The position numbers and the translations under genes are program-made. Positions 1 through 64,000 of a stretch of DNA of 64,000 bases are shown piece by piece. Numbering within the stretch: position 1 is the stretch's first letter; every line of letters begins with the position of its first letter. The notes under the pieces were generated by a model. That model worked only from the letters and a program-made list of their open reading frames with translations, made no database searches and was not told the DNA's origin. The DNA comes from Xestospongia muta (lineage: Eukaryota > Porifera > Demospongiae > Haplosclerida > Petrosiidae): NCBI GenBank assembly GCA_963693285.1, contig OY848927.1, positions 4,144,643 to 4,208,642 of the forward strand. The letters run 5' to 3'.

Positions 1-3000
1 TGATACCAGTTGAGTTCATGAAGATAGTCAGTAATAAAACTATCAGTTATATCAACTGTGAGGTTGACATTAGATCCAATAGCAGTAGATTTTACTTTAT
101 TGCCAACAGGATTAAGAAGATCTATTTAAGAATTAATAATAATTACAAAGAAATTGGGTAGGGCATATTACCTTTTACAGAAATTTTAGTATGTCCTCTC
201 CCCAATGTTGCTCCATTATATTTAACAATACAGTAGTAATTCCCTTGTTGTGTATGTCCCATAGGAACAGTCAATGTTACATTGGGATAAGTAGAAATAG
301 GCTGTGATAATGTAACTCCTGACACAGTAGTCCTCCATTGATAAGTAGTGTTAATAGGAGGACTTGGAGAGACATTACAATGAAGTGTCATTTTACTACC
401 AATAATTACAGAGGACTGGTTTGAACTCAATAATATAGTCACATTATAGAAAACGGTAGAATCTATTGTATTAAAATAATACATAATGTCTCTCTCACTC
501 CTTACTTAAACAGATGACTCCTACATCTTTACCATGATAACAATTATCTACTCCTATACCACTCATATAAGAGCACTGAATTAGATTGTCCTCATTGCCA
601 TGACAACCAACAGATGTCATCTGAACTGGTCCAATGCCTTTTCCAAAGAATGCACCACATACTGGAATAGCTCCTGTATATATAGAAGGTAATGGTCACT
701 TCATTGACTAGTGAATTCCTCACTTAATGTCTGATATCCAGCTTGTCTACATGTTACTAGAGCATCTTGTTCATCCCATCCATTACTACACACACTACCC
801 CAGTATCCATCAAGACATATCTCAACTCTACCCTCATTTAACTGACTACCATTAGATAAACGAATAGCTCCAACATTTGTACATGATTCTGTAAAGTAAT
901 GGACATGATATATATATACTGTTATTATTAGTAATATCATACCTGACTGTGATTTCATTTGACAATCCACACCTGCTCTGATCTCATCATACCAATAGTT
1001 CAAACAATTAGATGGGTTTTGATGTGAACAATGACTCAATGATGTTTCATTTCCATTACAACTGAAATAACGATATCCAACTCTTCCACTTTTAGTTTTC
1101 CAAATTATATCTGTTATAGCTACTGACCCTACAATAAGCTAAAGTATCCACTATCATATAACCAATTTATCTTACAATTGTCATAATATCCAAGTTGTCT
1201 ACATACAATTTTAGCATGAGAATAAGACCAATAATTTGTCTCTGTTGTCATCCATATTCCATCTATACATATCTCAACTTTGCCTTCATTATCACTTTCA
1301 CCATCCACTAAACGAACTGACCAATTATTGCAGTTTACTACATCTGTAGATATAAAGAAACTATTGTAATTAGTGTTAAATATGGTAGCAACATTTTGAC
1401 CTGGACAATAGATTCCTGCAGTATAAGTACATGTTCTATAATATCCATAGTTATCCTTTGAGCATTGAGTTAAAGATGTTTCACTACCTATACAGTTAAA
1501 TCTATCCCATACTAATGGTGCAGATTCTTGACTTCCTCCAAAGAATGAAGACTGACTATAAGCATGCCCTTCAAATGAAGAATAGTTCAAATATTATGAT
1601 GGACATTAAACTTACAGTTGTTATCACTGTGATATCCCAGTTGTCTACATGTCACAACCATGTTTGTTGTATAATACCAATCATCACTACATATAAATCC
1701 CCACACTCCACTTCTACATATTTGTATATCTCCTTCATTTGAACTGTTTCCTCCAACTAATCTGATATCTCCTTCAGTACCGTATCCAGAGTCTGAAGTA
1801 AAAACAAGTCAGTATGTAGAGTCTGCATTAATATTATCTTACTATAACATCTGACTCCAGCAGTATGACCATAATAACAATAAGAACAATTATAAGAATC
1901 ATAACAGGATGAAAAATCTTTGAAACTGCAATTTAAAAGATAAGTCTCTGAACCATTACATTGGACATTCCAAATAAGTTGTTGTAAGTCTCCATCTTCA
2001 AATTGTGATGATGTATAAAATGACGCCCCTATAATATCCACAATTAATAACATACTAATGAATACTAGTTTACATGTTGGGACATATCCCAGTTGTCTAC
2101 AGACAACTTGAGCATCTCTTCTGTCCCAAGAGTAACCACAGACAGTTCCCCATTCTCCATTAACACATATTTCTACTCTTCCTTCATGTGGAGTGGAACC
2201 ATTTACTAATCTAATGTTACCATCACTACAACCAGTGGAATCTAAGAAAGGGTTAATACAAGTCTATAAATTATGTATATATTCTATAAATACCCTTTTC
2301 CATACACCTGACTGCAACATCAGTGGAGTGAGTGTAATCATAAGGATTTGAGCTAATTCCACATTCATCCAGAGTATTCTCATTTCCATTGCAGTAAAGG
2401 TATGCAAAAAGAACAGGACCTGATCCTTGGCCTTGTCCATAATTTTTAAATATCAATACACCTGTATAAAATAACTAATAAACTAAGTTACAAAATTTGT
2501 ATTCAAATTACTTGGTTCCTGATATCCAAGTTTTCTGCAGACAACTTTCCCATCATTTACATCAAATTCAATGTAGGACACAGTTCCCCATACTCCATTA
2601 CTGCAATACTCTACTCTGCCCTCAACCTTATTAGGACCATTAGGTCCAACAAGACGCATAGAACCATTTGTACCACAGCTGCCTGAATGTAAAAGTTACA
2701 AATGATAAATATTTTAATAATAGAATAAATGTGACCTGTTACTACTTCTCCCATACATCTGATACTTGCTCTATTATAACGATTAGATGAAAAACAAGAT
2801 GAACCACTGGTATGAAGGCAGTTCAATAAATTTTTTTCATGTCCAATACATCTCCAGTTAGTTAGTGTTGGTATTTCATGTCCAGTACCAAAGTAGCTAG
2901 ATGATAAATATTGTGCACCTATATATACCAAACATCAAGTGATATATTATTATTATTATTATTACCTGTTGCTGGATAACGTAACTGTCTACAGACTACA

Positions 3001-3699
3001 AATGTTTCTTGATAGCCCCAGTTATTATCACACACAGAATTCCAAGCTCCATTATAACACACTTCAACTGTTCCTTCATTTGGTACCAGTCCATCAGTGA
3101 GACGAACATCACCTTGTGTACAGGAGTTAACTAGAATATAAAATTATGATAATTATGTGATTAGTAGTATAGTATCTATACCTGGACAAACCACACCAAC
3201 ATCTTTTGAGTGAGAGCAACCATAAGGATTGCCAATATCATATGTTCTTGGACATTGCAAAAGGTTACTTTCGGTACCAGTACAGTTAAGTGAATTTAGC
3301 CATATTGGTCCATTACCTTGTCCATATTGTGCATTTGGATAGTATGTCACAGCTATTAAGTATTAAATTTACGTAGTAATATTTTTATTCTCACTTTGTC
3401 CTCCATCCACTTCATATCCCAGTTGTCTACAAACCACTTTAGTATCATTAAAGTCAAAAGAGTCATCACATACTGTACCCCAAACAAAATTTATACAAAT
3501 CTCCAGTCTTCCTTGATTAGTGGAACCTCCATTTACTAACCTTAAAGATCCATGTTCACAATTGACATTATATTGACCTAAAACAAAGAAAAATCATAAT
3601 AAAAGCACACACACTTTGTTATTAGTGAGTACACATTTGACAAATAAGACAACCTTTTACACAAAAGGCCAATAAGATGAGTAAAGGAAGCAACTCCAT
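1..3699 (-). CDS. Gene A: SRCR-Ig receptor, 5' part (3' end outside window)
   Basis: Probable secreted or membrane receptor with seven SRCR domains followed by Ig-like domains. Exons in transcription order: signal peptide 3654-3699; SRCR1 3395-3577 and 3182-3352; SRCR2 2966-3130 and 2736-2918; SRCR3 2512-2682 and 2294-2461; SRCR4 2074-2241 and 1843-2028; SRCR5 1616-1792 and 1401-1568; SRCR6 1176-1343 and 943-1128; SRCR7 709-888 and 506-673; Ig1 172-462; Ig2 from 121 to the edge. Each boundary has GT/AG signals and every intron is phase 1. First half-exons carry the EGRVEIC...W...VCRQLGY pattern, second ones the GxGPI...CxGxE...C pattern. The start is [16 protein letters not shown]; an in-frame ATG five codons upstream (3712-3714) is an alternative. 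No lesion is visible. Further Ig domains, membrane helix and tail should lie left of the window. Closest relative in the window is gene B, about 8.7 kb away. Confidence 0.8.
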
Positions 3700-3714
3700 G
3701 ACAAAATAGATCAT

Positions 3715-4170
3715 AGTGAACAAAGTAACTCAAACTGTTTACATAGCACTTACCAGTAGATATATTATTTGTTTTTCAATTTGTCGTACTAAGGATATTT
3801 ATCTTATGTAAATGAAAACATGTGTGGGAATTAGACAAACACAAATGAATAAATACACATGTATTATTCATTATTCCATTAGTTTAATTATTAGCATTTA
3901 CACAATATAAATTTAATATTATTATAATGCATTCTATTTTGATTGTTAATGTCATGATCTATTACTTTATTAAGAAGGTTGTCTAAAAGCAAATTTAATA
4001 GCATTTAGTGTATATAACATAATTCTACAAATTGATGTCACTTTTAATTATATATAACAATACAGTACACTATTATAGAAACATAATACAAGTTGTAATG
4101 AGAATATAATACTACTTGTAGCATATAAACATGCAATCAACAACATTGGTTTTACTATTATATTCTTACC
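3715..4170. other. Upstream spacer of gene A
   Basis: About 450 AT-rich bases upstream of gene A with no gene I can recognise. A very similar stretch lies upstream of gene B (12425-12890), so it belongs to the 8.7-kb duplicated unit and presumably holds the promoter. I see no clear TATA box comparable to those of genes D-H. Confidence 0.5.
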
Positions 4171-4179
4171 TTTTATGTA

Positions 4180-4320
4180 TAGCAATCAGTATATGATGCA
4201 TTCTTTGGGAAGAATATTGGATCAGTTCATAAGACATATGTTGGTTGTCATGGCAACAAGGACATCAGTGCTCTTACATCAGTGGTATAGGAGCAGATAA
4301 TTGTTATCATATCAACTACT
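4180..4320 (+). pseudogene. Inverted SRCR7 second-half relic
   Basis: This stretch reads in the sense direction on the plus strand, opposite to every other family member. It matches the second SRCR7 exon (CATATGAC.TCTGTTGGTTGTCATGGCAA, then the TATAGGAG.AGATAATTGTTATCAT part) but is degenerate and lacks a flanking exon. An equivalent inverted relic sits at 12895-13040 upstream of gene B, so the inversion predates the A/B duplication. Confidence 0.6.
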
Positions 4321-4619
4321 GAGAATACAATTTAAAGTGATAATGTACACATACATAATGTATGATTATATAGTTAAACATGTAGACACTTGATACATTA
4401 AACATTTAATGTTATGTTTTCCACTAATGTGTTTTCTTTGTTAATGGAGGCTAATAATTATAATAAAACAACAAGAAAATGCAAACAAGAGTATAAAGTG
4501 ATATTAATTCTCCATGTACATGAACACTTACATTAATTTGATGTCATTTTAACAGACCTTGCTGTAACTGGTAGTTGTTCCTTACCAAAATAGACCTAAT
4601 CCAAACACCTCATCTCCTT

Positions 4620-5580
4620 ATAGATCATATCCAACTTGTCTACATGTTACTAGATGAGAATCCTGTTCATTCCATTCAGTATTACACACACTACCCCAGT
4701 ATCCATCATGACATAGTTGACTTCCGTTAAACAAGGGAATAGCTCCAATATACAGATCTCAAATTGCTTTCATTTATAATCACTTTCTTCACCCACTCTA
4801 AGCAAACTGACCAATTATTACAGTTGTATGCATCTGTAGTTACAATTGTTTACATAAATTTCAAACTGCAATATCTTCTGAACATTAGTTCTGGAAAATT
4901 AAATCTAAGCTGTGATTTATTTTATCTGAACTATTAATCCAAGGAACTTAAATACAGTAACTGTGATACCTATAGTTGTAGTTAGGGCACGAGGTAGACG
5001 TCTCATTTCCTCAACAATTAAATTCATCCCTTACTAATGAAGCTGTGTCTTGAATTGCATAAAAAAACTGATAATAAACATGCTCTTCATAATTCAAATA
5101 TAAAATATACTACTAACAAGCATCCTTATCACTGACATATAACACTAGATAAATTACTAGTTACAAACACCCACTATGACCAGTAACTATATATCAATCC
5201 TCATACTTCACTTCTACATATTTGTTGAGCTTGACACAAATTGTTTTAATTGTCATAGCTATTGAACAATGAAAACAAAATTAAAGTCTAAAATAACATC
5301 ACAAAGCAAAATAGTAAACTGTGTGTACTTGTTAACAGCTGATTATTAATACTATATATAATAAAAACATAAGAGTAAACTAAATATACTGTAAAAAATG
5401 GCATATAAAGTTAGGTAGGCTGTAGTAAATTTTGTTTTTGTCAGTTCAATAGTACTGACTGCTATAGGACCTGTACTTGATGTTTCCTCCTTAGTGTAAC
5501 CTGGTGTTTTGTCTAATAGTTTACTAATATTCATATAGACTTTGCTGTATGTTGTACTTCCTTTTGTGTTTTTGAAGTCT
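4620..5580 (-). pseudogene. Relic P1a: decayed SRCR exons and tail exon
   Basis: A decayed family member. Going up in coordinate I recognise SRCR7 first half (about 4625-4745), SRCR6 first half (about 4770-4845), SRCR5 second half (about 4980-5100), a trace of SRCR5 first half (about 5130-5230) and a cytoplasmic-tail exon (about 5350-5590). The tail part keeps KTSKTQKEVQHTAKS, close to the tails of E and I, but then meets a stop and a frameshift. The flank at 5245-5345 resembles the 3' flank of genes E and G. Exon order is scrambled relative to a normal gene and reading frames are broken, so this is debris. Confidence 0.6.
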
Positions 5581-5611
5581 TTGTTGGTCTAGTTATTCTT
5601 GATTTCAACAA

Positions 5612-6323
5612 CAAAACTATCAGTTATATCAACTGTGAGGTTGACATTAGACTCAATAGTTGGGTATTTTACAACAGGATGTGGTAGACCTAAATGGATA
5701 TTACAAAGCAGTCTGATATTACAAAATAATCTTCATGAATTTACCTTGAATGGATATTTGTGTATGTCCTCTCCCCAATGTTACTCTATTATATTTAACA
5801 ATACAGTAGTAATTCCCTTGTTGTGTATGTCCTGTAGGAACACTCAATATCACATTGGGATAAGTAGAAATAGGTTGTGATAATGTAACTCCTGACACAG
5901 TAGTCCTCCATTGATAAGTAGTGTTAATAGGAGGACTTGGAGAGACATTACAATTTAAAAGCCCTCCAATCGAATTAATGTCAACATTTATCAAATCAGC
6001 ATCACCATTTTGATCAAATGTCACTCTCAGTTTCTCTATCAATTTAGAGTTCCCATTAACCCTGTAAATACCCTCTTGATTAAGACCTATTGACAACATA
6101 AGAATTCATTAAACTAATAAAACCAGCCTGTTATTATTAATAAGTAGCCATTGTCATGTGATCTTACCATGCTCTTCAATATGTTCCACTATTTTCTTAA
6201 CAATAAGAGGGATATTTGATTGTATTACAGGTTGCTGGGTATCAGTTGGTGAAGAAAGCTTTTGTGGATCTTCTGATGATGTTGGCAGTTGTGTTGGAGG
6301 GACTCCAAAAGTTAAAGTACTAC
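5612..6323 (-). pseudogene. Relic P1b: RhoGAP N-terminal part joined in frame to Ig1
   Basis: Two spliceable exons encode the start of a RhoGAP domain, the GTPase-activating domain for Rho-family proteins. Exon 6168-6323 contains LTFGVP and IPLIVKKIVEHIEEHG; after a short intron, exon 5745-6086 starts LNQEGIYRVNGNSKLIEKL, which includes the family's arginine-finger motif (EGIYRVNG). At about 5954/5955 the RhoGAP sequence changes abruptly into the receptor Ig1 domain ([15 protein letters not shown]...). The hybrid exon is 342 bases, an exact multiple of three, and keeps phase-1 borders. The following Ig2 exon (right border 5699) is cut after about 30 codons and reaches a stop near 5590. The rest of the RhoGAP domain is absent. 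A possible further upstream exon lies at about 6430-6543 (MKRVFGSPLMKKK), with an unresolved donor. Most likely a duplication breakpoint; a transcribed chimera cannot be excluded. Confidence 0.7.
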
Positions 6324-6549
6324 CTACAAAGCAAAAAGAATAAAGCATTATTACTATCTTAGGATTGAGTGAAAAACTTATTACTGAGTCAGTACAAGAT
6401 TATAAAGTTGATATAAAGAAATTACTTAAAATATCCAATGACTGTGCACTTTTTTCTTCATCAAAGGAGATCCAAATACTCTCTTCATTTTTGAAGTGAA
6501 TCCATTTGAAGTTGGACTTTCAGAGTCAATAGTTTTCCAGTAGCTGTAA

Positions 6550-7185
6550 TATAGAAAGGATTTATTAACTTATTTGACTACAGCAGCTGTGACAGTGAAT
6601 GAAGGCATTCACTGTGATATTTAATGTGATGATGACTCTTGTCATGGAGGAATAATTTTATTGCTTACCTCTTCAGATTTTACTTGGACCAATCTTCCAT
6701 TCCTAGATGTCATTATTATGTCAGATGTCAGATAATATTATATCACTGATATTATTTTAGGATCTGTTGTTCACTGATCATCAGTAACTGCCACAGTAGA
6801 ACTATATTATGTCGAAGACAAAATCCCTCCTTCTTCTGCAGGAGGGTCTTTCAAGTGCAGGGAAGAGCTCTTGAGGTTGCGATAAGTGTTCTTGTGGTCT
6901 ATTCTTCAAATACTTTGTTGTGTTTATTTTACACTGGTAACCCACATGAGGGCCTGACATTAGTATTAATAATTAAATATTCATAGTTGTCTCCACCCCT
7001 TATTGATTAATAATTATTTTATTATGTTTTAAAAAATTTAGCCAGGGAAGGATATATTTAAAAACTACAAATAAAAGACAATATTTTAATTAGTAGCTTA
7101 TATCCATAGCAATACTATGTAGCTTATTGAGTTGTGCCTGAGTTCTGTTGTAGCTGATTACCTTGTCACTAACTTGTTGGCTGGG
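6550..7185. other. Spacer and 3' flank of gene B
   Basis: No gene recognised. A minus-strand AATAAA (plus-strand tttatt, 7018-7023) lies about 165 bases beyond the gene B stop and could be its polyadenylation signal. Around 6905-6960 there is a block resembling the intergenic repeat seen near 29690, 43680, 50850 and 57880 (tactttgttgtgt...). Confidence 0.4.
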
Positions 7186-7537
7186 TTAGTCATATATGTT
7201 CATAGGTTCATAAACTTCTATTTCCTCTTCCATATCTACATAATCTTCATCTTTATTGTAAAGCTTGGGTTTTGGTTTGATCGGTGGTTTTGTACCTGCT
7301 TTTTTATAATTAGGCTTTGCCAGCTGAGCTTTGGATGTGTCGACATACTTGGAATTCACTTGGTGTTTCACAGCTGGTTTTTGCACACTAAAAGGATGTA
7401 GATTATCATTAAATACTTCCTTTTTTATTTGTAAGTTGACATCTGGTACCCTAACACCTTGTCTTGAACTGTTACAAACACTTTCTGATTCATTGTTCTT
7501 TTCTGTAGTACTACGACGAAGTATTGCCATAAAAACT
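7186..7537 (-). other. Gene B cytoplasmic tail with two YxxM motifs
   Basis: About 116 residues after the membrane helix, beginning VFMAILRRST. The last part has a Pro/Lys-rich stretch (KPPIKPKPKLY) followed by DEDYVDM, six residues, then YEPM and a terminal NIYD. YxxM is the known binding consensus for the SH2 domains of the PI3-kinase p85 subunit. The tail shares no obvious sequence with those of C, D, E or I, so it came from another source or diverged strongly. Confidence 0.65.
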
Positions 7538-10500
7538 CTGAATAAATATCAAAATTAAAACCTATACATTCAATTTTGACTTACACTCCAATCACAATGA
7601 CAATCACAAATACAATGGCTGAACTGAAGAATCCAGCTATAAACAGACCAGCTAGCAAGCCAACACTATTACTACCAGTGTCCTCTGTTAATGTACCAGC
7701 AGTACCAGCAGTACCAGCATCAGTGTTTGATGTTGTGTTGGTAGTGTCCTCTGTTAATCTAACTATATCAGTTGTTATCACTATAACTGTATTGTCCACA
7801 GCACATTTGTAATCTCCATATTTACTACCAGTTTGATCTTCCTCAGTATTATAGACTAATTGAGATGATCCAATAGTGTTAGCAACAGACAGTCCATTCT
7901 TCATCAGTGTAATGTTATAATATAGAGGATAACCACCACTAACTGAACACACTAACACAGCATTAGATGTTGAGTTAAAATTGGTTTTATCTGTTGTCAA
8001 GTTTACTGATGGAGTTTCTATAATAAAGATTTAATCATAATGTTATATTTAGTTGTATTAGTACTAACCATAGTATTCCAGTCTTTGTACTATAGAATCT
8101 ATGACAATAGTTGATAAATTAAGATAATTGGAAGAAGTTAGGAAATTTTGATATGATTCACTACAACTCAATGATGAGAGTACTGTTGAAGATGTAACAG
8201 TTAGTTGAGACTCATAATATCCAGAGTCTAACACAGTAGGATTGTCAATACTCAAACTGTAATATGGTTGAGAATATAATATCAAGTAACTAGTGATCAT
8301 TCCTGAGGTAACCCTACTACCATCATGATACCAATATACTTGTACCTCATTACTGTATTGTTTGTCCTCATTAAGAAAACTAATGACTACAGCTTTCTGG
8401 GTTGTCTTATTAAAACCAGTGACAGGATAAGTAGAAGATGAACATCTAGCTGACTTTGTAATATCATCTCTATCTCCTAAATTAATAACAAGTTTATGTT
8501 AGTTATACAAGTGTCCTAGCTTACCCTCAACAGAGACATAGAACACAGCAGGACTCAATACTGGATAGTGTCTTAGAAGTTGTAGGAGTTTCTGTTCACA
8601 GTCTCTATTGAGACCATCAAATTTAAGAGAGTATTCTCCTACATATTCTTTAGTAATATTGGTAATAATCAGTGTCTTATTATCATTAGTAATAATGTAC
8701 TTGTTGTAGGTATTAACAATCTGTTGACCATTATGATACCAGTTGAGTTCACGAAGATAGTCAGTAATAAAACTATCAGTTATATCAACTGTGAAGTTGA
8801 CATTAGACCCAATAGTGGTAGATTTTACTTTATTGTCAACAGGATTAAGAAGATCTATTCAAGAATTAATGATAGTTATTATGAAAATGGCTATGTCTTA
8901 CCTTTAACATAAATTTGTGTATGTCCTCTCCCCAATGTTACTCTATTATATTTAACAATACAGTAGTAATTCCCTTGTTGTGTATGTCCTGTAGGAACAG
9001 TCAATGTCACATTGGGATAAGTAGAAATAGCCTGTGATAATGTAACTCCTGACACAGTAGTCCTCCATTGATAAGTAGTGTTAATAGGAGGACTTGGAGA
9101 GACATTACAATGAAGTGTCACATTACTACCAATAGTTACAGAGGACTGGTTTGAACTCAATGATATAGTGACATTATAGAAAATGGTAGAATCTATTGTA
9201 TTAAAGAAAATATATAATGTGTCTCTTACTCCTTACCTAAACAGATGACTCCTACATCTTTACCATGATAACAATTATCTACTCCTATACCACTTATATA
9301 AGAACACTGAGTTAGATTGTTCTCATTGCCATGACAACCAACAGATGTCATATGAACTGGTCCAATACCACTTCCAAAGAATGCACCATACATTGGAATA
9401 GCTCCTGTATATATAGAAAGTAATGGTTAATTCAGTGAATAGTGAATTTCTCACTTAATGTCTGATATCCAGCTTGTCTACATGTTACTAGAGCATCTTG
9501 TTCATCCCATCCATTACTACACACACTACCCCAGTATCCATCAAGACATATCTCAACTCTACCCTCATTTAACTGACTACCATCAGACAAATGAATAGCT
9601 CCAATATTTGTACATGACTCTGTAAAGTAATAGACATGATATATATATACTGTTATTATTAGTAATACCATACCTGACTGTGATTTCATTTGACAATCCA
9701 CACCTGCTCTGATCTCATCATACCAATCATTCAAATAATTAGATGGGTTTTGATATGAACAACCACTCAATGATGTTTCATTCCCAATACAACTGAAATT
9801 ATGATATCCAACTCTTCCACTTTTAGTTTTCCAAATTATATCTGTTATAGCTACTGACCCTACAATAAACTAAAGTATTCACTATCATATAACCAATTTA
9901 TCTTACAATTGTCATAATATCCAAGTTGTCTACATACAATTTTAGCATGAGAATAAAACCAATAATTTGCCTCTGTTGTCATCCATATTCCATCTATACA
10001 TATCTCAACTTTGCCTTCATTATCACTTTCACCATCCACTAAACGAACTGACCAATTAATGCAGTTTACTACATCTGTAGATATAAAGAAACTATTGTAA
10101 TTAGTGTTAAATATGGTAGCAACATTTTGACCTGGACAATAGATTCCTGCAGTATAAGTACATGTACTATAATATCCATAGTTATCCTTTGAGCATTGAG
10201 TTAAAGATGTTTCACTACCTCCACAGATAAATCTATCCCATACTAATGGTGCAGTGTCTTGACTTCCTCCAAAGAATGAATACCGACTATAAGCATGCCC
10301 TTCAAATGAAGAATAGTTCAAATATTATGATGGACATTAAATTTACAGTTGTTATCACTCTGATATCCCAGTTGTCTACACGTCACAACCATGTTTGTTG
10401 TGTAATACCAATAATCACTACATATAAATCCCCACACTCCACTTCTACATATTTGTACATCTCCTTCATTTGAACTATTTCCTCCAACTAGTCTGATATC

Positions 10501-12409
10501 TCCTTCAGTACAATATGTAGAGTCTGAGAGAATTAAAAGAAAGTCTACATCACTGTATTAACATTATCTTACTATAACATCTGACTCCAGCAGTACGACC
10601 ATAATAACAGGATGAACTAGGATTATATTGATAACTACATGATAGTAGAAATGTCTCTGAACCACCATTACTACATTGGACATTCCAAATAAGTTGCTGT
10701 AAGTCTCCATCTCCAAATTGTGATGATCTATAAAATGATGCCCCTAGAATATCCTCAGTTAATACTATGTATATACTAATGAATACTAGTTTACATGTTG
10801 GGACATATCCCAGTTGTCTACAGACAACCTTAGCATCTCTTCTGTCCCAAGAGTAATCACAGACAGTGCCCCATCCTCCATTCACACATATTTCTACTCT
10901 TCCTTCATGTGGAGTGGGACCATTTACTAATTTAATGTTACCATCACTACAACCAGTGGAATCTAAGAAAGGGTTAATATAAGTCTACAAATTATGTATA
11001 CATTCTATCAATACCCTTTTCCATACACCTGACTGCAACATCAGTGGAGTGAGTGTTATCATAAGGATTTGAGCTAATTAAACCACATTCATCCAGAGTA
11101 TTCTCATTTCCATTGCAGTCAAGGTATGCAAAAAGAACAGGACCTGATCCTGGGCGTTGTCCATAATCTCTAAATATCAGTACACCTGTATAAAATAACT
11201 AATAAACTAAGTTACAAAACTTGTATTCAAATTACTTGGTTCCTGATATCCAAGTTTCCTGCAGACAACGTTCCCATCATTTACATCAAAATGTAAGTAG
11301 GACACAGTCCCCCATACTCCATTACTGCAGTACTCTACTCTGCCCTCAATCTTATTAGGACCATTAGGTCCAACAAGACGCATAGAACCAGTTGTACCAC
11401 AGCTGCCTGAACGTAAAAGTTACAAAATGATAAATATGTTAATAATAGAATAAATGTGACCTGTTATTACTTCTCCCATACATCTGATACTTGCTCTATT
11501 ATAACGATTAGATGAAAAACAAGACGAACCACTGGTATGAAGGCAGTTTAATAATTTTGTTTCTTTTCCAATACATCTCCAGTTAGTTAGTGTTGGTATT
11601 CCATGTCCAGTACCAAAGTAGTTAGATGATAAATATTGTGCACCTATATATACCAAACATCAAGTGATATATTTTTATTATTATTATTACCTGTTGCTGG
11701 AAGACTTAACTGTCTACAAACTACAAATGCTTCTTGATAGCCCCAGTTATTATCACACACAGAAGTCCAAGCTCCATTATAACACACCTCAACTGTTCCT
11801 TCATTTGGTACCAGTCCATCAGTGAGACGAACATCACCTTGTGTACAGGAATTATCTAGAATATAAAATTATGATAATTACGTGATTAGTACTATACTAT
11901 CTATACCTGGACAAATCACACTAACATCATCTGAGTGAGAGCAACCATAACGATTCCCAATATCATATGTTCTTGGACATTGCAAAAGGTTACCCTCAGT
12001 ACCAGTACAGTTAGGTGAATTTAGCCATATTGGTCCATTACCTTGTCCATAGTTTGCATTTGGATAGGATGTCACAGCTATTAAGTAATAAATTTATGTA
12101 ATAATATTTTTATTCTCACTTTTTTCATATCCCAATTGTCTACAAACCACTTTAGTATCATTAAAGTCAAATGAGTCATCACATACTCTGCCCCAAACAA
12201 AATTTATACAAATTTCCAGTCGTCCATAATAAGTACCTCCATTTTTCAGCCTTAAAGATCCATGTTCACAATTGTCATTATACTGACCTAAAACAAAGAA
12301 AAATGATAATAAAAGCACACACACTTTGTTATTAGTGAGTACAAATTTGACAAATAAGATGACCTTTTACACAGAAGGCCAATAAGATTAGTGAAAGATG
12401 CAACTCCAT
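7186..12409 (-). CDS. Gene B: 7 SRCR - 4 Ig receptor with YxxM tail; one donor site lost
   Basis: Exons: signal peptide 12364-12409 ([16 protein letters not shown]); SRCR1 12120-12287, 11907-12077; SRCR2 11691-11855, 11461-11643; SRCR3 11236-11406, 11015-11185; SRCR4 10795-10962, 10573-10743; SRCR5 10347-10523, 10132-10299; SRCR6 9907-10074, 9674-9859; SRCR7 9440-9619, 9237-9404; Ig1 8902-9192; Ig2 8525-8854; Ig3 8069-8476; Ig4 plus stalk and membrane helix 7585-8017; tail 7186-7537. The sum is 4275 bases (1424 residues), in frame. Unlike the other genes, Ig4 runs straight into a Thr-rich stalk (LTEDT twice) and the helix LLAGLFIAGFFSSAIVFVIV, with no separate membrane-proximal domain. The donor after SRCR7 first half reads TT instead of GT (plus strand 9438-9439), so translation would stop after EKFTIH unless another site is used. 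Either a recent lesion or a secreted seven-SRCR form. Confidence 0.72.
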
Positions 12410-12890
12410 GACAAAATACCTCATAGTGAACAAAGTAACTCAAACTGTTTGTATAGTACTTACCAGTAGATATATTGTCTGTTTTTTCAATTTGTCGGAC
12501 TAAGGATATTTATCTTATGTAAATGAAAACATGTGTGGGAATTAGACAAACACAAATGAATCAATACACATGTAACATTCATTATTCCATTAGTTTATTA
12601 TTAGCATTTACATAATATAAATTTCATGCTATTATAATGCATTCTGTTTTGATTGCTAATGTTATGATCTATTATTTTATTAAGAAAGTTCTCTCAAAGC
12701 AAATTTAATAGCATTTAGTGTATGTAACATAATTGTACAAATTGATGTCACTTTTAATTACATATAACAATACAGTACACTATTATAGAAACATAATACA
12801 ATATATAATGAGAATATAATACTACTTGTAACATATAAACATGTAATCAGCAACATTGCATTTATTATTATATTCTTACCTTTTATGTAT
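12410..12890. other. Upstream spacer of gene B
   Basis: No gene recognised. The stretch is a close copy of the spacer upstream of gene A (3715-4170) and presumably contains the gene B promoter, without a clear TATA box. Confidence 0.45.
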
Positions 12891-12894
12891 AGGA

Positions 12895-13040
12895 ACTATT
12901 CCAGTGTATGATGCATTCTTTAGGAGGGATATTGGATCAGTTCATATGACATATGTTGGTTGTCATGGCAACAAGGACATCAATGCTCTTATATCAATGG
13001 TATAGGAGCAGATAATTGTTATCATATTGTTACCTGTAGG
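12895..13040 (+). pseudogene. Inverted SRCR7 second-half relic (copy 2)
   Basis: Plus-strand copy of the second SRCR7 exon, with the same orientation reversal as 4180-4320. It keeps TCATATGACATATGTTGGTT and the TATAGGAGCAGATAATTG part but the reading frame is damaged. Confidence 0.6.
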
Positions 13041-13379
13041 GAACACTTACTGCAATACTATAAGAACAGATACATATCAACTACTGAGAATACAAAGTGA
13101 TAATGTACACATATATAATGTATGATTATATAGTTAAATGTATAGACACTTGATACAATGAACATTTAATGTTATGTTTTCCACTAATGTGTTATCTTTG
13201 TTAATGGAGGCTAATGATTATAAAAAATGACAAGATAATGCAAACAAGAGTATAATGTGATATTAATTTTCCATTAACATGAACACTTACATTAATTTGA
13301 TGTCATTTTTATAAGACCTTGCTCTAACTGGTAGTTGTTCCTTACAAAAATAGACCTAATCCAAATACCTCATCTCCTT

Positions 13380-14060
13380 ATAGATGATATCCAACTTGTC
13401 TATATGTTACTAGATGAGAATCCTGTGCATTTCATTCAGTACTATGCACACTACCCCAGTATCCATCATGACATATTCCATTAGACAAATGAATAGCTCC
13501 AATATTTGTACATGACTCTGTAAAATATTGAAAACAAACCACAATGGTATTAAATTGTTGTTATAACATCACACCTGACTGTGAATCTGTTCCAATGTCA
13601 TTATACCAGTATATGTTTCATTTCTAGTACAACTTGAATAACAATAATGATGTAACTCTTCCATATTTAGAATTCCGGTGTTCATATTTGATAGCAAATG
13701 ACCCTGCAAGGTATTTATAAATTAATAACTTAATTACTATATTTATCTTACATGTAGCATAATATCCCTGTTGTCTACATAAAACTTTAACTAATAATAA
13801 GACAAATAAATTGTTTTTGTTGTCATCCATGTTCCATCTATACACATCTCAAATTGCCTTCATTTATAACTACTTTCTCCATCCACTCTTTAAGCTGTGA
13901 TTAATTTTGTCTGAAAAACATAAGAGTAAAAGGTATTAACTATCTGTAGATCATTATGATACCAGTTGAGTTTACAAAGATAGTCAGCAATAAAACTATC
14001 AGTTATATCAACTGTGAGGTTGATATTAGACCCAATAGTAGTAGATTTTACTTAATTGTC
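13380..14060 (-). pseudogene. Relic P2a: decayed SRCR7, SRCR6 and Ig2 pieces
   Basis: Minus-strand fragments: SRCR7 first half (about 13385-13525), a trace of SRCR6 second half (about 13570-13690), SRCR6 first half (about 13750-13890) and the 5' part of Ig2 (about 13945-14060). Each has internal deletions and lost cysteine or tryptophan codons. The left part is the counterpart of P1a. Confidence 0.55.
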
Positions 14061-14125
14061 AACAGTTTTAAAAAGAATAATATAAATGAATATTACAAAT
14101 AGTCTACACAACTTTATAATTTTAC

Positions 14126-14634
14126 CTTTAATAGATATTTCTATATTTCCTTTTCCTAACATTACTCCATTATATTTAACAATACAGTAATAGTAATTCC
14201 CTTGTTGTGTATGTCCTGTAGGAACAATCAATGTCACATTTGGATATGTGAAAGTGGTTAGTGATAATGTTACTCCTGACACAGCAGTCCTCCATTGATA
14301 AGTAGTGTTAGTAGGAGGACTTGGAGAGACATTACAATGAAGTGTCATTTTACTACCAATAGTTACAGAGGACTGGTTTGAACTCAATGATATAGTGACA
14401 ATATAGAAAACAACATAATCTATTGTTTTAGTGAAAATATATTATAATAACTCTCTTACTCTTTACCTAAACAGATGACTTCTACATCTTTACCATGATA
14501 ACAATTATCTACTCCTATACCACTTATATAAGAGCACTCCATTAGATTGTCCTCATTGCCATGACAACCAACAGATGGTATATGAACTGGTCCAACTCCT
14601 CTTCCAGAGAATGCATCATACACTGGAATAGCTC
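14126..14634 (-). pseudogene. Relic P2b: intact Ig1 and SRCR7 second-half exons without a gene
   Basis: Exon 14467-14634 is a full open SRCR7 second half (GAIPVYDAFSGRGVGPV...) and exon 14126-14419 a full Ig1 domain ([15 protein letters not shown]) with one extra tyrosine. Both keep AG/GT borders and phase 1. No signal exon, other SRCR exons or tail belongs to them, so they are an orphan pair left by deletion. They could in principle be used as alternative exons of a longer transcript, but nothing in the sequence shows that. Confidence 0.6.
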
Positions 14635-14639
14635 CTGTA

Positions 14640-15090
14640 TATTCTGTTTTTGAAGTATTGCAATATAAGTACTCCTTAAAAACATTAACCTTCTTCAGAT
14701 ATAGCTGGCATTCTAGCTCTAGAGCAAACACAAGTACATTTGATGTTGGAAACTTTACAGTTTATAAGTACTGCATCTTGGATTTTACTATATGTGTTGA
14801 AGTCAGTGCTCAACATTTTATAAATAGTATTGATTGGCATCTCTAAGAGAACTTCTTGAAACAATTGGATACTCTCACTTTGTTCTTAGTAGTTTTATTT
14901 GAATATGGTCTACTAATATTGTGTATACAATTGTGATAACATGCTATATACAATAAAGTTAATAAAATAGCATAATTTAACTACAAAAGCACCAATTACT
15001 ACACAAATTATAAGTGAAATGATAAGTTTACTACCCTACTAATCAATTACAAAATTATAACATGTATAAACATTTATTACAAGTGTAGTT
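14640..15090. other. 3' flank of gene C
   Basis: No gene recognised. A minus-strand AATAAA (plus-strand tttatt, 15073-15078) lies about 15 bases past the gene C stop codon and is a good polyadenylation-signal candidate. Confidence 0.5.
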
Positions 15091-15502
15091 TTAACTGTAA
15101 AGTCCTTCATAAGTATCAACATCATCAAATGATGATGTCATTGCTTCATAATCAGTATGTGGCATTTCTTTTGGTATCTCACTTGCAGCAATAGCTGTCA
15201 TTGTTTCATAATTACATTGTATTTCTTTAGGTTTCTTGTTTGCATCGATACTTGTAGTACCAATGGGTTTTACCTGTTGAGTAGTAGTAGTTGGTCTGGG
15301 CCTTGCTTGAGCTGTGCTTGTTGATCTAGGTCTGGAGGATTGATTATAAACAGTGTTACCTGATGTTTTGTTTGGCTGTTTCTGATTAGATGGTTTACTA
15401 CTAGCTACAGTGACAGCTGATGGCTTAGTGGTATATTGAACTTTATGTTGTGGTGCCAGAGTCTTTGATATTTTTGACTTTCTTGATTTTAGAAACAGAG
15501 CA
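15091..15502 (-). other. Gene C cytoplasmic tail: YxxM, YxxM, YxxL
   Basis: The tail starts ALFLKSRKSKISK, is Ser/Thr/Pro/Gln-rich in the middle, and ends with NYETM, sixteen residues further DYEAM, then nine residues and YEGLYS. Compared with gene D the first ITAM-like tyrosine has Met instead of Leu at +3, converting it toward a PI3-kinase-type YxxM. An extra YETM lies upstream. Confidence 0.65.
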
Positions 15503-18500
15503 CTACAAAGAATTAAATATGTATGGACGTTATTCATGATGACAATTTATACTGACATGATTATAATAATGACTCCACATAGTATTGTAGCACTAATAAA
15601 CCCAGCAAAGAACAGTCCTGCCAAAGCTCCACCTTTATCATCACATAAATTCTCCACAGTACTACTAATTGGTGTCAAGATTTGTCCACTAACATTTAAA
15701 GTTGTATTCATTCCTTGACTGAAATCTCTCTCCAGTTGTTCAACTATTTCTGATGCTATAAGGGAGCCATTACTAGAAGCAAAAGTGAAAGTAGTGGAGA
15801 AAGTCAGAATATTATTAGAACATAATTGATTACTGTCATTAAAGGAACCATTAACTAATGAACAACTGCATGATTCTTCAGCATGTTCCTTTATAGCAGA
15901 CTCTATTGCTGGAATTTGAAGATCCTAAAGAGATGACAAAATTGAGAATAATCTTTCATTATAATTTCTTACATTCCGACAACTGTCAACTTGTAAATAC
16001 AGAGATAGTTTAGCTAAAATGAAATATTATAAACAATTATCATTATGAATATCTAACCTTCTTCATTCAGATGTACACTTGATTCAATCTCAATGACTGT
16101 ATTATTGACTACACACTTATACACTCCATATTTACTACCAGTTTGATCTTCCTCAGTATTATAGACTAATTGAGATAATCCAGTAGTGTTATCAATAGAC
16201 AGTCCATTCTTCATCAGTGTAATGTTATAATATAGAGGATAACCATCACTAGCTGAACACACTAACTCAGCATTAGATATTGAGTTAAAACTGGTTTTAT
16301 CTGTTGTCAAGTTTACTGATGGAGTTTCTATAATAAAGATTTAATCAAAATGTTATATTTAGTTGTATTAGTACTAACCATAGTATTCCAGTCTTTGTAC
16401 TATAGAATCTATGACAATGGTTGATAAATTAAGATAACAGGAAGAAGTCAGGAATTCTAGATATGCGTTACTACAACTCAATGATGAGAGTACTGTTGAA
16501 GATGTAACAGTTAGTTGAGACTCATAATATCCAGAGTCTAACACAGTAGAATTGTTAATACTGAGACTGTAATGTGGTTTTGTATATCTACTCAATAAAC
16601 CACTAACCATTCCTGACATACTTTTCCCACCATTGTGATACCAATGTATGTGTGCTTTGTTCATATAGTCATTATTTAGGTAAGTTGACAGTATTACTTT
16701 AGTGGTTGTCTTATTAAAGCTAGTGATATAGGAATTAAGAGTTAAATATTTGGGAAATTTGATTATATTGACATCTGTTTCTACAGTGAAAAGTTGATAA
16801 GAGCAATTTAGTAATCACAACTCACCATTAACAGATACATTGAACACAGCAGGACTCAATACTGGATAGTGTCTTAGAAGTTGTAGGACTTTCTGTTCAT
16901 AGTCTCTATTGTAGTGATACAGTCTGAGACCATCAAATTTAACAGAGTATTCTCCTACATCTTCTTTAGTAATATTGGTAATAATCAGTGTCTTATTATC
17001 ATTAGTAATACTGTACTTGTTGACTGTATTAACAATCTGTTGATCATTATGATACCAGTTGAGTTCACGAAGATAGTTAGTAATAAAACTATCAGTTACA
17101 TCAACTGTGAGGTTGACATTAGACTCAATAGTTGGGTATTTTACAACAGGATGTAGTAGACCTAAATGGATATTACAAAGCAGTCTGATATTACAAAATA
17201 ATCTTCATTATTTTACCTTCAATGGATATTTGTGTATGTCCTTTCCCCAATGTTGTTCCATTATTTTTAACAATACAGTAGTAATTTCCTTGTTGTGAAT
17301 GTCCTGTAGGAACAGTCAATGTCACATTGGGATAAGTAGAAATAGGCTGTGATAATGTAACTCCTGACACAGTGGTCCTCCATTGATAAGTAGTGTTAAT
17401 AGGAGGACTTGGAGAGACATTACAATGAAGTGTCACATTACTACCAATAGTTATAGAGGATTGGCTTGAACTCAATGATATAGTGAAATTATAGAAATTA
17501 GCAGTATCTATTGTATTAGAGAAAATATATTATAATGAACCCTCACTCTTTACCTAAACAGATGACTCCTACATCTTTACCATGATAACAATTATCTACT
17601 CCTATACCACTCATATTAGAGCACTGAGTTAAACTGCTCTCATTGCCATGACAATCAACAGATGTCATATGAACTGGTCCAATACCTCTTCCAAAGAATG
17701 CACCATACATTGGAATAGCTCCTATAGCTATAGAAGATAATGGTTAATTCATTGACTACTGAAGTCCTCACGTAATGTCTGATATCCAGCTTGTCTACAT
17801 GTTACTAGAGCATCTTGTTCATCCCATCCATTACTACACACACTACCCCAGTATCCATCAAGACATATCTCAACTCTACCCTCATTTAAATGACTGCCAT
17901 TAGATAAACGAATATCTCCATTTTCAGATTCTATACATGACTCTACAATTGTATAAACTGTGCAATACATTATATGCATTATGTCATACCAGACAGTGTT
18001 AGATTCTGACATTCCACACCTGCTCTCATTTCGTGATACCAAGAACTTAAATAAAAAGAATTAAGTGTATCATTATTTGAACAATTGTACAATGTCGCTT
18101 CATTTCCTGTACAATTAAAATGATAACCAATTCTTGTATTGTTTTTCCACACTATGTCTGTGATAGCAACTGACCCTATAGTTATATGATAATCATTTAG
18201 TGATTATAACATTGACCTTACAAATATCATTATATTCAAGTTCTCTACATACAACTTGAGCATTATTATAAGACCAACTGGATGCAAGTGTTGTCATCCA
18301 TATTCCATCTATACACATCTCAACTTTGCCTTCATTATCGATGTCACTTTCTCCATGCACTAAACGAACTGACAAATTAGTGCAGTTGTCTACACCTGTA
18401 GATATAAGTTAATAAATACAGATAGTTGTGATTAGTTAGTTTACTTGAACAATAGATTCCCAATGTCTCAGTACATGTATTGTTGTACCCAATACTGTAG

Positions 18501-19204
18501 TTTAAGCACTGAGTTAGAGATGTTTCATTGCCAACACAATCAAATCTATCCCATACTATTGGTGCTGTGTCTTGACTTCCTCCAAAGAATGATGCATCAC
18601 TTAATGTATTCCCTGAATTCAGTAAATATGAAATATATTAGATTTAGCAGTCATACTCACAAGTGTTATAATATCCCAATTGATGACATATTACTCTAAT
18701 TTCAGATTTAGACCAGTTCCAATTACTACATACAAATGACCACACTCCATTTCTACATATTTGTATGTCTCCTTCATTTGAATGATATCCTCCAACTAGT
18801 TGGATATCTCCTTCAGTACAGTTTGAAGAATCTGAAAGAAATGAAAGTAATTATTGCTATTTGTACGATATATTAACATTATTTTACTATAACATCTGAC
18901 TCCAGCAGTATGACTATGTATAACTTTACATGTTGAGTTATATCTCATTTGCCTACAGACTGCTTTGGCATCAGTAGTGTCAGAAGAGTCATCATATATT
19001 GTGCCCCACGTATTGTTTATGCAAATCTCCAGTCGTCCTTCGTTAGTAACAACTCCACCTTCTAGCCTCAAAGTTCCATTTTCACATGTACAGTTTTCAT
19101 TACTTTGACCTAAAGGAAAGATGTCTAATGATAATAAGTATGATCATTTTTAGATTACCTTTAGAAAAGGAAATAAGTAGAATAACTGAAATAAACAATA
19201 TCAT
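15091..19204 (-). CDS. Gene C: short SRCR-Ig receptor (half SRCR + 3 SRCR + 4 Ig)
   Basis: Exons: signal peptide 19159-19204 (MILFISVILLISFSKG); SRCR1-derived half 18930-19109; SRCR5 18661-18831, 18445-18612; SRCR6 18222-18395, 17990-18175; SRCR7 17757-17942, 17554-17721; Ig1 17217-17507; Ig2 16826-17161; Ig3 16379-16780; Ig4 16058-16327; membrane-proximal 15973-16013; membrane-proximal plus helix 15557-15924; tail 15091-15502. The sum is 3399 bases (1132 residues), in frame. An internal deletion has removed SRCR1 second half to most of SRCR4: the first SRCR exon now ends like SRCR4 first half (NSTC) and is followed by only the last codons of SRCR4 ([10 protein letters not shown]) at about 18895-18920. 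The residual half domain also lost a cysteine (GTIYDD). The helix lies near [20 protein letters not shown]. No stop or frameshift is seen, so it is probably an active short receptor. Confidence 0.75.
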
Positions 19205-19358
19205 TATCCTATACAGCAGATATAACAATTGTAACTTACAAACTGACTATTACCTTATCTCTAAATAGAGCTATGCTGTGAGTGTTATAAATAAGAATAT
19301 TTAATAGAGAAATGAAACGTGATTTGGAGAATAAGTCAGATAAACAAGTGACACTTGT

Positions 19359-19375
19359 ATCAACAGTAATCCATC
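19359..19375 (-). promoter_or_regulatory. Conserved upstream element (gene C copy)
   Basis: atcaacagtaatccat lies about 160 bases upstream of the gene C start codon. The same core (tcaaca-a/g-taatcca) occurs upstream of D, F and H. TAATCC is the known core for Otx/Gsc-type homeodomains, so a factor site is conceivable; this is inference from conservation only. Confidence 0.3.
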
Positions 19376-19620
19376 TCCTTTAAATTTATAATGATTTTGG
19401 GAAAATGTAAAGCAAATATATATAAGTTATTGTATATTATGTAGGATAGTAATGATAATGTTTAGTTTTTGTTCATGTCCATATCTTGATAGTATAATTG
19501 ACAAATCAAGTGTATTCAGAACTGATCTAGATTCTACTTATTTGAAGATTTCTTAACTATGTTCCAAATTTGATTTACTATTTAATATAATAATATCTAA
19601 TTAGAACACAGCTGAATGAA

Positions 19621-20480
19621 TTAAGTCATTGGAACAATGAAAAAGAGTTTACATATTATAAAGGGATGTTTTTGCAAACTAACAACAATAATAATAAGCA
19701 CAGATGACAATATTATGTATACAAACTTTGGAAAATTTTCTTGTTGTTCTTGAGTTGAGTTCAATGATGCTTTCTCAGACAAAGATATAAATCCTGCCTT
19801 AGTATCATAATGTACATCCTCTTCTTGTGTAGGAGTGTCTTTTGTCTTTCTTAATTTTAAATACAAATTCTATAAAATGATGAGATGAAATACAAATTAA
19901 ACATTAAAAACTTGAGGTTTAAAACATGACAAAATTCGATATTCATACCACCTAATACAACAAAGTCAATCTATAACAGTAAGATATACAATTCAAGTTA
20001 AAGACACTGAAAATTATTCCACTATATTTATCATCAACTCTCAAATATTACACTAATTAAAGCTCCAATAATGTCAATCTAATGCAACAAGGTTACATCG
20101 AATGAAAAGGTACTGACATACTAACATGTTAACTCAGTAAATCTATCAATAATATTGACAATGTTCAAATTAACAATCATTACACACAGGAGCAGTAACA
20201 AACCCAATGAATAACAATCCTGTCAAAACTCCACCATTGATATTATTACTACCAGATTCCTTCATTTGGTTGATTGCTGTTAATTGTTGTCCATTAACTG
20301 TTAGAGTTGCATTCCTTACTTGAGTGAAATCTCTTTCCAGTTGTTCTACTATCTTTCATGATGTAAGGAGATCGTTACTAGCAGAATAGATTAAAGTAGA
20401 GGAGAAAGATAGAATATTATTAGAATATGATTAGTTAATAAAGGAAACATCAAATTATGAACAACTACAGGATGCTTTTT
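19621..20480 (-). pseudogene. Relic P3a: decayed tail exon and membrane exon
   Basis: A diverged tail exon (about 19690-19875) encodes YLKLRKTKDTPTQEEDVHYD, comparable with the [11 protein letters not shown] start of other tails, then drifts into an unrelated hydrophobic run. A degenerate membrane-proximal/helix exon follows at about 20190-20475, recognisable by the VNGQQLTAINQ-like part and SNDLLTS equivalents, but broken by a frameshift near 20350 and stops. No intact exons join them. Confidence 0.5.
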
Positions 20481-21910
20481 AACATTTAATTTTATTATAT
20501 GACTTTCATACAAAAGTATGACTGCATATGATACTACATATTAGCAGGTTTTTAGTATATTTACAAGTTTTGGAAACATATGGATTTACTAGAGATGTGT
20601 ATGCATAGACTTGTGACACACTAAAAGTAGCTATAATACAAGTACTCATTAAGAAACACCATCAGATGTAATGCTTGTACAATTAATGTACTAGCATTAC
20701 ATATTAACTATCTAGTACATAGCCATATGTGGAATTGAATTTTAATAGAATCCATGTTATATAATTATGGGTGATTACTTGTATAGTGTTATAAACAAGT
20801 AGTCTAGATAACTAATGAACTGAGGAAATCATCATGTGTGTATGTACATTGTAGATCTGTTAGACTTAGGTATCCTACTCATCACTACATAACTAATGAG
20901 TGATATGAATCTGGAATAACAAATTGATATAATAAAATTACAGACAACTATTTGCAGTGTAACTAAAATTATAATAAAGTCTGTATAGGTCTTTTCACTG
21001 TATACATAGAATACTTTCATTTTGAATATCTTTAAAGATCAAGGTATGTTACAGGTTTCTCTTCATGTTAAATAAAATTATAGTTGTAAGAGAAATTATT
21101 TTTATATATAGTAGCACTGTCTTGCAAAAGGGATTTCCATTTGAAAGTGTATGTGTATATGTATATAGCAAAATAAAAAAAGATTATCATCATATAGCTG
21201 GTTGTCAAAACTGGCTGTTTGAAGGATGATGTATTTTGAACAGTCAACAATAATTTGAAGACTAAACTAATAACATACTGATACAATTTGTATAAATGAC
21301 TGTAGATATATTGTTTACTATTATAGGAGAATGATACTTATTTCCAACTGTTGTTTTCAAATTCTTTCCAATGGTTTTGATTTGTACTATGCTTTTACTA
21401 TTGGGTTATGTCATCCAGAAAACCTACTATTGGTTTTATTGATGTATTCTTGGAGGGGAAAATATAGTACTATATAATACATATAAATCAGTATGGTACT
21501 AATATAACTTACTGTATTTTAAAGTCATAATTATGATTACTTCACACATAGTATTGTAGCACTAACAGACATAGCAAAGGAGAGTAGACTAAATTATTGA
21601 TACCAATTCTAAATTTTAAAAATATTTTCTTGCATAAAACTTCCACAAATAATAGTTCCTCCCTCAAATCACAATGTTAGAAATTATTATAAAGTAATTG
21701 TATATGATGTGTTTAGCAAAAGTCTCTAGACAATAACAAATCTATTAATCTTTGACTAGGTCTAGTTAAAACAAAAGTTAATAATGATAGGTACAGATGT
21801 TGCATACACAGTTTATCACGTTAGTCATAGATAGTTTTCTTGTTTCTCTGCTACTTGCCCTTTAAAGGTATAATAACAATTCTAGTTATACATCTATAGT
21901 GTTTGTAATA

Positions 21911-21942
<32 letters not shown>

Positions 21943-22160
21943 GTGTCTGACTTAAAATATAACAAACTTATGTGTGTAGTATTTCATGAGCCTTATATGA
22001 AGAAGCAACCTACAGTGTCATAAATCCAATAACTATAAATATCGTAGTCCAGCCATAATGTCCTAGGATTTTCTGTCTCTTGATGGATATTTAATCCTAG
22101 GTCCGTTTATCCTTATGCAAATACTACATTCATTCAGTAATAGATTATTACATTTCAATA
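20480..22160. other. Unique spacer between genes C and D
   Basis: AT-rich, with no gene recognised. A short fragment of the membrane-helix exon (cacatagtattgtagcacta) is visible at about 21545-21590, and a TA dinucleotide run at 21908-21941. Open frames here are short and of low complexity. Confidence 0.45.
21908..21941. repeat. TA dinucleotide run
   Basis: Alternating t and a for about 34 bases with one interruption (tatacatata). Confidence 0.8.
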
Positions 22161-22164
22161 ACAT

Positions 22165-22258
22165 TACATTGACCTGAAGGAAATCTCAGAATAAAAACAA
22201 AATTACATTAGTGTGTGTATCTTTAAAACAAAGACCAATACGATGATTGAAATAAACA
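22165..22258 (-). pseudogene. Relic P3b: orphan signal-peptide exon
   Basis: Minus strand reads ATGGAGTTGTTTATTTCAAT and on to MELFISIIVLVFVLK, a close match to the signal-peptide exons of A and B. The donor that should follow appears lost (AAAG then ATACAC). About 40 bases further, the first few bases of an SRCR1 exon (GTCAATGTAATG preceded by CAG) are present before the homology ends. Confidence 0.5.
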
Positions 22259-23140
22259 ACTCCATGATAAACTACATCATGCAGATGAGAACTATATAAA
22301 GTAACTCAATTGTTTTGTATAATACATACGTACTTGTTAGTACTTATCTATGTAAAAGAAAATGTAAGTGAGTGTATTGTGTGACTGCATGTGTTTGTAT
22401 GTGAGAGAGAGTGTGTGTGTAAATAATGTAAACAACCATAAATTGATAACATTGTCCATGTGTATTATTGACATGTGCATATAGAAATTTAACCTGTCAT
22501 AATACATCATATTAATGCTGTTATGATTGCTATGATTATAAAACAAACTTTGATCTTTGTTCTAGAAAAGCTGTCTGCAAGTGCTTGTAGCAACGCTAAT
22601 CCATTACTTAAAAACACATTGATAATAATTTGTGAATATAATAGAGCTTCAAAAAGGTCTTGAAGGCCAGGTATAAAGACAGCAGTGGCAAACAGAAAAA
22701 TTGCAGGGTCTTGTGAACTGTAGTCAGATGTTCTATCACACGAACCACTAGCCTAGAGCCTAGATGAAGTACATATGCACACAAATTCAACATTACATTA
22801 TCTATTATACTTACTGTAAGTCTATATTGAATAAGGTAGAATTGTTAATATAATAAGTAATATTACATTACTACTTTCAAAAGGATCAGATGATGAATTT
22901 AGAATGGATGTTATAGGTCCTTTTTTGAAAGGAATTTACAACAAGAATCATTCCTCATGTTAAATGGTATTCACTAAATGTTAAAGTGTATGCACATGCA
23001 GAATACAAATCAATTTACAGTGTTGTTTATATTTTTTTGTTTATTTATAATTGTTAACCTCTATTAACAAAGAAAATATATTAGAGAAAAAGACAACATT
23101 AAGTTTACATGTATACATATTGTACTACCTGGATGTATCA

Positions 23141-23193
<53 letters not shown>
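23141..23193. repeat. AT microsatellite
   Basis: An uninterrupted alternation of a and t for about 50 bases in the 3' flank of gene D. Open frames across it (IYIYIY...) are artefacts. Confidence 0.9.
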
Positions 23194-23197
<4 letters not shown>

Positions 23198-23547
23198 TAT
23201 ATGTATGTATCAGTAGTAATCTACATATTGGGTATTTACTATTGTACATGTATATGTGTAGTTGATATGTAACTGTTCTAAAAATACTGTGTGTAAAGAA
23301 AATATTTTCATTTCTGCCAACTACTCAAATAGAATTTTCAAAACAAGTAAACACTTATATATTATGTATCAACATTGTCATAGTTGTTTTACTTATGACA
23401 TGGTTCTTATATATACAATGATAATAACTTACTGCATACAATATTAATGTAATAATGGACTTCAATTACTACACAAACTAAGATTTGTTTACTATTCTAC
23501 TAACAAAAGTTCAGCATATATTAATACTTAGTTCAACAAAATAATAT

Positions 23548-23899
23548 TTATCTGTAAAGTTCTTCATAAGTATCAACATCATCAAGTGATGATGCCAGTG
23601 TTTCATAAGTGTGTTCTTTTTCTTTTGACTTCACACTTGCAGCAGTAGCCATAGTTTTATCTGGTTTCACCTGTTGAGTAGTATTCCCTGCTCTGGGAAA
23701 TGTTTGAACTGTACTTGTTGATCTAGATCTGGAGGATTGATTATGAACAGTATTACCTGATGTTTTGTTTGATTGTTTCTGATTAGATGGTTTACTTCCA
23801 GTTACAGTGACAGCTGATGGCTTAGTGGTATATCGTACTTCATTCTTCGGCATTGTAGTCTTTGTCACTCTAGCTTTTCTTGATTTTAACAGCAAAATA
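23548..23899 (-). other. Gene D cytoplasmic tail with ITAM-like motif
   Basis: The tail begins [13 protein letters not shown] and ends TYETL, nine residues (ASSLDDVDT apart from the flanks), then YEELYR. YxxL-x9-YxxL fits the broad ITAM consensus YxxI/L-x(6-12)-YxxI/L that recruits Syk/ZAP-70-type tandem-SH2 kinases when phosphorylated in animals. Acidic residues (DDVD) precede the second tyrosine, as is common for kinase sites. Between the helix and the motif the tail is basic, then rich in Ser, Thr, Asn and Gln. Confidence 0.7.
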
Positions 23900-26800
23900 C
23901 TGTAGAAAATTTAAGTAATTTTTATAAATATGATAGCCTATATACTGACATGATTATAATAATGATTATTCCACATAGTATTGTAGCACTAATGAATCCA
24001 GCAAAGAACAATCCTGCCAAAATTCCATTGTTGTTCTCTTCTTGACTTACATTGTCTTTCACTGTTAGCTGTTGTCCATTAACCGTTAAAGTTGTATTCT
24101 TTCCTTGACTGAAATCTCTCTCCAGTTGTTCAACTATTTCTGATGCTGTAAGGAGACCATTACTAGCAGCATAGATGAAAGTAGTGGAAAAAGTCAGAAT
24201 ATTATTAGAACAAGATTGACTACTTTCTTTAAAGGAAGCATTAATTAATGAACAACTACAAGAGAGTTGAGCATGTTCCTTTATAGCAGACTCTATTGCT
24301 AGGGTGTGGGGATCCTGTAAAGAAACAAACATTAATGTTTCATTATAAGTAACTTACATTCCATTGATGACAGCTATCAACTTTAAAGTTTAGTGTCAGT
24401 ACAGCTGAAATTAGATATTATTATATTACGGTATGTAAAATATCTAACCTTCTTCCTTTAAATATATATTTGATTCAATCTCAATGACTGTGTTATTGAC
24501 TACACACTTATACACTCCATATTTACTACCAGTTTGATCTCTTACAGTATTATAGACTAATTGAGATAGTCCAATAGTGTTAGCAATAGACAGTCCATTC
24601 TTCATCAATGTAATGTTAGAATATAGAGGATAACCACCACTAACTGAACACACTAACTCAGCATTAGATGTTGAGTTAAAACTAATTTTATCTGTTGTCA
24701 AGTTTACTGATGGAGTTTCTATAATAAAGATTTAATCATAATGTTATATTTAGTTGTATTAGTACTAACCATAGTATTCCAGTCTTTGTACTATAGAATC
24801 TATGACAATAGTTGCTAAATTAAGATAATTGGAAGAAGTCAGGAAGTTTTGGTATAAGTTACTACATTTCAATGATGAGAGTACTGTTGAAGATGTAAGA
24901 GTTAGTTGAGACTCATAATATCCAGAGTCTAACACAGTAGGATTGTTTATACTCAAACTATAATATGGTTCAGAATATAACTCCAAGTGACTACTGGTTA
25001 TTCCTGAGGTAACCCCAGTACCATCATGATACCATAATATTTGTGCCTCATTACTGTATTGTTTGTCCTCATTAAGAAAACTAATGACTACAGCTTTCTG
25101 GATTGTCTTATTAAAACCAGTGACAGGATAAGTAGAAGCTGAACATCTAGCTGATTTCGTAATATCATCTTCATCTCCTAAATTAATAAGAAGTTTATGT
25201 TAGTTATACAAAGTGTCCTAGTTTACCCTCAACAGAAACATAGAACACAGTAGGACTCAATACTGGATAGTGTCTTAGAAGTTGTAGGACTTTTTGTTCA
25301 CAGTCTCTATTGTAGTGATACAGTCTGAGACCATCAAATTTAACAGAGTATTCTCCTACATCTTCTTTAGTAATATTGGTAATAATCAGTGTCTTATTAT
25401 CATTAGTAATAATGTACTTGTTGACAGTATTAACAATCTGTTGACCATTATGATACCAGTTGAGTTCACGAAGATAGTCAGTAATAAAACTATCAGTTAT
25501 ATCAACTGTGAGGTTGACATTAGAACCAATAATAGTAGATTTTACTTTATTGCCAACAGGATTAAGAAGATCTATTCGAGAATTAATAATAGTTATAAAT
25601 AAAATGGCTAGGGCATCTTACTTTTTACAGAAATTTTAGTATGTCCTCTCCCTAATGTTGCTCCATTATATTTAACAATACAGTAATAATTCCCTTGTTG
25701 TGTATGTCCTGTAGGAACAGTCAATGTCACATTGCGATAGGTAGAAATAGGCTGTGATAATGTAACTCCTGACACAGTAGTCCTCCATTCATAAGTAGTG
25801 TTAATAGGAGGACTTGGAGAGACATTACAATGAAGTGTCACATTACTACCAATAGTTACAGAGGGCTGGTTTGAACTCAATGATATAGTGACATTATAGA
25901 AAGCAGCAGTATCTATTGTATTAAAGATAATACATAATGACTCCCTCACTCTTTACCTAAACAGATGACTCCTACATCTTTACCATGATAACAATTATCT
26001 ACTCCTATACCACTCATATAAGAGCACTGAGTTAAACTGTTCTCATTGCCATGACAACCAACAGATGTCATATGAACTGGTCCAATACCACTTCCAAAGA
26101 ATGCACCATACATTGGAATAGCTCCTGTATATATAGAAGGTAATGGTCACTTCATTGACTTGTTAATTCCTCACTTAATGTCTGATATCCAGCTTGTCTA
26201 CATGTTACTAGAGCATCTTGTTCATCCCATCCATTACTACACACACTACCCCAGTATCCATCAAGACATATCTCAACTCTACCCTCATTTAACTGACTAC
26301 CACCAGACAAATGAATAGCTCCAATATTTGTACATGACTCTGTAAAGTAATAGACATGATATATATATACTGTCATTATTAGTAATATCACACCTGACTG
26401 TAATTTCATTTGACAATCCACACCTGCTCTGATCTCATCATACCAATTATTCAAATAATTAGATGGGTTTTGATATGAACAACCACTTAATGATATTTCA
26501 TTCCCAATACAACTGAAATATTGATATCCAACTCTTTCACTTTTAGTTTTCCAAATTATATCTGTGATAGCTACTGACCCTATACAATAAACTAAAGTAT
26601 TCACTGTCATATAACCAATTTATCTTACAATTGTCATAATATCCAAGTTGTCTACATACAATTTTAGCATGAGAATAAGACCAATAATTTGCATTTGTTG
26701 TCATCCATATTCCATCTATACATATCTCAACTTTGCCTTCATTATCACTTTCACTATCCACTAAACGAATTGACCAATTAGTACAGTTAACTACAGCTGT

Positions 26801-28371
26801 AGATATAAAGATACTATTGTAATTAGTGTTAAATATAGTAGTAAGTTGACCTGCACAATAGATTCCTGCAGTATAAGTACATGTACTATAATATCCATAG
26901 TTATACTTTGAGCATTGAGTTAAAGATGTTTTACTACCTCCACAGATAAATCTATCCCATACTAATGGTGCAATGTCTTGACTTCCTCCAAAGAATGAAG
27001 ACTGACTATAAGCATGCCCTTCAAATGAAGAATAGTTCAAATATTATGATGGACATTAAACTTACAGTTGTTATCACTTTGATATCCCAGTTGTCTACAC
27101 GTCACAACCATGTTTGTTGTGTAATACCAATAATCACTACATATAAATCCCCACACTCCACTTCTACATATTTGTATATCTCCTTCATTTGAACTATTTC
27201 CTCCAACTAATCTGATATCTCCTTCAGTACAGTATGTAGAGTCTGAGAGAATTAAAAGAAAGTCTACATCACTGTATTAACATTATCTTACTATAACATC
27301 TGACTCCAGCAGTACGACCATAATAACAGGATGAACTAGGATTATATTGATAACTACATGATAGTAGAGATGTCTCTGAACCACTGTAACTACATCGGAC
27401 ATTCCAAATAAGTTGTTGTAAGTTTCCGTCTCCAAATTGTGATGATCTATAAAATGATGCCCCTAGAATATCCACAGTTAATACTATGTATATACTAAAG
27501 AATACTAGTTTACATGTTGGGTCATATCCCAGTTGTCTACAGACAACTTGAGCATCTCTTCTGTCCCAAGAGTAACCACAGACAGTTCCCCATTCTCCAT
27601 TGACACATATTTCTACTCTTCCTTCATGTGGAGTGGAACCATTTACTAATCTAATGTTACCATGAGTACAACCAGTGGAAACTATTAAAGTATATTGAAT
27701 GATATAATATATAACATAAAAAAACCTTTTTCCATACACGTGACTCCAACATCAGTGGAGTGACTATACCAATAAGGATATAAGTAAAAACTACAGTCAT
27801 CCAAGGTAAGCTCATTTCCATTACAATCAAGGTATACAAAAACAACAGGACCTGATCCTTGTCCATAGTTTCTAAATATCAGTACACCTATATAAAACAA
27901 ACTAAAGTTATCACAGTCCAGAGTACATCTCAAATTATACGTGGCTCCTGATGACCCAACCTGCTGCAGACAACTTTCCCATCATTTACATCAAACCCAT
28001 AATAGGATACAGTCCCCCACACTCCATTACTGCAGTACTCTACTCTGCCCTCAACTTTATTAGGACCATTAGGCCCAACAAGACGCATAGAACCACTTGG
28101 ACAGCTATCTGTGTGCAAGAATGATAAAATAATCATTAAAATCCTGTATTACCTATTATTATTTCTCCCATACATCTGATACTTGCCCTATAATGAACAC
28201 CAGGATATGAGAAACAAGAAGAACCATTGATATAAAGGCAGTCCAATAAACTTGTTTCATTTCCAATACATCTCCAGTTAGTTAGTGTTGGTATTCCATG
28301 TCCAGTACCAAAGTAGTTAGATGATAAAGACTTTGCACCTATATATACTAACATCAAGTGATATATTATTA

Positions 28372-28421
<50 letters not shown>

Positions 28422-29139
28422 TGTTGCTGGAAGACCTAAATGTCTACAGACTACAAATGCTTCTTGATACCCAAAGCCATAATAACATACAGAAGTCCAA
28501 GCTCCATTATCACACACTTCAACTGTTCCTTCATTTGGTACCAGTCCATCAGTGAGACGAACATCACCTTGTGTACAGGAGTTAGCTAGAAATAAAATTA
28601 TGATAATTATGTGATTAGTAGTACAGTATCTATACCTGGACAGACCACACTAACATCTTCATAGTGAGAGCAACCATAAGGATAGCCAATATCATATCTT
28701 CTTGTGCACTCTAAAAGATTACTCTCAGTACCAGTACAATAGAGACGATTCAACCATATTTCTCCAGTACCTTGTCCATAATATGCATATCCATAGTATG
28801 TCACAGCTATTAAGTATTAAAATTTAGTAAAAATATTTTATTCTCACTTTGTCCTCCATCTACTTCATATCCCAGTTGTCTACAAGCAACTTTAGCATCA
28901 TTAGTGTCAAAAGAGTCATCACATATAGTGCCCCAGACAAAATTTATGCAAATCTCCAGTCGTCCATAATAAGTACCTCCATTTACTAACCTTAAAGATC
29001 CATGTTCACAATTGTCATAACATTGACCTTTAAACAGAGAATAGTCAAACTTAGTGAGTATATATATATATATATATATGACAAGTAGATTACCTTCAAA
29101 CCATAAAACGGATAAGATTATCAAAATAAGCAACTTCAT
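23548..29139 (-). CDS. Gene D: full-length 7 SRCR - 4 Ig transmembrane receptor with ITAM-like tail
   Basis: Reference member. Exons: signal peptide 29094-29139; SRCR1 28848-29027, 28636-28806; SRCR2 28421-28585, 28153-28338; SRCR3 27941-28108, 27726-27887; SRCR4 27514-27681, 27292-27462; SRCR5 27066-27242, 26851-27018; SRCR6 26629-26796, 26394-26579; SRCR7 26160-26339, 25957-26124; Ig1 25622-25912; Ig2 25227-25571; Ig3 24770-25177; Ig4 24449-24718; membrane-proximal 24358-24404 and 23950-24314 (includes helix); tail 23548-23899. The sum is 4542 bases, 1513 residues, without a stop. The signal peptide is [16 protein letters not shown]. The helix is around [22 protein letters not shown] domains bind varied ligands, and Ig domains act in cell adhesion or recognition; this protein should sit at the cell surface with the SRCR array outermost. 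The donor after SRCR3 second half is weak (GTTTTT). A TATA box lies 52 bases upstream of the ATG. Confidence 0.85.
28364..28419. repeat. ATT trinucleotide run in an intron
   Basis: About eighteen tta/att repeats form most of the gene D intron between the two SRCR2 exons. The same intron has shorter runs in A, B, F and H, so the run has expanded in D. Poly-Asn and poly-Tyr frames across it are not genes. Confidence 0.85.
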
Positions 29140-29190
29140 TGTGAAAGCAGAAGCCTGCAGTTTGAGCTAGTCTACTACCTTATGACTTAT

Positions 29191-29201
29191 CTTTTATATA
29201 G
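29191..29201 (-). promoter_or_regulatory. TATA box of gene D
   Basis: Minus strand CTATATAAAAG, followed by GATAAGTCATAAGG and then the ATG 52 bases from the box. This implies a 5' leader of only about 20-30 bases. The same arrangement occurs upstream of E, F, G and H. Confidence 0.6.
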
Positions 29202-29361
29202 TGTGGATCAATTAAGAATATCTGACAAAACAAATATTACATGTGGGCAGAATACACAAATAGTACATGTATATCTACATAACAACATTATGGAAATATA
29301 GTGTGTCGTAGTTGATATTTGAGAAATAATCGAAAGAGGTCTAAAAGCAAGTAGGCGTTGT

Positions 29362-29380
29362 GTCAACAATAATCCATTTA
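29362..29380 (-). promoter_or_regulatory. Conserved upstream element (gene D copy)
   Basis: gtcaacaataatccattta lies about 225 bases upstream of the gene D ATG; the matching element is present upstream of C, F and H, and altered (taattca) upstream of the pseudogenes E and G. Confidence 0.3.
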
Positions 29381-31082
29381 TTTAATTGGTCATTTGAGAA
29401 AAGCATACAGACATGTTATTATTGTTATACACTTGATGGCTTTTAGTTGGTAATATATACATTATAATAGTAATGGATACAACTGTCAACAACATAATGT
29501 ACCACTTAAATCTGCTCAGATAGAATTAAATGGTGATCTTACTACATTTACTTAGGCCAACCTTCAGACTCCCTGCTCAACTTTTGACCAAACCTTCAAC
29601 AAGATGAAAGATGAAATTAATTAATTAATTTAAGACCCATCCTCTATTTTTAAAGGCAGTGATGACTATTTGTCTGGCAGTTAGTCTATACTTTGTTGTG
29701 TATTATAAATTAATGCTGGTCCCCACCCCCTAAACGTATTCATTAATATTTTTAACAAAGTTTGACTTCCTGCTGGATAAATAACCACTACTTCTCTCAA
29801 AACGAGCGACATTTGCATCAACATTCTTATGATAGTTTTTCTTGTCACATGGTGTATATAGCATAGTGTATACATAAGTTATTAACTGTTAATAAAAACA
29901 TATTAGAAGTCATCATGTCCCTCCTTCTCCCCCTCCAAATAATTACATAATTGTAGCTAGTACAATCTGGATTAGTGAAATTATACCTTGCATGTAACCA
30001 AGAGTAGTGTGTGATAAGAAGAAATAGACACCATTTTTTCTAGTGCTAGTTTGATGAAGCTAAAGTGCTAACTGTTATACTTCTCATAAATAGTTTTGTA
30101 GTAAAATTCATAAACTATTGTGACAAGAAATAATAATAACAAAAAAGAATTTAATTTCATTCCTGTTTTATAAATATTATTTTGTTTATGCACATTGATG
30201 GTACATTAGTTAAATGCATATTTTAATAATTTAGCAATTTAGTGACTACTGTAAAATTGGAGTGGTGTACTAAATTGAAATTTTAATAGAACTTTATGGT
30301 ATAATATTTTAAGTATATTCTATACCTGTAGTTTAGTGTATAGGAAGATTGAGGGGGTGGATTTTCATTTTAGTATAAAATAGTGTATAAAGGTTACATG
30401 ACACATGTGCCTAAAATTATTGGTTAAATTGGAAATGGCACCAAATGCATGCTAAAATAATGACTTGTTTAAAATTGGTAAATTCTGTAAACAAAATTAA
30501 TAATAGATTTAAAGGTAGTTAGTTATTATAATAACACTCATAGGTTCATTAATTATACCAACATCTGGTCCTAAGGTCATGTGTCCCCACGTCTAGCCCT
30601 ATCCTAATTAGCTATATCTGTTTGAGATAAGTGTCTTAACATTACCTTTTAACTTGGATATCTAATCTGATGATCACTTATACAAACACTATGTATGCTG
30701 TACTAGACATCAATATTTTCAGATAATAAATGATCAATTTCATGAACCAGCAAGTGTATAGTTTACTACACTACCAAAATGACAATCATGTTGTCATAAA
30801 ATATTGTCTGCCAAATTTTTGTCTTAGAACAACTAGTTTAGTATTATTCAAAACTTCATTCCAATCAGAAACAGCTATACTCTATCACATTGACTCTGAC
30901 ATTAAATATTTGGTTGTCATAGCTATTGAACAATGAAAAAAATTAATAAAGTTTAAAATAATGACACAATGCAACATAGTAATGATTGTGTGTATGTTTT
31001 AACAGCTGACTGTTGATACTAACAATGAAAACATTGAGAGTAAATTATATGTACTGCAAACAATGGCATATAACATTGAAAG
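29381..31082. other. Spacer between genes D and E
   Basis: No gene recognised. Nearly identical to 43368-45068. Part of it (about 30540-30910) is also found, more diverged, at 37540-37915, 51850-52215 and 58960-59375, i.e. downstream of each gene from E to I. Short open frames here on both strands show no family features. Confidence 0.5.
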
Positions 31083-31402
31083 TTAGTTATACAGTCCTTG
31101 ATAATGATCAATGTCTTCGTATGTTGACATCATTGCTTCATTTCCTTTGCATTTCTCATTTGAGATGGCAACAGTAGCAACATCTGGTTTTATTGGCTCA
31201 ATATTATTGACTGCTTTGGGATCTGTACTTGATGTGTGCCCCGTATGGTAACGTGGTATACTGTAATATAATGTTTTGTTTAGTAGCTCATTACTATCAA
31301 TAGAAACAGACATGGACTCTGCAGTGTATTGTACTTCCTCTTGTGGTTTTGAAGTCTTTGTTGCTCTAGCTTTTCTTGATTTCAACAATGTAGCACTATA
31401 CA
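31083..31402 (-). other. Tail exon of pseudogene E: STYEDI and YQGL
   Basis: Begins [24 protein letters not shown] and ends STYEDIDHYQGLYN. STYEDI matches the ITIM consensus (S/I/V/L)xYxx(I/V/L); a second YxxL follows after only two residues, too close for an ITAM. The exon stays open although the gene is broken elsewhere, and is repeated without change at 45069-45388. Confidence 0.6.
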
Positions 31403-34400
31403 ATACATTAAATTATTATAACATAATATATACTTACATGATTATAATAATGATTATTCCACATAGTATTGTAGCACTAATAAACCCAGCAAAAAACAGT
31501 CCAGTCAAAATTCCATTATTATTGTTTTCCTTTTGATTTAAATTGGTACTGGTTATAACTTTTAATTGTTGTCCATTAACTATTAAAGTTGTATTCCTTC
31601 CTTGAAAGAAATCTGTCTCCAGTTGTTCAACTATCTCTGATGCTGTAAGGAGACCATTACTAGAAGAATAAATGAAAGTAGTAGAGAAAGTCAGATTGTT
31701 ATTAGAACACAATTGACTGCTGTCATTAAATGAACCATTAACTAATTGAACAATTACATGATAGTTGAGCATGTTCTTTTATAATAGATTCTAAGAGATG
31801 ACAAATTTGAAAATAATATTTCATATAATTTCTTACATTCCATTGATGACAACTGTCAACTTGTAAATACAGAGATAGTTTAGCTAAAAATGGAATATTA
31901 AAACAATTATCATTGTGAAATATTTAACCTTCTTCCTTTAAATGCACACTTGATTTAATCTCAATGGCTGTGTTATTGACTTCACTCTTATACACTCCAT
32001 ATTTACTACCAGTTTGATCTTCCTCAGTATTATAGACTAATTGAGATGATCCAATAGTGTTAGCAATAGACAGTCCATTCTTCATCAGTGTAATGTCATA
32101 ATATAGAAGTTTTGGTATGAGTTACTACAACTCAATGATGAGAGTACTGTTGAAGATGTAACAGTTAGTTGAGACTCATGATATCCGGAGTCTAACACAG
32201 TAGTATTGTTAATGCTGAGACTGTAATGTGGTTTTGTATATCTGCTCAATAGATCACTAGCTATTCCTGATATACTTCTCCCACCATTGTGATACCAATG
32301 TATGTTTTCTTTGTTCATATAGTCATCATTTAGGTAAGTCGACAGTATTACTTTAGTGGTTGTCTTATCAAAACCAGTGATATAGGAATTAAGAGTTAAA
32401 TATTTGGGAAAGTTGATTTTATTGACATCTGTTTCTACAGTGAAAAGTTAATAAGAGCAATTTAGTAATCACAACTCACCATTAACAGATACACAGAACA
32501 GAGTAGGACTCAATACTGGATAGTGTCTTAGAAGTTGTAAGACTTTTTGTTCACAGTCTCTATTGTAGTGATATAGTCTGAGACCATCAAATTTAACAGA
32601 GTATTCTCCTACATCTTCTTTAGTAATATTGGTAATAATCAGTGTCTTATTATCATTAGTAATACTGTGCTTGTTGTAGGTAGGTATTAACAATCTATTG
32701 ATCATTATGATACCAGTTGAGTTCATGTCTTCATGAAGATAGTCAGTAATAAAACTATCAGTTATATCAACTGTGAGGTTGATATTAGACTCAATAGTTG
32801 GGTATTTTACAACAGGATGTAGTAGACCTAAATGGATATTACAAAGCAGTTTGTTACTACAGAATGATCTTCATTATTTTACCTTGAATGGATATTTGTG
32901 TATGTCCTTTCCCCAATGTTGTTCCATTATATTTAACAATACAGTAGTAATTTCCTTGTTGTGTATGTCCTGTAGGAACAGTCAATGTCACATTGGGATA
33001 AGTAGAAATAGCCTGTGATAATGTAACTCCTGACACAGTAGTCCTCCATTGATAAGTAGTGTTAATAGGAGGACTTGGAGAGACATTACAATGAAGTGTC
33101 ATATTACTACCAATAGTTACAGAGGACTGGTTTGAACTCAATGATATAGTGACATTATAGAAAACAACAGAATCTGTAATAGTTTAGAAAGTTGTTCTTT
33201 AATGCCTTTCTTGTTACCTAAACAGATGACTCTTACATCGTTACCATAATAACAATCATCTACTCCTATACCACTCATATTAGAGTATTTAATTATACTG
33301 TCCTCATTGCCCTGACATCCAACAAATGTCATATGAACTGGTCCAACTCCTCTTGCAAAGAATACACCATATACTGGAATAGCTCCTATATATATAGAAG
33401 GTAATGATCACTAAATTGACTAGTGAATTCCTCACTTAATGTCTGATATCTAGTTTGTCTACATGTTACTAGAGCATCTTGTTCATCCCATTCATTACTA
33501 CACACACTACCCCAGTATCCATCAACTTTCATTAGATAAGTGAATATCTCCATTTTCAGATTCTATACATGACTCTACAATTGTATAAACTGTGTGACTA
33601 TCTTATCATATGTAATACGTATACCAGACAGTGTTAGATTCTGACATTCCACACCTGCTCTCATTTCGTGATACCAAGAACTTAAATAAAAAGAATTAAG
33701 TGTTTCATTATTTGAACAATTATACAATGATGTTTCATTTCCTGTACAATTAAAATGATAACCAATTCTTGTATTGTTGTTTCACACTATATCTGTGATA
33801 AAAACTGACCCTATAGTTATATGATAATCATTTAGTGATTATAACGTTGACCTTACAAGTATCATTATATCCAAGTTGTCTACATACAACTTGAGCATTA
33901 CTATAAGACCAACTGGATACAAGTGTTGTCATCAACATTCCATCTATACATATCTCAACTTTGCCTTTATTATCACTTTCATCATCCACTAAATGAACTG
34001 ACCAATTATTGCAGTTGCCTATATCTGTAGATATAAGTTAATAAATACTGATAGTTGTGATTAGTTGGTTCACCTGAACAATAGATTCCTGCAGTCTCAG
34101 TACATGTACTGTTGTATCCATAGCTGTAGTTTGAGCACTGAGTTAGAGATGTCTCATTGCCTCCACAATCAAATCTATCCCATACTAATGGTGCAGTGTC
34201 TTGATTTCCTCCAAAGAATGAAGACTGAGTATAAGCATGCCCTGAATTATTAAATACTATTATGAAGTGATATAAATATATTAACTTACAATTACTGTTC
34301 TATGATAAAATAAAAGTGTCTACATACAGTGATACTGTCTGGGTAGTTCAAGTTATCACTACATATAAATCCCTACACTCCACTGCTACATATTTGTATA

Positions 34401-36184
34401 TCTCCTTCATTTGGACTATTTCCTCCAACTAATCTGATATCTCCTTCAGTACAGTTTGTAGAGTCTGAGAGAAGTAGAACAAGAATTGTAATATTATTAT
34501 CTTACTATAACATCTGACTCCAGCAGTGCGACCATAATAACAGAATAGACTAGGATCTTGTTGATAACTACAATTCAATAGAGATGTCTCTGAACTATTA
34601 CACAAGACATTCCAAATAAGTTGTTGTAAGTCTCCATCTTCAAATTGTGATGATCTATAAAATGATGCCCCTAGAATATCCACAGTTAATACTATGTATA
34701 TACTAATGAATACTAGTGTACATGTTGGGTCACATGGGAGTGGAACCATTTACTAAACAGATATCATCTCTAGTATTTAATGTACAACATGTTAAATAGT
34801 TATAGCTACTTATATTACATACCTTCATTCATACATCTGATTCCAACATCAGTTGAATGAGATGAAGAGTATAAAGGTAAATTAGAATTACAATTAGCTA
34901 AAATAGACTTATTTTCAACACAATCAAGAGAATTAAATAGTACAGGACCTGATCCTTGACCAAAGTAACCATTTGGGAATATCTGCGCACCTAATAATAA
35001 TCAAGATTATATTACAGCATATATCATTTAGTCACATACATGGATGTGTAAAGTTTAATTCTCTACATATAACTTTTCCATCATTTATATCAAAGCCAAT
35101 ACTAGAAACAGTCCCCCATACTCCATTATTACAGTACTTTACTCTGCCCTCAACCTTATTGGGATCATTAGGTCCAGCAAGACGTGTAGAATCAGTTGTA
35201 CAGTTGTCTAGATGTTAGATCAGAAATGGATTAAATACCTATTACTAAATCTCCAATACATCTGACACCAGCTTTGTGGTAAGTAGTAGACACTGAAGAA
35301 AAACAAGTGGAATTATCAAAGAGACAATTCACTAATTTTGTTTCATTTCAATATATCTCCAGTCAGTTAGTGTTGGTATTCCATGTCCAGTACCGAAGTA
35401 GTTAGATTATATATACTGTGCACCTATATATACCAAACATCAACTGATATGTATTAGTATTATTACCTGTTGCTGGAAGACCTAAATGTCTACAGACTAC
35501 AAATGCTTCTTGATACCCATAGTCATAATGACATACAAAAGTCCAAGCTCCATTATAACACACTTCAACTGTTCCTTCATTTGGTACCAGTCCATCAGTG
35601 AGACGAACATCACCTTGTGTACAGGAGTTAGCTAGAATATAAAATTATGATAATTATGTGATTAGTAGTATAATATCTATACCTGGGACAAATCACGCTA
35701 AAATCATATGAGTGAGAGCAAGAATAAGAAGCATACCCAATAATAGATCCTCTTGGACATTGCAAAAGATTACTCTCAGTACCAATACAATTGGGATAGT
35801 TCAACTATATTGGTCCACTACCTTCTCCATATTGAGTATATGGATTGTATGTCACAGTTATTAAGTACTGAAATGCATGAAGTAATATTTTTATTCTCAC
35901 TTTGTCCTCCATTCACTTCATATCCTAGTTGTCTACAAGCCACTTTAGTATCATTAATGTAAAAATAGTCACGACATATTGTGCCCCAGACAAAATTTAT
36001 ACAAATCTCCAGTCGTCCATAATAAGTACCTCCATCTACCAGCCTTAAAGATCCATGTTCACAATAGGCATTACATTGACCTTTAAACAGAGAATAGTCA
36101 AACTTAGTGAGTATATATATATATGACAAGTAGATTACCTTCAAAATACAAGACCAATAAGATTATCAAAATAAGCAACTTCAT
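31083..36184 (-). pseudogene. Gene E: SRCR-Ig receptor pseudogene with ITIM-like tail
   Basis: The signal-peptide exon (36139-36184, [16 protein letters not shown]), SRCR1 first half (35901-36080), SRCR2 first half (35467-35631), SRCR3 (35040-35207, 34823-34990), SRCR4 second half (34506-34670), Ig1 (32883-33173) and Ig2 (32480-32827) are still open. Lesions are many: SRCR1 second half has an acceptor change (35858), a TGG-to-TAG stop (35805-35807) and a one-base insertion near 35696; SRCR2 second half a one-base loss near 35350; SRCR4 first half is almost entirely deleted (about 34735); SRCR5 first half is garbled; SRCR6 second half has a TGA stop (33782-33784); SRCR7 first half lost about 30 bases; Ig3 and Ig4 are fused out of frame near 32103; the membrane-proximal exon has a frameshift near 31750. 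The tail exon 31083-31402 is open. Not expected to give a full receptor. Confidence 0.8.
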
Positions 36185-36235
36185 TGTGAAAGCACAAGCC
36201 TGCAGTTTGAGCTAGTCTACTACCTTATGACTTAT

Positions 36236-36246
36236 CTTTTATATAA
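36236..36246 (-). promoter_or_regulatory. TATA box of gene E
   Basis: Minus strand ATTATATAAAAG with the GATAAGTCATAAGG continuation, 52 bases upstream of the ATG. Confidence 0.5.
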
Positions 36247-36299
36247 TGTGGATCAATTAAGAATATCTGACAAAACAAATATTACATGTGGACAGAATA

Positions 36300-38102
36300 C
36301 ACAAATAGTACATGTATATCAACATAACAACATTATGGAAATATAGTGTGTCGTAGTTGATATTTGATTAATGGTTGAAAGAGGTCTAAAAGCAAGTAGG
36401 ACTTGTGTCAACAATAATTCACTTAGTTAATTGGTCATTTGAGAAAAGCATACAGACATGTTATACGGTTGATGCTTTTAGTTATACATACATTATAAAT
36501 AGTAATGAATACAACTGTCAACAACATGATATACCAATTAAATTGTGAACTATAAATATAACATTTCACATTTCAAAAGATTTAAAAGAGAACAGTATCA
36601 TTTATTTTTAATTATTGGATTTTCATTGATAGCATTTTGCATAAAAATCTATCTGTTTAAATCTGCTTGTTTGTGTAATTCTACTGGTACCTGCATGCAA
36701 AAAAAGGATATGACGAACTGTCCTTAAATTGTTTTATACTATATATATATATGGGTATGTTTGTTTTCATCATTTTATTGTATTGCTACATTTAAGTACT
36801 TAGTATAATTTTGATTATAAAGACTAACAGAATTGATTTTAATACTTAGGGCTAAAATCCAAACATGCAGTATACATGTATCATGTAGGCACAAATTATT
36901 TTGTTTATGTCCTTTCTTCCTTTACAAGTCATTAACAAAGTAAACATATTAAAAGAAACACAACAGTAATTACATTATACAAATGTATACATATCAGCAA
37001 TAGGTTATATACCAGGTAGTTAATTAACTACATACATGGTCAATTATATCTATGTGTATATTACTAAGTAGTCATTAACATGCACTTATTCTTAGAATTA
37101 TTATAATGTAAAACCATATAAGAAATCCTGGAGGGAATAAAAACTTACTTACTAGAATGACATCTTAGTTGATATGGTTTAGACGTAACACATGTCAATG
37201 TACTTGTGTAGTGTTGTAATACTAGTAGACTTCAGAATATTAAATCTTGCAACTACATTTGCTTGAGCCAACCTTCAGAATCCCTGCTCACAACATTTGA
37301 CTACACCTTCAACAAGCAGTGATAACTATTTGTCCGGCAGTCATTTATAATAATAAATGCATGCAGGATTTTTATTTTAATATAAAATAATGTATAAAAG
37401 TTAAATGACATATATAGCTAAAATTATAGGTTAAATTGGAAGTGGCATTGAATACATGCTAAAATAATGATTTGTTCAATATTGGTAAATTTTGTAAACA
37501 CAATAGTAGTTTTAAAGGTAGTAGTCATTATAATAGCAGTCATTGGTTCATTAGCCATACCAAAATCTGGTCCTAAGGTCTTGTGTCCCTATGTCCAGTC
37601 CTATCCACAAAAATTTAGCTATCTTTGTTTGAGATAAGTGGTCTTAGGATTACCTTTTAACTTGGATATATAATCTGATGATTACTTATACAAACACTAT
37701 GTATGCTTTATTAGGTATCAATATTTTCAGATAATAAATGACCAATCTAATGAACCAGCAAGTGTCTGGTTCACTACACTAACAAAATGACAATCATGTT
37801 GTGATAAAATATTGTCTGCCAAATTTTTGTCTTAGAATAAAGTAATTTAGTATTATCCAAAACTTCATTCTAGTCAGAAACAGCTATACTCTATCACATT
37901 GACTCTGATGTATCAGTATATATGTGTCAGTAGTAATCTACATATTGGGTATTTACTACTGTACTGTATTTGTGTAATTGATACATAACTGTTTTCAAAA
38001 TAATGTGTGTAGAGAAAATATATTCATTTCTGCCAACTACTGAATTTTCAAATCAAATAAACACTTATTAGGTATCAACATTGTCATAGTTTGTTGTGTT
38101 CT
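36300..38102. other. Spacer between genes E and F
   Basis: No gene recognised. It corresponds to 49800-52421 but lacks about 0.8 kb present there (junction near 37341-37365, counterpart about 50850-51680). The last 180 bases resemble the gene D 3' flank at 23200-23400, showing that F has been joined to sequence normally beyond its tail exon. Confidence 0.5.
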
Positions 38103-41100
38103 CTACAATTGTTTAACTATCTCTGATGCTGTAAGGAGACCATTACTAGCAGCATAGATGAAAGTAGAGGAGAAAGTCAGAATATTATTAGAACAAGATT
38201 GACTACTTTCTTTAAAGGAAGCATTATCTAATGAACAACTACAGAAGAGCTGAGCATGTCCCTTTATAGCAGACTCTATTACTGGGATGTGGTGATCCTG
38301 TAAAGAAACAAACATTAATGCTTCATTATATGTAGCTTACATTCCATTGATGACAGCTATCAACTTTAAAGTTTAGTGTTAGGACAGCTAAAATTAGATA
38401 TCATTATATATTACAATATGTAAAATATCTAACCTTCTTCCTTCAAATATACACTTGATTTAATCTCAATGACTGTATTATTGACTACACACTTATACAC
38501 TCCATATTTACTACCAGTTTGATCTTCCTCAGTATTATAGACTAATTGAGATGATCCAATAGTGTTAGTAATAGACAGTCCATTCTTCATCAGTGTAATG
38601 TTATAATATAGAGGATAACCACCACTAACTGAACACACTAATTCAGCATTAGATGTTGAGTTAAAACTGGTTTTATCTGTTCTCAAGTTTACTGATGGAG
38701 TTTCTATAATAAAGATTTAATCATAATGTTATATTTAGTTGTATTAGTACTAACCATAGTATTCCAGTCTTTGTACTATAGAATCTATGACAATAGTTGA
38801 TAAATTAAGATAACTGGAAGAAGTCAGGAAGTTTTGGTATGAGTTACTACAACTCAAAGATGAGAGTACTGTTGAAGATGTAACAGTTAGTTGAGACTCA
38901 TAATATCCAGAGTCTAACACAGTAGGATTCTTAATACTCAAACTATAATAAGGTTCAGAATATAATCCTAAGTGACTACTGATCATTCCTGAGGTAACCC
39001 TATTACCATCATGATACCAAAATACTTGTGCCTCATTACTGTATTGTTTGTCCACATTAAGAAAACTAATGACTACAGCTTTCTGGGTTGTCTTATTAAA
39101 ACAAGTTACAGGATAAGTAGAAGATGAACATCTAGCTGACTTTGTAATATCATCTTTATCTCCTAAATTAATAGCAAGTCTATGTTAGTTATACAAAGTG
39201 TCCTAGCTTACCCTCAACAGAGACATAGAACACAGTAGGACTCAATACTGGATAGTGTCTTAGAAGTTGTAGGACTTTCTGTTCACAGTCTCTATTGTAT
39301 TGATACAGTCTCAGACCATCAAATTTAACAGAATATTCTCCTACATCTTCTTTAGTAATATTGGTAATAATCAGTGTCTTATTATCATTAGTAATAATGT
39401 ACTTGTTGTAGGTATTAACAATCTGTTGATCATTATGATACCAGTTGAGTTCACGAAGATAGTCAGTAATAAAACTATCAGTTATATCAACTGTGAGGTT
39501 GACATTAGACCCAATAGTAGTAGGTTTTACTTTATTACCAACAGGATTAAGAAGATCTATTCAAGAATTAATAATAGTTATAAAAATGGCTAGGGCATAT
39601 TACCTATTACAGAAATTTTAGTATATCGACTCCCCAATGTTGCTCCATTATATTTAACAATACAGTAGTAATTCCCTTGTTGTGTATGTCCTGTAGGAAC
39701 AGTCAATGTCACATTGGGATAGATGGAAATAGATTGTAATAATGTAGCTCCTGACACAGTGGTCCTCCATTGATAAGTAGTGTTAATAGGAGGACTTGGA
39801 GAGACATTACAATGAAGTGTCACATTACTACCAATAGTTGACTGGTTTGAACTCAATGATATAGTGACATTATAGAAAACAGCAGTATCTGTAATAGTAA
39901 AGAAAGTTTTTTTGTAATTTAATTCCTTTCTCTTTACCTAAACAGATAACTCCTACATCTTTACCATGATAACAATTATCTACTCCTATACCACTTATAT
40001 AAGAGCACTCAGTTAGATTTTCCTCATTGCCATGACAACCAACAGATGTCATATGAACTGGTCCAACTCCTCTTCCAAAGAATGCACCATACACGGGAAT
40101 AGCTCCTGTATATATAGAAGGTAATGGTTAATTCATTGACTAGTGAATTCCCCACTTAATGTCTGATATCCAGCTTGTCTACATGTTACTAGAGCATCTT
40201 GTTCATCCCATCCATTATTACACACACTACCCCAGTATCCATCAAGACATATTTCAACTCTACCCTCATTTAATTGACTTCCATTAGATAAACGAATAGC
40301 TCCAACATTTGTACATGACTCTGTAAAATAATAAAGATAATCCATAGTGTTATACTTATATAATACCTGACTGTGATTTAATCTGACATTCTACACCTGC
40401 TCTGATTTTGTCATACCATTGACCTAACTCTCTATAATACCATGGATTATAATAATTAGAACAATTATTCAGTGATGTTTCATTTCCAGTACAACCAAAA
40501 TATTGATAGCCAACTCTTTTACTTTTAGTTTTCCAAATTATATCTGTGATAGCTACTGACCCTACAATAAGCTAAATTAACTACTATCATATGAAATATT
40601 TATCTTACAATTGTCATAATATCCAAGTTGTCTACATACAATTTTAGCATGAGAATAAAACCAATAATTAGCCCCAGTTGTCATCCATATTCCATCTATA
40701 CATATCTCAACTTTGCCTTCATTATCACTTTCTCCATCCACTAAATGAACCAACCAATTAGTACAGTTGACTACATCTGTAGATATAAAGGAATTATTTA
40801 ACTAGTGTTAAGTATAGTAGCAATATTTTGACCTGGACAATAGATTCCAGCAGTATAAGTACATGTACTACGATATCCATAGTTATACTTTGAGCATTGC
40901 GTTAAAGATGTTTCACTACCTATACAGTTAAATCTATCCCATACTAATGGTGCAGTGTCTTGACTTCCTCCAAAGAATGAATACTGACTATAAGCATGCC
41001 CTTTAAATGAAGAATAATTAAAAACTGAATAATAATTACTGTGGGCATTAAACTTACAGTTGCTGTTAGAGAATCCAAGTTGTCTACATGCAACATTTCT

Positions 41101-43125
41101 ATTTGCTATGGAATACCAGTAATCACCACATATAAATCCCCACACTCCACTTCTACATACTTGTATGTCACCTTCATTTGTATTATTTCCTCCAACTAAT
41201 CTGATATTTCCCTCAGTACAGTTTGTAGGGTCTGAAAGAATACATAAGTCATAGTCACTGCAGTTTTAACGATATATTATCTTACTATAACATCTGACTC
41301 CAGCAGTATAACCATAATAACAATAAGAACAACTATAATCGTTATAACAGGATGAAAAATTTTGGGGACTACATGACAATAGAGATGTCTCTGAGCCGCC
41401 ATAATTACAATGAACATTCCAAATAAGTTGTTGTGAGTTTTCGTCTCCAAATTGTGATGATCTATAAAATGATGCCCCTAGAATATCCACAGTTAATACT
41501 ATGTATATACTAATGAATACAAGTTTACATGTTGGGTCATATCCCAGTTGTCTACAGACAACTTGAGCATCTCTTCTGTCCCAAGAGTAACCACAGACAG
41601 TTCCCCATTCTTTATTGACACATATTTCTACTCTTCCTTCATGTGGAGTGGAACCATTTACTAATCTAATGTTACCATGAGTACAACCAGTGGAAACTAT
41701 GAAAATATAAATATTGAATCATATAATATATAATATAAAAAACCTTTTTCCATACACCTAACTCCAACATCAGTGGAGTGACTATACCAATAAGGATATA
41801 AGCCAAAACTACAGTCATCCAGAGTAAGTTCATTTCCATTACAACCAAGGTTCACAAAAATAACAGGACCTGATCCTTGTTTATAGTTTCTAAATATCAG
41901 TACACCTATATAGAACAAACTAAAGTTATCACAGTCCAGAGTGCATCTTAATTTACGTGGTTCCTGATGACCCAACCTCCTGCAGACAACTTTCCCATCA
42001 TTTACATCAAACCCATAATAGGATACAGTCCCCCATACTCCATTACTACAGTACTCTACTCTGCCCTCAACCTTGTTAGGACCATTAGGCCCGACTAGAC
42101 GCATAGAACCACTTGGACAGCTGTCTGTGTGCAAGAATGATAAAATAATCAATCAATATAATCCTGTATATTACCAATTATTATCTCTCCCATACATCTG
42201 ATACTTGCTCTAAGATAAACACCAGGATATGAGAAACAAGATGAACCACTGGTATGAAGGCAGTCCAATAAACCTGTTTCATTTCCAATACATCTCCAGT
42301 CTGTTAGTGTTGGTATTCCATGTCCAGTACCAAAGTAGTTAGATGATAAAGACTGTGCACCTATATATACCAAACATCAACTGATATATATATATTAGTA
42401 TTATTATTACCTGTTGCTGGTAGACCTAACTGTCTACAAACTACAAATGCTTCTTGATAGTTAAAACCATTATAACACAGAGAAGTCCAAGCTCCATTAT
42501 AACACACTTCAACAGTTCCTTCATTTGATACCAGTCCATCAGTGAGATGAACATCACCTTGTGTACAGGAGTTAACTAGAATATAAAATTATGATAATTA
42601 TGTGATTAGTAGTACAGTATCTATACCTGGACAAACCACACTAACATCTTCATAGTGAGAGCAACCATAAGGATAGCCAATATCATATCTTCTTGTGCAC
42701 TCTAAAAGATTACTCTCAGTACCAGTACAATAGAGACGATTCAACCATATTGGTCCACTACCTTGTCCATAATATGCATATGCATAGTATGTCACAGCTA
42801 TTAAGTATTAAATTTAGTAAAAATATTTTACTCTCACTTTGTCCTCCATCTACTTCATATCCCAGTTGTCTACAAGCAACTTTAGCATCATTAGTGTCAA
42901 AAGAGTCATCACATACTGTACCCCAGACAAAATTTATGCAAATCTCTAGTCGTCCATAATAAGTACCTCCATTTACTAACCTTAAAGATCCATGTTCACA
43001 ATAGGCATTACATTGACCTTTAAACAGAGAATAGTCAAACTTAGTGAGTATATATATATATATATGACAACTAGATTACCTTCAAACAATAAGACCAATA
43101 AGATTATCAAAATAAGCAACTTCAT
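38103..43125 (-). CDS. Gene F: 7 SRCR - 4 Ig protein without membrane helix or tail
   Basis: Exons: signal peptide 43080-43125 ([16 protein letters not shown]); SRCR1 42838-43017, 42627-42797; SRCR2 42411-42575, 42175-42360; SRCR3 41957-42124, 41744-41905; SRCR4 41529-41696, 41286-41477; SRCR5 41058-41231, 40833-41000; SRCR6 40609-40776, 40367-40561; SRCR7 40141-40320, 39938-40105; Ig1 39604-39888; Ig2 39212-39556; Ig3 38755-39162; Ig4 38434-38703; membrane-proximal 38341-38387 and 38103-38297. The sum is 4041 bases, 1346 residues, with no internal stop. The last exon reads as in gene D as far as TASEIVKQL and then meets a TAG: a deletion of about 0.7 kb relative to D has removed the helix and tail. 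The product would be secreted. Ig1 is two codons shorter than in other genes. Either a soluble form or a recently truncated gene; the otherwise open ectodomain favours expression. Confidence 0.75.
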
Positions 43126-43177
43126 TGTGAAAGCACAAGCCTGCCAATGTGAGCTAGTCTACTACCTTATGACTTAT

Positions 43178-43188
43178 CTTTTATAGAG
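43178..43188 (-). promoter_or_regulatory. TATA box of gene F
   Basis: Minus strand CTCTATAAAAG followed by GATAAGTCATAAGG, about 53 bases upstream of the ATG. Confidence 0.5.
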
Positions 43189-43348
43189 TGTGGATCAATT
43201 AAGAATATCTGACAAAACAAATATTACATGTGAACAGAATACACAAATAGTACATGTATATCTACATAACAACATTATGGAAATATAGTGTGTCGTAGTT
43301 GATATTTGAGAAATAATCGAAAGAGGTCTAAAAGCAAGTAGGCGTTGT

Positions 43349-43367
43349 GTCAACAATAATCCATTTA
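43349..43367 (-). promoter_or_regulatory. Conserved upstream element (gene F copy)
   Basis: gtcaacaataatccattta, identical to the gene D copy; it lies about 225 bases upstream of the ATG. Confidence 0.3.
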
Positions 43368-45068
43368 TTTAATTGGTCATTTGAGAAAAGCATACAGACA
43401 TGTTATTATTGTTATACACTTGATGGCTTTTAGTTAGTAATATATACATTATAATAGTAATGGATACAACTGTCAACAACATAATGTACCACTTAAATCT
43501 GCTCAGATAGAATTAAATCGTGATCTTACTACATTTACTTAGGCCAACCTTCAGACTCCCTGCTCAACTTTTGACCAAACCTTCAACAAGATGAAAGATG
43601 AAATTAATTAATTAATTTAAGACCCATCCTCTATTTTTAAAGGCAGTGATGACTATTGTTTGGCAGTAAGTCTATACTTTGTTGTGTATTATAAATTAAT
43701 GCTGGTCCCCACCCCCTAAACGTATTCATTAATATTTTTAACAAAGTATGACTTCCTGCTGGATAAATAACCACTACTTCTCTCAAAACGAGCGACATTT
43801 GCATCAACATTCTTATGATAGTTTTTCTTGTCACATGGTGTATATAGCATAGTGTATACATAAGTTATTAACTGTTAATAAAAACATATTAGAAGTCATC
43901 ATGTCCCTCCTTCTCCCCCTCCAAATAATTACATAATTGTAGCTAGTACAATCTGGATTAGTGAAATTATACCTTGCATGTAACCAAGAGTAGTGTGTGA
44001 TAAGAAGAAATAGACACCATTTTTTCTAGTGCTAGTTTGATGAAGCTAAAGTGCTAACTGTTATACTTCTCATAAATAGTTTTGTAGTAAAATTCATAAA
44101 CTATTGTGACAAGAAATAATAATAACAAAAAAGAATTTAATTTCATTCCTGTTTTATAAATATTATTTTGTTTATGCACATTGATGGTACATTAGTTAAA
44201 TGCATATTTTAATAATTTAGCAATTTAGTGACTACTGTAAAATTGGAGTGGTGTACTAAATTGAAATTTTAATAGAACTTTATGGTATAATATTTTAAGT
44301 ATATTCTATACCTGTAGTTTAGTGTATAGGAAGATTGAGGGGGTGGATTTTCATTTTAGTATAAAATAGTGTATAAAGGTTACATGACACATGTGCCTAA
44401 AATTATTGGTTAAATTGGAAATGGCACCAAATGCATGCTAAAATAATGACTTGTTTAAAATTGGTAAATTCTGTAAACAAAATTAATAATAGATTTAAAG
44501 GTAGTTAGTTATTATAATAACACTCATAGGTTCATTAATTATACCAACATCTGGTCCTAAGGTCATGTGTCCCCACGTCTAGCCCTATCCTAATTAGCTA
44601 TATCTGTTTGAGATAAGTGTCTTAACATTACCTTTTAACTTGGATATCTAATCTGATGATCACTTATACAAACACTATGTATGCTGTACTAGACATCAAT
44701 ATTTTCAGATAATAAATGATCAATTTCATGAACCAGCAAGTGTATAGTTTACTACACTACCAAAATGACAATCATGTTGTCATAAAATATTGTCTGCCAA
44801 ATTTTTGTCTTAGAACAACTAGTTTAGTATTATTCAAAACTTCATTCCAATCAGAAACAGCTATACTCTATCACATTGACTCTGACATTAAATATTTGGT
44901 TGTCATAGCTATTGAACAATGAAAAAAATTAATAAAGTTTAAAATAATGACACAATGCAACATAGTAATGATTGTGTGTATGTTTTAACAGCTGACTGTT
45001 GATACTAACAATGAAAACATTGAGAGTAAATTATATGTACTGCAAACAATGGCATATAACATTGAAAG
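43368..45068. other. Spacer between genes F and G
   Basis: No gene recognised; almost base-for-base the same as the D-E spacer. Confidence 0.5.
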
Positions 45069-48000
45069 TTAGTTATACAGTCCTTGATAATGATCAATGT
45101 CTTCGTATGTTGACATCATTGCTTCATTTCCTTTGCATTTCTCATTTGAGATGGCAACAGTAGCAACATCTGGTTTTATTGGCTCAATATTATTGACTGC
45201 TTTGGGATCTGTACTTGATGTGTGCCCCGTATGGTAACGTGGTATACTGTAATATAATGTTTTGTTTAGTAGCTCATTACTATCAATAGAAACAGACATG
45301 GACTCTGCAGTGTATTGTACTTCCTCTTGTGGTTTTGAAGTCTTTGTTGCTCTAGCTTTTCTTGATTTCAACAATGTAGCACTATACAATACATTAAATT
45401 ATTATAACATAATATATACTTACATGATTATAATAATGATTATTCCACATAGTATTGTAGCACTAATAAACCCAGCAAAAAACAGTCCAGTCAAAATTCC
45501 ATTATTATTGTTTTCCTTTTGATTTAAATTGGTACTGGTTATAACTTTTAATTGTTGTCCATTAACTATTAAAGTTGTATTCCTTCCTTGAAAGAAATCT
45601 GTCTCCAGTTGTTCAACTATCTCTGATGCTGTAAGGAGACCATTACTAGAAGAATAAATGAAAGTAGTAGAGAAAGTCAGATTGTTATTAGAACACAATT
45701 GACTGCTGTCATTAAATGAACCATTAACTAATTGAACAATTACATGATAGTTGAGCATGTTCTTTTATAATAGATTCTAAGAGATGACAAATTTGAAAAT
45801 AATATTTCATATAATTTCTTACATTCCATTGATGACAACTGTCAACTTGTAAATACAGAGATAGTTTAGCTAAAAATGGAATATTAAAACAATTATCATT
45901 GTGAAATATTTAACCTTCTTCCTTTAAATGCACACTTGATTTAATCTCAATGGCTGTGTTATTGACTTCACTCTTATACACTCCATATTTACTACCAGTT
46001 TGATCTTCCTCAGTATTATAGACTAATTGAGATGATCCAATAGTGTTAGCAATAGACAGTCCATTCTTCATCAGTGTAATGTCATAATATAGAAGTTTTG
46101 GTATGAGTTACTACAACTCAATGATGAGAGTACTGTTGAAGATGTAACAGTTAGTTGAGACTCATGATATCCGGAGTCTAACACAGTAGTATTGTTAATG
46201 CTGAGACTGTAATGTGGTTTTGTATATCTGCTCAATAGATCACTAGCTATTCCTGATATACTTCTCCCACCATTGTGATACCAATGTATGTTTTCTTTGT
46301 TCATATAGTCATCATTTAGGTAAGTCGACAGTATTACTTTAGTGGTTGTCTTATTAAAGCTAGTGATATAGGAATTAAGAGTTAAATATTTGGGAAAGTT
46401 GATTTTATTGACATCTGTTTCTACAGTGAAAAGTTAATAAGAGCAATTTAGTAATCACAACTCACCATTAACAGATACACAGAACAGAGTAGGACTCAAT
46501 ACTGGATAGTGTCTTAGAAGTTGTAAGACTTTTTGTTCACAGTCTCTATTGTAGTGATATAGTCTGAGACCATCAAATTTAACAGAGTATTCTCCTACAT
46601 CTTCTTTAGTAATATTGGTAATAATCAGTGTCTTATTATCATTAGTAATACTGTGCTTGTTGTAGGTAGGTATTAACAATCTATTGATCATTATGATACC
46701 AGTTGAGTTCATGTCTTCATGAAGATAGTCAGTAATAAAACTATCAGTTATATCAACTGTGAGGTTGATATTAGACTCAATAGTTGGGTATTTTACAACA
46801 GGATGTAGTAGACCTAAATGGATATTACAAAGCAGTTTGTTACTACAGAATGATCTTCATTATTTTACCTTGAATGGATATTTGTGTATGTCCTTTCCCC
46901 AATGTTGTTCCATTATATTTAACAATACAGTAGTAATTTCCTTGTTGTGTATGTCCTGTAGGAACAGTCAATGTCACATTGGGATAAGTAGAAATAGCCT
47001 GTGATAATGTAACTCCTGACACAGTAGTCCTCCATTGATAAGTAGTGTTAATAGGAGGACTTGGAGAGACATTACAATGAAGTGTCATATTACTACCAAT
47101 AGTTACAGAGGACTGGTTTGAACTCAATGATATAGTGACATTATAGAAAACAACAGAATCTGTAATAGTTTAGAAAGTTGTTCTTTAATGCCTTTCTTGT
47201 TACCTAAACAGATGACTCTTACATCGTTACCATAATAACAATCATCTACTCCTATACCACTCATATTAGAGTATTTAATTATACTGTCCTCATTGCCCTG
47301 ACATCCAACAAATGTCATATGAACTGGTCCAACTCCTCTTGCAAAGAATACACCATATACTGGAATAGCTCCTATATATATAGAAGGTAATGATCACTAA
47401 ATTGACTAGTGAATTCCTCACTTAATGTCTGATATCTAGTTTGTCTACATGTTACTAGAGCATCTTGTTCATCCCATTCATTACTACACACACTACCCCA
47501 GTATCCATCAACTTTCATTAGATAAGTGAATATCTCCATTTTCAGATTCTATACATGACTCTACAATTGTATAAACTGTGTGACTATCTTATCATATGTA
47601 ATACGTATACCAGACAGTGTTAGATTCTGACATTCCACACCTGCTCTCATTTCGTGATACCAAGAACTTAAATAAAAAGAATTAAGTGTTTCATTATTTG
47701 AACAATTATACAATGATGTTTCATTTCCTGTACAATTAAAATGATAACCAATTCTTGTATTGTTGTTTCACACTATATCTGTGATAAAAACTGACCCTAT
47801 AGTTATATGATAATCATTTAGTGATTATAACGTTGACCTTACAAGTATCATTATATCCAAGTTGTCTACATACAACTTGAGCATTACTATAAGACCAACT
47901 GGATACAAGTGTTGTCATCAACATTCCATCTATACATATCTCAACTTTGCCTTTATTATCACTTTCATCATCCACTAAATGAACTGACCAATTATTGCAG

Positions 48001-49688
48001 TTGCCTATATCTGTAGATATAAGTTAATAAATACTGATAGTTGTGATTAGTTGGTTCACCTGAACAATAGATTCCTGCAGTCTCAGTACATGTACTGTTG
48101 TATCCATAGCTGTAGTTTGAGCACTGAGTTAGAGATGTCTCATTGCCTCCACAATCAAATCTATCCCATACTAATGGTGCAGTGTCTTGATTTCCTCCAA
48201 AGAATGAAGACTGAGTATAAGCATGCCCTGAATTATTAAATACTATTATGAAGTGATATAAATATATTAACTTACAATTACTGTTCTATGATAAAATAAA
48301 AGTGTCTACATACAGTGATACTGTCTGGGTAGTTCAAGTTATCACTACATATAAATCCCTACACTCCACTGCTACATATTTGTATATCTCCTTCATTTGG
48401 ACTATTTCCTCCAACTAATCTGATATCTCCTTCAGTACAGTTTGTAGAGTCTGAGAGAAGTAGAACAAGAATTGTAATATTATTATCTTACTATAACATC
48501 TGACTCCAGCAGTGCGACCATAATAACAGAATAGACTAGGATCTTGTTGATAACTACAATTCAATAGAGATGTCTCTGAACTATTACACAAGACATTCCA
48601 AATAAGTTGTTGTAAGTCTCCATCTTCAAATTGTGATGATCTATAAAATGATGCCCCTAGAATATCCACAGTTAATACTATGTATATACTAATGAATACT
48701 AGTGTACATGTTGGGTCACATGGGAGTGGAACCATTTACTAAACAGATATCATCTCTAGTATTTAATGTACAACATGTTAAATAGTTATAGCTACTTATA
48801 TTACATACCTTCATTCATACATCTGATTCCAACATCAGTTGAATGAGATGAAGAGTATAAAGGTAAATTAGAATTACAATTAGCTAAAATAGACTTTTTT
48901 TCAACACACTCAAGAGAATTAAATAGTACAGGACCTGATCCAAACATCAACTGATATGTATTAGTATTATTACCTGTTGCTGGAAGACCTAAATATCTAC
49001 AGACTACAAATGCTTCTTGATACCCATAGCCATAATGACATACAGAAGTTCAAGCTCCATTATAACACACTTCAACTGTTCCTTCATTTGGTACCAGTCC
49101 ATCAGTGAGACGAACATCACCTTGTGTACAGGAGTTAGCTAGAATATAAAATTATGATAATTATGTGATTAGTTGTATAGTATCTATACCTGGACAAACC
49201 ACACTAACATCATATGTGTGAGAGCAAGAATAAGTAGCATACCCAATAATAGATCCTCTTGGACATTGCAAAAGATTACTCTCAGTACCAATACAATTGG
49301 GATAGTTCAACTATATTGGTCCACTACCTTCTCCATATTGAGTATATGGATTGTATGTCACAGCTATTAAGTACTGAAATGCACGAAGTAATATTTTTAT
49401 TCTCACTTTGCCCTCCATCCACTTCATATCCTAGTTGTCTACAAGCCACTTTAGTATCATTAATGTAAAAATAGTCATGACATATTGTGCCCCAGACAAA
49501 ATTTATACAAATCTCCAGTCATCCATAATAAGTACCTCCATCTACCAGCCTTAAAGATCCATGTTCACGATAGGCATTACATTGACCTTTAAACAGAGAA
49601 TAGTCAAACTTAGTGAGTATATATATATGACAAGTAGATTACCTTCAAAATACAAGACCAATAAGATTATCAAAATAAGCAACTTCAT
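45069..49688 (-). pseudogene. Gene G: pseudogene, copy of E with an extra deletion
   Basis: Signal-peptide exon 49643-49688 (as in E). It shares with E the SRCR1 TAG (49311-49313), the SRCR4 collapse near 48720, the SRCR6 TGA (47768-47770), the SRCR7 deletion and the Ig3/Ig4 fusion near 46089. It differs in lacking SRCR2 second half, SRCR3 first half and part of SRCR3 second half, removed by the 479-base deletion at 48940/48941. The SRCR1 second-half acceptor is intact here (it is mutated in E), and the extra base of E near 35696 is absent. The tail exon 45069-45388 is the same as in E. Confidence 0.8.
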
Positions 49689-49739
49689 TGTGAAAGCATA
49701 AGCCTGTAGTTTGAGCTAGTCTACTACTTTATGACTTAT

Positions 49740-49750
49740 CTTTTATAGAG
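49740..49750 (-). promoter_or_regulatory. TATA box of gene G
   Basis: Minus strand CTCTATAAAAG with GATAAGTCATAAAG, 52 bases upstream of the ATG. It is preserved although the gene is broken. Confidence 0.45.
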
Positions 49751-49799
49751 TGTGGATCAATAAAGAACATCTGACAAAACAAATATTACATGTGGACAG

Positions 49800-52421
49800 A
49801 ATACACAAATAGTACATGTATATCTACCTAACAACATTATGGAAATATAGTGTGTCGTAGTTGATATTTGATTAATGGTTGAAAGAGGTCTAAAAGCAAG
49901 TAGGACTTGTGTCAACAATAATTCACTTAGTTAATTGGTCATTTGAGAAAAGCATACAGACATGTTATACGGTTGATGCTTTTAGTTATACATACATTAT
50001 AAATAGTAATGAATACAACTGTCAACAACATGATATACCAATTAAATTGTGAACTATAAATATAACATTCCACATTTCAAAGGATTTAAAAGAGAACAGT
50101 ATCATTTATTTTGAATATTGGATTTTCATTGATAGCATTTTGCATAAAAATCTATCTGTTTAAATCTGCTTGTTTGTGTAATTCTATACTGGTACCTGCA
50201 TGCAAAAAAAGGATATGACGAACTGTCCTTAAATTGTTTTATACTATATATATATGGGTATGTTTGTTTTCATTATTTTATTGTATTGCTACATTTAAGT
50301 ACTTAGTATAATTTTGATTATAAAGACTAACAGAATTGATTTTAATACTTAGGGCTAAAATCCAAACATGCAGTATACATGTATCATGTAGGCACAAATT
50401 ATTTTGTTTATGTCCTTTCTTCCTTTACAAGTCATTAACAAAGTAAACATATTAAAAGAAACACAACAGTAATTACATTATACAAATGTATACATATCAG
50501 CAATAGGTTATATACCAGGTAGTTAATTAACTACATAAATGGTCAATTATATCTATGTGTATATTACTAAGTAGTTCATTAACATGCACTTATTCTTAGA
50601 ATTATTATAATGTAAAACCATATAAGAAATCCTGGAGGGAATAAAAACTTACTTACTAGAATGACATCTTAGTTGATATGGTTTAGACGTAACACATGTC
50701 AATGTACTTGTGTACTGTTGTAATACTAGTAGACTTCAGAATTTTGAATCTTGCAACTACATTTGCTTGAGCCAACCTTCAGAATCCCTGCTCACAACAT
50801 TTGACTACACCTTCAACAAGCAGTGATGACTATTTGTCCGGCAGGAAATCTATACTTTGTTGTGTATTATAATACTGGTCCACACCCCTAAACGTATTCA
50901 TTAATATTTTTAACAAAGTATGACTTCTTGCTGGACAAATAACCACTACTTCTCTCAAAACAAGTGCACATTTGTATCAACACTCTTATGATAGTTTTTT
51001 CTTGTCACATGGTGTATATAGCATAGTGTATACATAAGTTATTAACTGTTAATATAAACATTTATATTAGAAGAGTCTTCAAATACTACACATATCAAAA
51101 ATGTTATATTCACTACATCTTGCTAATCAATAACATAACTGTCATCATGCCCCTCTTCCTTCCCTCTCCATAATTCCAGTTGTCCTCAATTAGTAGCACT
51201 TCCATTAATTAACCTTAAAGATCCATGTTCATAGTTTCATAAAGATACCTGCCAGAGCCAACAGAAATTATAGCTAATACAATCTGTGTCAGTGAAATTA
51301 TACCTTGTGTGTAACCAAGAGTAGTGTGTGATAAGTAGAAATAGACACCACTTTTTCTAATGCTAGTTCGATGAAGCTAAAGAGCTAACAGTTACACAGT
51401 TACACTTCTCATAAATAGTTTCATAGTAAAATTCATAAACTGTTGTGACAGAGTTCATAAATAAGAAAGAATTTAATTTCATTCATGTTTTATAAATATC
51501 ATCGTTTTTGTTTATGTACACTGACGAAATTAAATGCATATTTTAAATATTTAGCAATTTAGTGACTACATTAAAATTGGAGTTGTGTACTAAATTAAAA
51601 TATTAATAGAGCTTTATGGTATAATACTTTAAGTATATTTTATACCTGTAGTTTAGTGTATAGGAAAATTTAGGGGGTGGATTTTTATTTTAGTATAAAA
51701 TAGTGTATAAAGTTTACATGACATATAATTATGGCTAAAATTATAGGTTAAATTGGAAGTGGCATTGAATGCATGCTAAAATAATGATTTGTTCAATATT
51801 GGTAAATTTTGTAAACACAATAGTAGTTTTAAAGGTAGTAGTCATTATAATAGCAGTCATGGGTTCATTAGCCATACCAAAATCTGGTCCTAAGGTCTTG
51901 TGTCCCAATGTCCAGTCCTATCCACAAAACATTTAGCGATCTTTGTTTGAAATAAGCGGTCTTAGGATTACCTTTTAACTTGGATATATAATCTGATGAT
52001 TACTTATACAAACACTATGTATGCTTTATTAGGTATCAATATTTTCAGATAATAAATGACCAATCTAATGAACCAGCAAGTGTCTGGTTCACTACACTAA
52101 CAAAATGACAATCATGTTGTGATAAAATATTGTCTGCCAAATTTTTGTCTTAGAATAAAGTAATTTAGTATTATCCAAAACTTCATTCTAGTCAGAAACA
52201 GCTATACTCTGTCACATTGACTCTGATGTATCAGTATATATGTGTCAGTAGTATTCTACATATTGGGTATTTACTACTGTACTGTATTTGTGTAGTTGAT
52301 ACGTAACTGTTTTCAAAATAATGTGTGCAGAGAGAAAATATATTCATTTCTGCCAACTACTGAATTTTCAAATCAAATAAACACTTATTAGGTATCAACA
52401 TTGTCATAGTTTGTTTGTTCT
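49800..52421. other. Spacer between genes G and H, with an SRCR1 relic
   Basis: No complete gene. At about 51175-51238 there is a fragment of an SRCR1 first-half exon (tcaattagtagcacttccat ... ccttaaagatccatgttcat). The remainder matches the E-F spacer plus the 0.8 kb lost there. Confidence 0.5.
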
Positions 52422-55400
52422 CTACAGTTGTTTAACTATCACTGATGCTGTAAGGAGACCATTACTAGCAGCATAGATGAAAGTAGAGGAGAAAGTCAGA
52501 ATATTATTAGAACATGATTGACTACTTTCTTTAAAGAAAGCATTAACTAATGAACAACTACAGAAGAGCTGAGCATCTCCCTTTATAGCAGACTCTATTG
52601 CTGGGATGTGGTGATCCTGTAAAGAAACAAACATTAATGCTTCATTATATGTAGCTTACATTCCATTGATGACAGCTATCCACACAAGCGACTACTGATC
52701 ATTCCTGAGGTAACCCTACTACCATCATGATACCAAAATACTTGTGCCTCATTACTGTATTGTTTGTCCTCATTAAGAAAACTAATGACTACAGCTTTCT
52801 GGGTTGTCTTATTAAAACAAGTTACAGGATAAGTAGAAGCTGAACATCTAGCTGACTTTGTAATATCATCTTTATCTCCTAAATTAATAGCAAGTCTATG
52901 TTAGTTATACAAAGTGTCCTAGCTTACCCTCAACAAATACATAGAACACAGCAGGACTCAATACTGAATAGTGTCTTAGAAGTTGTAGGACTTTCTGTTC
53001 ACAGTCTCTATTGTATTGATACAGTCTCAGACCATCAAATTTAACAGAATATTCTCCTACATCTTCTTTAGTAATATTGGTGATAATCAGTGTCTTATTA
53101 TCATTAGTAATACTGTACTTGTTGTAGGTATTAACAATCTGTTGATCATTATGACACCAGTTGAGTTCACGAAGATAGTCAATAATAAAACTATCAGTTA
53201 TATTAACTGTGAGGTTGACATTAGACCCAATAGTAGTAGGTTTTACTTTATTACCAACAGGATTAAGAAGATCTATTCGAGAATTAATAATAGTTATAAA
53301 AACGGCTAGGGCATATTACCTATTACAGAAATTTTAGTATATCGACTCCCCAATGTTGCTCCATTATATTTAACAATACAGTAGTAATTCCCTTGTTGTG
53401 TATGTCCTGTAGGAACAGTCAATGTCACATTGGGATAGATGGAAATAGATTGTGATAATGTAGCTCTTGACACAGTAGTCCTCCATTGATAAGTGGTTTT
53501 AATAGGAGGAGACGGAGAGAGATATTACAATAAAGTGTCACATTACTACCAATAGTTGACTGGTTTGAACTCAATGATATAGTGACATTATAGAAAACAG
53601 CAGTATCTGTAATAGTAAAGAAAGTTTTTTTGTAATTAAATTCCTTTCTCTTTACCTAAACAGATGACTCCTACATCTTTACCATGATAACAATTATCTA
53701 CTCCTATACCACTTATATAAGAGCACTCAGTTAGATTTTCCTCATTGCCATGACAACCAACAGATGTCATATGAACTGGTCCAACTCCTCTTCCAAAGAA
53801 TGCACCATACATTGGAATAGCTCCTATATATATAGAAGGTAATGGTTAATTCAATGACTAGTGAATTCCTCACTTAATGTCTGATATCCAGCTTGTCTAC
53901 ATGTTACTAGAGCATCTTGTTCATCCCATCCATTATTACACACACTACCCCAGTATCTATCAAGACATATCTCAACTCTACCCTCATTTAATTGACTTCC
54001 ATTAGATAAACGAATAGCTCCAACATTTGTACATGACTCTGTAAAATAATAAAGATAATCCATAGTGTTATACTTATATAATACCTGACTGTGATTTATT
54101 CTCACATTCTACACCTACTCTGATCTTGTCATACCATTGATCTAACTCTCCATAATACCATGAAATATAATAATAAGAACAATTACTCAATGATGTTTCA
54201 TTTCCAGTACAACCAAAATATCGATAGCCAACTCTTTTACTTTTAGTTTTCCAAATTATATCTGTGATAGCTACTGACCCTACAGTAAGCTAAATTAACT
54301 ACTATCATATAGAATAGTTATATTACATTTGTCATTATATCCAAGTTGTCTACATACAATTTTAGCATGAGAATAAAACCAATAATTAGCCTCAGTTGTC
54401 ATCCATATTCCATCTATACATATCTCAACTTTGCCTTCATTATCACTTTTACCATCCACTAAATGAAGTAACCAATTAGTGCAGTTAACTACATCTGTAG
54501 ATACGAAGGAATTATTGTAACTAGTGTTAAATATGGTAGTAAGTTTGACCTGGACAATAGATTCCCGCAGTATAAGTACACATACTACGATATCCATAGT
54601 TATACTTTGAGCATTGAGTTAAAGATGTTTCACTACCTATACAGTTAAACCCATCCCATACTAATGGTGCAGTGTCTTGACTTCCTCCAAACAGTGAATA
54701 CCGATTATAAGCATGCCCTTTAAACGAGAATAGTTAAAAACTGAATAATATTATTGTGGGTATTAAACTTACAGTTGTTGTTAGAGTATCCAAGTTGTCT
54801 ACATGCAACATTTCTATTTGCTATGGGCTACCAGTAATTACCACATATAAATCCCCACACTCCACTTCTAAATATTTGTATATCTCCTTCATTTGAACTA
54901 TTTCCTCCAACTAATCTGATATCTCCTCCCACACAGTATGTAGAGTCTGAAAGAATGCATAATCATAGTCACTGCAGTTATAATGATGACATTATCTTAC
55001 TATAACATCTGACTCCAGCAGTATGACCATAATAACAGGATGAACTAGGATTATATTGATAACTACAATTCAGTAGAGATGTCTCTGAACCACTGTAACT
55101 ACATTGGACATTCCAAATAATTTGTTGTAAGTCTCCATCTCCAAATTGTGATGATCTATAAAATGATGCCCCTAGAATATCCACAGTTAATACTATGTAT
55201 ATATCAACGAATACTAGTTTACATGTTGGGTCATATCCCAGTTGTCTACAGAGAACTTGAGCATCTATTCTGTCCCAAGAGTAATCACAGACAGTTCCTC
55301 ATTCATCATTGACACATATTTCTACTCTTCCTTCATGTGGAGTGGAACCATTTACTAGTCTAATGTTACCATGAGTACAACCAGTGGAAACTATGAAAGT

Positions 55401-56832
55401 ATAAATATTGAATGATATAATATATAACATAAAAAACCTTTTTCCATACACCTAACTCCAACATCAGTGGAGTGACTATACCAATAAGGATAATGATACC
55501 AAAAAGGATGTGAGATAAAACCACAATCATCCAGAGTAAACTCATTTCCATTACAGTCAAGGTATGTAAAAAGAATAGGACCTGATCCTTGTTTATAGTA
55601 TCTGAATATCAGTACACCTGTATAACTAGTAAAGTAAGATATAAATGTGTGTTCAAATTACGTGGTTCCTGATGTCCCAACCTCCTGCAGACAACTTTCC
55701 CATCATTTACATCAAACCCCCTATTGGACACAGTTCCCCATACTCCATTACTGCAGTACTCTACTCTGCCCTCAACATCATTAGGACCATTAGGTCCAAC
55801 AAGACGCATAGAACCAGTTTTACCACAACTGCCTGAATGAGAAAGTTACAAAATGATGAATATTTTAATAATGCAATAAATGTTATCTGTTACCACTTCT
55901 CCCGTACATCTGATAACTGTTCTACGATGAACACCAGGATATGAGAAACAAGATGAACTGGTATGAGGCAGTCCAATAATTTTGTTTCATTTCCAAAACA
56001 TCTCCAGTAACTTAGAGTTGGTATTCCATGTCCAGTACCAAAGTAGCTAATGATAAATACTGTGCACCTATATATACCAAACATCAACTGATATATTATT
56101 ATTATTATTATTACTACTTGTTGCTGGAAGACCTAACTGTCTACAAACTACAAATGCTTCTTGATAGCCCCAGTCACTATTACACACAAAATTCCAAGCT
56201 CCATTATAACACACTTCAACTGTTCCTTCATTTGGTACCAGTCCATCAGTGAGACGAACATCACCTTGTGTACAGGAGTTAACTAAAATATAAAATTATG
56301 ATAATTATGTGATTAGTAGTATAGTGTCTATACCTGGACAAACCACACTAACATCTTCTGAGTAAGAGCAACCATAAGGATAGCCAATATCATATCTTCT
56401 TCTGCACTCTAAAAGATTACTCTCAGTACCAGTACAATAGAGACGATTCAACCATATTGGTCCACTACCTTGTCCATAATATGCATATTGATAGTATGTC
56501 ACAGCTATTAAGTATTAAAATTATGTAGTAATATATTTATCCTCACTTTGTCCTCCATCCACTTCATATCCTAGTTGTCTACAAACCACTTTAGCATCAT
56601 TAGTGTCAAAAGAGTCATCACATACTGTGCCCCAAACAAAATTTATACAGATTTCTAGTCTTCCTTGATTAGTGGAACTTCCATTTTCTAACCTTAAAAA
56701 TCCATGCTCACAGTAGCCATTACATTGAACTGAAAACAGAGAATAGTCAAACTTAGTGAGTATATATATATATATGACTAGTAGATTACCTTCAAAACAC
56801 AAGACCAATAAGATTAAAATAAGCAACTTCAT
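52422..56832 (-). pseudogene. Gene H: SRCR-Ig pseudogene related to F
   Basis: Signal peptide 56790-56832 ([15 protein letters not shown]), SRCR1 (56547-56729, 56334-56504), SRCR2 first half (56118-56282) and several later exons are open. Lesions: SRCR2 second half has two small deletions (near 55955 and 56048) and a changed donor; SRCR4 first half a TGG-to-TGA stop (55299-55301); SRCR5 first half a TAG (54828-54830); Ig1 a two-base gain near 53515; and a deletion of about 609 bases relative to F, with five filler bases, at 52680-52686 removes Ig4, the 3' half of Ig3 and the start of the membrane-proximal part. It shares with F the loss of helix and tail (last residues TASVIVKQL, then stop at 52422), so that loss predates the F/H duplication. 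Confidence 0.8.
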
Positions 56833-56884
56833 AGTGAAAGCACAAGCCTGCCAGTGTGGGTTAGTCTACTAGCTTATGACTTAT

Positions 56885-56895
56885 CTTTTATATAG
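56885..56895 (-). promoter_or_regulatory. TATA box of gene H
   Basis: Minus strand CTATATAAAAG followed by GATAAGTCATAAG, 53 bases upstream of the ATG. Confidence 0.5.
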
Positions 56896-57068
56896 TGCTT
56901 GCTTGTGAAATTATTACTATCAATTAATGATATCTAATAAAACAAAATTACATGTACAGCATGAATAGTGCATGTATACATATATAACGACATTATGGAA
57001 TATAACATATTGTAGTTGATATTCAATTAATAATTTAAAGCTGTCTAAAAAAGGAAGTAGCATTTGTG

Positions 57069-57086
57069 TCAACAGTAATCCATTTA
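57069..57086 (-). promoter_or_regulatory. Conserved upstream element (gene H copy)
   Basis: tcaacagtaatccattta, shared with C, D and F. Confidence 0.3.
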
Positions 57087-57089
57087 ATT

Positions 57090-59553
57090 AATTGATCATT
57101 TGAGATAAGCATACAGACCTATATTGATGGCTTTTAGTTGTATATACTATAATAATAGTGGATATGTAATTGGCAATAACACATGATATATGACTAATAT
57201 CTGCTCAGATAGAATTGTGAATATAATAATTTTCTTTTGAAGCCATTTGAAAGAGAACACCGTTATTCTTTGAACATTGGATTTAGACATCATTGGAGTG
57301 ACATCATTTTGCATAAAACTGTCTGTTTAAACCTGCTTATTTGTTAAATTCCACCTAGAGTAGTTGTGACAGACAGTTCTAAAATTGTTTTATGCTACAT
57401 ATAAATATATTTGTTTTCATCATTTTATCCTATTATGCATTTCAATATTTAGTATAAACTTGATTATAACAATAAAGACTTACAGGATTGATTTTAACTC
57501 TTAGGGTTAAATCCAAAAGTGTTGTAATGTATCTAGCACCGGATCCCTCTTTGGACTGTAATATGTTAATTTCTACAATAATGTAATATGTTAAGGACTA
57601 CAATAAAGTCAATATAAGAAATCCTGGAGGGAATAAAAATTTACTTACTAGAATGACATCATAGTTGATATGGTTTAGAAGTCAATGTACTTGTGTACTG
57701 TTGTAATACTGGTGTAATAGTAGACTTCAGAATCCTGCATCTACATTAAAACTTCAGACCCTGCTCAACATTTGACCACACCTTCAACAGGACGAAAGAT
57801 GAAATTGATTAATTTATGACCCATCCTCTATTCTCAAAAGTGGTAATGACTATTTGTCCAGCAGTAAGTCCATACTTTGTTGTGTATTATAATACTGGTC
57901 CCCACCCCTAAAACATAAACATTAGCTATATGCAACAAAGTATGGTTCCTGCTGGAGAAATAGCCACTACCTCCAGGGTACATTTGTGTCAACATTCTTA
58001 TGATAGACAGTTTACCTTGTCACACGGTATATATAGCATAGTGTATACATAAGTTATTAACTGTTAATACAAAACATTTATATTAGAAGAGTCTTCAATT
58101 ATTATACGTATCAAAAAGCATAATATTATATTTCACTACACCCTGCTAATCAATAACAACTGTCATCATGTCCCTCCTTCTCTCCCCTCCAAATAATTAC
58201 ACACAATTCCAGTTGTCCTCAATTAGTAGAACTTCCATTAATTAGCCTTAAGGATCCGTGTTCATAGTTTTATATTAAAGATACCTGCCAGAGCCAGCAG
58301 AAAATTATAGCTAATACAATCTGCATCAGTGAAATTATACCTTGTGTGTAACCAAGAGTAGTGTGTGATAAGTAGAAATAGACACCACTTTTTCTAATGC
58401 TAGTTTGATGAAGCTAAAGAGCACAGTTATACTTATCATAAATAAATTCATAGTAAAATTCATAAACTGTTGTGACAAGAGTTCATAAATTTAATTTCAT
58501 TCATGTTATATAAATATTATTACTTATGGAGCTATATTAGTGTCAAAATTATGCACTTTTACTGCTTTCTGATACCCAAGTAAATCTTTATGCAGTCAAT
58601 ATTGTTGGGTATCAGAAAACAGTAATAGTGCATAATTTTCCCCATAGTTTATGGACACTGGCGATATTAAATGCATATTTTAATATTTTAGCAATTTAGT
58701 GACTACATTAAAATTGGAGTTGTGTACTAAATTAAAATATTAATAAAACTTTATGGTATAATATTTTAAGTATATTCTATACCTGTAGTTTAGTGTATAG
58801 GAAGATTTAGGGGGTGGATTTTTATTTTAGTATAAAATAGTGTATAAAGCTTACATGACATACATGGCTAAAATTATAGGTTAAATTGGAAGTGGCATTG
58901 AATGCATCCTAAAATAATGACTTGTTTAATATTGGTAAATTTTGTAAACACAATAGAAGTTTAAAGGTAGTAGTCATTATAATAGCAGTCATAGGTTCAT
59001 TAGCCATACCAAAATCTGGTCCTAAGGTCTTGTGTCCCGATGTCCAGTCCTATCCACAAAAAATTTAGCTATCTTTGTTTGAGATAAGTGGCCTTAGGAT
59101 TACCTTTTAACTTAGATATATAATCTGATGATTACTTATACAAACACTATGTATGCTTTATTAGGTATCAATATTTTCAGATAATAAATGACCAATCTAA
59201 TGAACCAGCAAGTATCTGGTTCACTACACTAACAAAATGACAATCATGTTGTGATAAAATATTGTCTGCCAATTTTTTGTCTTAGAATAAATAATTTAGT
59301 ATTATCTAAAACTTCATTCCAGTGAGAAACAGCTATACTCTATCACATTGACTCTGACATTAAATATTTGGTTGTCATAGCTACTGAGCAATGAAAACAA
59401 TAATTAATAAAGTTTAAAATAATGACATTACTAATGCAACATAATAATGACTGTGTGAGTGTGTACTTTTTAACAGCTAACTATTGATACTAACAATAAA
59501 AACATTGAGACTAAACTATATATACTGCAAACAATGGTATATAACATTGAAAG
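57090..59553. other. Spacer between genes H and I
   Basis: No complete gene. It contains an SRCR1 first-half relic at about 58208-58268 (as in the G-H spacer), a small transposon-like hairpin (58531-58648) and the shared 3' flank block from about 58960. Confidence 0.5.
58531..58648. mobile_element. MITE-like hairpin with 7-bp target duplication
   Basis: Arms 58545-58578 (aaaattatgcacttttactg...) and 58605-58639 (...cagtaatagtgcataatttt) are near-perfect inverse complements around a loop of about 25 bases. The insert is flanked by ttatgga on both sides (58524-58530 and 58649-58655). The corresponding sites in the other spacers (near 30185, 44170 and 51505) have a single ttatg(c/t)a and no insert. 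No protein is encoded, so it would be non-autonomous; the family is not recognised. Confidence 0.6.
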
Positions 59554-59851
59554 TTAGTTATCATAAATGTCTTCGTATGTTGACATCATTGCTTCATTTC
59601 CTTTGCATTTCTTATTTGAGCTGGCAACTGTAGTATAATGTGGTTTTATTGGTTGTGTATTATTGAGTGCTTTGGGACCTGTACTTGATGTTTGCCCCGT
59701 ACGGTAATGTGGTACATTGTAATGCAGTGTACTGCTTAGTAGCTCATTACTATGAATAGAAACAGACATAGACTCTGCAGTGTGTTGTACTTCCTCTTGC
59801 GGTATTGTAATCTTTGTTGCTCTAGCTTTTCTTGATTTCAATAATATAGCA
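59554..59851 (-). other. Gene I cytoplasmic tail with ITIM-like STYEDI
   Basis: Begins [20 protein letters not shown] and ends [20 protein letters not shown] fits the ITIM consensus, known to recruit SHP-type phosphatases. Compared with E/G the final YQGL is missing, leaving a single full motif. Confidence 0.65.
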
Positions 59852-62800
59852 CTATACAATACATTAAATTATTATAACATAATATGTACTTACATGATTA
59901 TAATAATGAATATTCCATATAGTATTGTAGCACTAATAAACCCACCAAAAAACAGTCCAGTCAAAATTCTAATATTATTGTTCTCCTTTTGATTTAGATT
60001 AGTACTGATTATCACTTTTAATTTTTGTCCATTAACTATTAAAGTTGTATTCCTTCCTTGACTGAAATCTGTCTTCAGTTGTTCAACTATCTCTGATGCT
60101 GTAAGGAAACCATTACTAGAAGAATAAATGAAAGTAGTAGAGAATGTCAGATTGTTATTAGAACATAATTGACTACTGTCATTAAATGAACCATTAACTA
60201 ATGAACAACTACATGATAGTTGAGCACGTTCCTTTATAGCAGACTCTATTGCTGGAATTTGAAGATCCTAATGAAATGAAAAAAATTTGGAGCTACCTTT
60301 TATTATAATTTCTTACATTCCAATGATGACAACTGTCAACTTGTAAATACAGAGATAGTTTAGCTAAAATGGAATATTAAAACAATTATCATTATGAAAT
60401 GTTTAACCTTCTTCCTTTATATGCACACTTGATTCAATCTCAATGACTGTATTATTGACTACACACTTATACATTCCATACTGACTGCCAGTTTGATCTC
60501 TTACAGTATTATAGACTAACTGAGATGATCCAATAGTGTTAGCAATAGACAGTCCATTCTTTATCAGTGTAATGTTATAATATAGAGGATAACCACCACT
60601 AACTGAACACACTAACTCAGCATTAGATGTTGAGTTAAAACTGGTTTTATCTGTTCTCAAGTTTACTGATGGAGTTTCTATAATAAAGATTTAATCATAA
60701 TGTTATATTTAGTTATATTAGTACTAACCATAGTATTCCAGTCTTTGTACTATAGAATCTATGACAATAGTTGATAAATTAAGATAACTGTATAAAGTCA
60801 GGAAGTTTTGGTATGAGTTACTACAACTCAATGATGAGAGTACTGTTGAAGATGTAACAGTTAGTTGAGACTCATAATATCCAGAGTCTAACACAGTAGG
60901 ATTCTTAATACTCAAACTATAATATAGTTCAGAATATAACCTCAAGTGACTACTAGACATTCCTGAGGTAACCCTACTACCATCATGATACCAAAATACT
61001 TGTGCCTCATTACTATATTGTTTGTCCTCATTAAGAAAACTAATGACTACAGCTTTCTGGGTTGTCTTATTAAAACCAGTGACAGGATAAGTAGAAGCTG
61101 AACATCTAGCTGACTTTGTAATATCATCTCTATCTCCTAAATTAATAACAAGTTTATGTTAGTTATACAAACTGTCCTAGCTTACCCTTAACAGAGACAT
61201 AGAACACAGCAGGACTCAATACTGGATAGTGTCTTAGAAGTTGTAGGACTTTCTGTTCACAGTATCTATTGTATTGACACAGTCTGAGACCATCAAATTT
61301 AACAGAGTATTCTCCTACATCTTCTTTAGTAATATTGGTAATAATCAGTGTCTTATCATCATTAGTAATACTGTACTTGTTGTAGGTATTAACAATCTGT
61401 TGATCATTATGATACCAGTTGAGTTCACGAAGATAGTCAGTAATAAAACTATCAGTTATATCAACTGTGAGGATGACATTAGACCCAATAGTAGTAGATT
61501 TATTTCTTTTGCCAAAAGGATGAAGAAGACCTAAATGGACATTGCCAAATGGTTTACACAACTACATTGTTTTACCTTTAATAGATATTTCTATATGTCC
61601 TCTCCCTAATGTTGCTCCATTATATTTAACAATACAGTAGTAATTCCCTTGTTGTGTATGTCCTATAGGAACAGTCAATGTCACATTGGGATAGGTAGAA
61701 ATAGGCTGTGATAATGTAACTCCTGACACAGTAGTCCTCCATTGATAAGTAGTGTTAATAGGAGGACTTGGAGAGACATTACAATGAAGTGTCACATTAC
61801 TACCAATAGTTATAGCGGGCTGGTTTGAACTCAATGATATAGTGACATTATAGAAAACAGTAGAATCTATCATTTTAGAAAGAATATATTATAATAACTC
61901 TCTCATTCTTTACCTAAACAGATGACTCCTACATCTTTACCATGATAACAATTATCTACTCCTATACCACTTATATAAGAGCACTGAGTTAAACTGTTCT
62001 CATTGCCATGACAACCAACAGATGTCATATGTACTGGTCCAACTCCTCTTCCAAAGAATGCACCATACATTGGAATAGCTCCTATATATATAGAAGATAA
62101 TGGTCACTTCATTGACTAGTTAATTCCTCACTTAATGTCTGATATCCAGCTTGTCTACATGTTACTAGAGCATCTTGTTCATCCCATCCATTACTACACA
62201 CACTACCCCAGTATCCATCAAGACATATCTCAACTCTACCCTCATTTAACTGACTACCTCCAGACAAATGAATAGCTCCAACATTTGTACATGATTCTGT
62301 AAAATAATAAAAAATAATGTATATTAATTATTAGTAATATCATACCTGACTGTGATTTTATTTGACAATCTACACCTGCTCTGATTTCATCATACCAATA
62401 GCTTAAATGATTAGATGGGTTTTGATATGAACAACCACTCAATGATGTTTCATTTCCATTACAACTGAAATATTGATATCCAACTCTTTCACTTTTAGTT
62501 TTCCAAATTATATCTGTGATAGCTACTGACCCTACAATAAGCTAAAGTATTCACTATCATATAACCAATTTATCTTACAATTGTCATAATATCCAAGTTG
62601 TCTACATACAATTTTAGCATGAGAATAAGACCAATAATTTGCCTCTGTTGTCATCCATATTCCATCTATACATATCTCAACTTTGCCTTCATTATCACTT
62701 TCACCATCCACTAAACGAACTGACCAATTAGTACAGTTGACTACATCTGTAGATACAGAGGATTATATGAGGATTATAAAGGAATCGTACTACTTTTACA

Positions 62801-64000
62801 ATAGCATGTATTTGACCTGCACAATAGATTCCTGCAGTCACACTGTAATATCCATATGTATAGGTATCCTTTGAGCATTGACTTAAAGATGTTTCACTGC
62901 CCATACAGTTAAATCTACCCCATACTAATGGTGCAATGTCTTGACTTCCTCCAAAGAATGAATATCGACTATAAACATTCCCTTCAAGCAAAAATAGTTA
63001 AAAACTGAATACTATTATTGTGGGCATTAAACTTACAGTTGTTGTTAGAGAATCCAAGTTGTCTACATGTAACATTCACATTTGCTATGGAATACCAGTC
63101 ATAACCACATATAAATCCCCACACTCCACTTCTACATATTTGTATATCTCCTTCATTCGGATTATTTCCTCCAATTAGTCTGATATCTCCTTCAGTACAG
63201 TATGTAGACTCTGATAGAATACATAAGTCATAATCACTGCAATTTTAATGATGACATTATCTTACTATAACATCTAACTCCAGCAGTACAACCAAAATAA
63301 CAGGCTAAACTAGGATTATATTGATAACTACATGATAGTAGAGATGTCTCTGAACCACCATTACTACATTGGACATTCCAAATAAGCTGTTGTAAATTTC
63401 CATCTCCAAATTGTGATGATGTATAAAATGATGCCCCTAGAATATCCACAGTTAATACTATGTATATACTAATGAATACAAGTTTACATGTTGGGTCATA
63501 TCCCAGTTGTCTACAAACAACTTGAGCATCTCTTCTGTCCCAAGAGTAATCACAGACAGTTCCCCATTCTCCATTGACACATATTTCTACTCTTCCTTCA
63601 TGTGGAGTGGAACCATTTACTAATCTAATGTTACCATGAATACAACCAATGGAAGCTATGAAAGTATATTGAATGATATAATATAAAACATAAAAAACCT
63701 TTTTTGATACACCTAACTCCAACATCAGTGGAGTGACTATACCAATAAGGATATAAGCCAAAACTACAGTCATCCAGAGTAAGTTCATTTCCATTACAGT
63801 CAAGGTTCACAAAAACAACAGGACCTGATCCTTGTCCATAGTTTCTAAATATCAGTACACCTATATAGAACAAAGTAAAGTTATCACAGTCCAGAGTACA
63901 TCTCAAAATTACGTGGTTTCTGATGACCTAACCTCCTGCAGACAACTTTCCCATCATTTACGCCAAAACCATAATAGGATACAGTCCCCCATACTCCATT
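59554..64000 (-). CDS. Gene I: SRCR-Ig receptor with ITIM-like tail (5' end outside window)
   Basis: Exons from the right edge: SRCR3 first half 63913 to beyond 64000, second half 63699-63860; SRCR4 63488-63655, 63266-63436; SRCR5 63037-63210, 62817-62981; SRCR6 62579-62746, 62346-62531; SRCR7 62117-62296, 61914-62081; Ig1 61576-61866; Ig2 61186-61530; Ig3 60729-61136; Ig4 60408-60677; membrane-proximal 60317-60363 and 59894-60267 (helix near [18 protein letters not shown]); tail 59554-59851. All frames are open and all splice sites present. By comparison with D, the missing part should be the signal peptide, SRCR1, SRCR2 and the start of SRCR3. Likely a functional surface receptor. Confidence 0.8.

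Follow-up and report, generated by a model that had tools for sequence, protein, structure and literature searches.

Sponges are known to carry multi-SRCR genes, many of them in tandem arrays (A. queenslandica and Stylissa carteri; PMC10855680, PMC4772301), with 296 SRCR genes, 158 of them in such arrays, reported for A. queenslandica (PMC10855680). SRCR-like domains have been found associated with immunoglobulin (Ig) domains in sponges, and sponge SRCR proteins have been discussed as microbe receptors (PMC4772301). The term ITAM does not occur in the main texts of these two papers, and the passages used for comparison describe no linked set of alternative signalling tails. Closely similar ectodomains joined to differing cytoplasmic motifs are the mark of vertebrate paired receptors such as CEACAM1 and CEACAM3 (PMC5112662, PMC3533184). 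Among invertebrate receptor families, ITIM, ITAM, or hemITAM motifs have been reported for Botryllus fuhc and Hydractinia Alr (PMC12065747), and the oyster receptor CgIgIT2, which binds microbes, combines a transmembrane (TM) helix and a classic ITAM with five Ig domains, with no SRCR domain and no alternative-tail array in the passage describing it (PMC11999971). Membrane SRCR receptors acting in cell recognition include CD5 and CD6, of which CD6 has three SRCR domains (PMC4533223).

Chromosome 11 of Xestospongia muta carries 17 related receptor units on a single strand over ~160 kb. As in paired receptors, these are linked genes with closely similar ectodomains, and they are in addition clustered and subject to fast turnover, but the ectodomains are SRCR-rich and the array lacks a robust ITIM member. 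To our knowledge, the ectodomains of the Botryllus and Hydractinia receptors are not SRCR-rich, unlike those of the array, and the CD6 receptor chain has no Ig domains. The allorecognition link of fuhc and Alr comes from genetics; the evidence on the X. muta array comes from sequence.

Extent and architecture of the array

Nine of the 17 units lie within the 64-kb window, that is, the whole stretch of DNA analysed (Table 1). The first-pass annotation had described nine units on one strand and had proposed a search of the source genome for more; the nine are borne out by their SRCR and Ig exons, which are homologous and lie on the minus strand throughout, and the search added eight units to the right of the window. 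The existence of the array is confirmed, and the window covers only part of it. The family of membrane-proximal and tail sequences is restricted to this locus, with 23 of 23 genome matches at C11:4143540-4298001, and 55 of 59 genome-wide Ig matches fall in the array, the other four being at C11:2380691-2382578. By alignment, frames are open through the TM helix and tail in 13 of the 17 units, among which unit I has no signal peptide and that of U142 is unclear; four of the nine window units are broken or truncated.

Table 1. Receptor units, motifs, and fragments in the 64-kb window
Feature	Position	Strand	Content	Basis and state
Unit A, 5' and middle part	1..3699; 3' end at about -1530, in left flank	-	signal peptide, SRCR1-7, Ig1-4, TM, tail YEDM-x6-YEPI	20 exons by spliced alignment, 0 frameshifts, 0 stops; tail frame
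Chimeric debris	5592..6399	-	RhoGAP-domain fragment fused to Ig1-Ig2 fragment	sequence; Pfam RhoGAP E=3.9e-13, two exons joined
Unit B	7186..12409	-	signal peptide, SRCR1-7, Ig1-4, stalk-TM inside Ig4 exon, twin-YxxM tail	intact; 20 exons, 0 frameshifts, 0 stops; phase-2 intron precedes tail exon
Unit B twin motif	7201..7242	-	YVDM-EEEIEV-YEPM	motif scan, coordinates checked
Fragment	13893..14761	-	SRCR half, Ig1, part of Ig2	
Unit C, short form	15091..19204	-	own signal peptide, one partial SRCR, SRCR5-7, Ig1-4, membrane-proximal domain, TM, tail YETM ... YEAM-x9-YEGL	0 frameshifts, 0 stops
Decayed copy	20277..20473	-	membrane-proximal domain	class-4-like tail remnant farther downstream (by eye)
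Unit D	23548..29139	-	full receptor gene of 22 exons, 1508 aa	exons called by hand, same result from spliced alignment
Unit D tail exon	23551..23899	-		phase-2 intron upstream
Unit D tail motif	23557..23607	-		motif scan and shuffles; coordinates checked
Unit E, disrupted	31083..36184	-	class-1 tail; block near-identical to that of G	10 frameshifts, 4 stops vs D
Unit F	38103..43125	-	no TM or tail	frame open up to membrane-proximal domain, then stop
Unit G, disrupted	45069..49688	-	class-1 tail	7 frameshifts, 5 stops
Unit H, disrupted	52422..56832	-	most of Ig3-Ig4 missing; TM/tail not found	3 frameshifts, 2 stops
Unit I	59554..64000	-	class-1 tail ending STYEDIYDN	open frame; 5' end beyond window; signal peptide not found

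Unit D served as the reference gene. It encodes a signal peptide followed by seven SRCR domains, four Ig exons, a membrane-proximal domain, one TM helix, and a single-exon tail. Pfam scanning places the protein in the SRCR superfamily (PF00530 in seven stretches, 441.8 bits against a cut-off of 26.1) and in the immunoglobulin superfamily (PF13927, PF07679, and PF13895 above the curated cut-offs). The SRCR assignment made at first pass therefore stands, with the correction that there are seven such domains, each spread over two exons. The organisation of SRCR and Ig1-Ig4 that the units were said to share likewise holds as homologous exons but not as a uniform layout, with fewer SRCR domains in C and most of Ig3-Ig4 absent from H, and the supposedly common signal peptide is no single sequence: the MKLL type occurs in D, E, F, G, and H, the MEL type in A and B, and a separate type in C. 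Hydropathy identified a TM helix in all nine tailed proteins tested (D, B, A, U129, U119, I, U142, C, and U154) and none in the protein of unit F. By eye, the TM helices inspected have no charged residue in the middle, and an arginine lies close to the inner end of the helix in A and U96. An AlphaFold2 model of the membrane-proximal domain has the order helix-strand-strand-helix at a mean pLDDT of 49.9, too weak for a fold search.

Mosaic ectodomains and disrupted units

Ectodomain exons are mostly 80-99% identical between units, in a mosaic pattern. As far as SRCR4b, 79% of informative sites place unit D with F, and beyond it 67% place it with B, a change of affinity that was matched in 0 of 2000 permutations over 358 sites; of the eight triplets examined in this way, six gave 0/2000, one 4/2000, and one 26/2000.

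The closest resemblance is between the blocks containing E and G (28397-34955 and 42385-48941), which are 99.1% identical over 6.56 kb, are adjoined by further blocks at 97-98% identity, and share 10 identical lesion contexts, E having 14 in all and G 12. Such values could arise if two haplotypes of one unit had been retained in the primary assembly, and the genome note for X. muta does record 28 haplotypic duplications taken out (PMC12398682). This explanation is nevertheless very improbable: it would concern no more than the E and G blocks, the units in matching places beside them, D and F, are just 90% identical over 4.3 kb, and the remaining units diverge from D, exon by exon, by between a few and 20-odd percent.

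Units F and H were annotated at first pass as tailless, and this is what their sequence contains; F is either a soluble form or a dead gene. A RhoGAP-tailed receptor was also considered, since the tails of A, B, and U96 have RhoGAP-like exons downstream (the Pfam test covered the piece after B), and was rejected, as the class-3 tail exons of these units reach stop codons before those exons. In the left flank, further same-strand reading frames beyond A look by eye like the remainder of a separate gene. The RhoGAP pieces are read as debris of a neighbouring gene copied along with the units.

Cytoplasmic tails and their motifs

The tails fall into three lineages without detectable mutual similarity. 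The first comprises the canonical ITAM of D, the YxxM/YxxL hybrid of C, and short-spaced, single-tyrosine, and motif-less forms; the second has twin YxxM motifs (A, B, and U96, with YEDM/YEPI as the variant in A); and the third is the acidic tail of the divergent, founder-like unit U154. When compared with a database of five tails, D and U129 matched at 46 bits and U142 matched both at 12-15 bits, and B and U154 gave no match (at most 1.5 bits, E at least 0.14). In all five tail classes the tail exon is preceded by a phase-2 intron.

Motifs were scanned in 14 trimmed tails, the 15th, that of U154, being covered by the shuffle scan only. The pattern Yxx[LI]-x6-12-Yxx[LI] in the tail of a TM protein was found in D alone (YETL-x9-YEEL), where it occurred in shuffled versions of the tail at a frequency of 0.0038, or 0.0001 in its strict form, the shuffled reading frames still including, N-terminally, a few residues derived from the intron. 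What had been called ITAM-like in D is thus canonical, and the YxxM/YxxL of C and the double YxxM of B were confirmed as annotated, the latter extending to A. Twin tyrosines 10-13 residues apart are present in 5 of the 14 tails (A, B, C, D, and U96). A hemITAM-type pattern, [DE]{2,3}x(1,2)Yxx[LI], occurs in 2 of the 14, U119 and U108 only, and is recorded here without a claim that these tails are hemITAMs. Activating-type tails are credible, with a chance that is not negligible that one loose ITAM would turn up among ~14 related tails.

No convincing inhibitory tail, by contrast, was identified. ITIM-like matches, annotated at first pass in E, G, and I, occur in 5 of the 14 tails, E and G among them, and also in 18-29% of shuffled tails (four tails tested), a chance-level frequency; they are not conserved, being absent from the intact class-1 paralogues U119, U85, and U73, and two of the three carriers in the window, E and G, are disrupted. 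The sole ITIM-like match of U154, SVYCII, reads VVYCII in the spliced protein and lies at the membrane edge. Of the earlier proposal of similar outsides with opposite outputs, the first half is supported as different cytoplasmic modules, including one canonical activation motif for which candidate readers are encoded in the genome, and the second half, which depends on the inhibitory class, is not supported. It is on these results an evenly balanced judgement that the array is a tandem, lineage-specific set of type-I surface receptors (seven SRCR and four Ig domains, membrane-proximal domain, and TM helix) with diversifying outputs of immune type.

Constraint, sponge relatives, and candidate readers

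Pooled dN/dS was 0.81 for the C and D tails, 0.74 for those of A, B, and U96, and 1.49 for class 1. The last value, a pooled pairwise estimate, raised positive selection on class-1 tails as a candidate, which was rejected because the excess is not significant by distinct changes (P 0.09-0.31). Counted in this way, 53 nonsynonymous and 13 synonymous changes agree with the expectation without constraint, and no purifying selection is detectable in class-1 tails. In the same six class-1 units, Ig1-4 and the second SRCR halves have a deficit of nonsynonymous changes (P 0.0007-0.03) that holds at kappa 1 and 2 and not at kappa 3, and the first SRCR halves have one at kappa 1 only. The motif-bearing last third of the C and D tails has a dN/dS of 2.05 over few sites.

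The lack of detectable purifying selection on class-1 tails makes neutral drift a serious rival to working tails. A young birth-and-death family of scavenger type, in which the ectodomain alone works in particle binding or endocytosis, the tails drift and decay, and the ITAM spacing of D is coincidental, would accommodate this difference between tail and ectodomain, the broken and truncated window units, and the loss of tyrosine motifs in class-1 paralogues, and SRCR expansions are usual in sponges (PMC10855680). It is less easily reconciled with the twin-tyrosine layout that C and D have kept despite a tail dS of 0.27, with the twin YxxM at ITAM-like spacing in the unrelated lineage of A, B, and U96, or with the 13 open tail frames, and is regarded as a genuine but doubtful possibility. 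A further alternative is that the array is an allorecognition locus in which activating receptors are paired with inhibitory ones, equivalent in sponges to Botryllus fuhc or Hydractinia Alr. A single cluster that combines mosaic ectodomains with an ITAM among its tails would suit this reading, and ITAM/ITIM-type signalling is reported for the Botryllus and Hydractinia candidates (PMC12065747). With no convincing inhibitory member among the 14 tails scanned and a pooled ectodomain dN/dS below 1 in 12 units (SRCR 0.63, Ig 0.61), such a locus is quite improbable.

Relatives were sought in other sponges. The alignment of U154 with P0030, a protein of a separate public dataset, spans residues 4-1455 of 1457, takes in the TM helix and tail, and has no frameshift or stop; judged by it, conservation of the architecture and of the acidic tail extends beyond the X. 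muta genome. The tail so conserved is the one without a twin-tyrosine motif. In the first protein search (7,949 candidates scored), among the best 120 of 1,968 matches, A. queenslandica P0007 matched the ectodomain at 52% (83% of the query) and P0026 at 60% (47%). Both end before any TM helix, P0007 after Ig4, and P0007, the closest A. queenslandica protein among the matches listed, thus offers no counterpart to the tails. A search with the C-terminal part of D found only P0007 among the 7,993 candidates sharing most words, P0030 not being among the matches, and one with that of P0030 found only P0030 itself among 7,991. Because only word-sharing candidates were scored and the D search missed P0030, the failure to find tails elsewhere carries little weight.

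The X. muta genome encodes a Syk-like tandem-SH2 locus, in which one SH2 domain has ZAP-70/SYK as best PDB matches, SHP-type SH2-SH2-PTP genes, and a p85-type PI3K iSH2, which on sequence grounds are candidate readers of the tyrosine tails. In the model favoured here, of receptors with diversifying outputs, the array would grow through unequal exchange, ectodomain exons would be reshuffled among units, and C-terminal cassettes (Ig4, stalk, and TM with the one-exon tail) would vary by recombination and change in tail length. Ligand binding by the SRCR/Ig stalk is inferred to cluster the receptors, upon which Src-family kinases could phosphorylate the twin C-terminal tyrosines. The D ITAM would then recruit the tandem SH2 of a Syk or Shark-type kinase and the twin YxxM of A, B, and U96 PI3K p85, C may recruit both, and F, if expressed at all, might be released in soluble form. 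As a first guess, the ligand would be microbial or come from a symbiont, because sponge SRCR proteins have already been discussed as microbe receptors (PMC4772301). In its fullest form, in which recombination sets near-identical SRCR-Ig outsides on Syk-type ITAM, PI3K-type twin YxxM, hybrid, silent, and soluble outputs, tyrosine-motif recognition of the paired-receptor kind reaches Porifera, and the system governs self/non-self or symbiont discrimination, the model is unlikely.

Sponges, cnidarians, and ascidians do not share conserved candidate proteins for allorecognition, and allorecognition systems from cnidarians to mammals are described as converging on common ITAM/ITIM-type signalling (PMC12065747). 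A sponge array with a canonical ITAM and further tyrosine tails, in a genome with Syk-, SHP-, and p85-type candidate readers, would extend this link to sponges in the form of a named locus. The array also displays how output can change while the outside is kept, through a modular tail exon behind a phase-2 intron and exchange of ectodomain exons. If its tails prove to work, sponges would be tied to the signalling logic of animal immune recognition.

Organization and extent of the receptor array

Matches to the Ig exons locate 17 receptor units, all on the minus strand: nine (A to I) in the window, as the first-pass annotation had described, and eight to its right. Units A and I extend past the window edges, and additional fragments are scattered between units of the array. 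The genome searched comprised 158.03 Mb in 28 contigs, the small scaffolds among the 298 of the published assembly seemingly being absent from it; the genome note gives 158.52 Mb, 15 chromosomes, and a GC content of 31.5–34% for X. muta odXesMuta1.1, whose primary assembly has a consensus QV of 56.3 (PMC12398682). Genome-wide, all 23 matches to a membrane-proximal/tail query fell at the array and none elsewhere, as did 55 of 59 matches to an Ig query. The other four fall ∼1.8 Mb from the array, on the opposite strand, where a partial relative of these exons stands isolated. SRCR matches in the genome number at least 173.

Unit D, the reference gene, has 22 exons and 1,508 codons with no frameshifts or internal stops by hand exon calls, which were reproduced with a purpose-written spliced protein-to-DNA aligner. 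By these calls, introns 1–19 are in phase 1 and the one after them is in phase 0; the final intron, directly upstream of the tail exon, is in phase 2. Pfam recognizes seven SRCR stretches and Ig domains; toward the 3′ end, four Ig exons are followed by a short linker exon, an exon for the membrane-proximal domain and TM helix, and a single tail exon. The membrane-proximal domain had no above-cut-off match in Pfam, and its structure model was of low confidence only.

The frame is open through the TM helix and tail in 13 of the 17 units (A, B, C, D, I, and the eight right-flank units). Of these, C is a short form, a signal peptide was looked for in I and none found, that of U142 appears to be out of frame, and U154 has a candidate ∼1 kb upstream. 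Unit F is open but stops short of the membrane, and E, G, and H are disrupted. Given the consensus QV, base errors are an unlikely source of frameshifts common to two copies. In U73, U85, and U108 the Ig4 and membrane-proximal cassette is duplicated in frame, which gives the order Ig1–4, domain, Ig4′, domain, TM. Units E and G are carried on a recent segmental duplication, 97–99% identical, which could alternatively be an uncollapsed haplotype. Elsewhere in the window, a RhoGAP-domain exon and an Ig1 fragment share one continuous reading frame, and their junction is a visible scar of recombination; by eye, pieces resembling RhoGAP also follow units A and U96. In the right flank, two D-type upstream regions with first exons lacking an ATG are remnants of further units.

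Coordinates of the array and other features (window coordinates unless a contig is named)
Feature	Coordinates	Strand	Basis
Window	C11:4144643-4208642		
U73, U85, U96, U108, U119, U129, U142, U154 (right-flank units, named by Ig1 position)		minus	Ig-exon matches
Segmental duplication carrying E and G	28397-34955 / 42385-48941		
Further paired block of E/G duplication	35433-37340 / 48940-50844		
Further paired block of E/G duplication	37366-38361 / 51679-52680		
RhoGAP exon joined to Ig1 fragment	5592-6399		
D-type upstream region	68214-68596		
D-type upstream region	80121-80503		
Isolated partial relative of Ig exons	C11:2380691-2382578	plus	Ig query
Three tandem SH2–SH2–PTP (SHP-like) genes	C3:11954500-11964499		

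Ectodomain mosaicism and the divergent unit U154

Nucleotide identity to D per exon is mostly 80–99%; at SRCR 1, 3b, 4, 5, and 6b, some units have values in the 70s. Among 12 units compared, the closest paralogue switches between exons. At informative sites in D, F is favoured up to SRCR4b (79%) and B thereafter (67%), a shift whose observed value was reached in 0 of 2000 permutations. Across the eight triplets tested, picked with per-exon identities already known, the counts were 0, 0, 0, 26, 4, 0, 0, and 0 of 2000. Within SRCR domains, diversity is greater in the second half than in the first (mean amino-acid identity 0.80 versus 0.88), and pooled dN/dS (SRCR 0.63, Ig 0.61) gives no sign of positive selection on the ectodomain. 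Both sets of averages cover 12 units (A, B, D, F, I, U73, U85, U96, U108, U119, U129, and U142), with C, E, G, H, and U154 excluded.

U154 scores 2554 against D, compared with 5394–6248 for other intact full-length units, and as the most divergent from D it may be founder-like. It aligns with residues 4 to 1455 of 1457 of P0030, a 7-SRCR, Ig, TM protein from a separate JGI dataset that shares 40% identity with D across 92% of the length of D; the alignment includes the acidic tail, which a phase-2 intron precedes, and suggests that the SRCR–Ig–TM architecture is older than the array.

Tail lineages, motifs, and constraint

The tails fall into three lineages, with no detectable mutual similarity in a comparison of five representatives. 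Lineage 1 comprises D, C, the class 1 tails (E, G, I, U73, U85, U108, U119, and U129), and the short U142 tail. The ITAM-like tail annotated for D is a canonical ITAM, YETL-x9-YEEL with glutamate at −3, and the YxxM/YxxL tail of C reads YEAM-x9-YEGL with an additional YETM. A stretch around the tyrosines is missing from class 1: U129, E, and G retain two Yxx[LI] six residues apart, a spacing too short for the ITAM pattern, U119, U108, and U85 retain a C-terminal YExL, I retains only YEDI, and U73 has no Yxx[LI]. Lineage 2 (A, B, and U96) carries YxxM-x6-YxxM (YEDM-x6-YEPI in A), in agreement with the double YxxM noted for B, and the acidic U154 tail makes up lineage 3.

When four tails were shuffled 20,000 times each, a loose ITAM arose in 0.4% of cases for D, 1.5% for C, 2.3% for U129, and 1.8% for B, and a strict ITAM in 0.01% for D. 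Because of this rarity the D motif stands out for a single tail, and less so once the ∼14 related tails examined are taken into account. ITIM-like matches appeared in 18–29% of shuffles and are at chance level.

Pooled dN/dS was 0.81 for the C–D tails, 0.74 for A, B, and U96, and 1.49 for six intact class 1 tails; in the last third, which holds the motifs, it was 2.05, 0.71, and 2.11. When distinct changes are counted, those in the class 1 tails comprise 53 nonsynonymous and 13 synonymous, the expectation without constraint (P greater 0.09–0.31; P less 0.78–0.95), and constraint within the array therefore gives no support to tail function, at low power because the copies are young. In the same six units, nonsynonymous changes are in deficit in Ig1–4 (P less 0.001, 0.017, and 0.055 at kappa 1, 2, and 3) and SRCR second halves (0.0007, 0.029, and 0.13), and at kappa 1 only in SRCR first halves (0.019, 0.12, and 0.26); the membrane-proximal/TM exon shows no deficit (0.18–0.41).

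Candidate motif readers and biological reading

Syk prefers YxxL/I and p85 prefers YxxM. On contig C7, one locus codes for a pair of SH2 domains and the start of a kinase; ZAP-70 and SYK are the top PDB matches of its first SH2 piece (E 2e-39, with ABL the next family at ∼5e-20). An SH2–ankyrin start and kinase piece on C11 presumably represent a Shark-type kinase. A PI3K p85 iSH2 match on C7 lies above the cut-off (E 2e-10); 1 of 14 control genomes also matched, below it. The putative SHP-like family is expanded, with SH2–SH2–PTP order in one intact open gene on C5, three side by side on C3, each one open frame, and pieces of another on C8. The C5 phosphatase domain matches SHP-2 and SHP-1 full length; since two-domain receptor-type phosphatases score higher in the same search, its SHP assignment rests on the SH2–SH2–PTP order.

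No sponge ITAM receptor was found in the open-licence literature searched, including the accessible parts of PMC12065747, PMC11999971, and PMC9505182, a scope that makes the absence weak. In PMC4772301, SRCR-like domains of sponges are associated with immunoglobulin domains, and an SRCR protein of Petrosia ficiformis is a possible recogniser of photosymbionts; PMC8242945 gives >600 SRCRs for Halichondria panicea. The first-pass observation stands, with corrections, and half of its interpretation holds. Paired activating/inhibitory logic and allorecognition at the locus are putative only. A sponge receptor array that combines one clear ITAM with other tyrosine tails is a credible and testable proposition.
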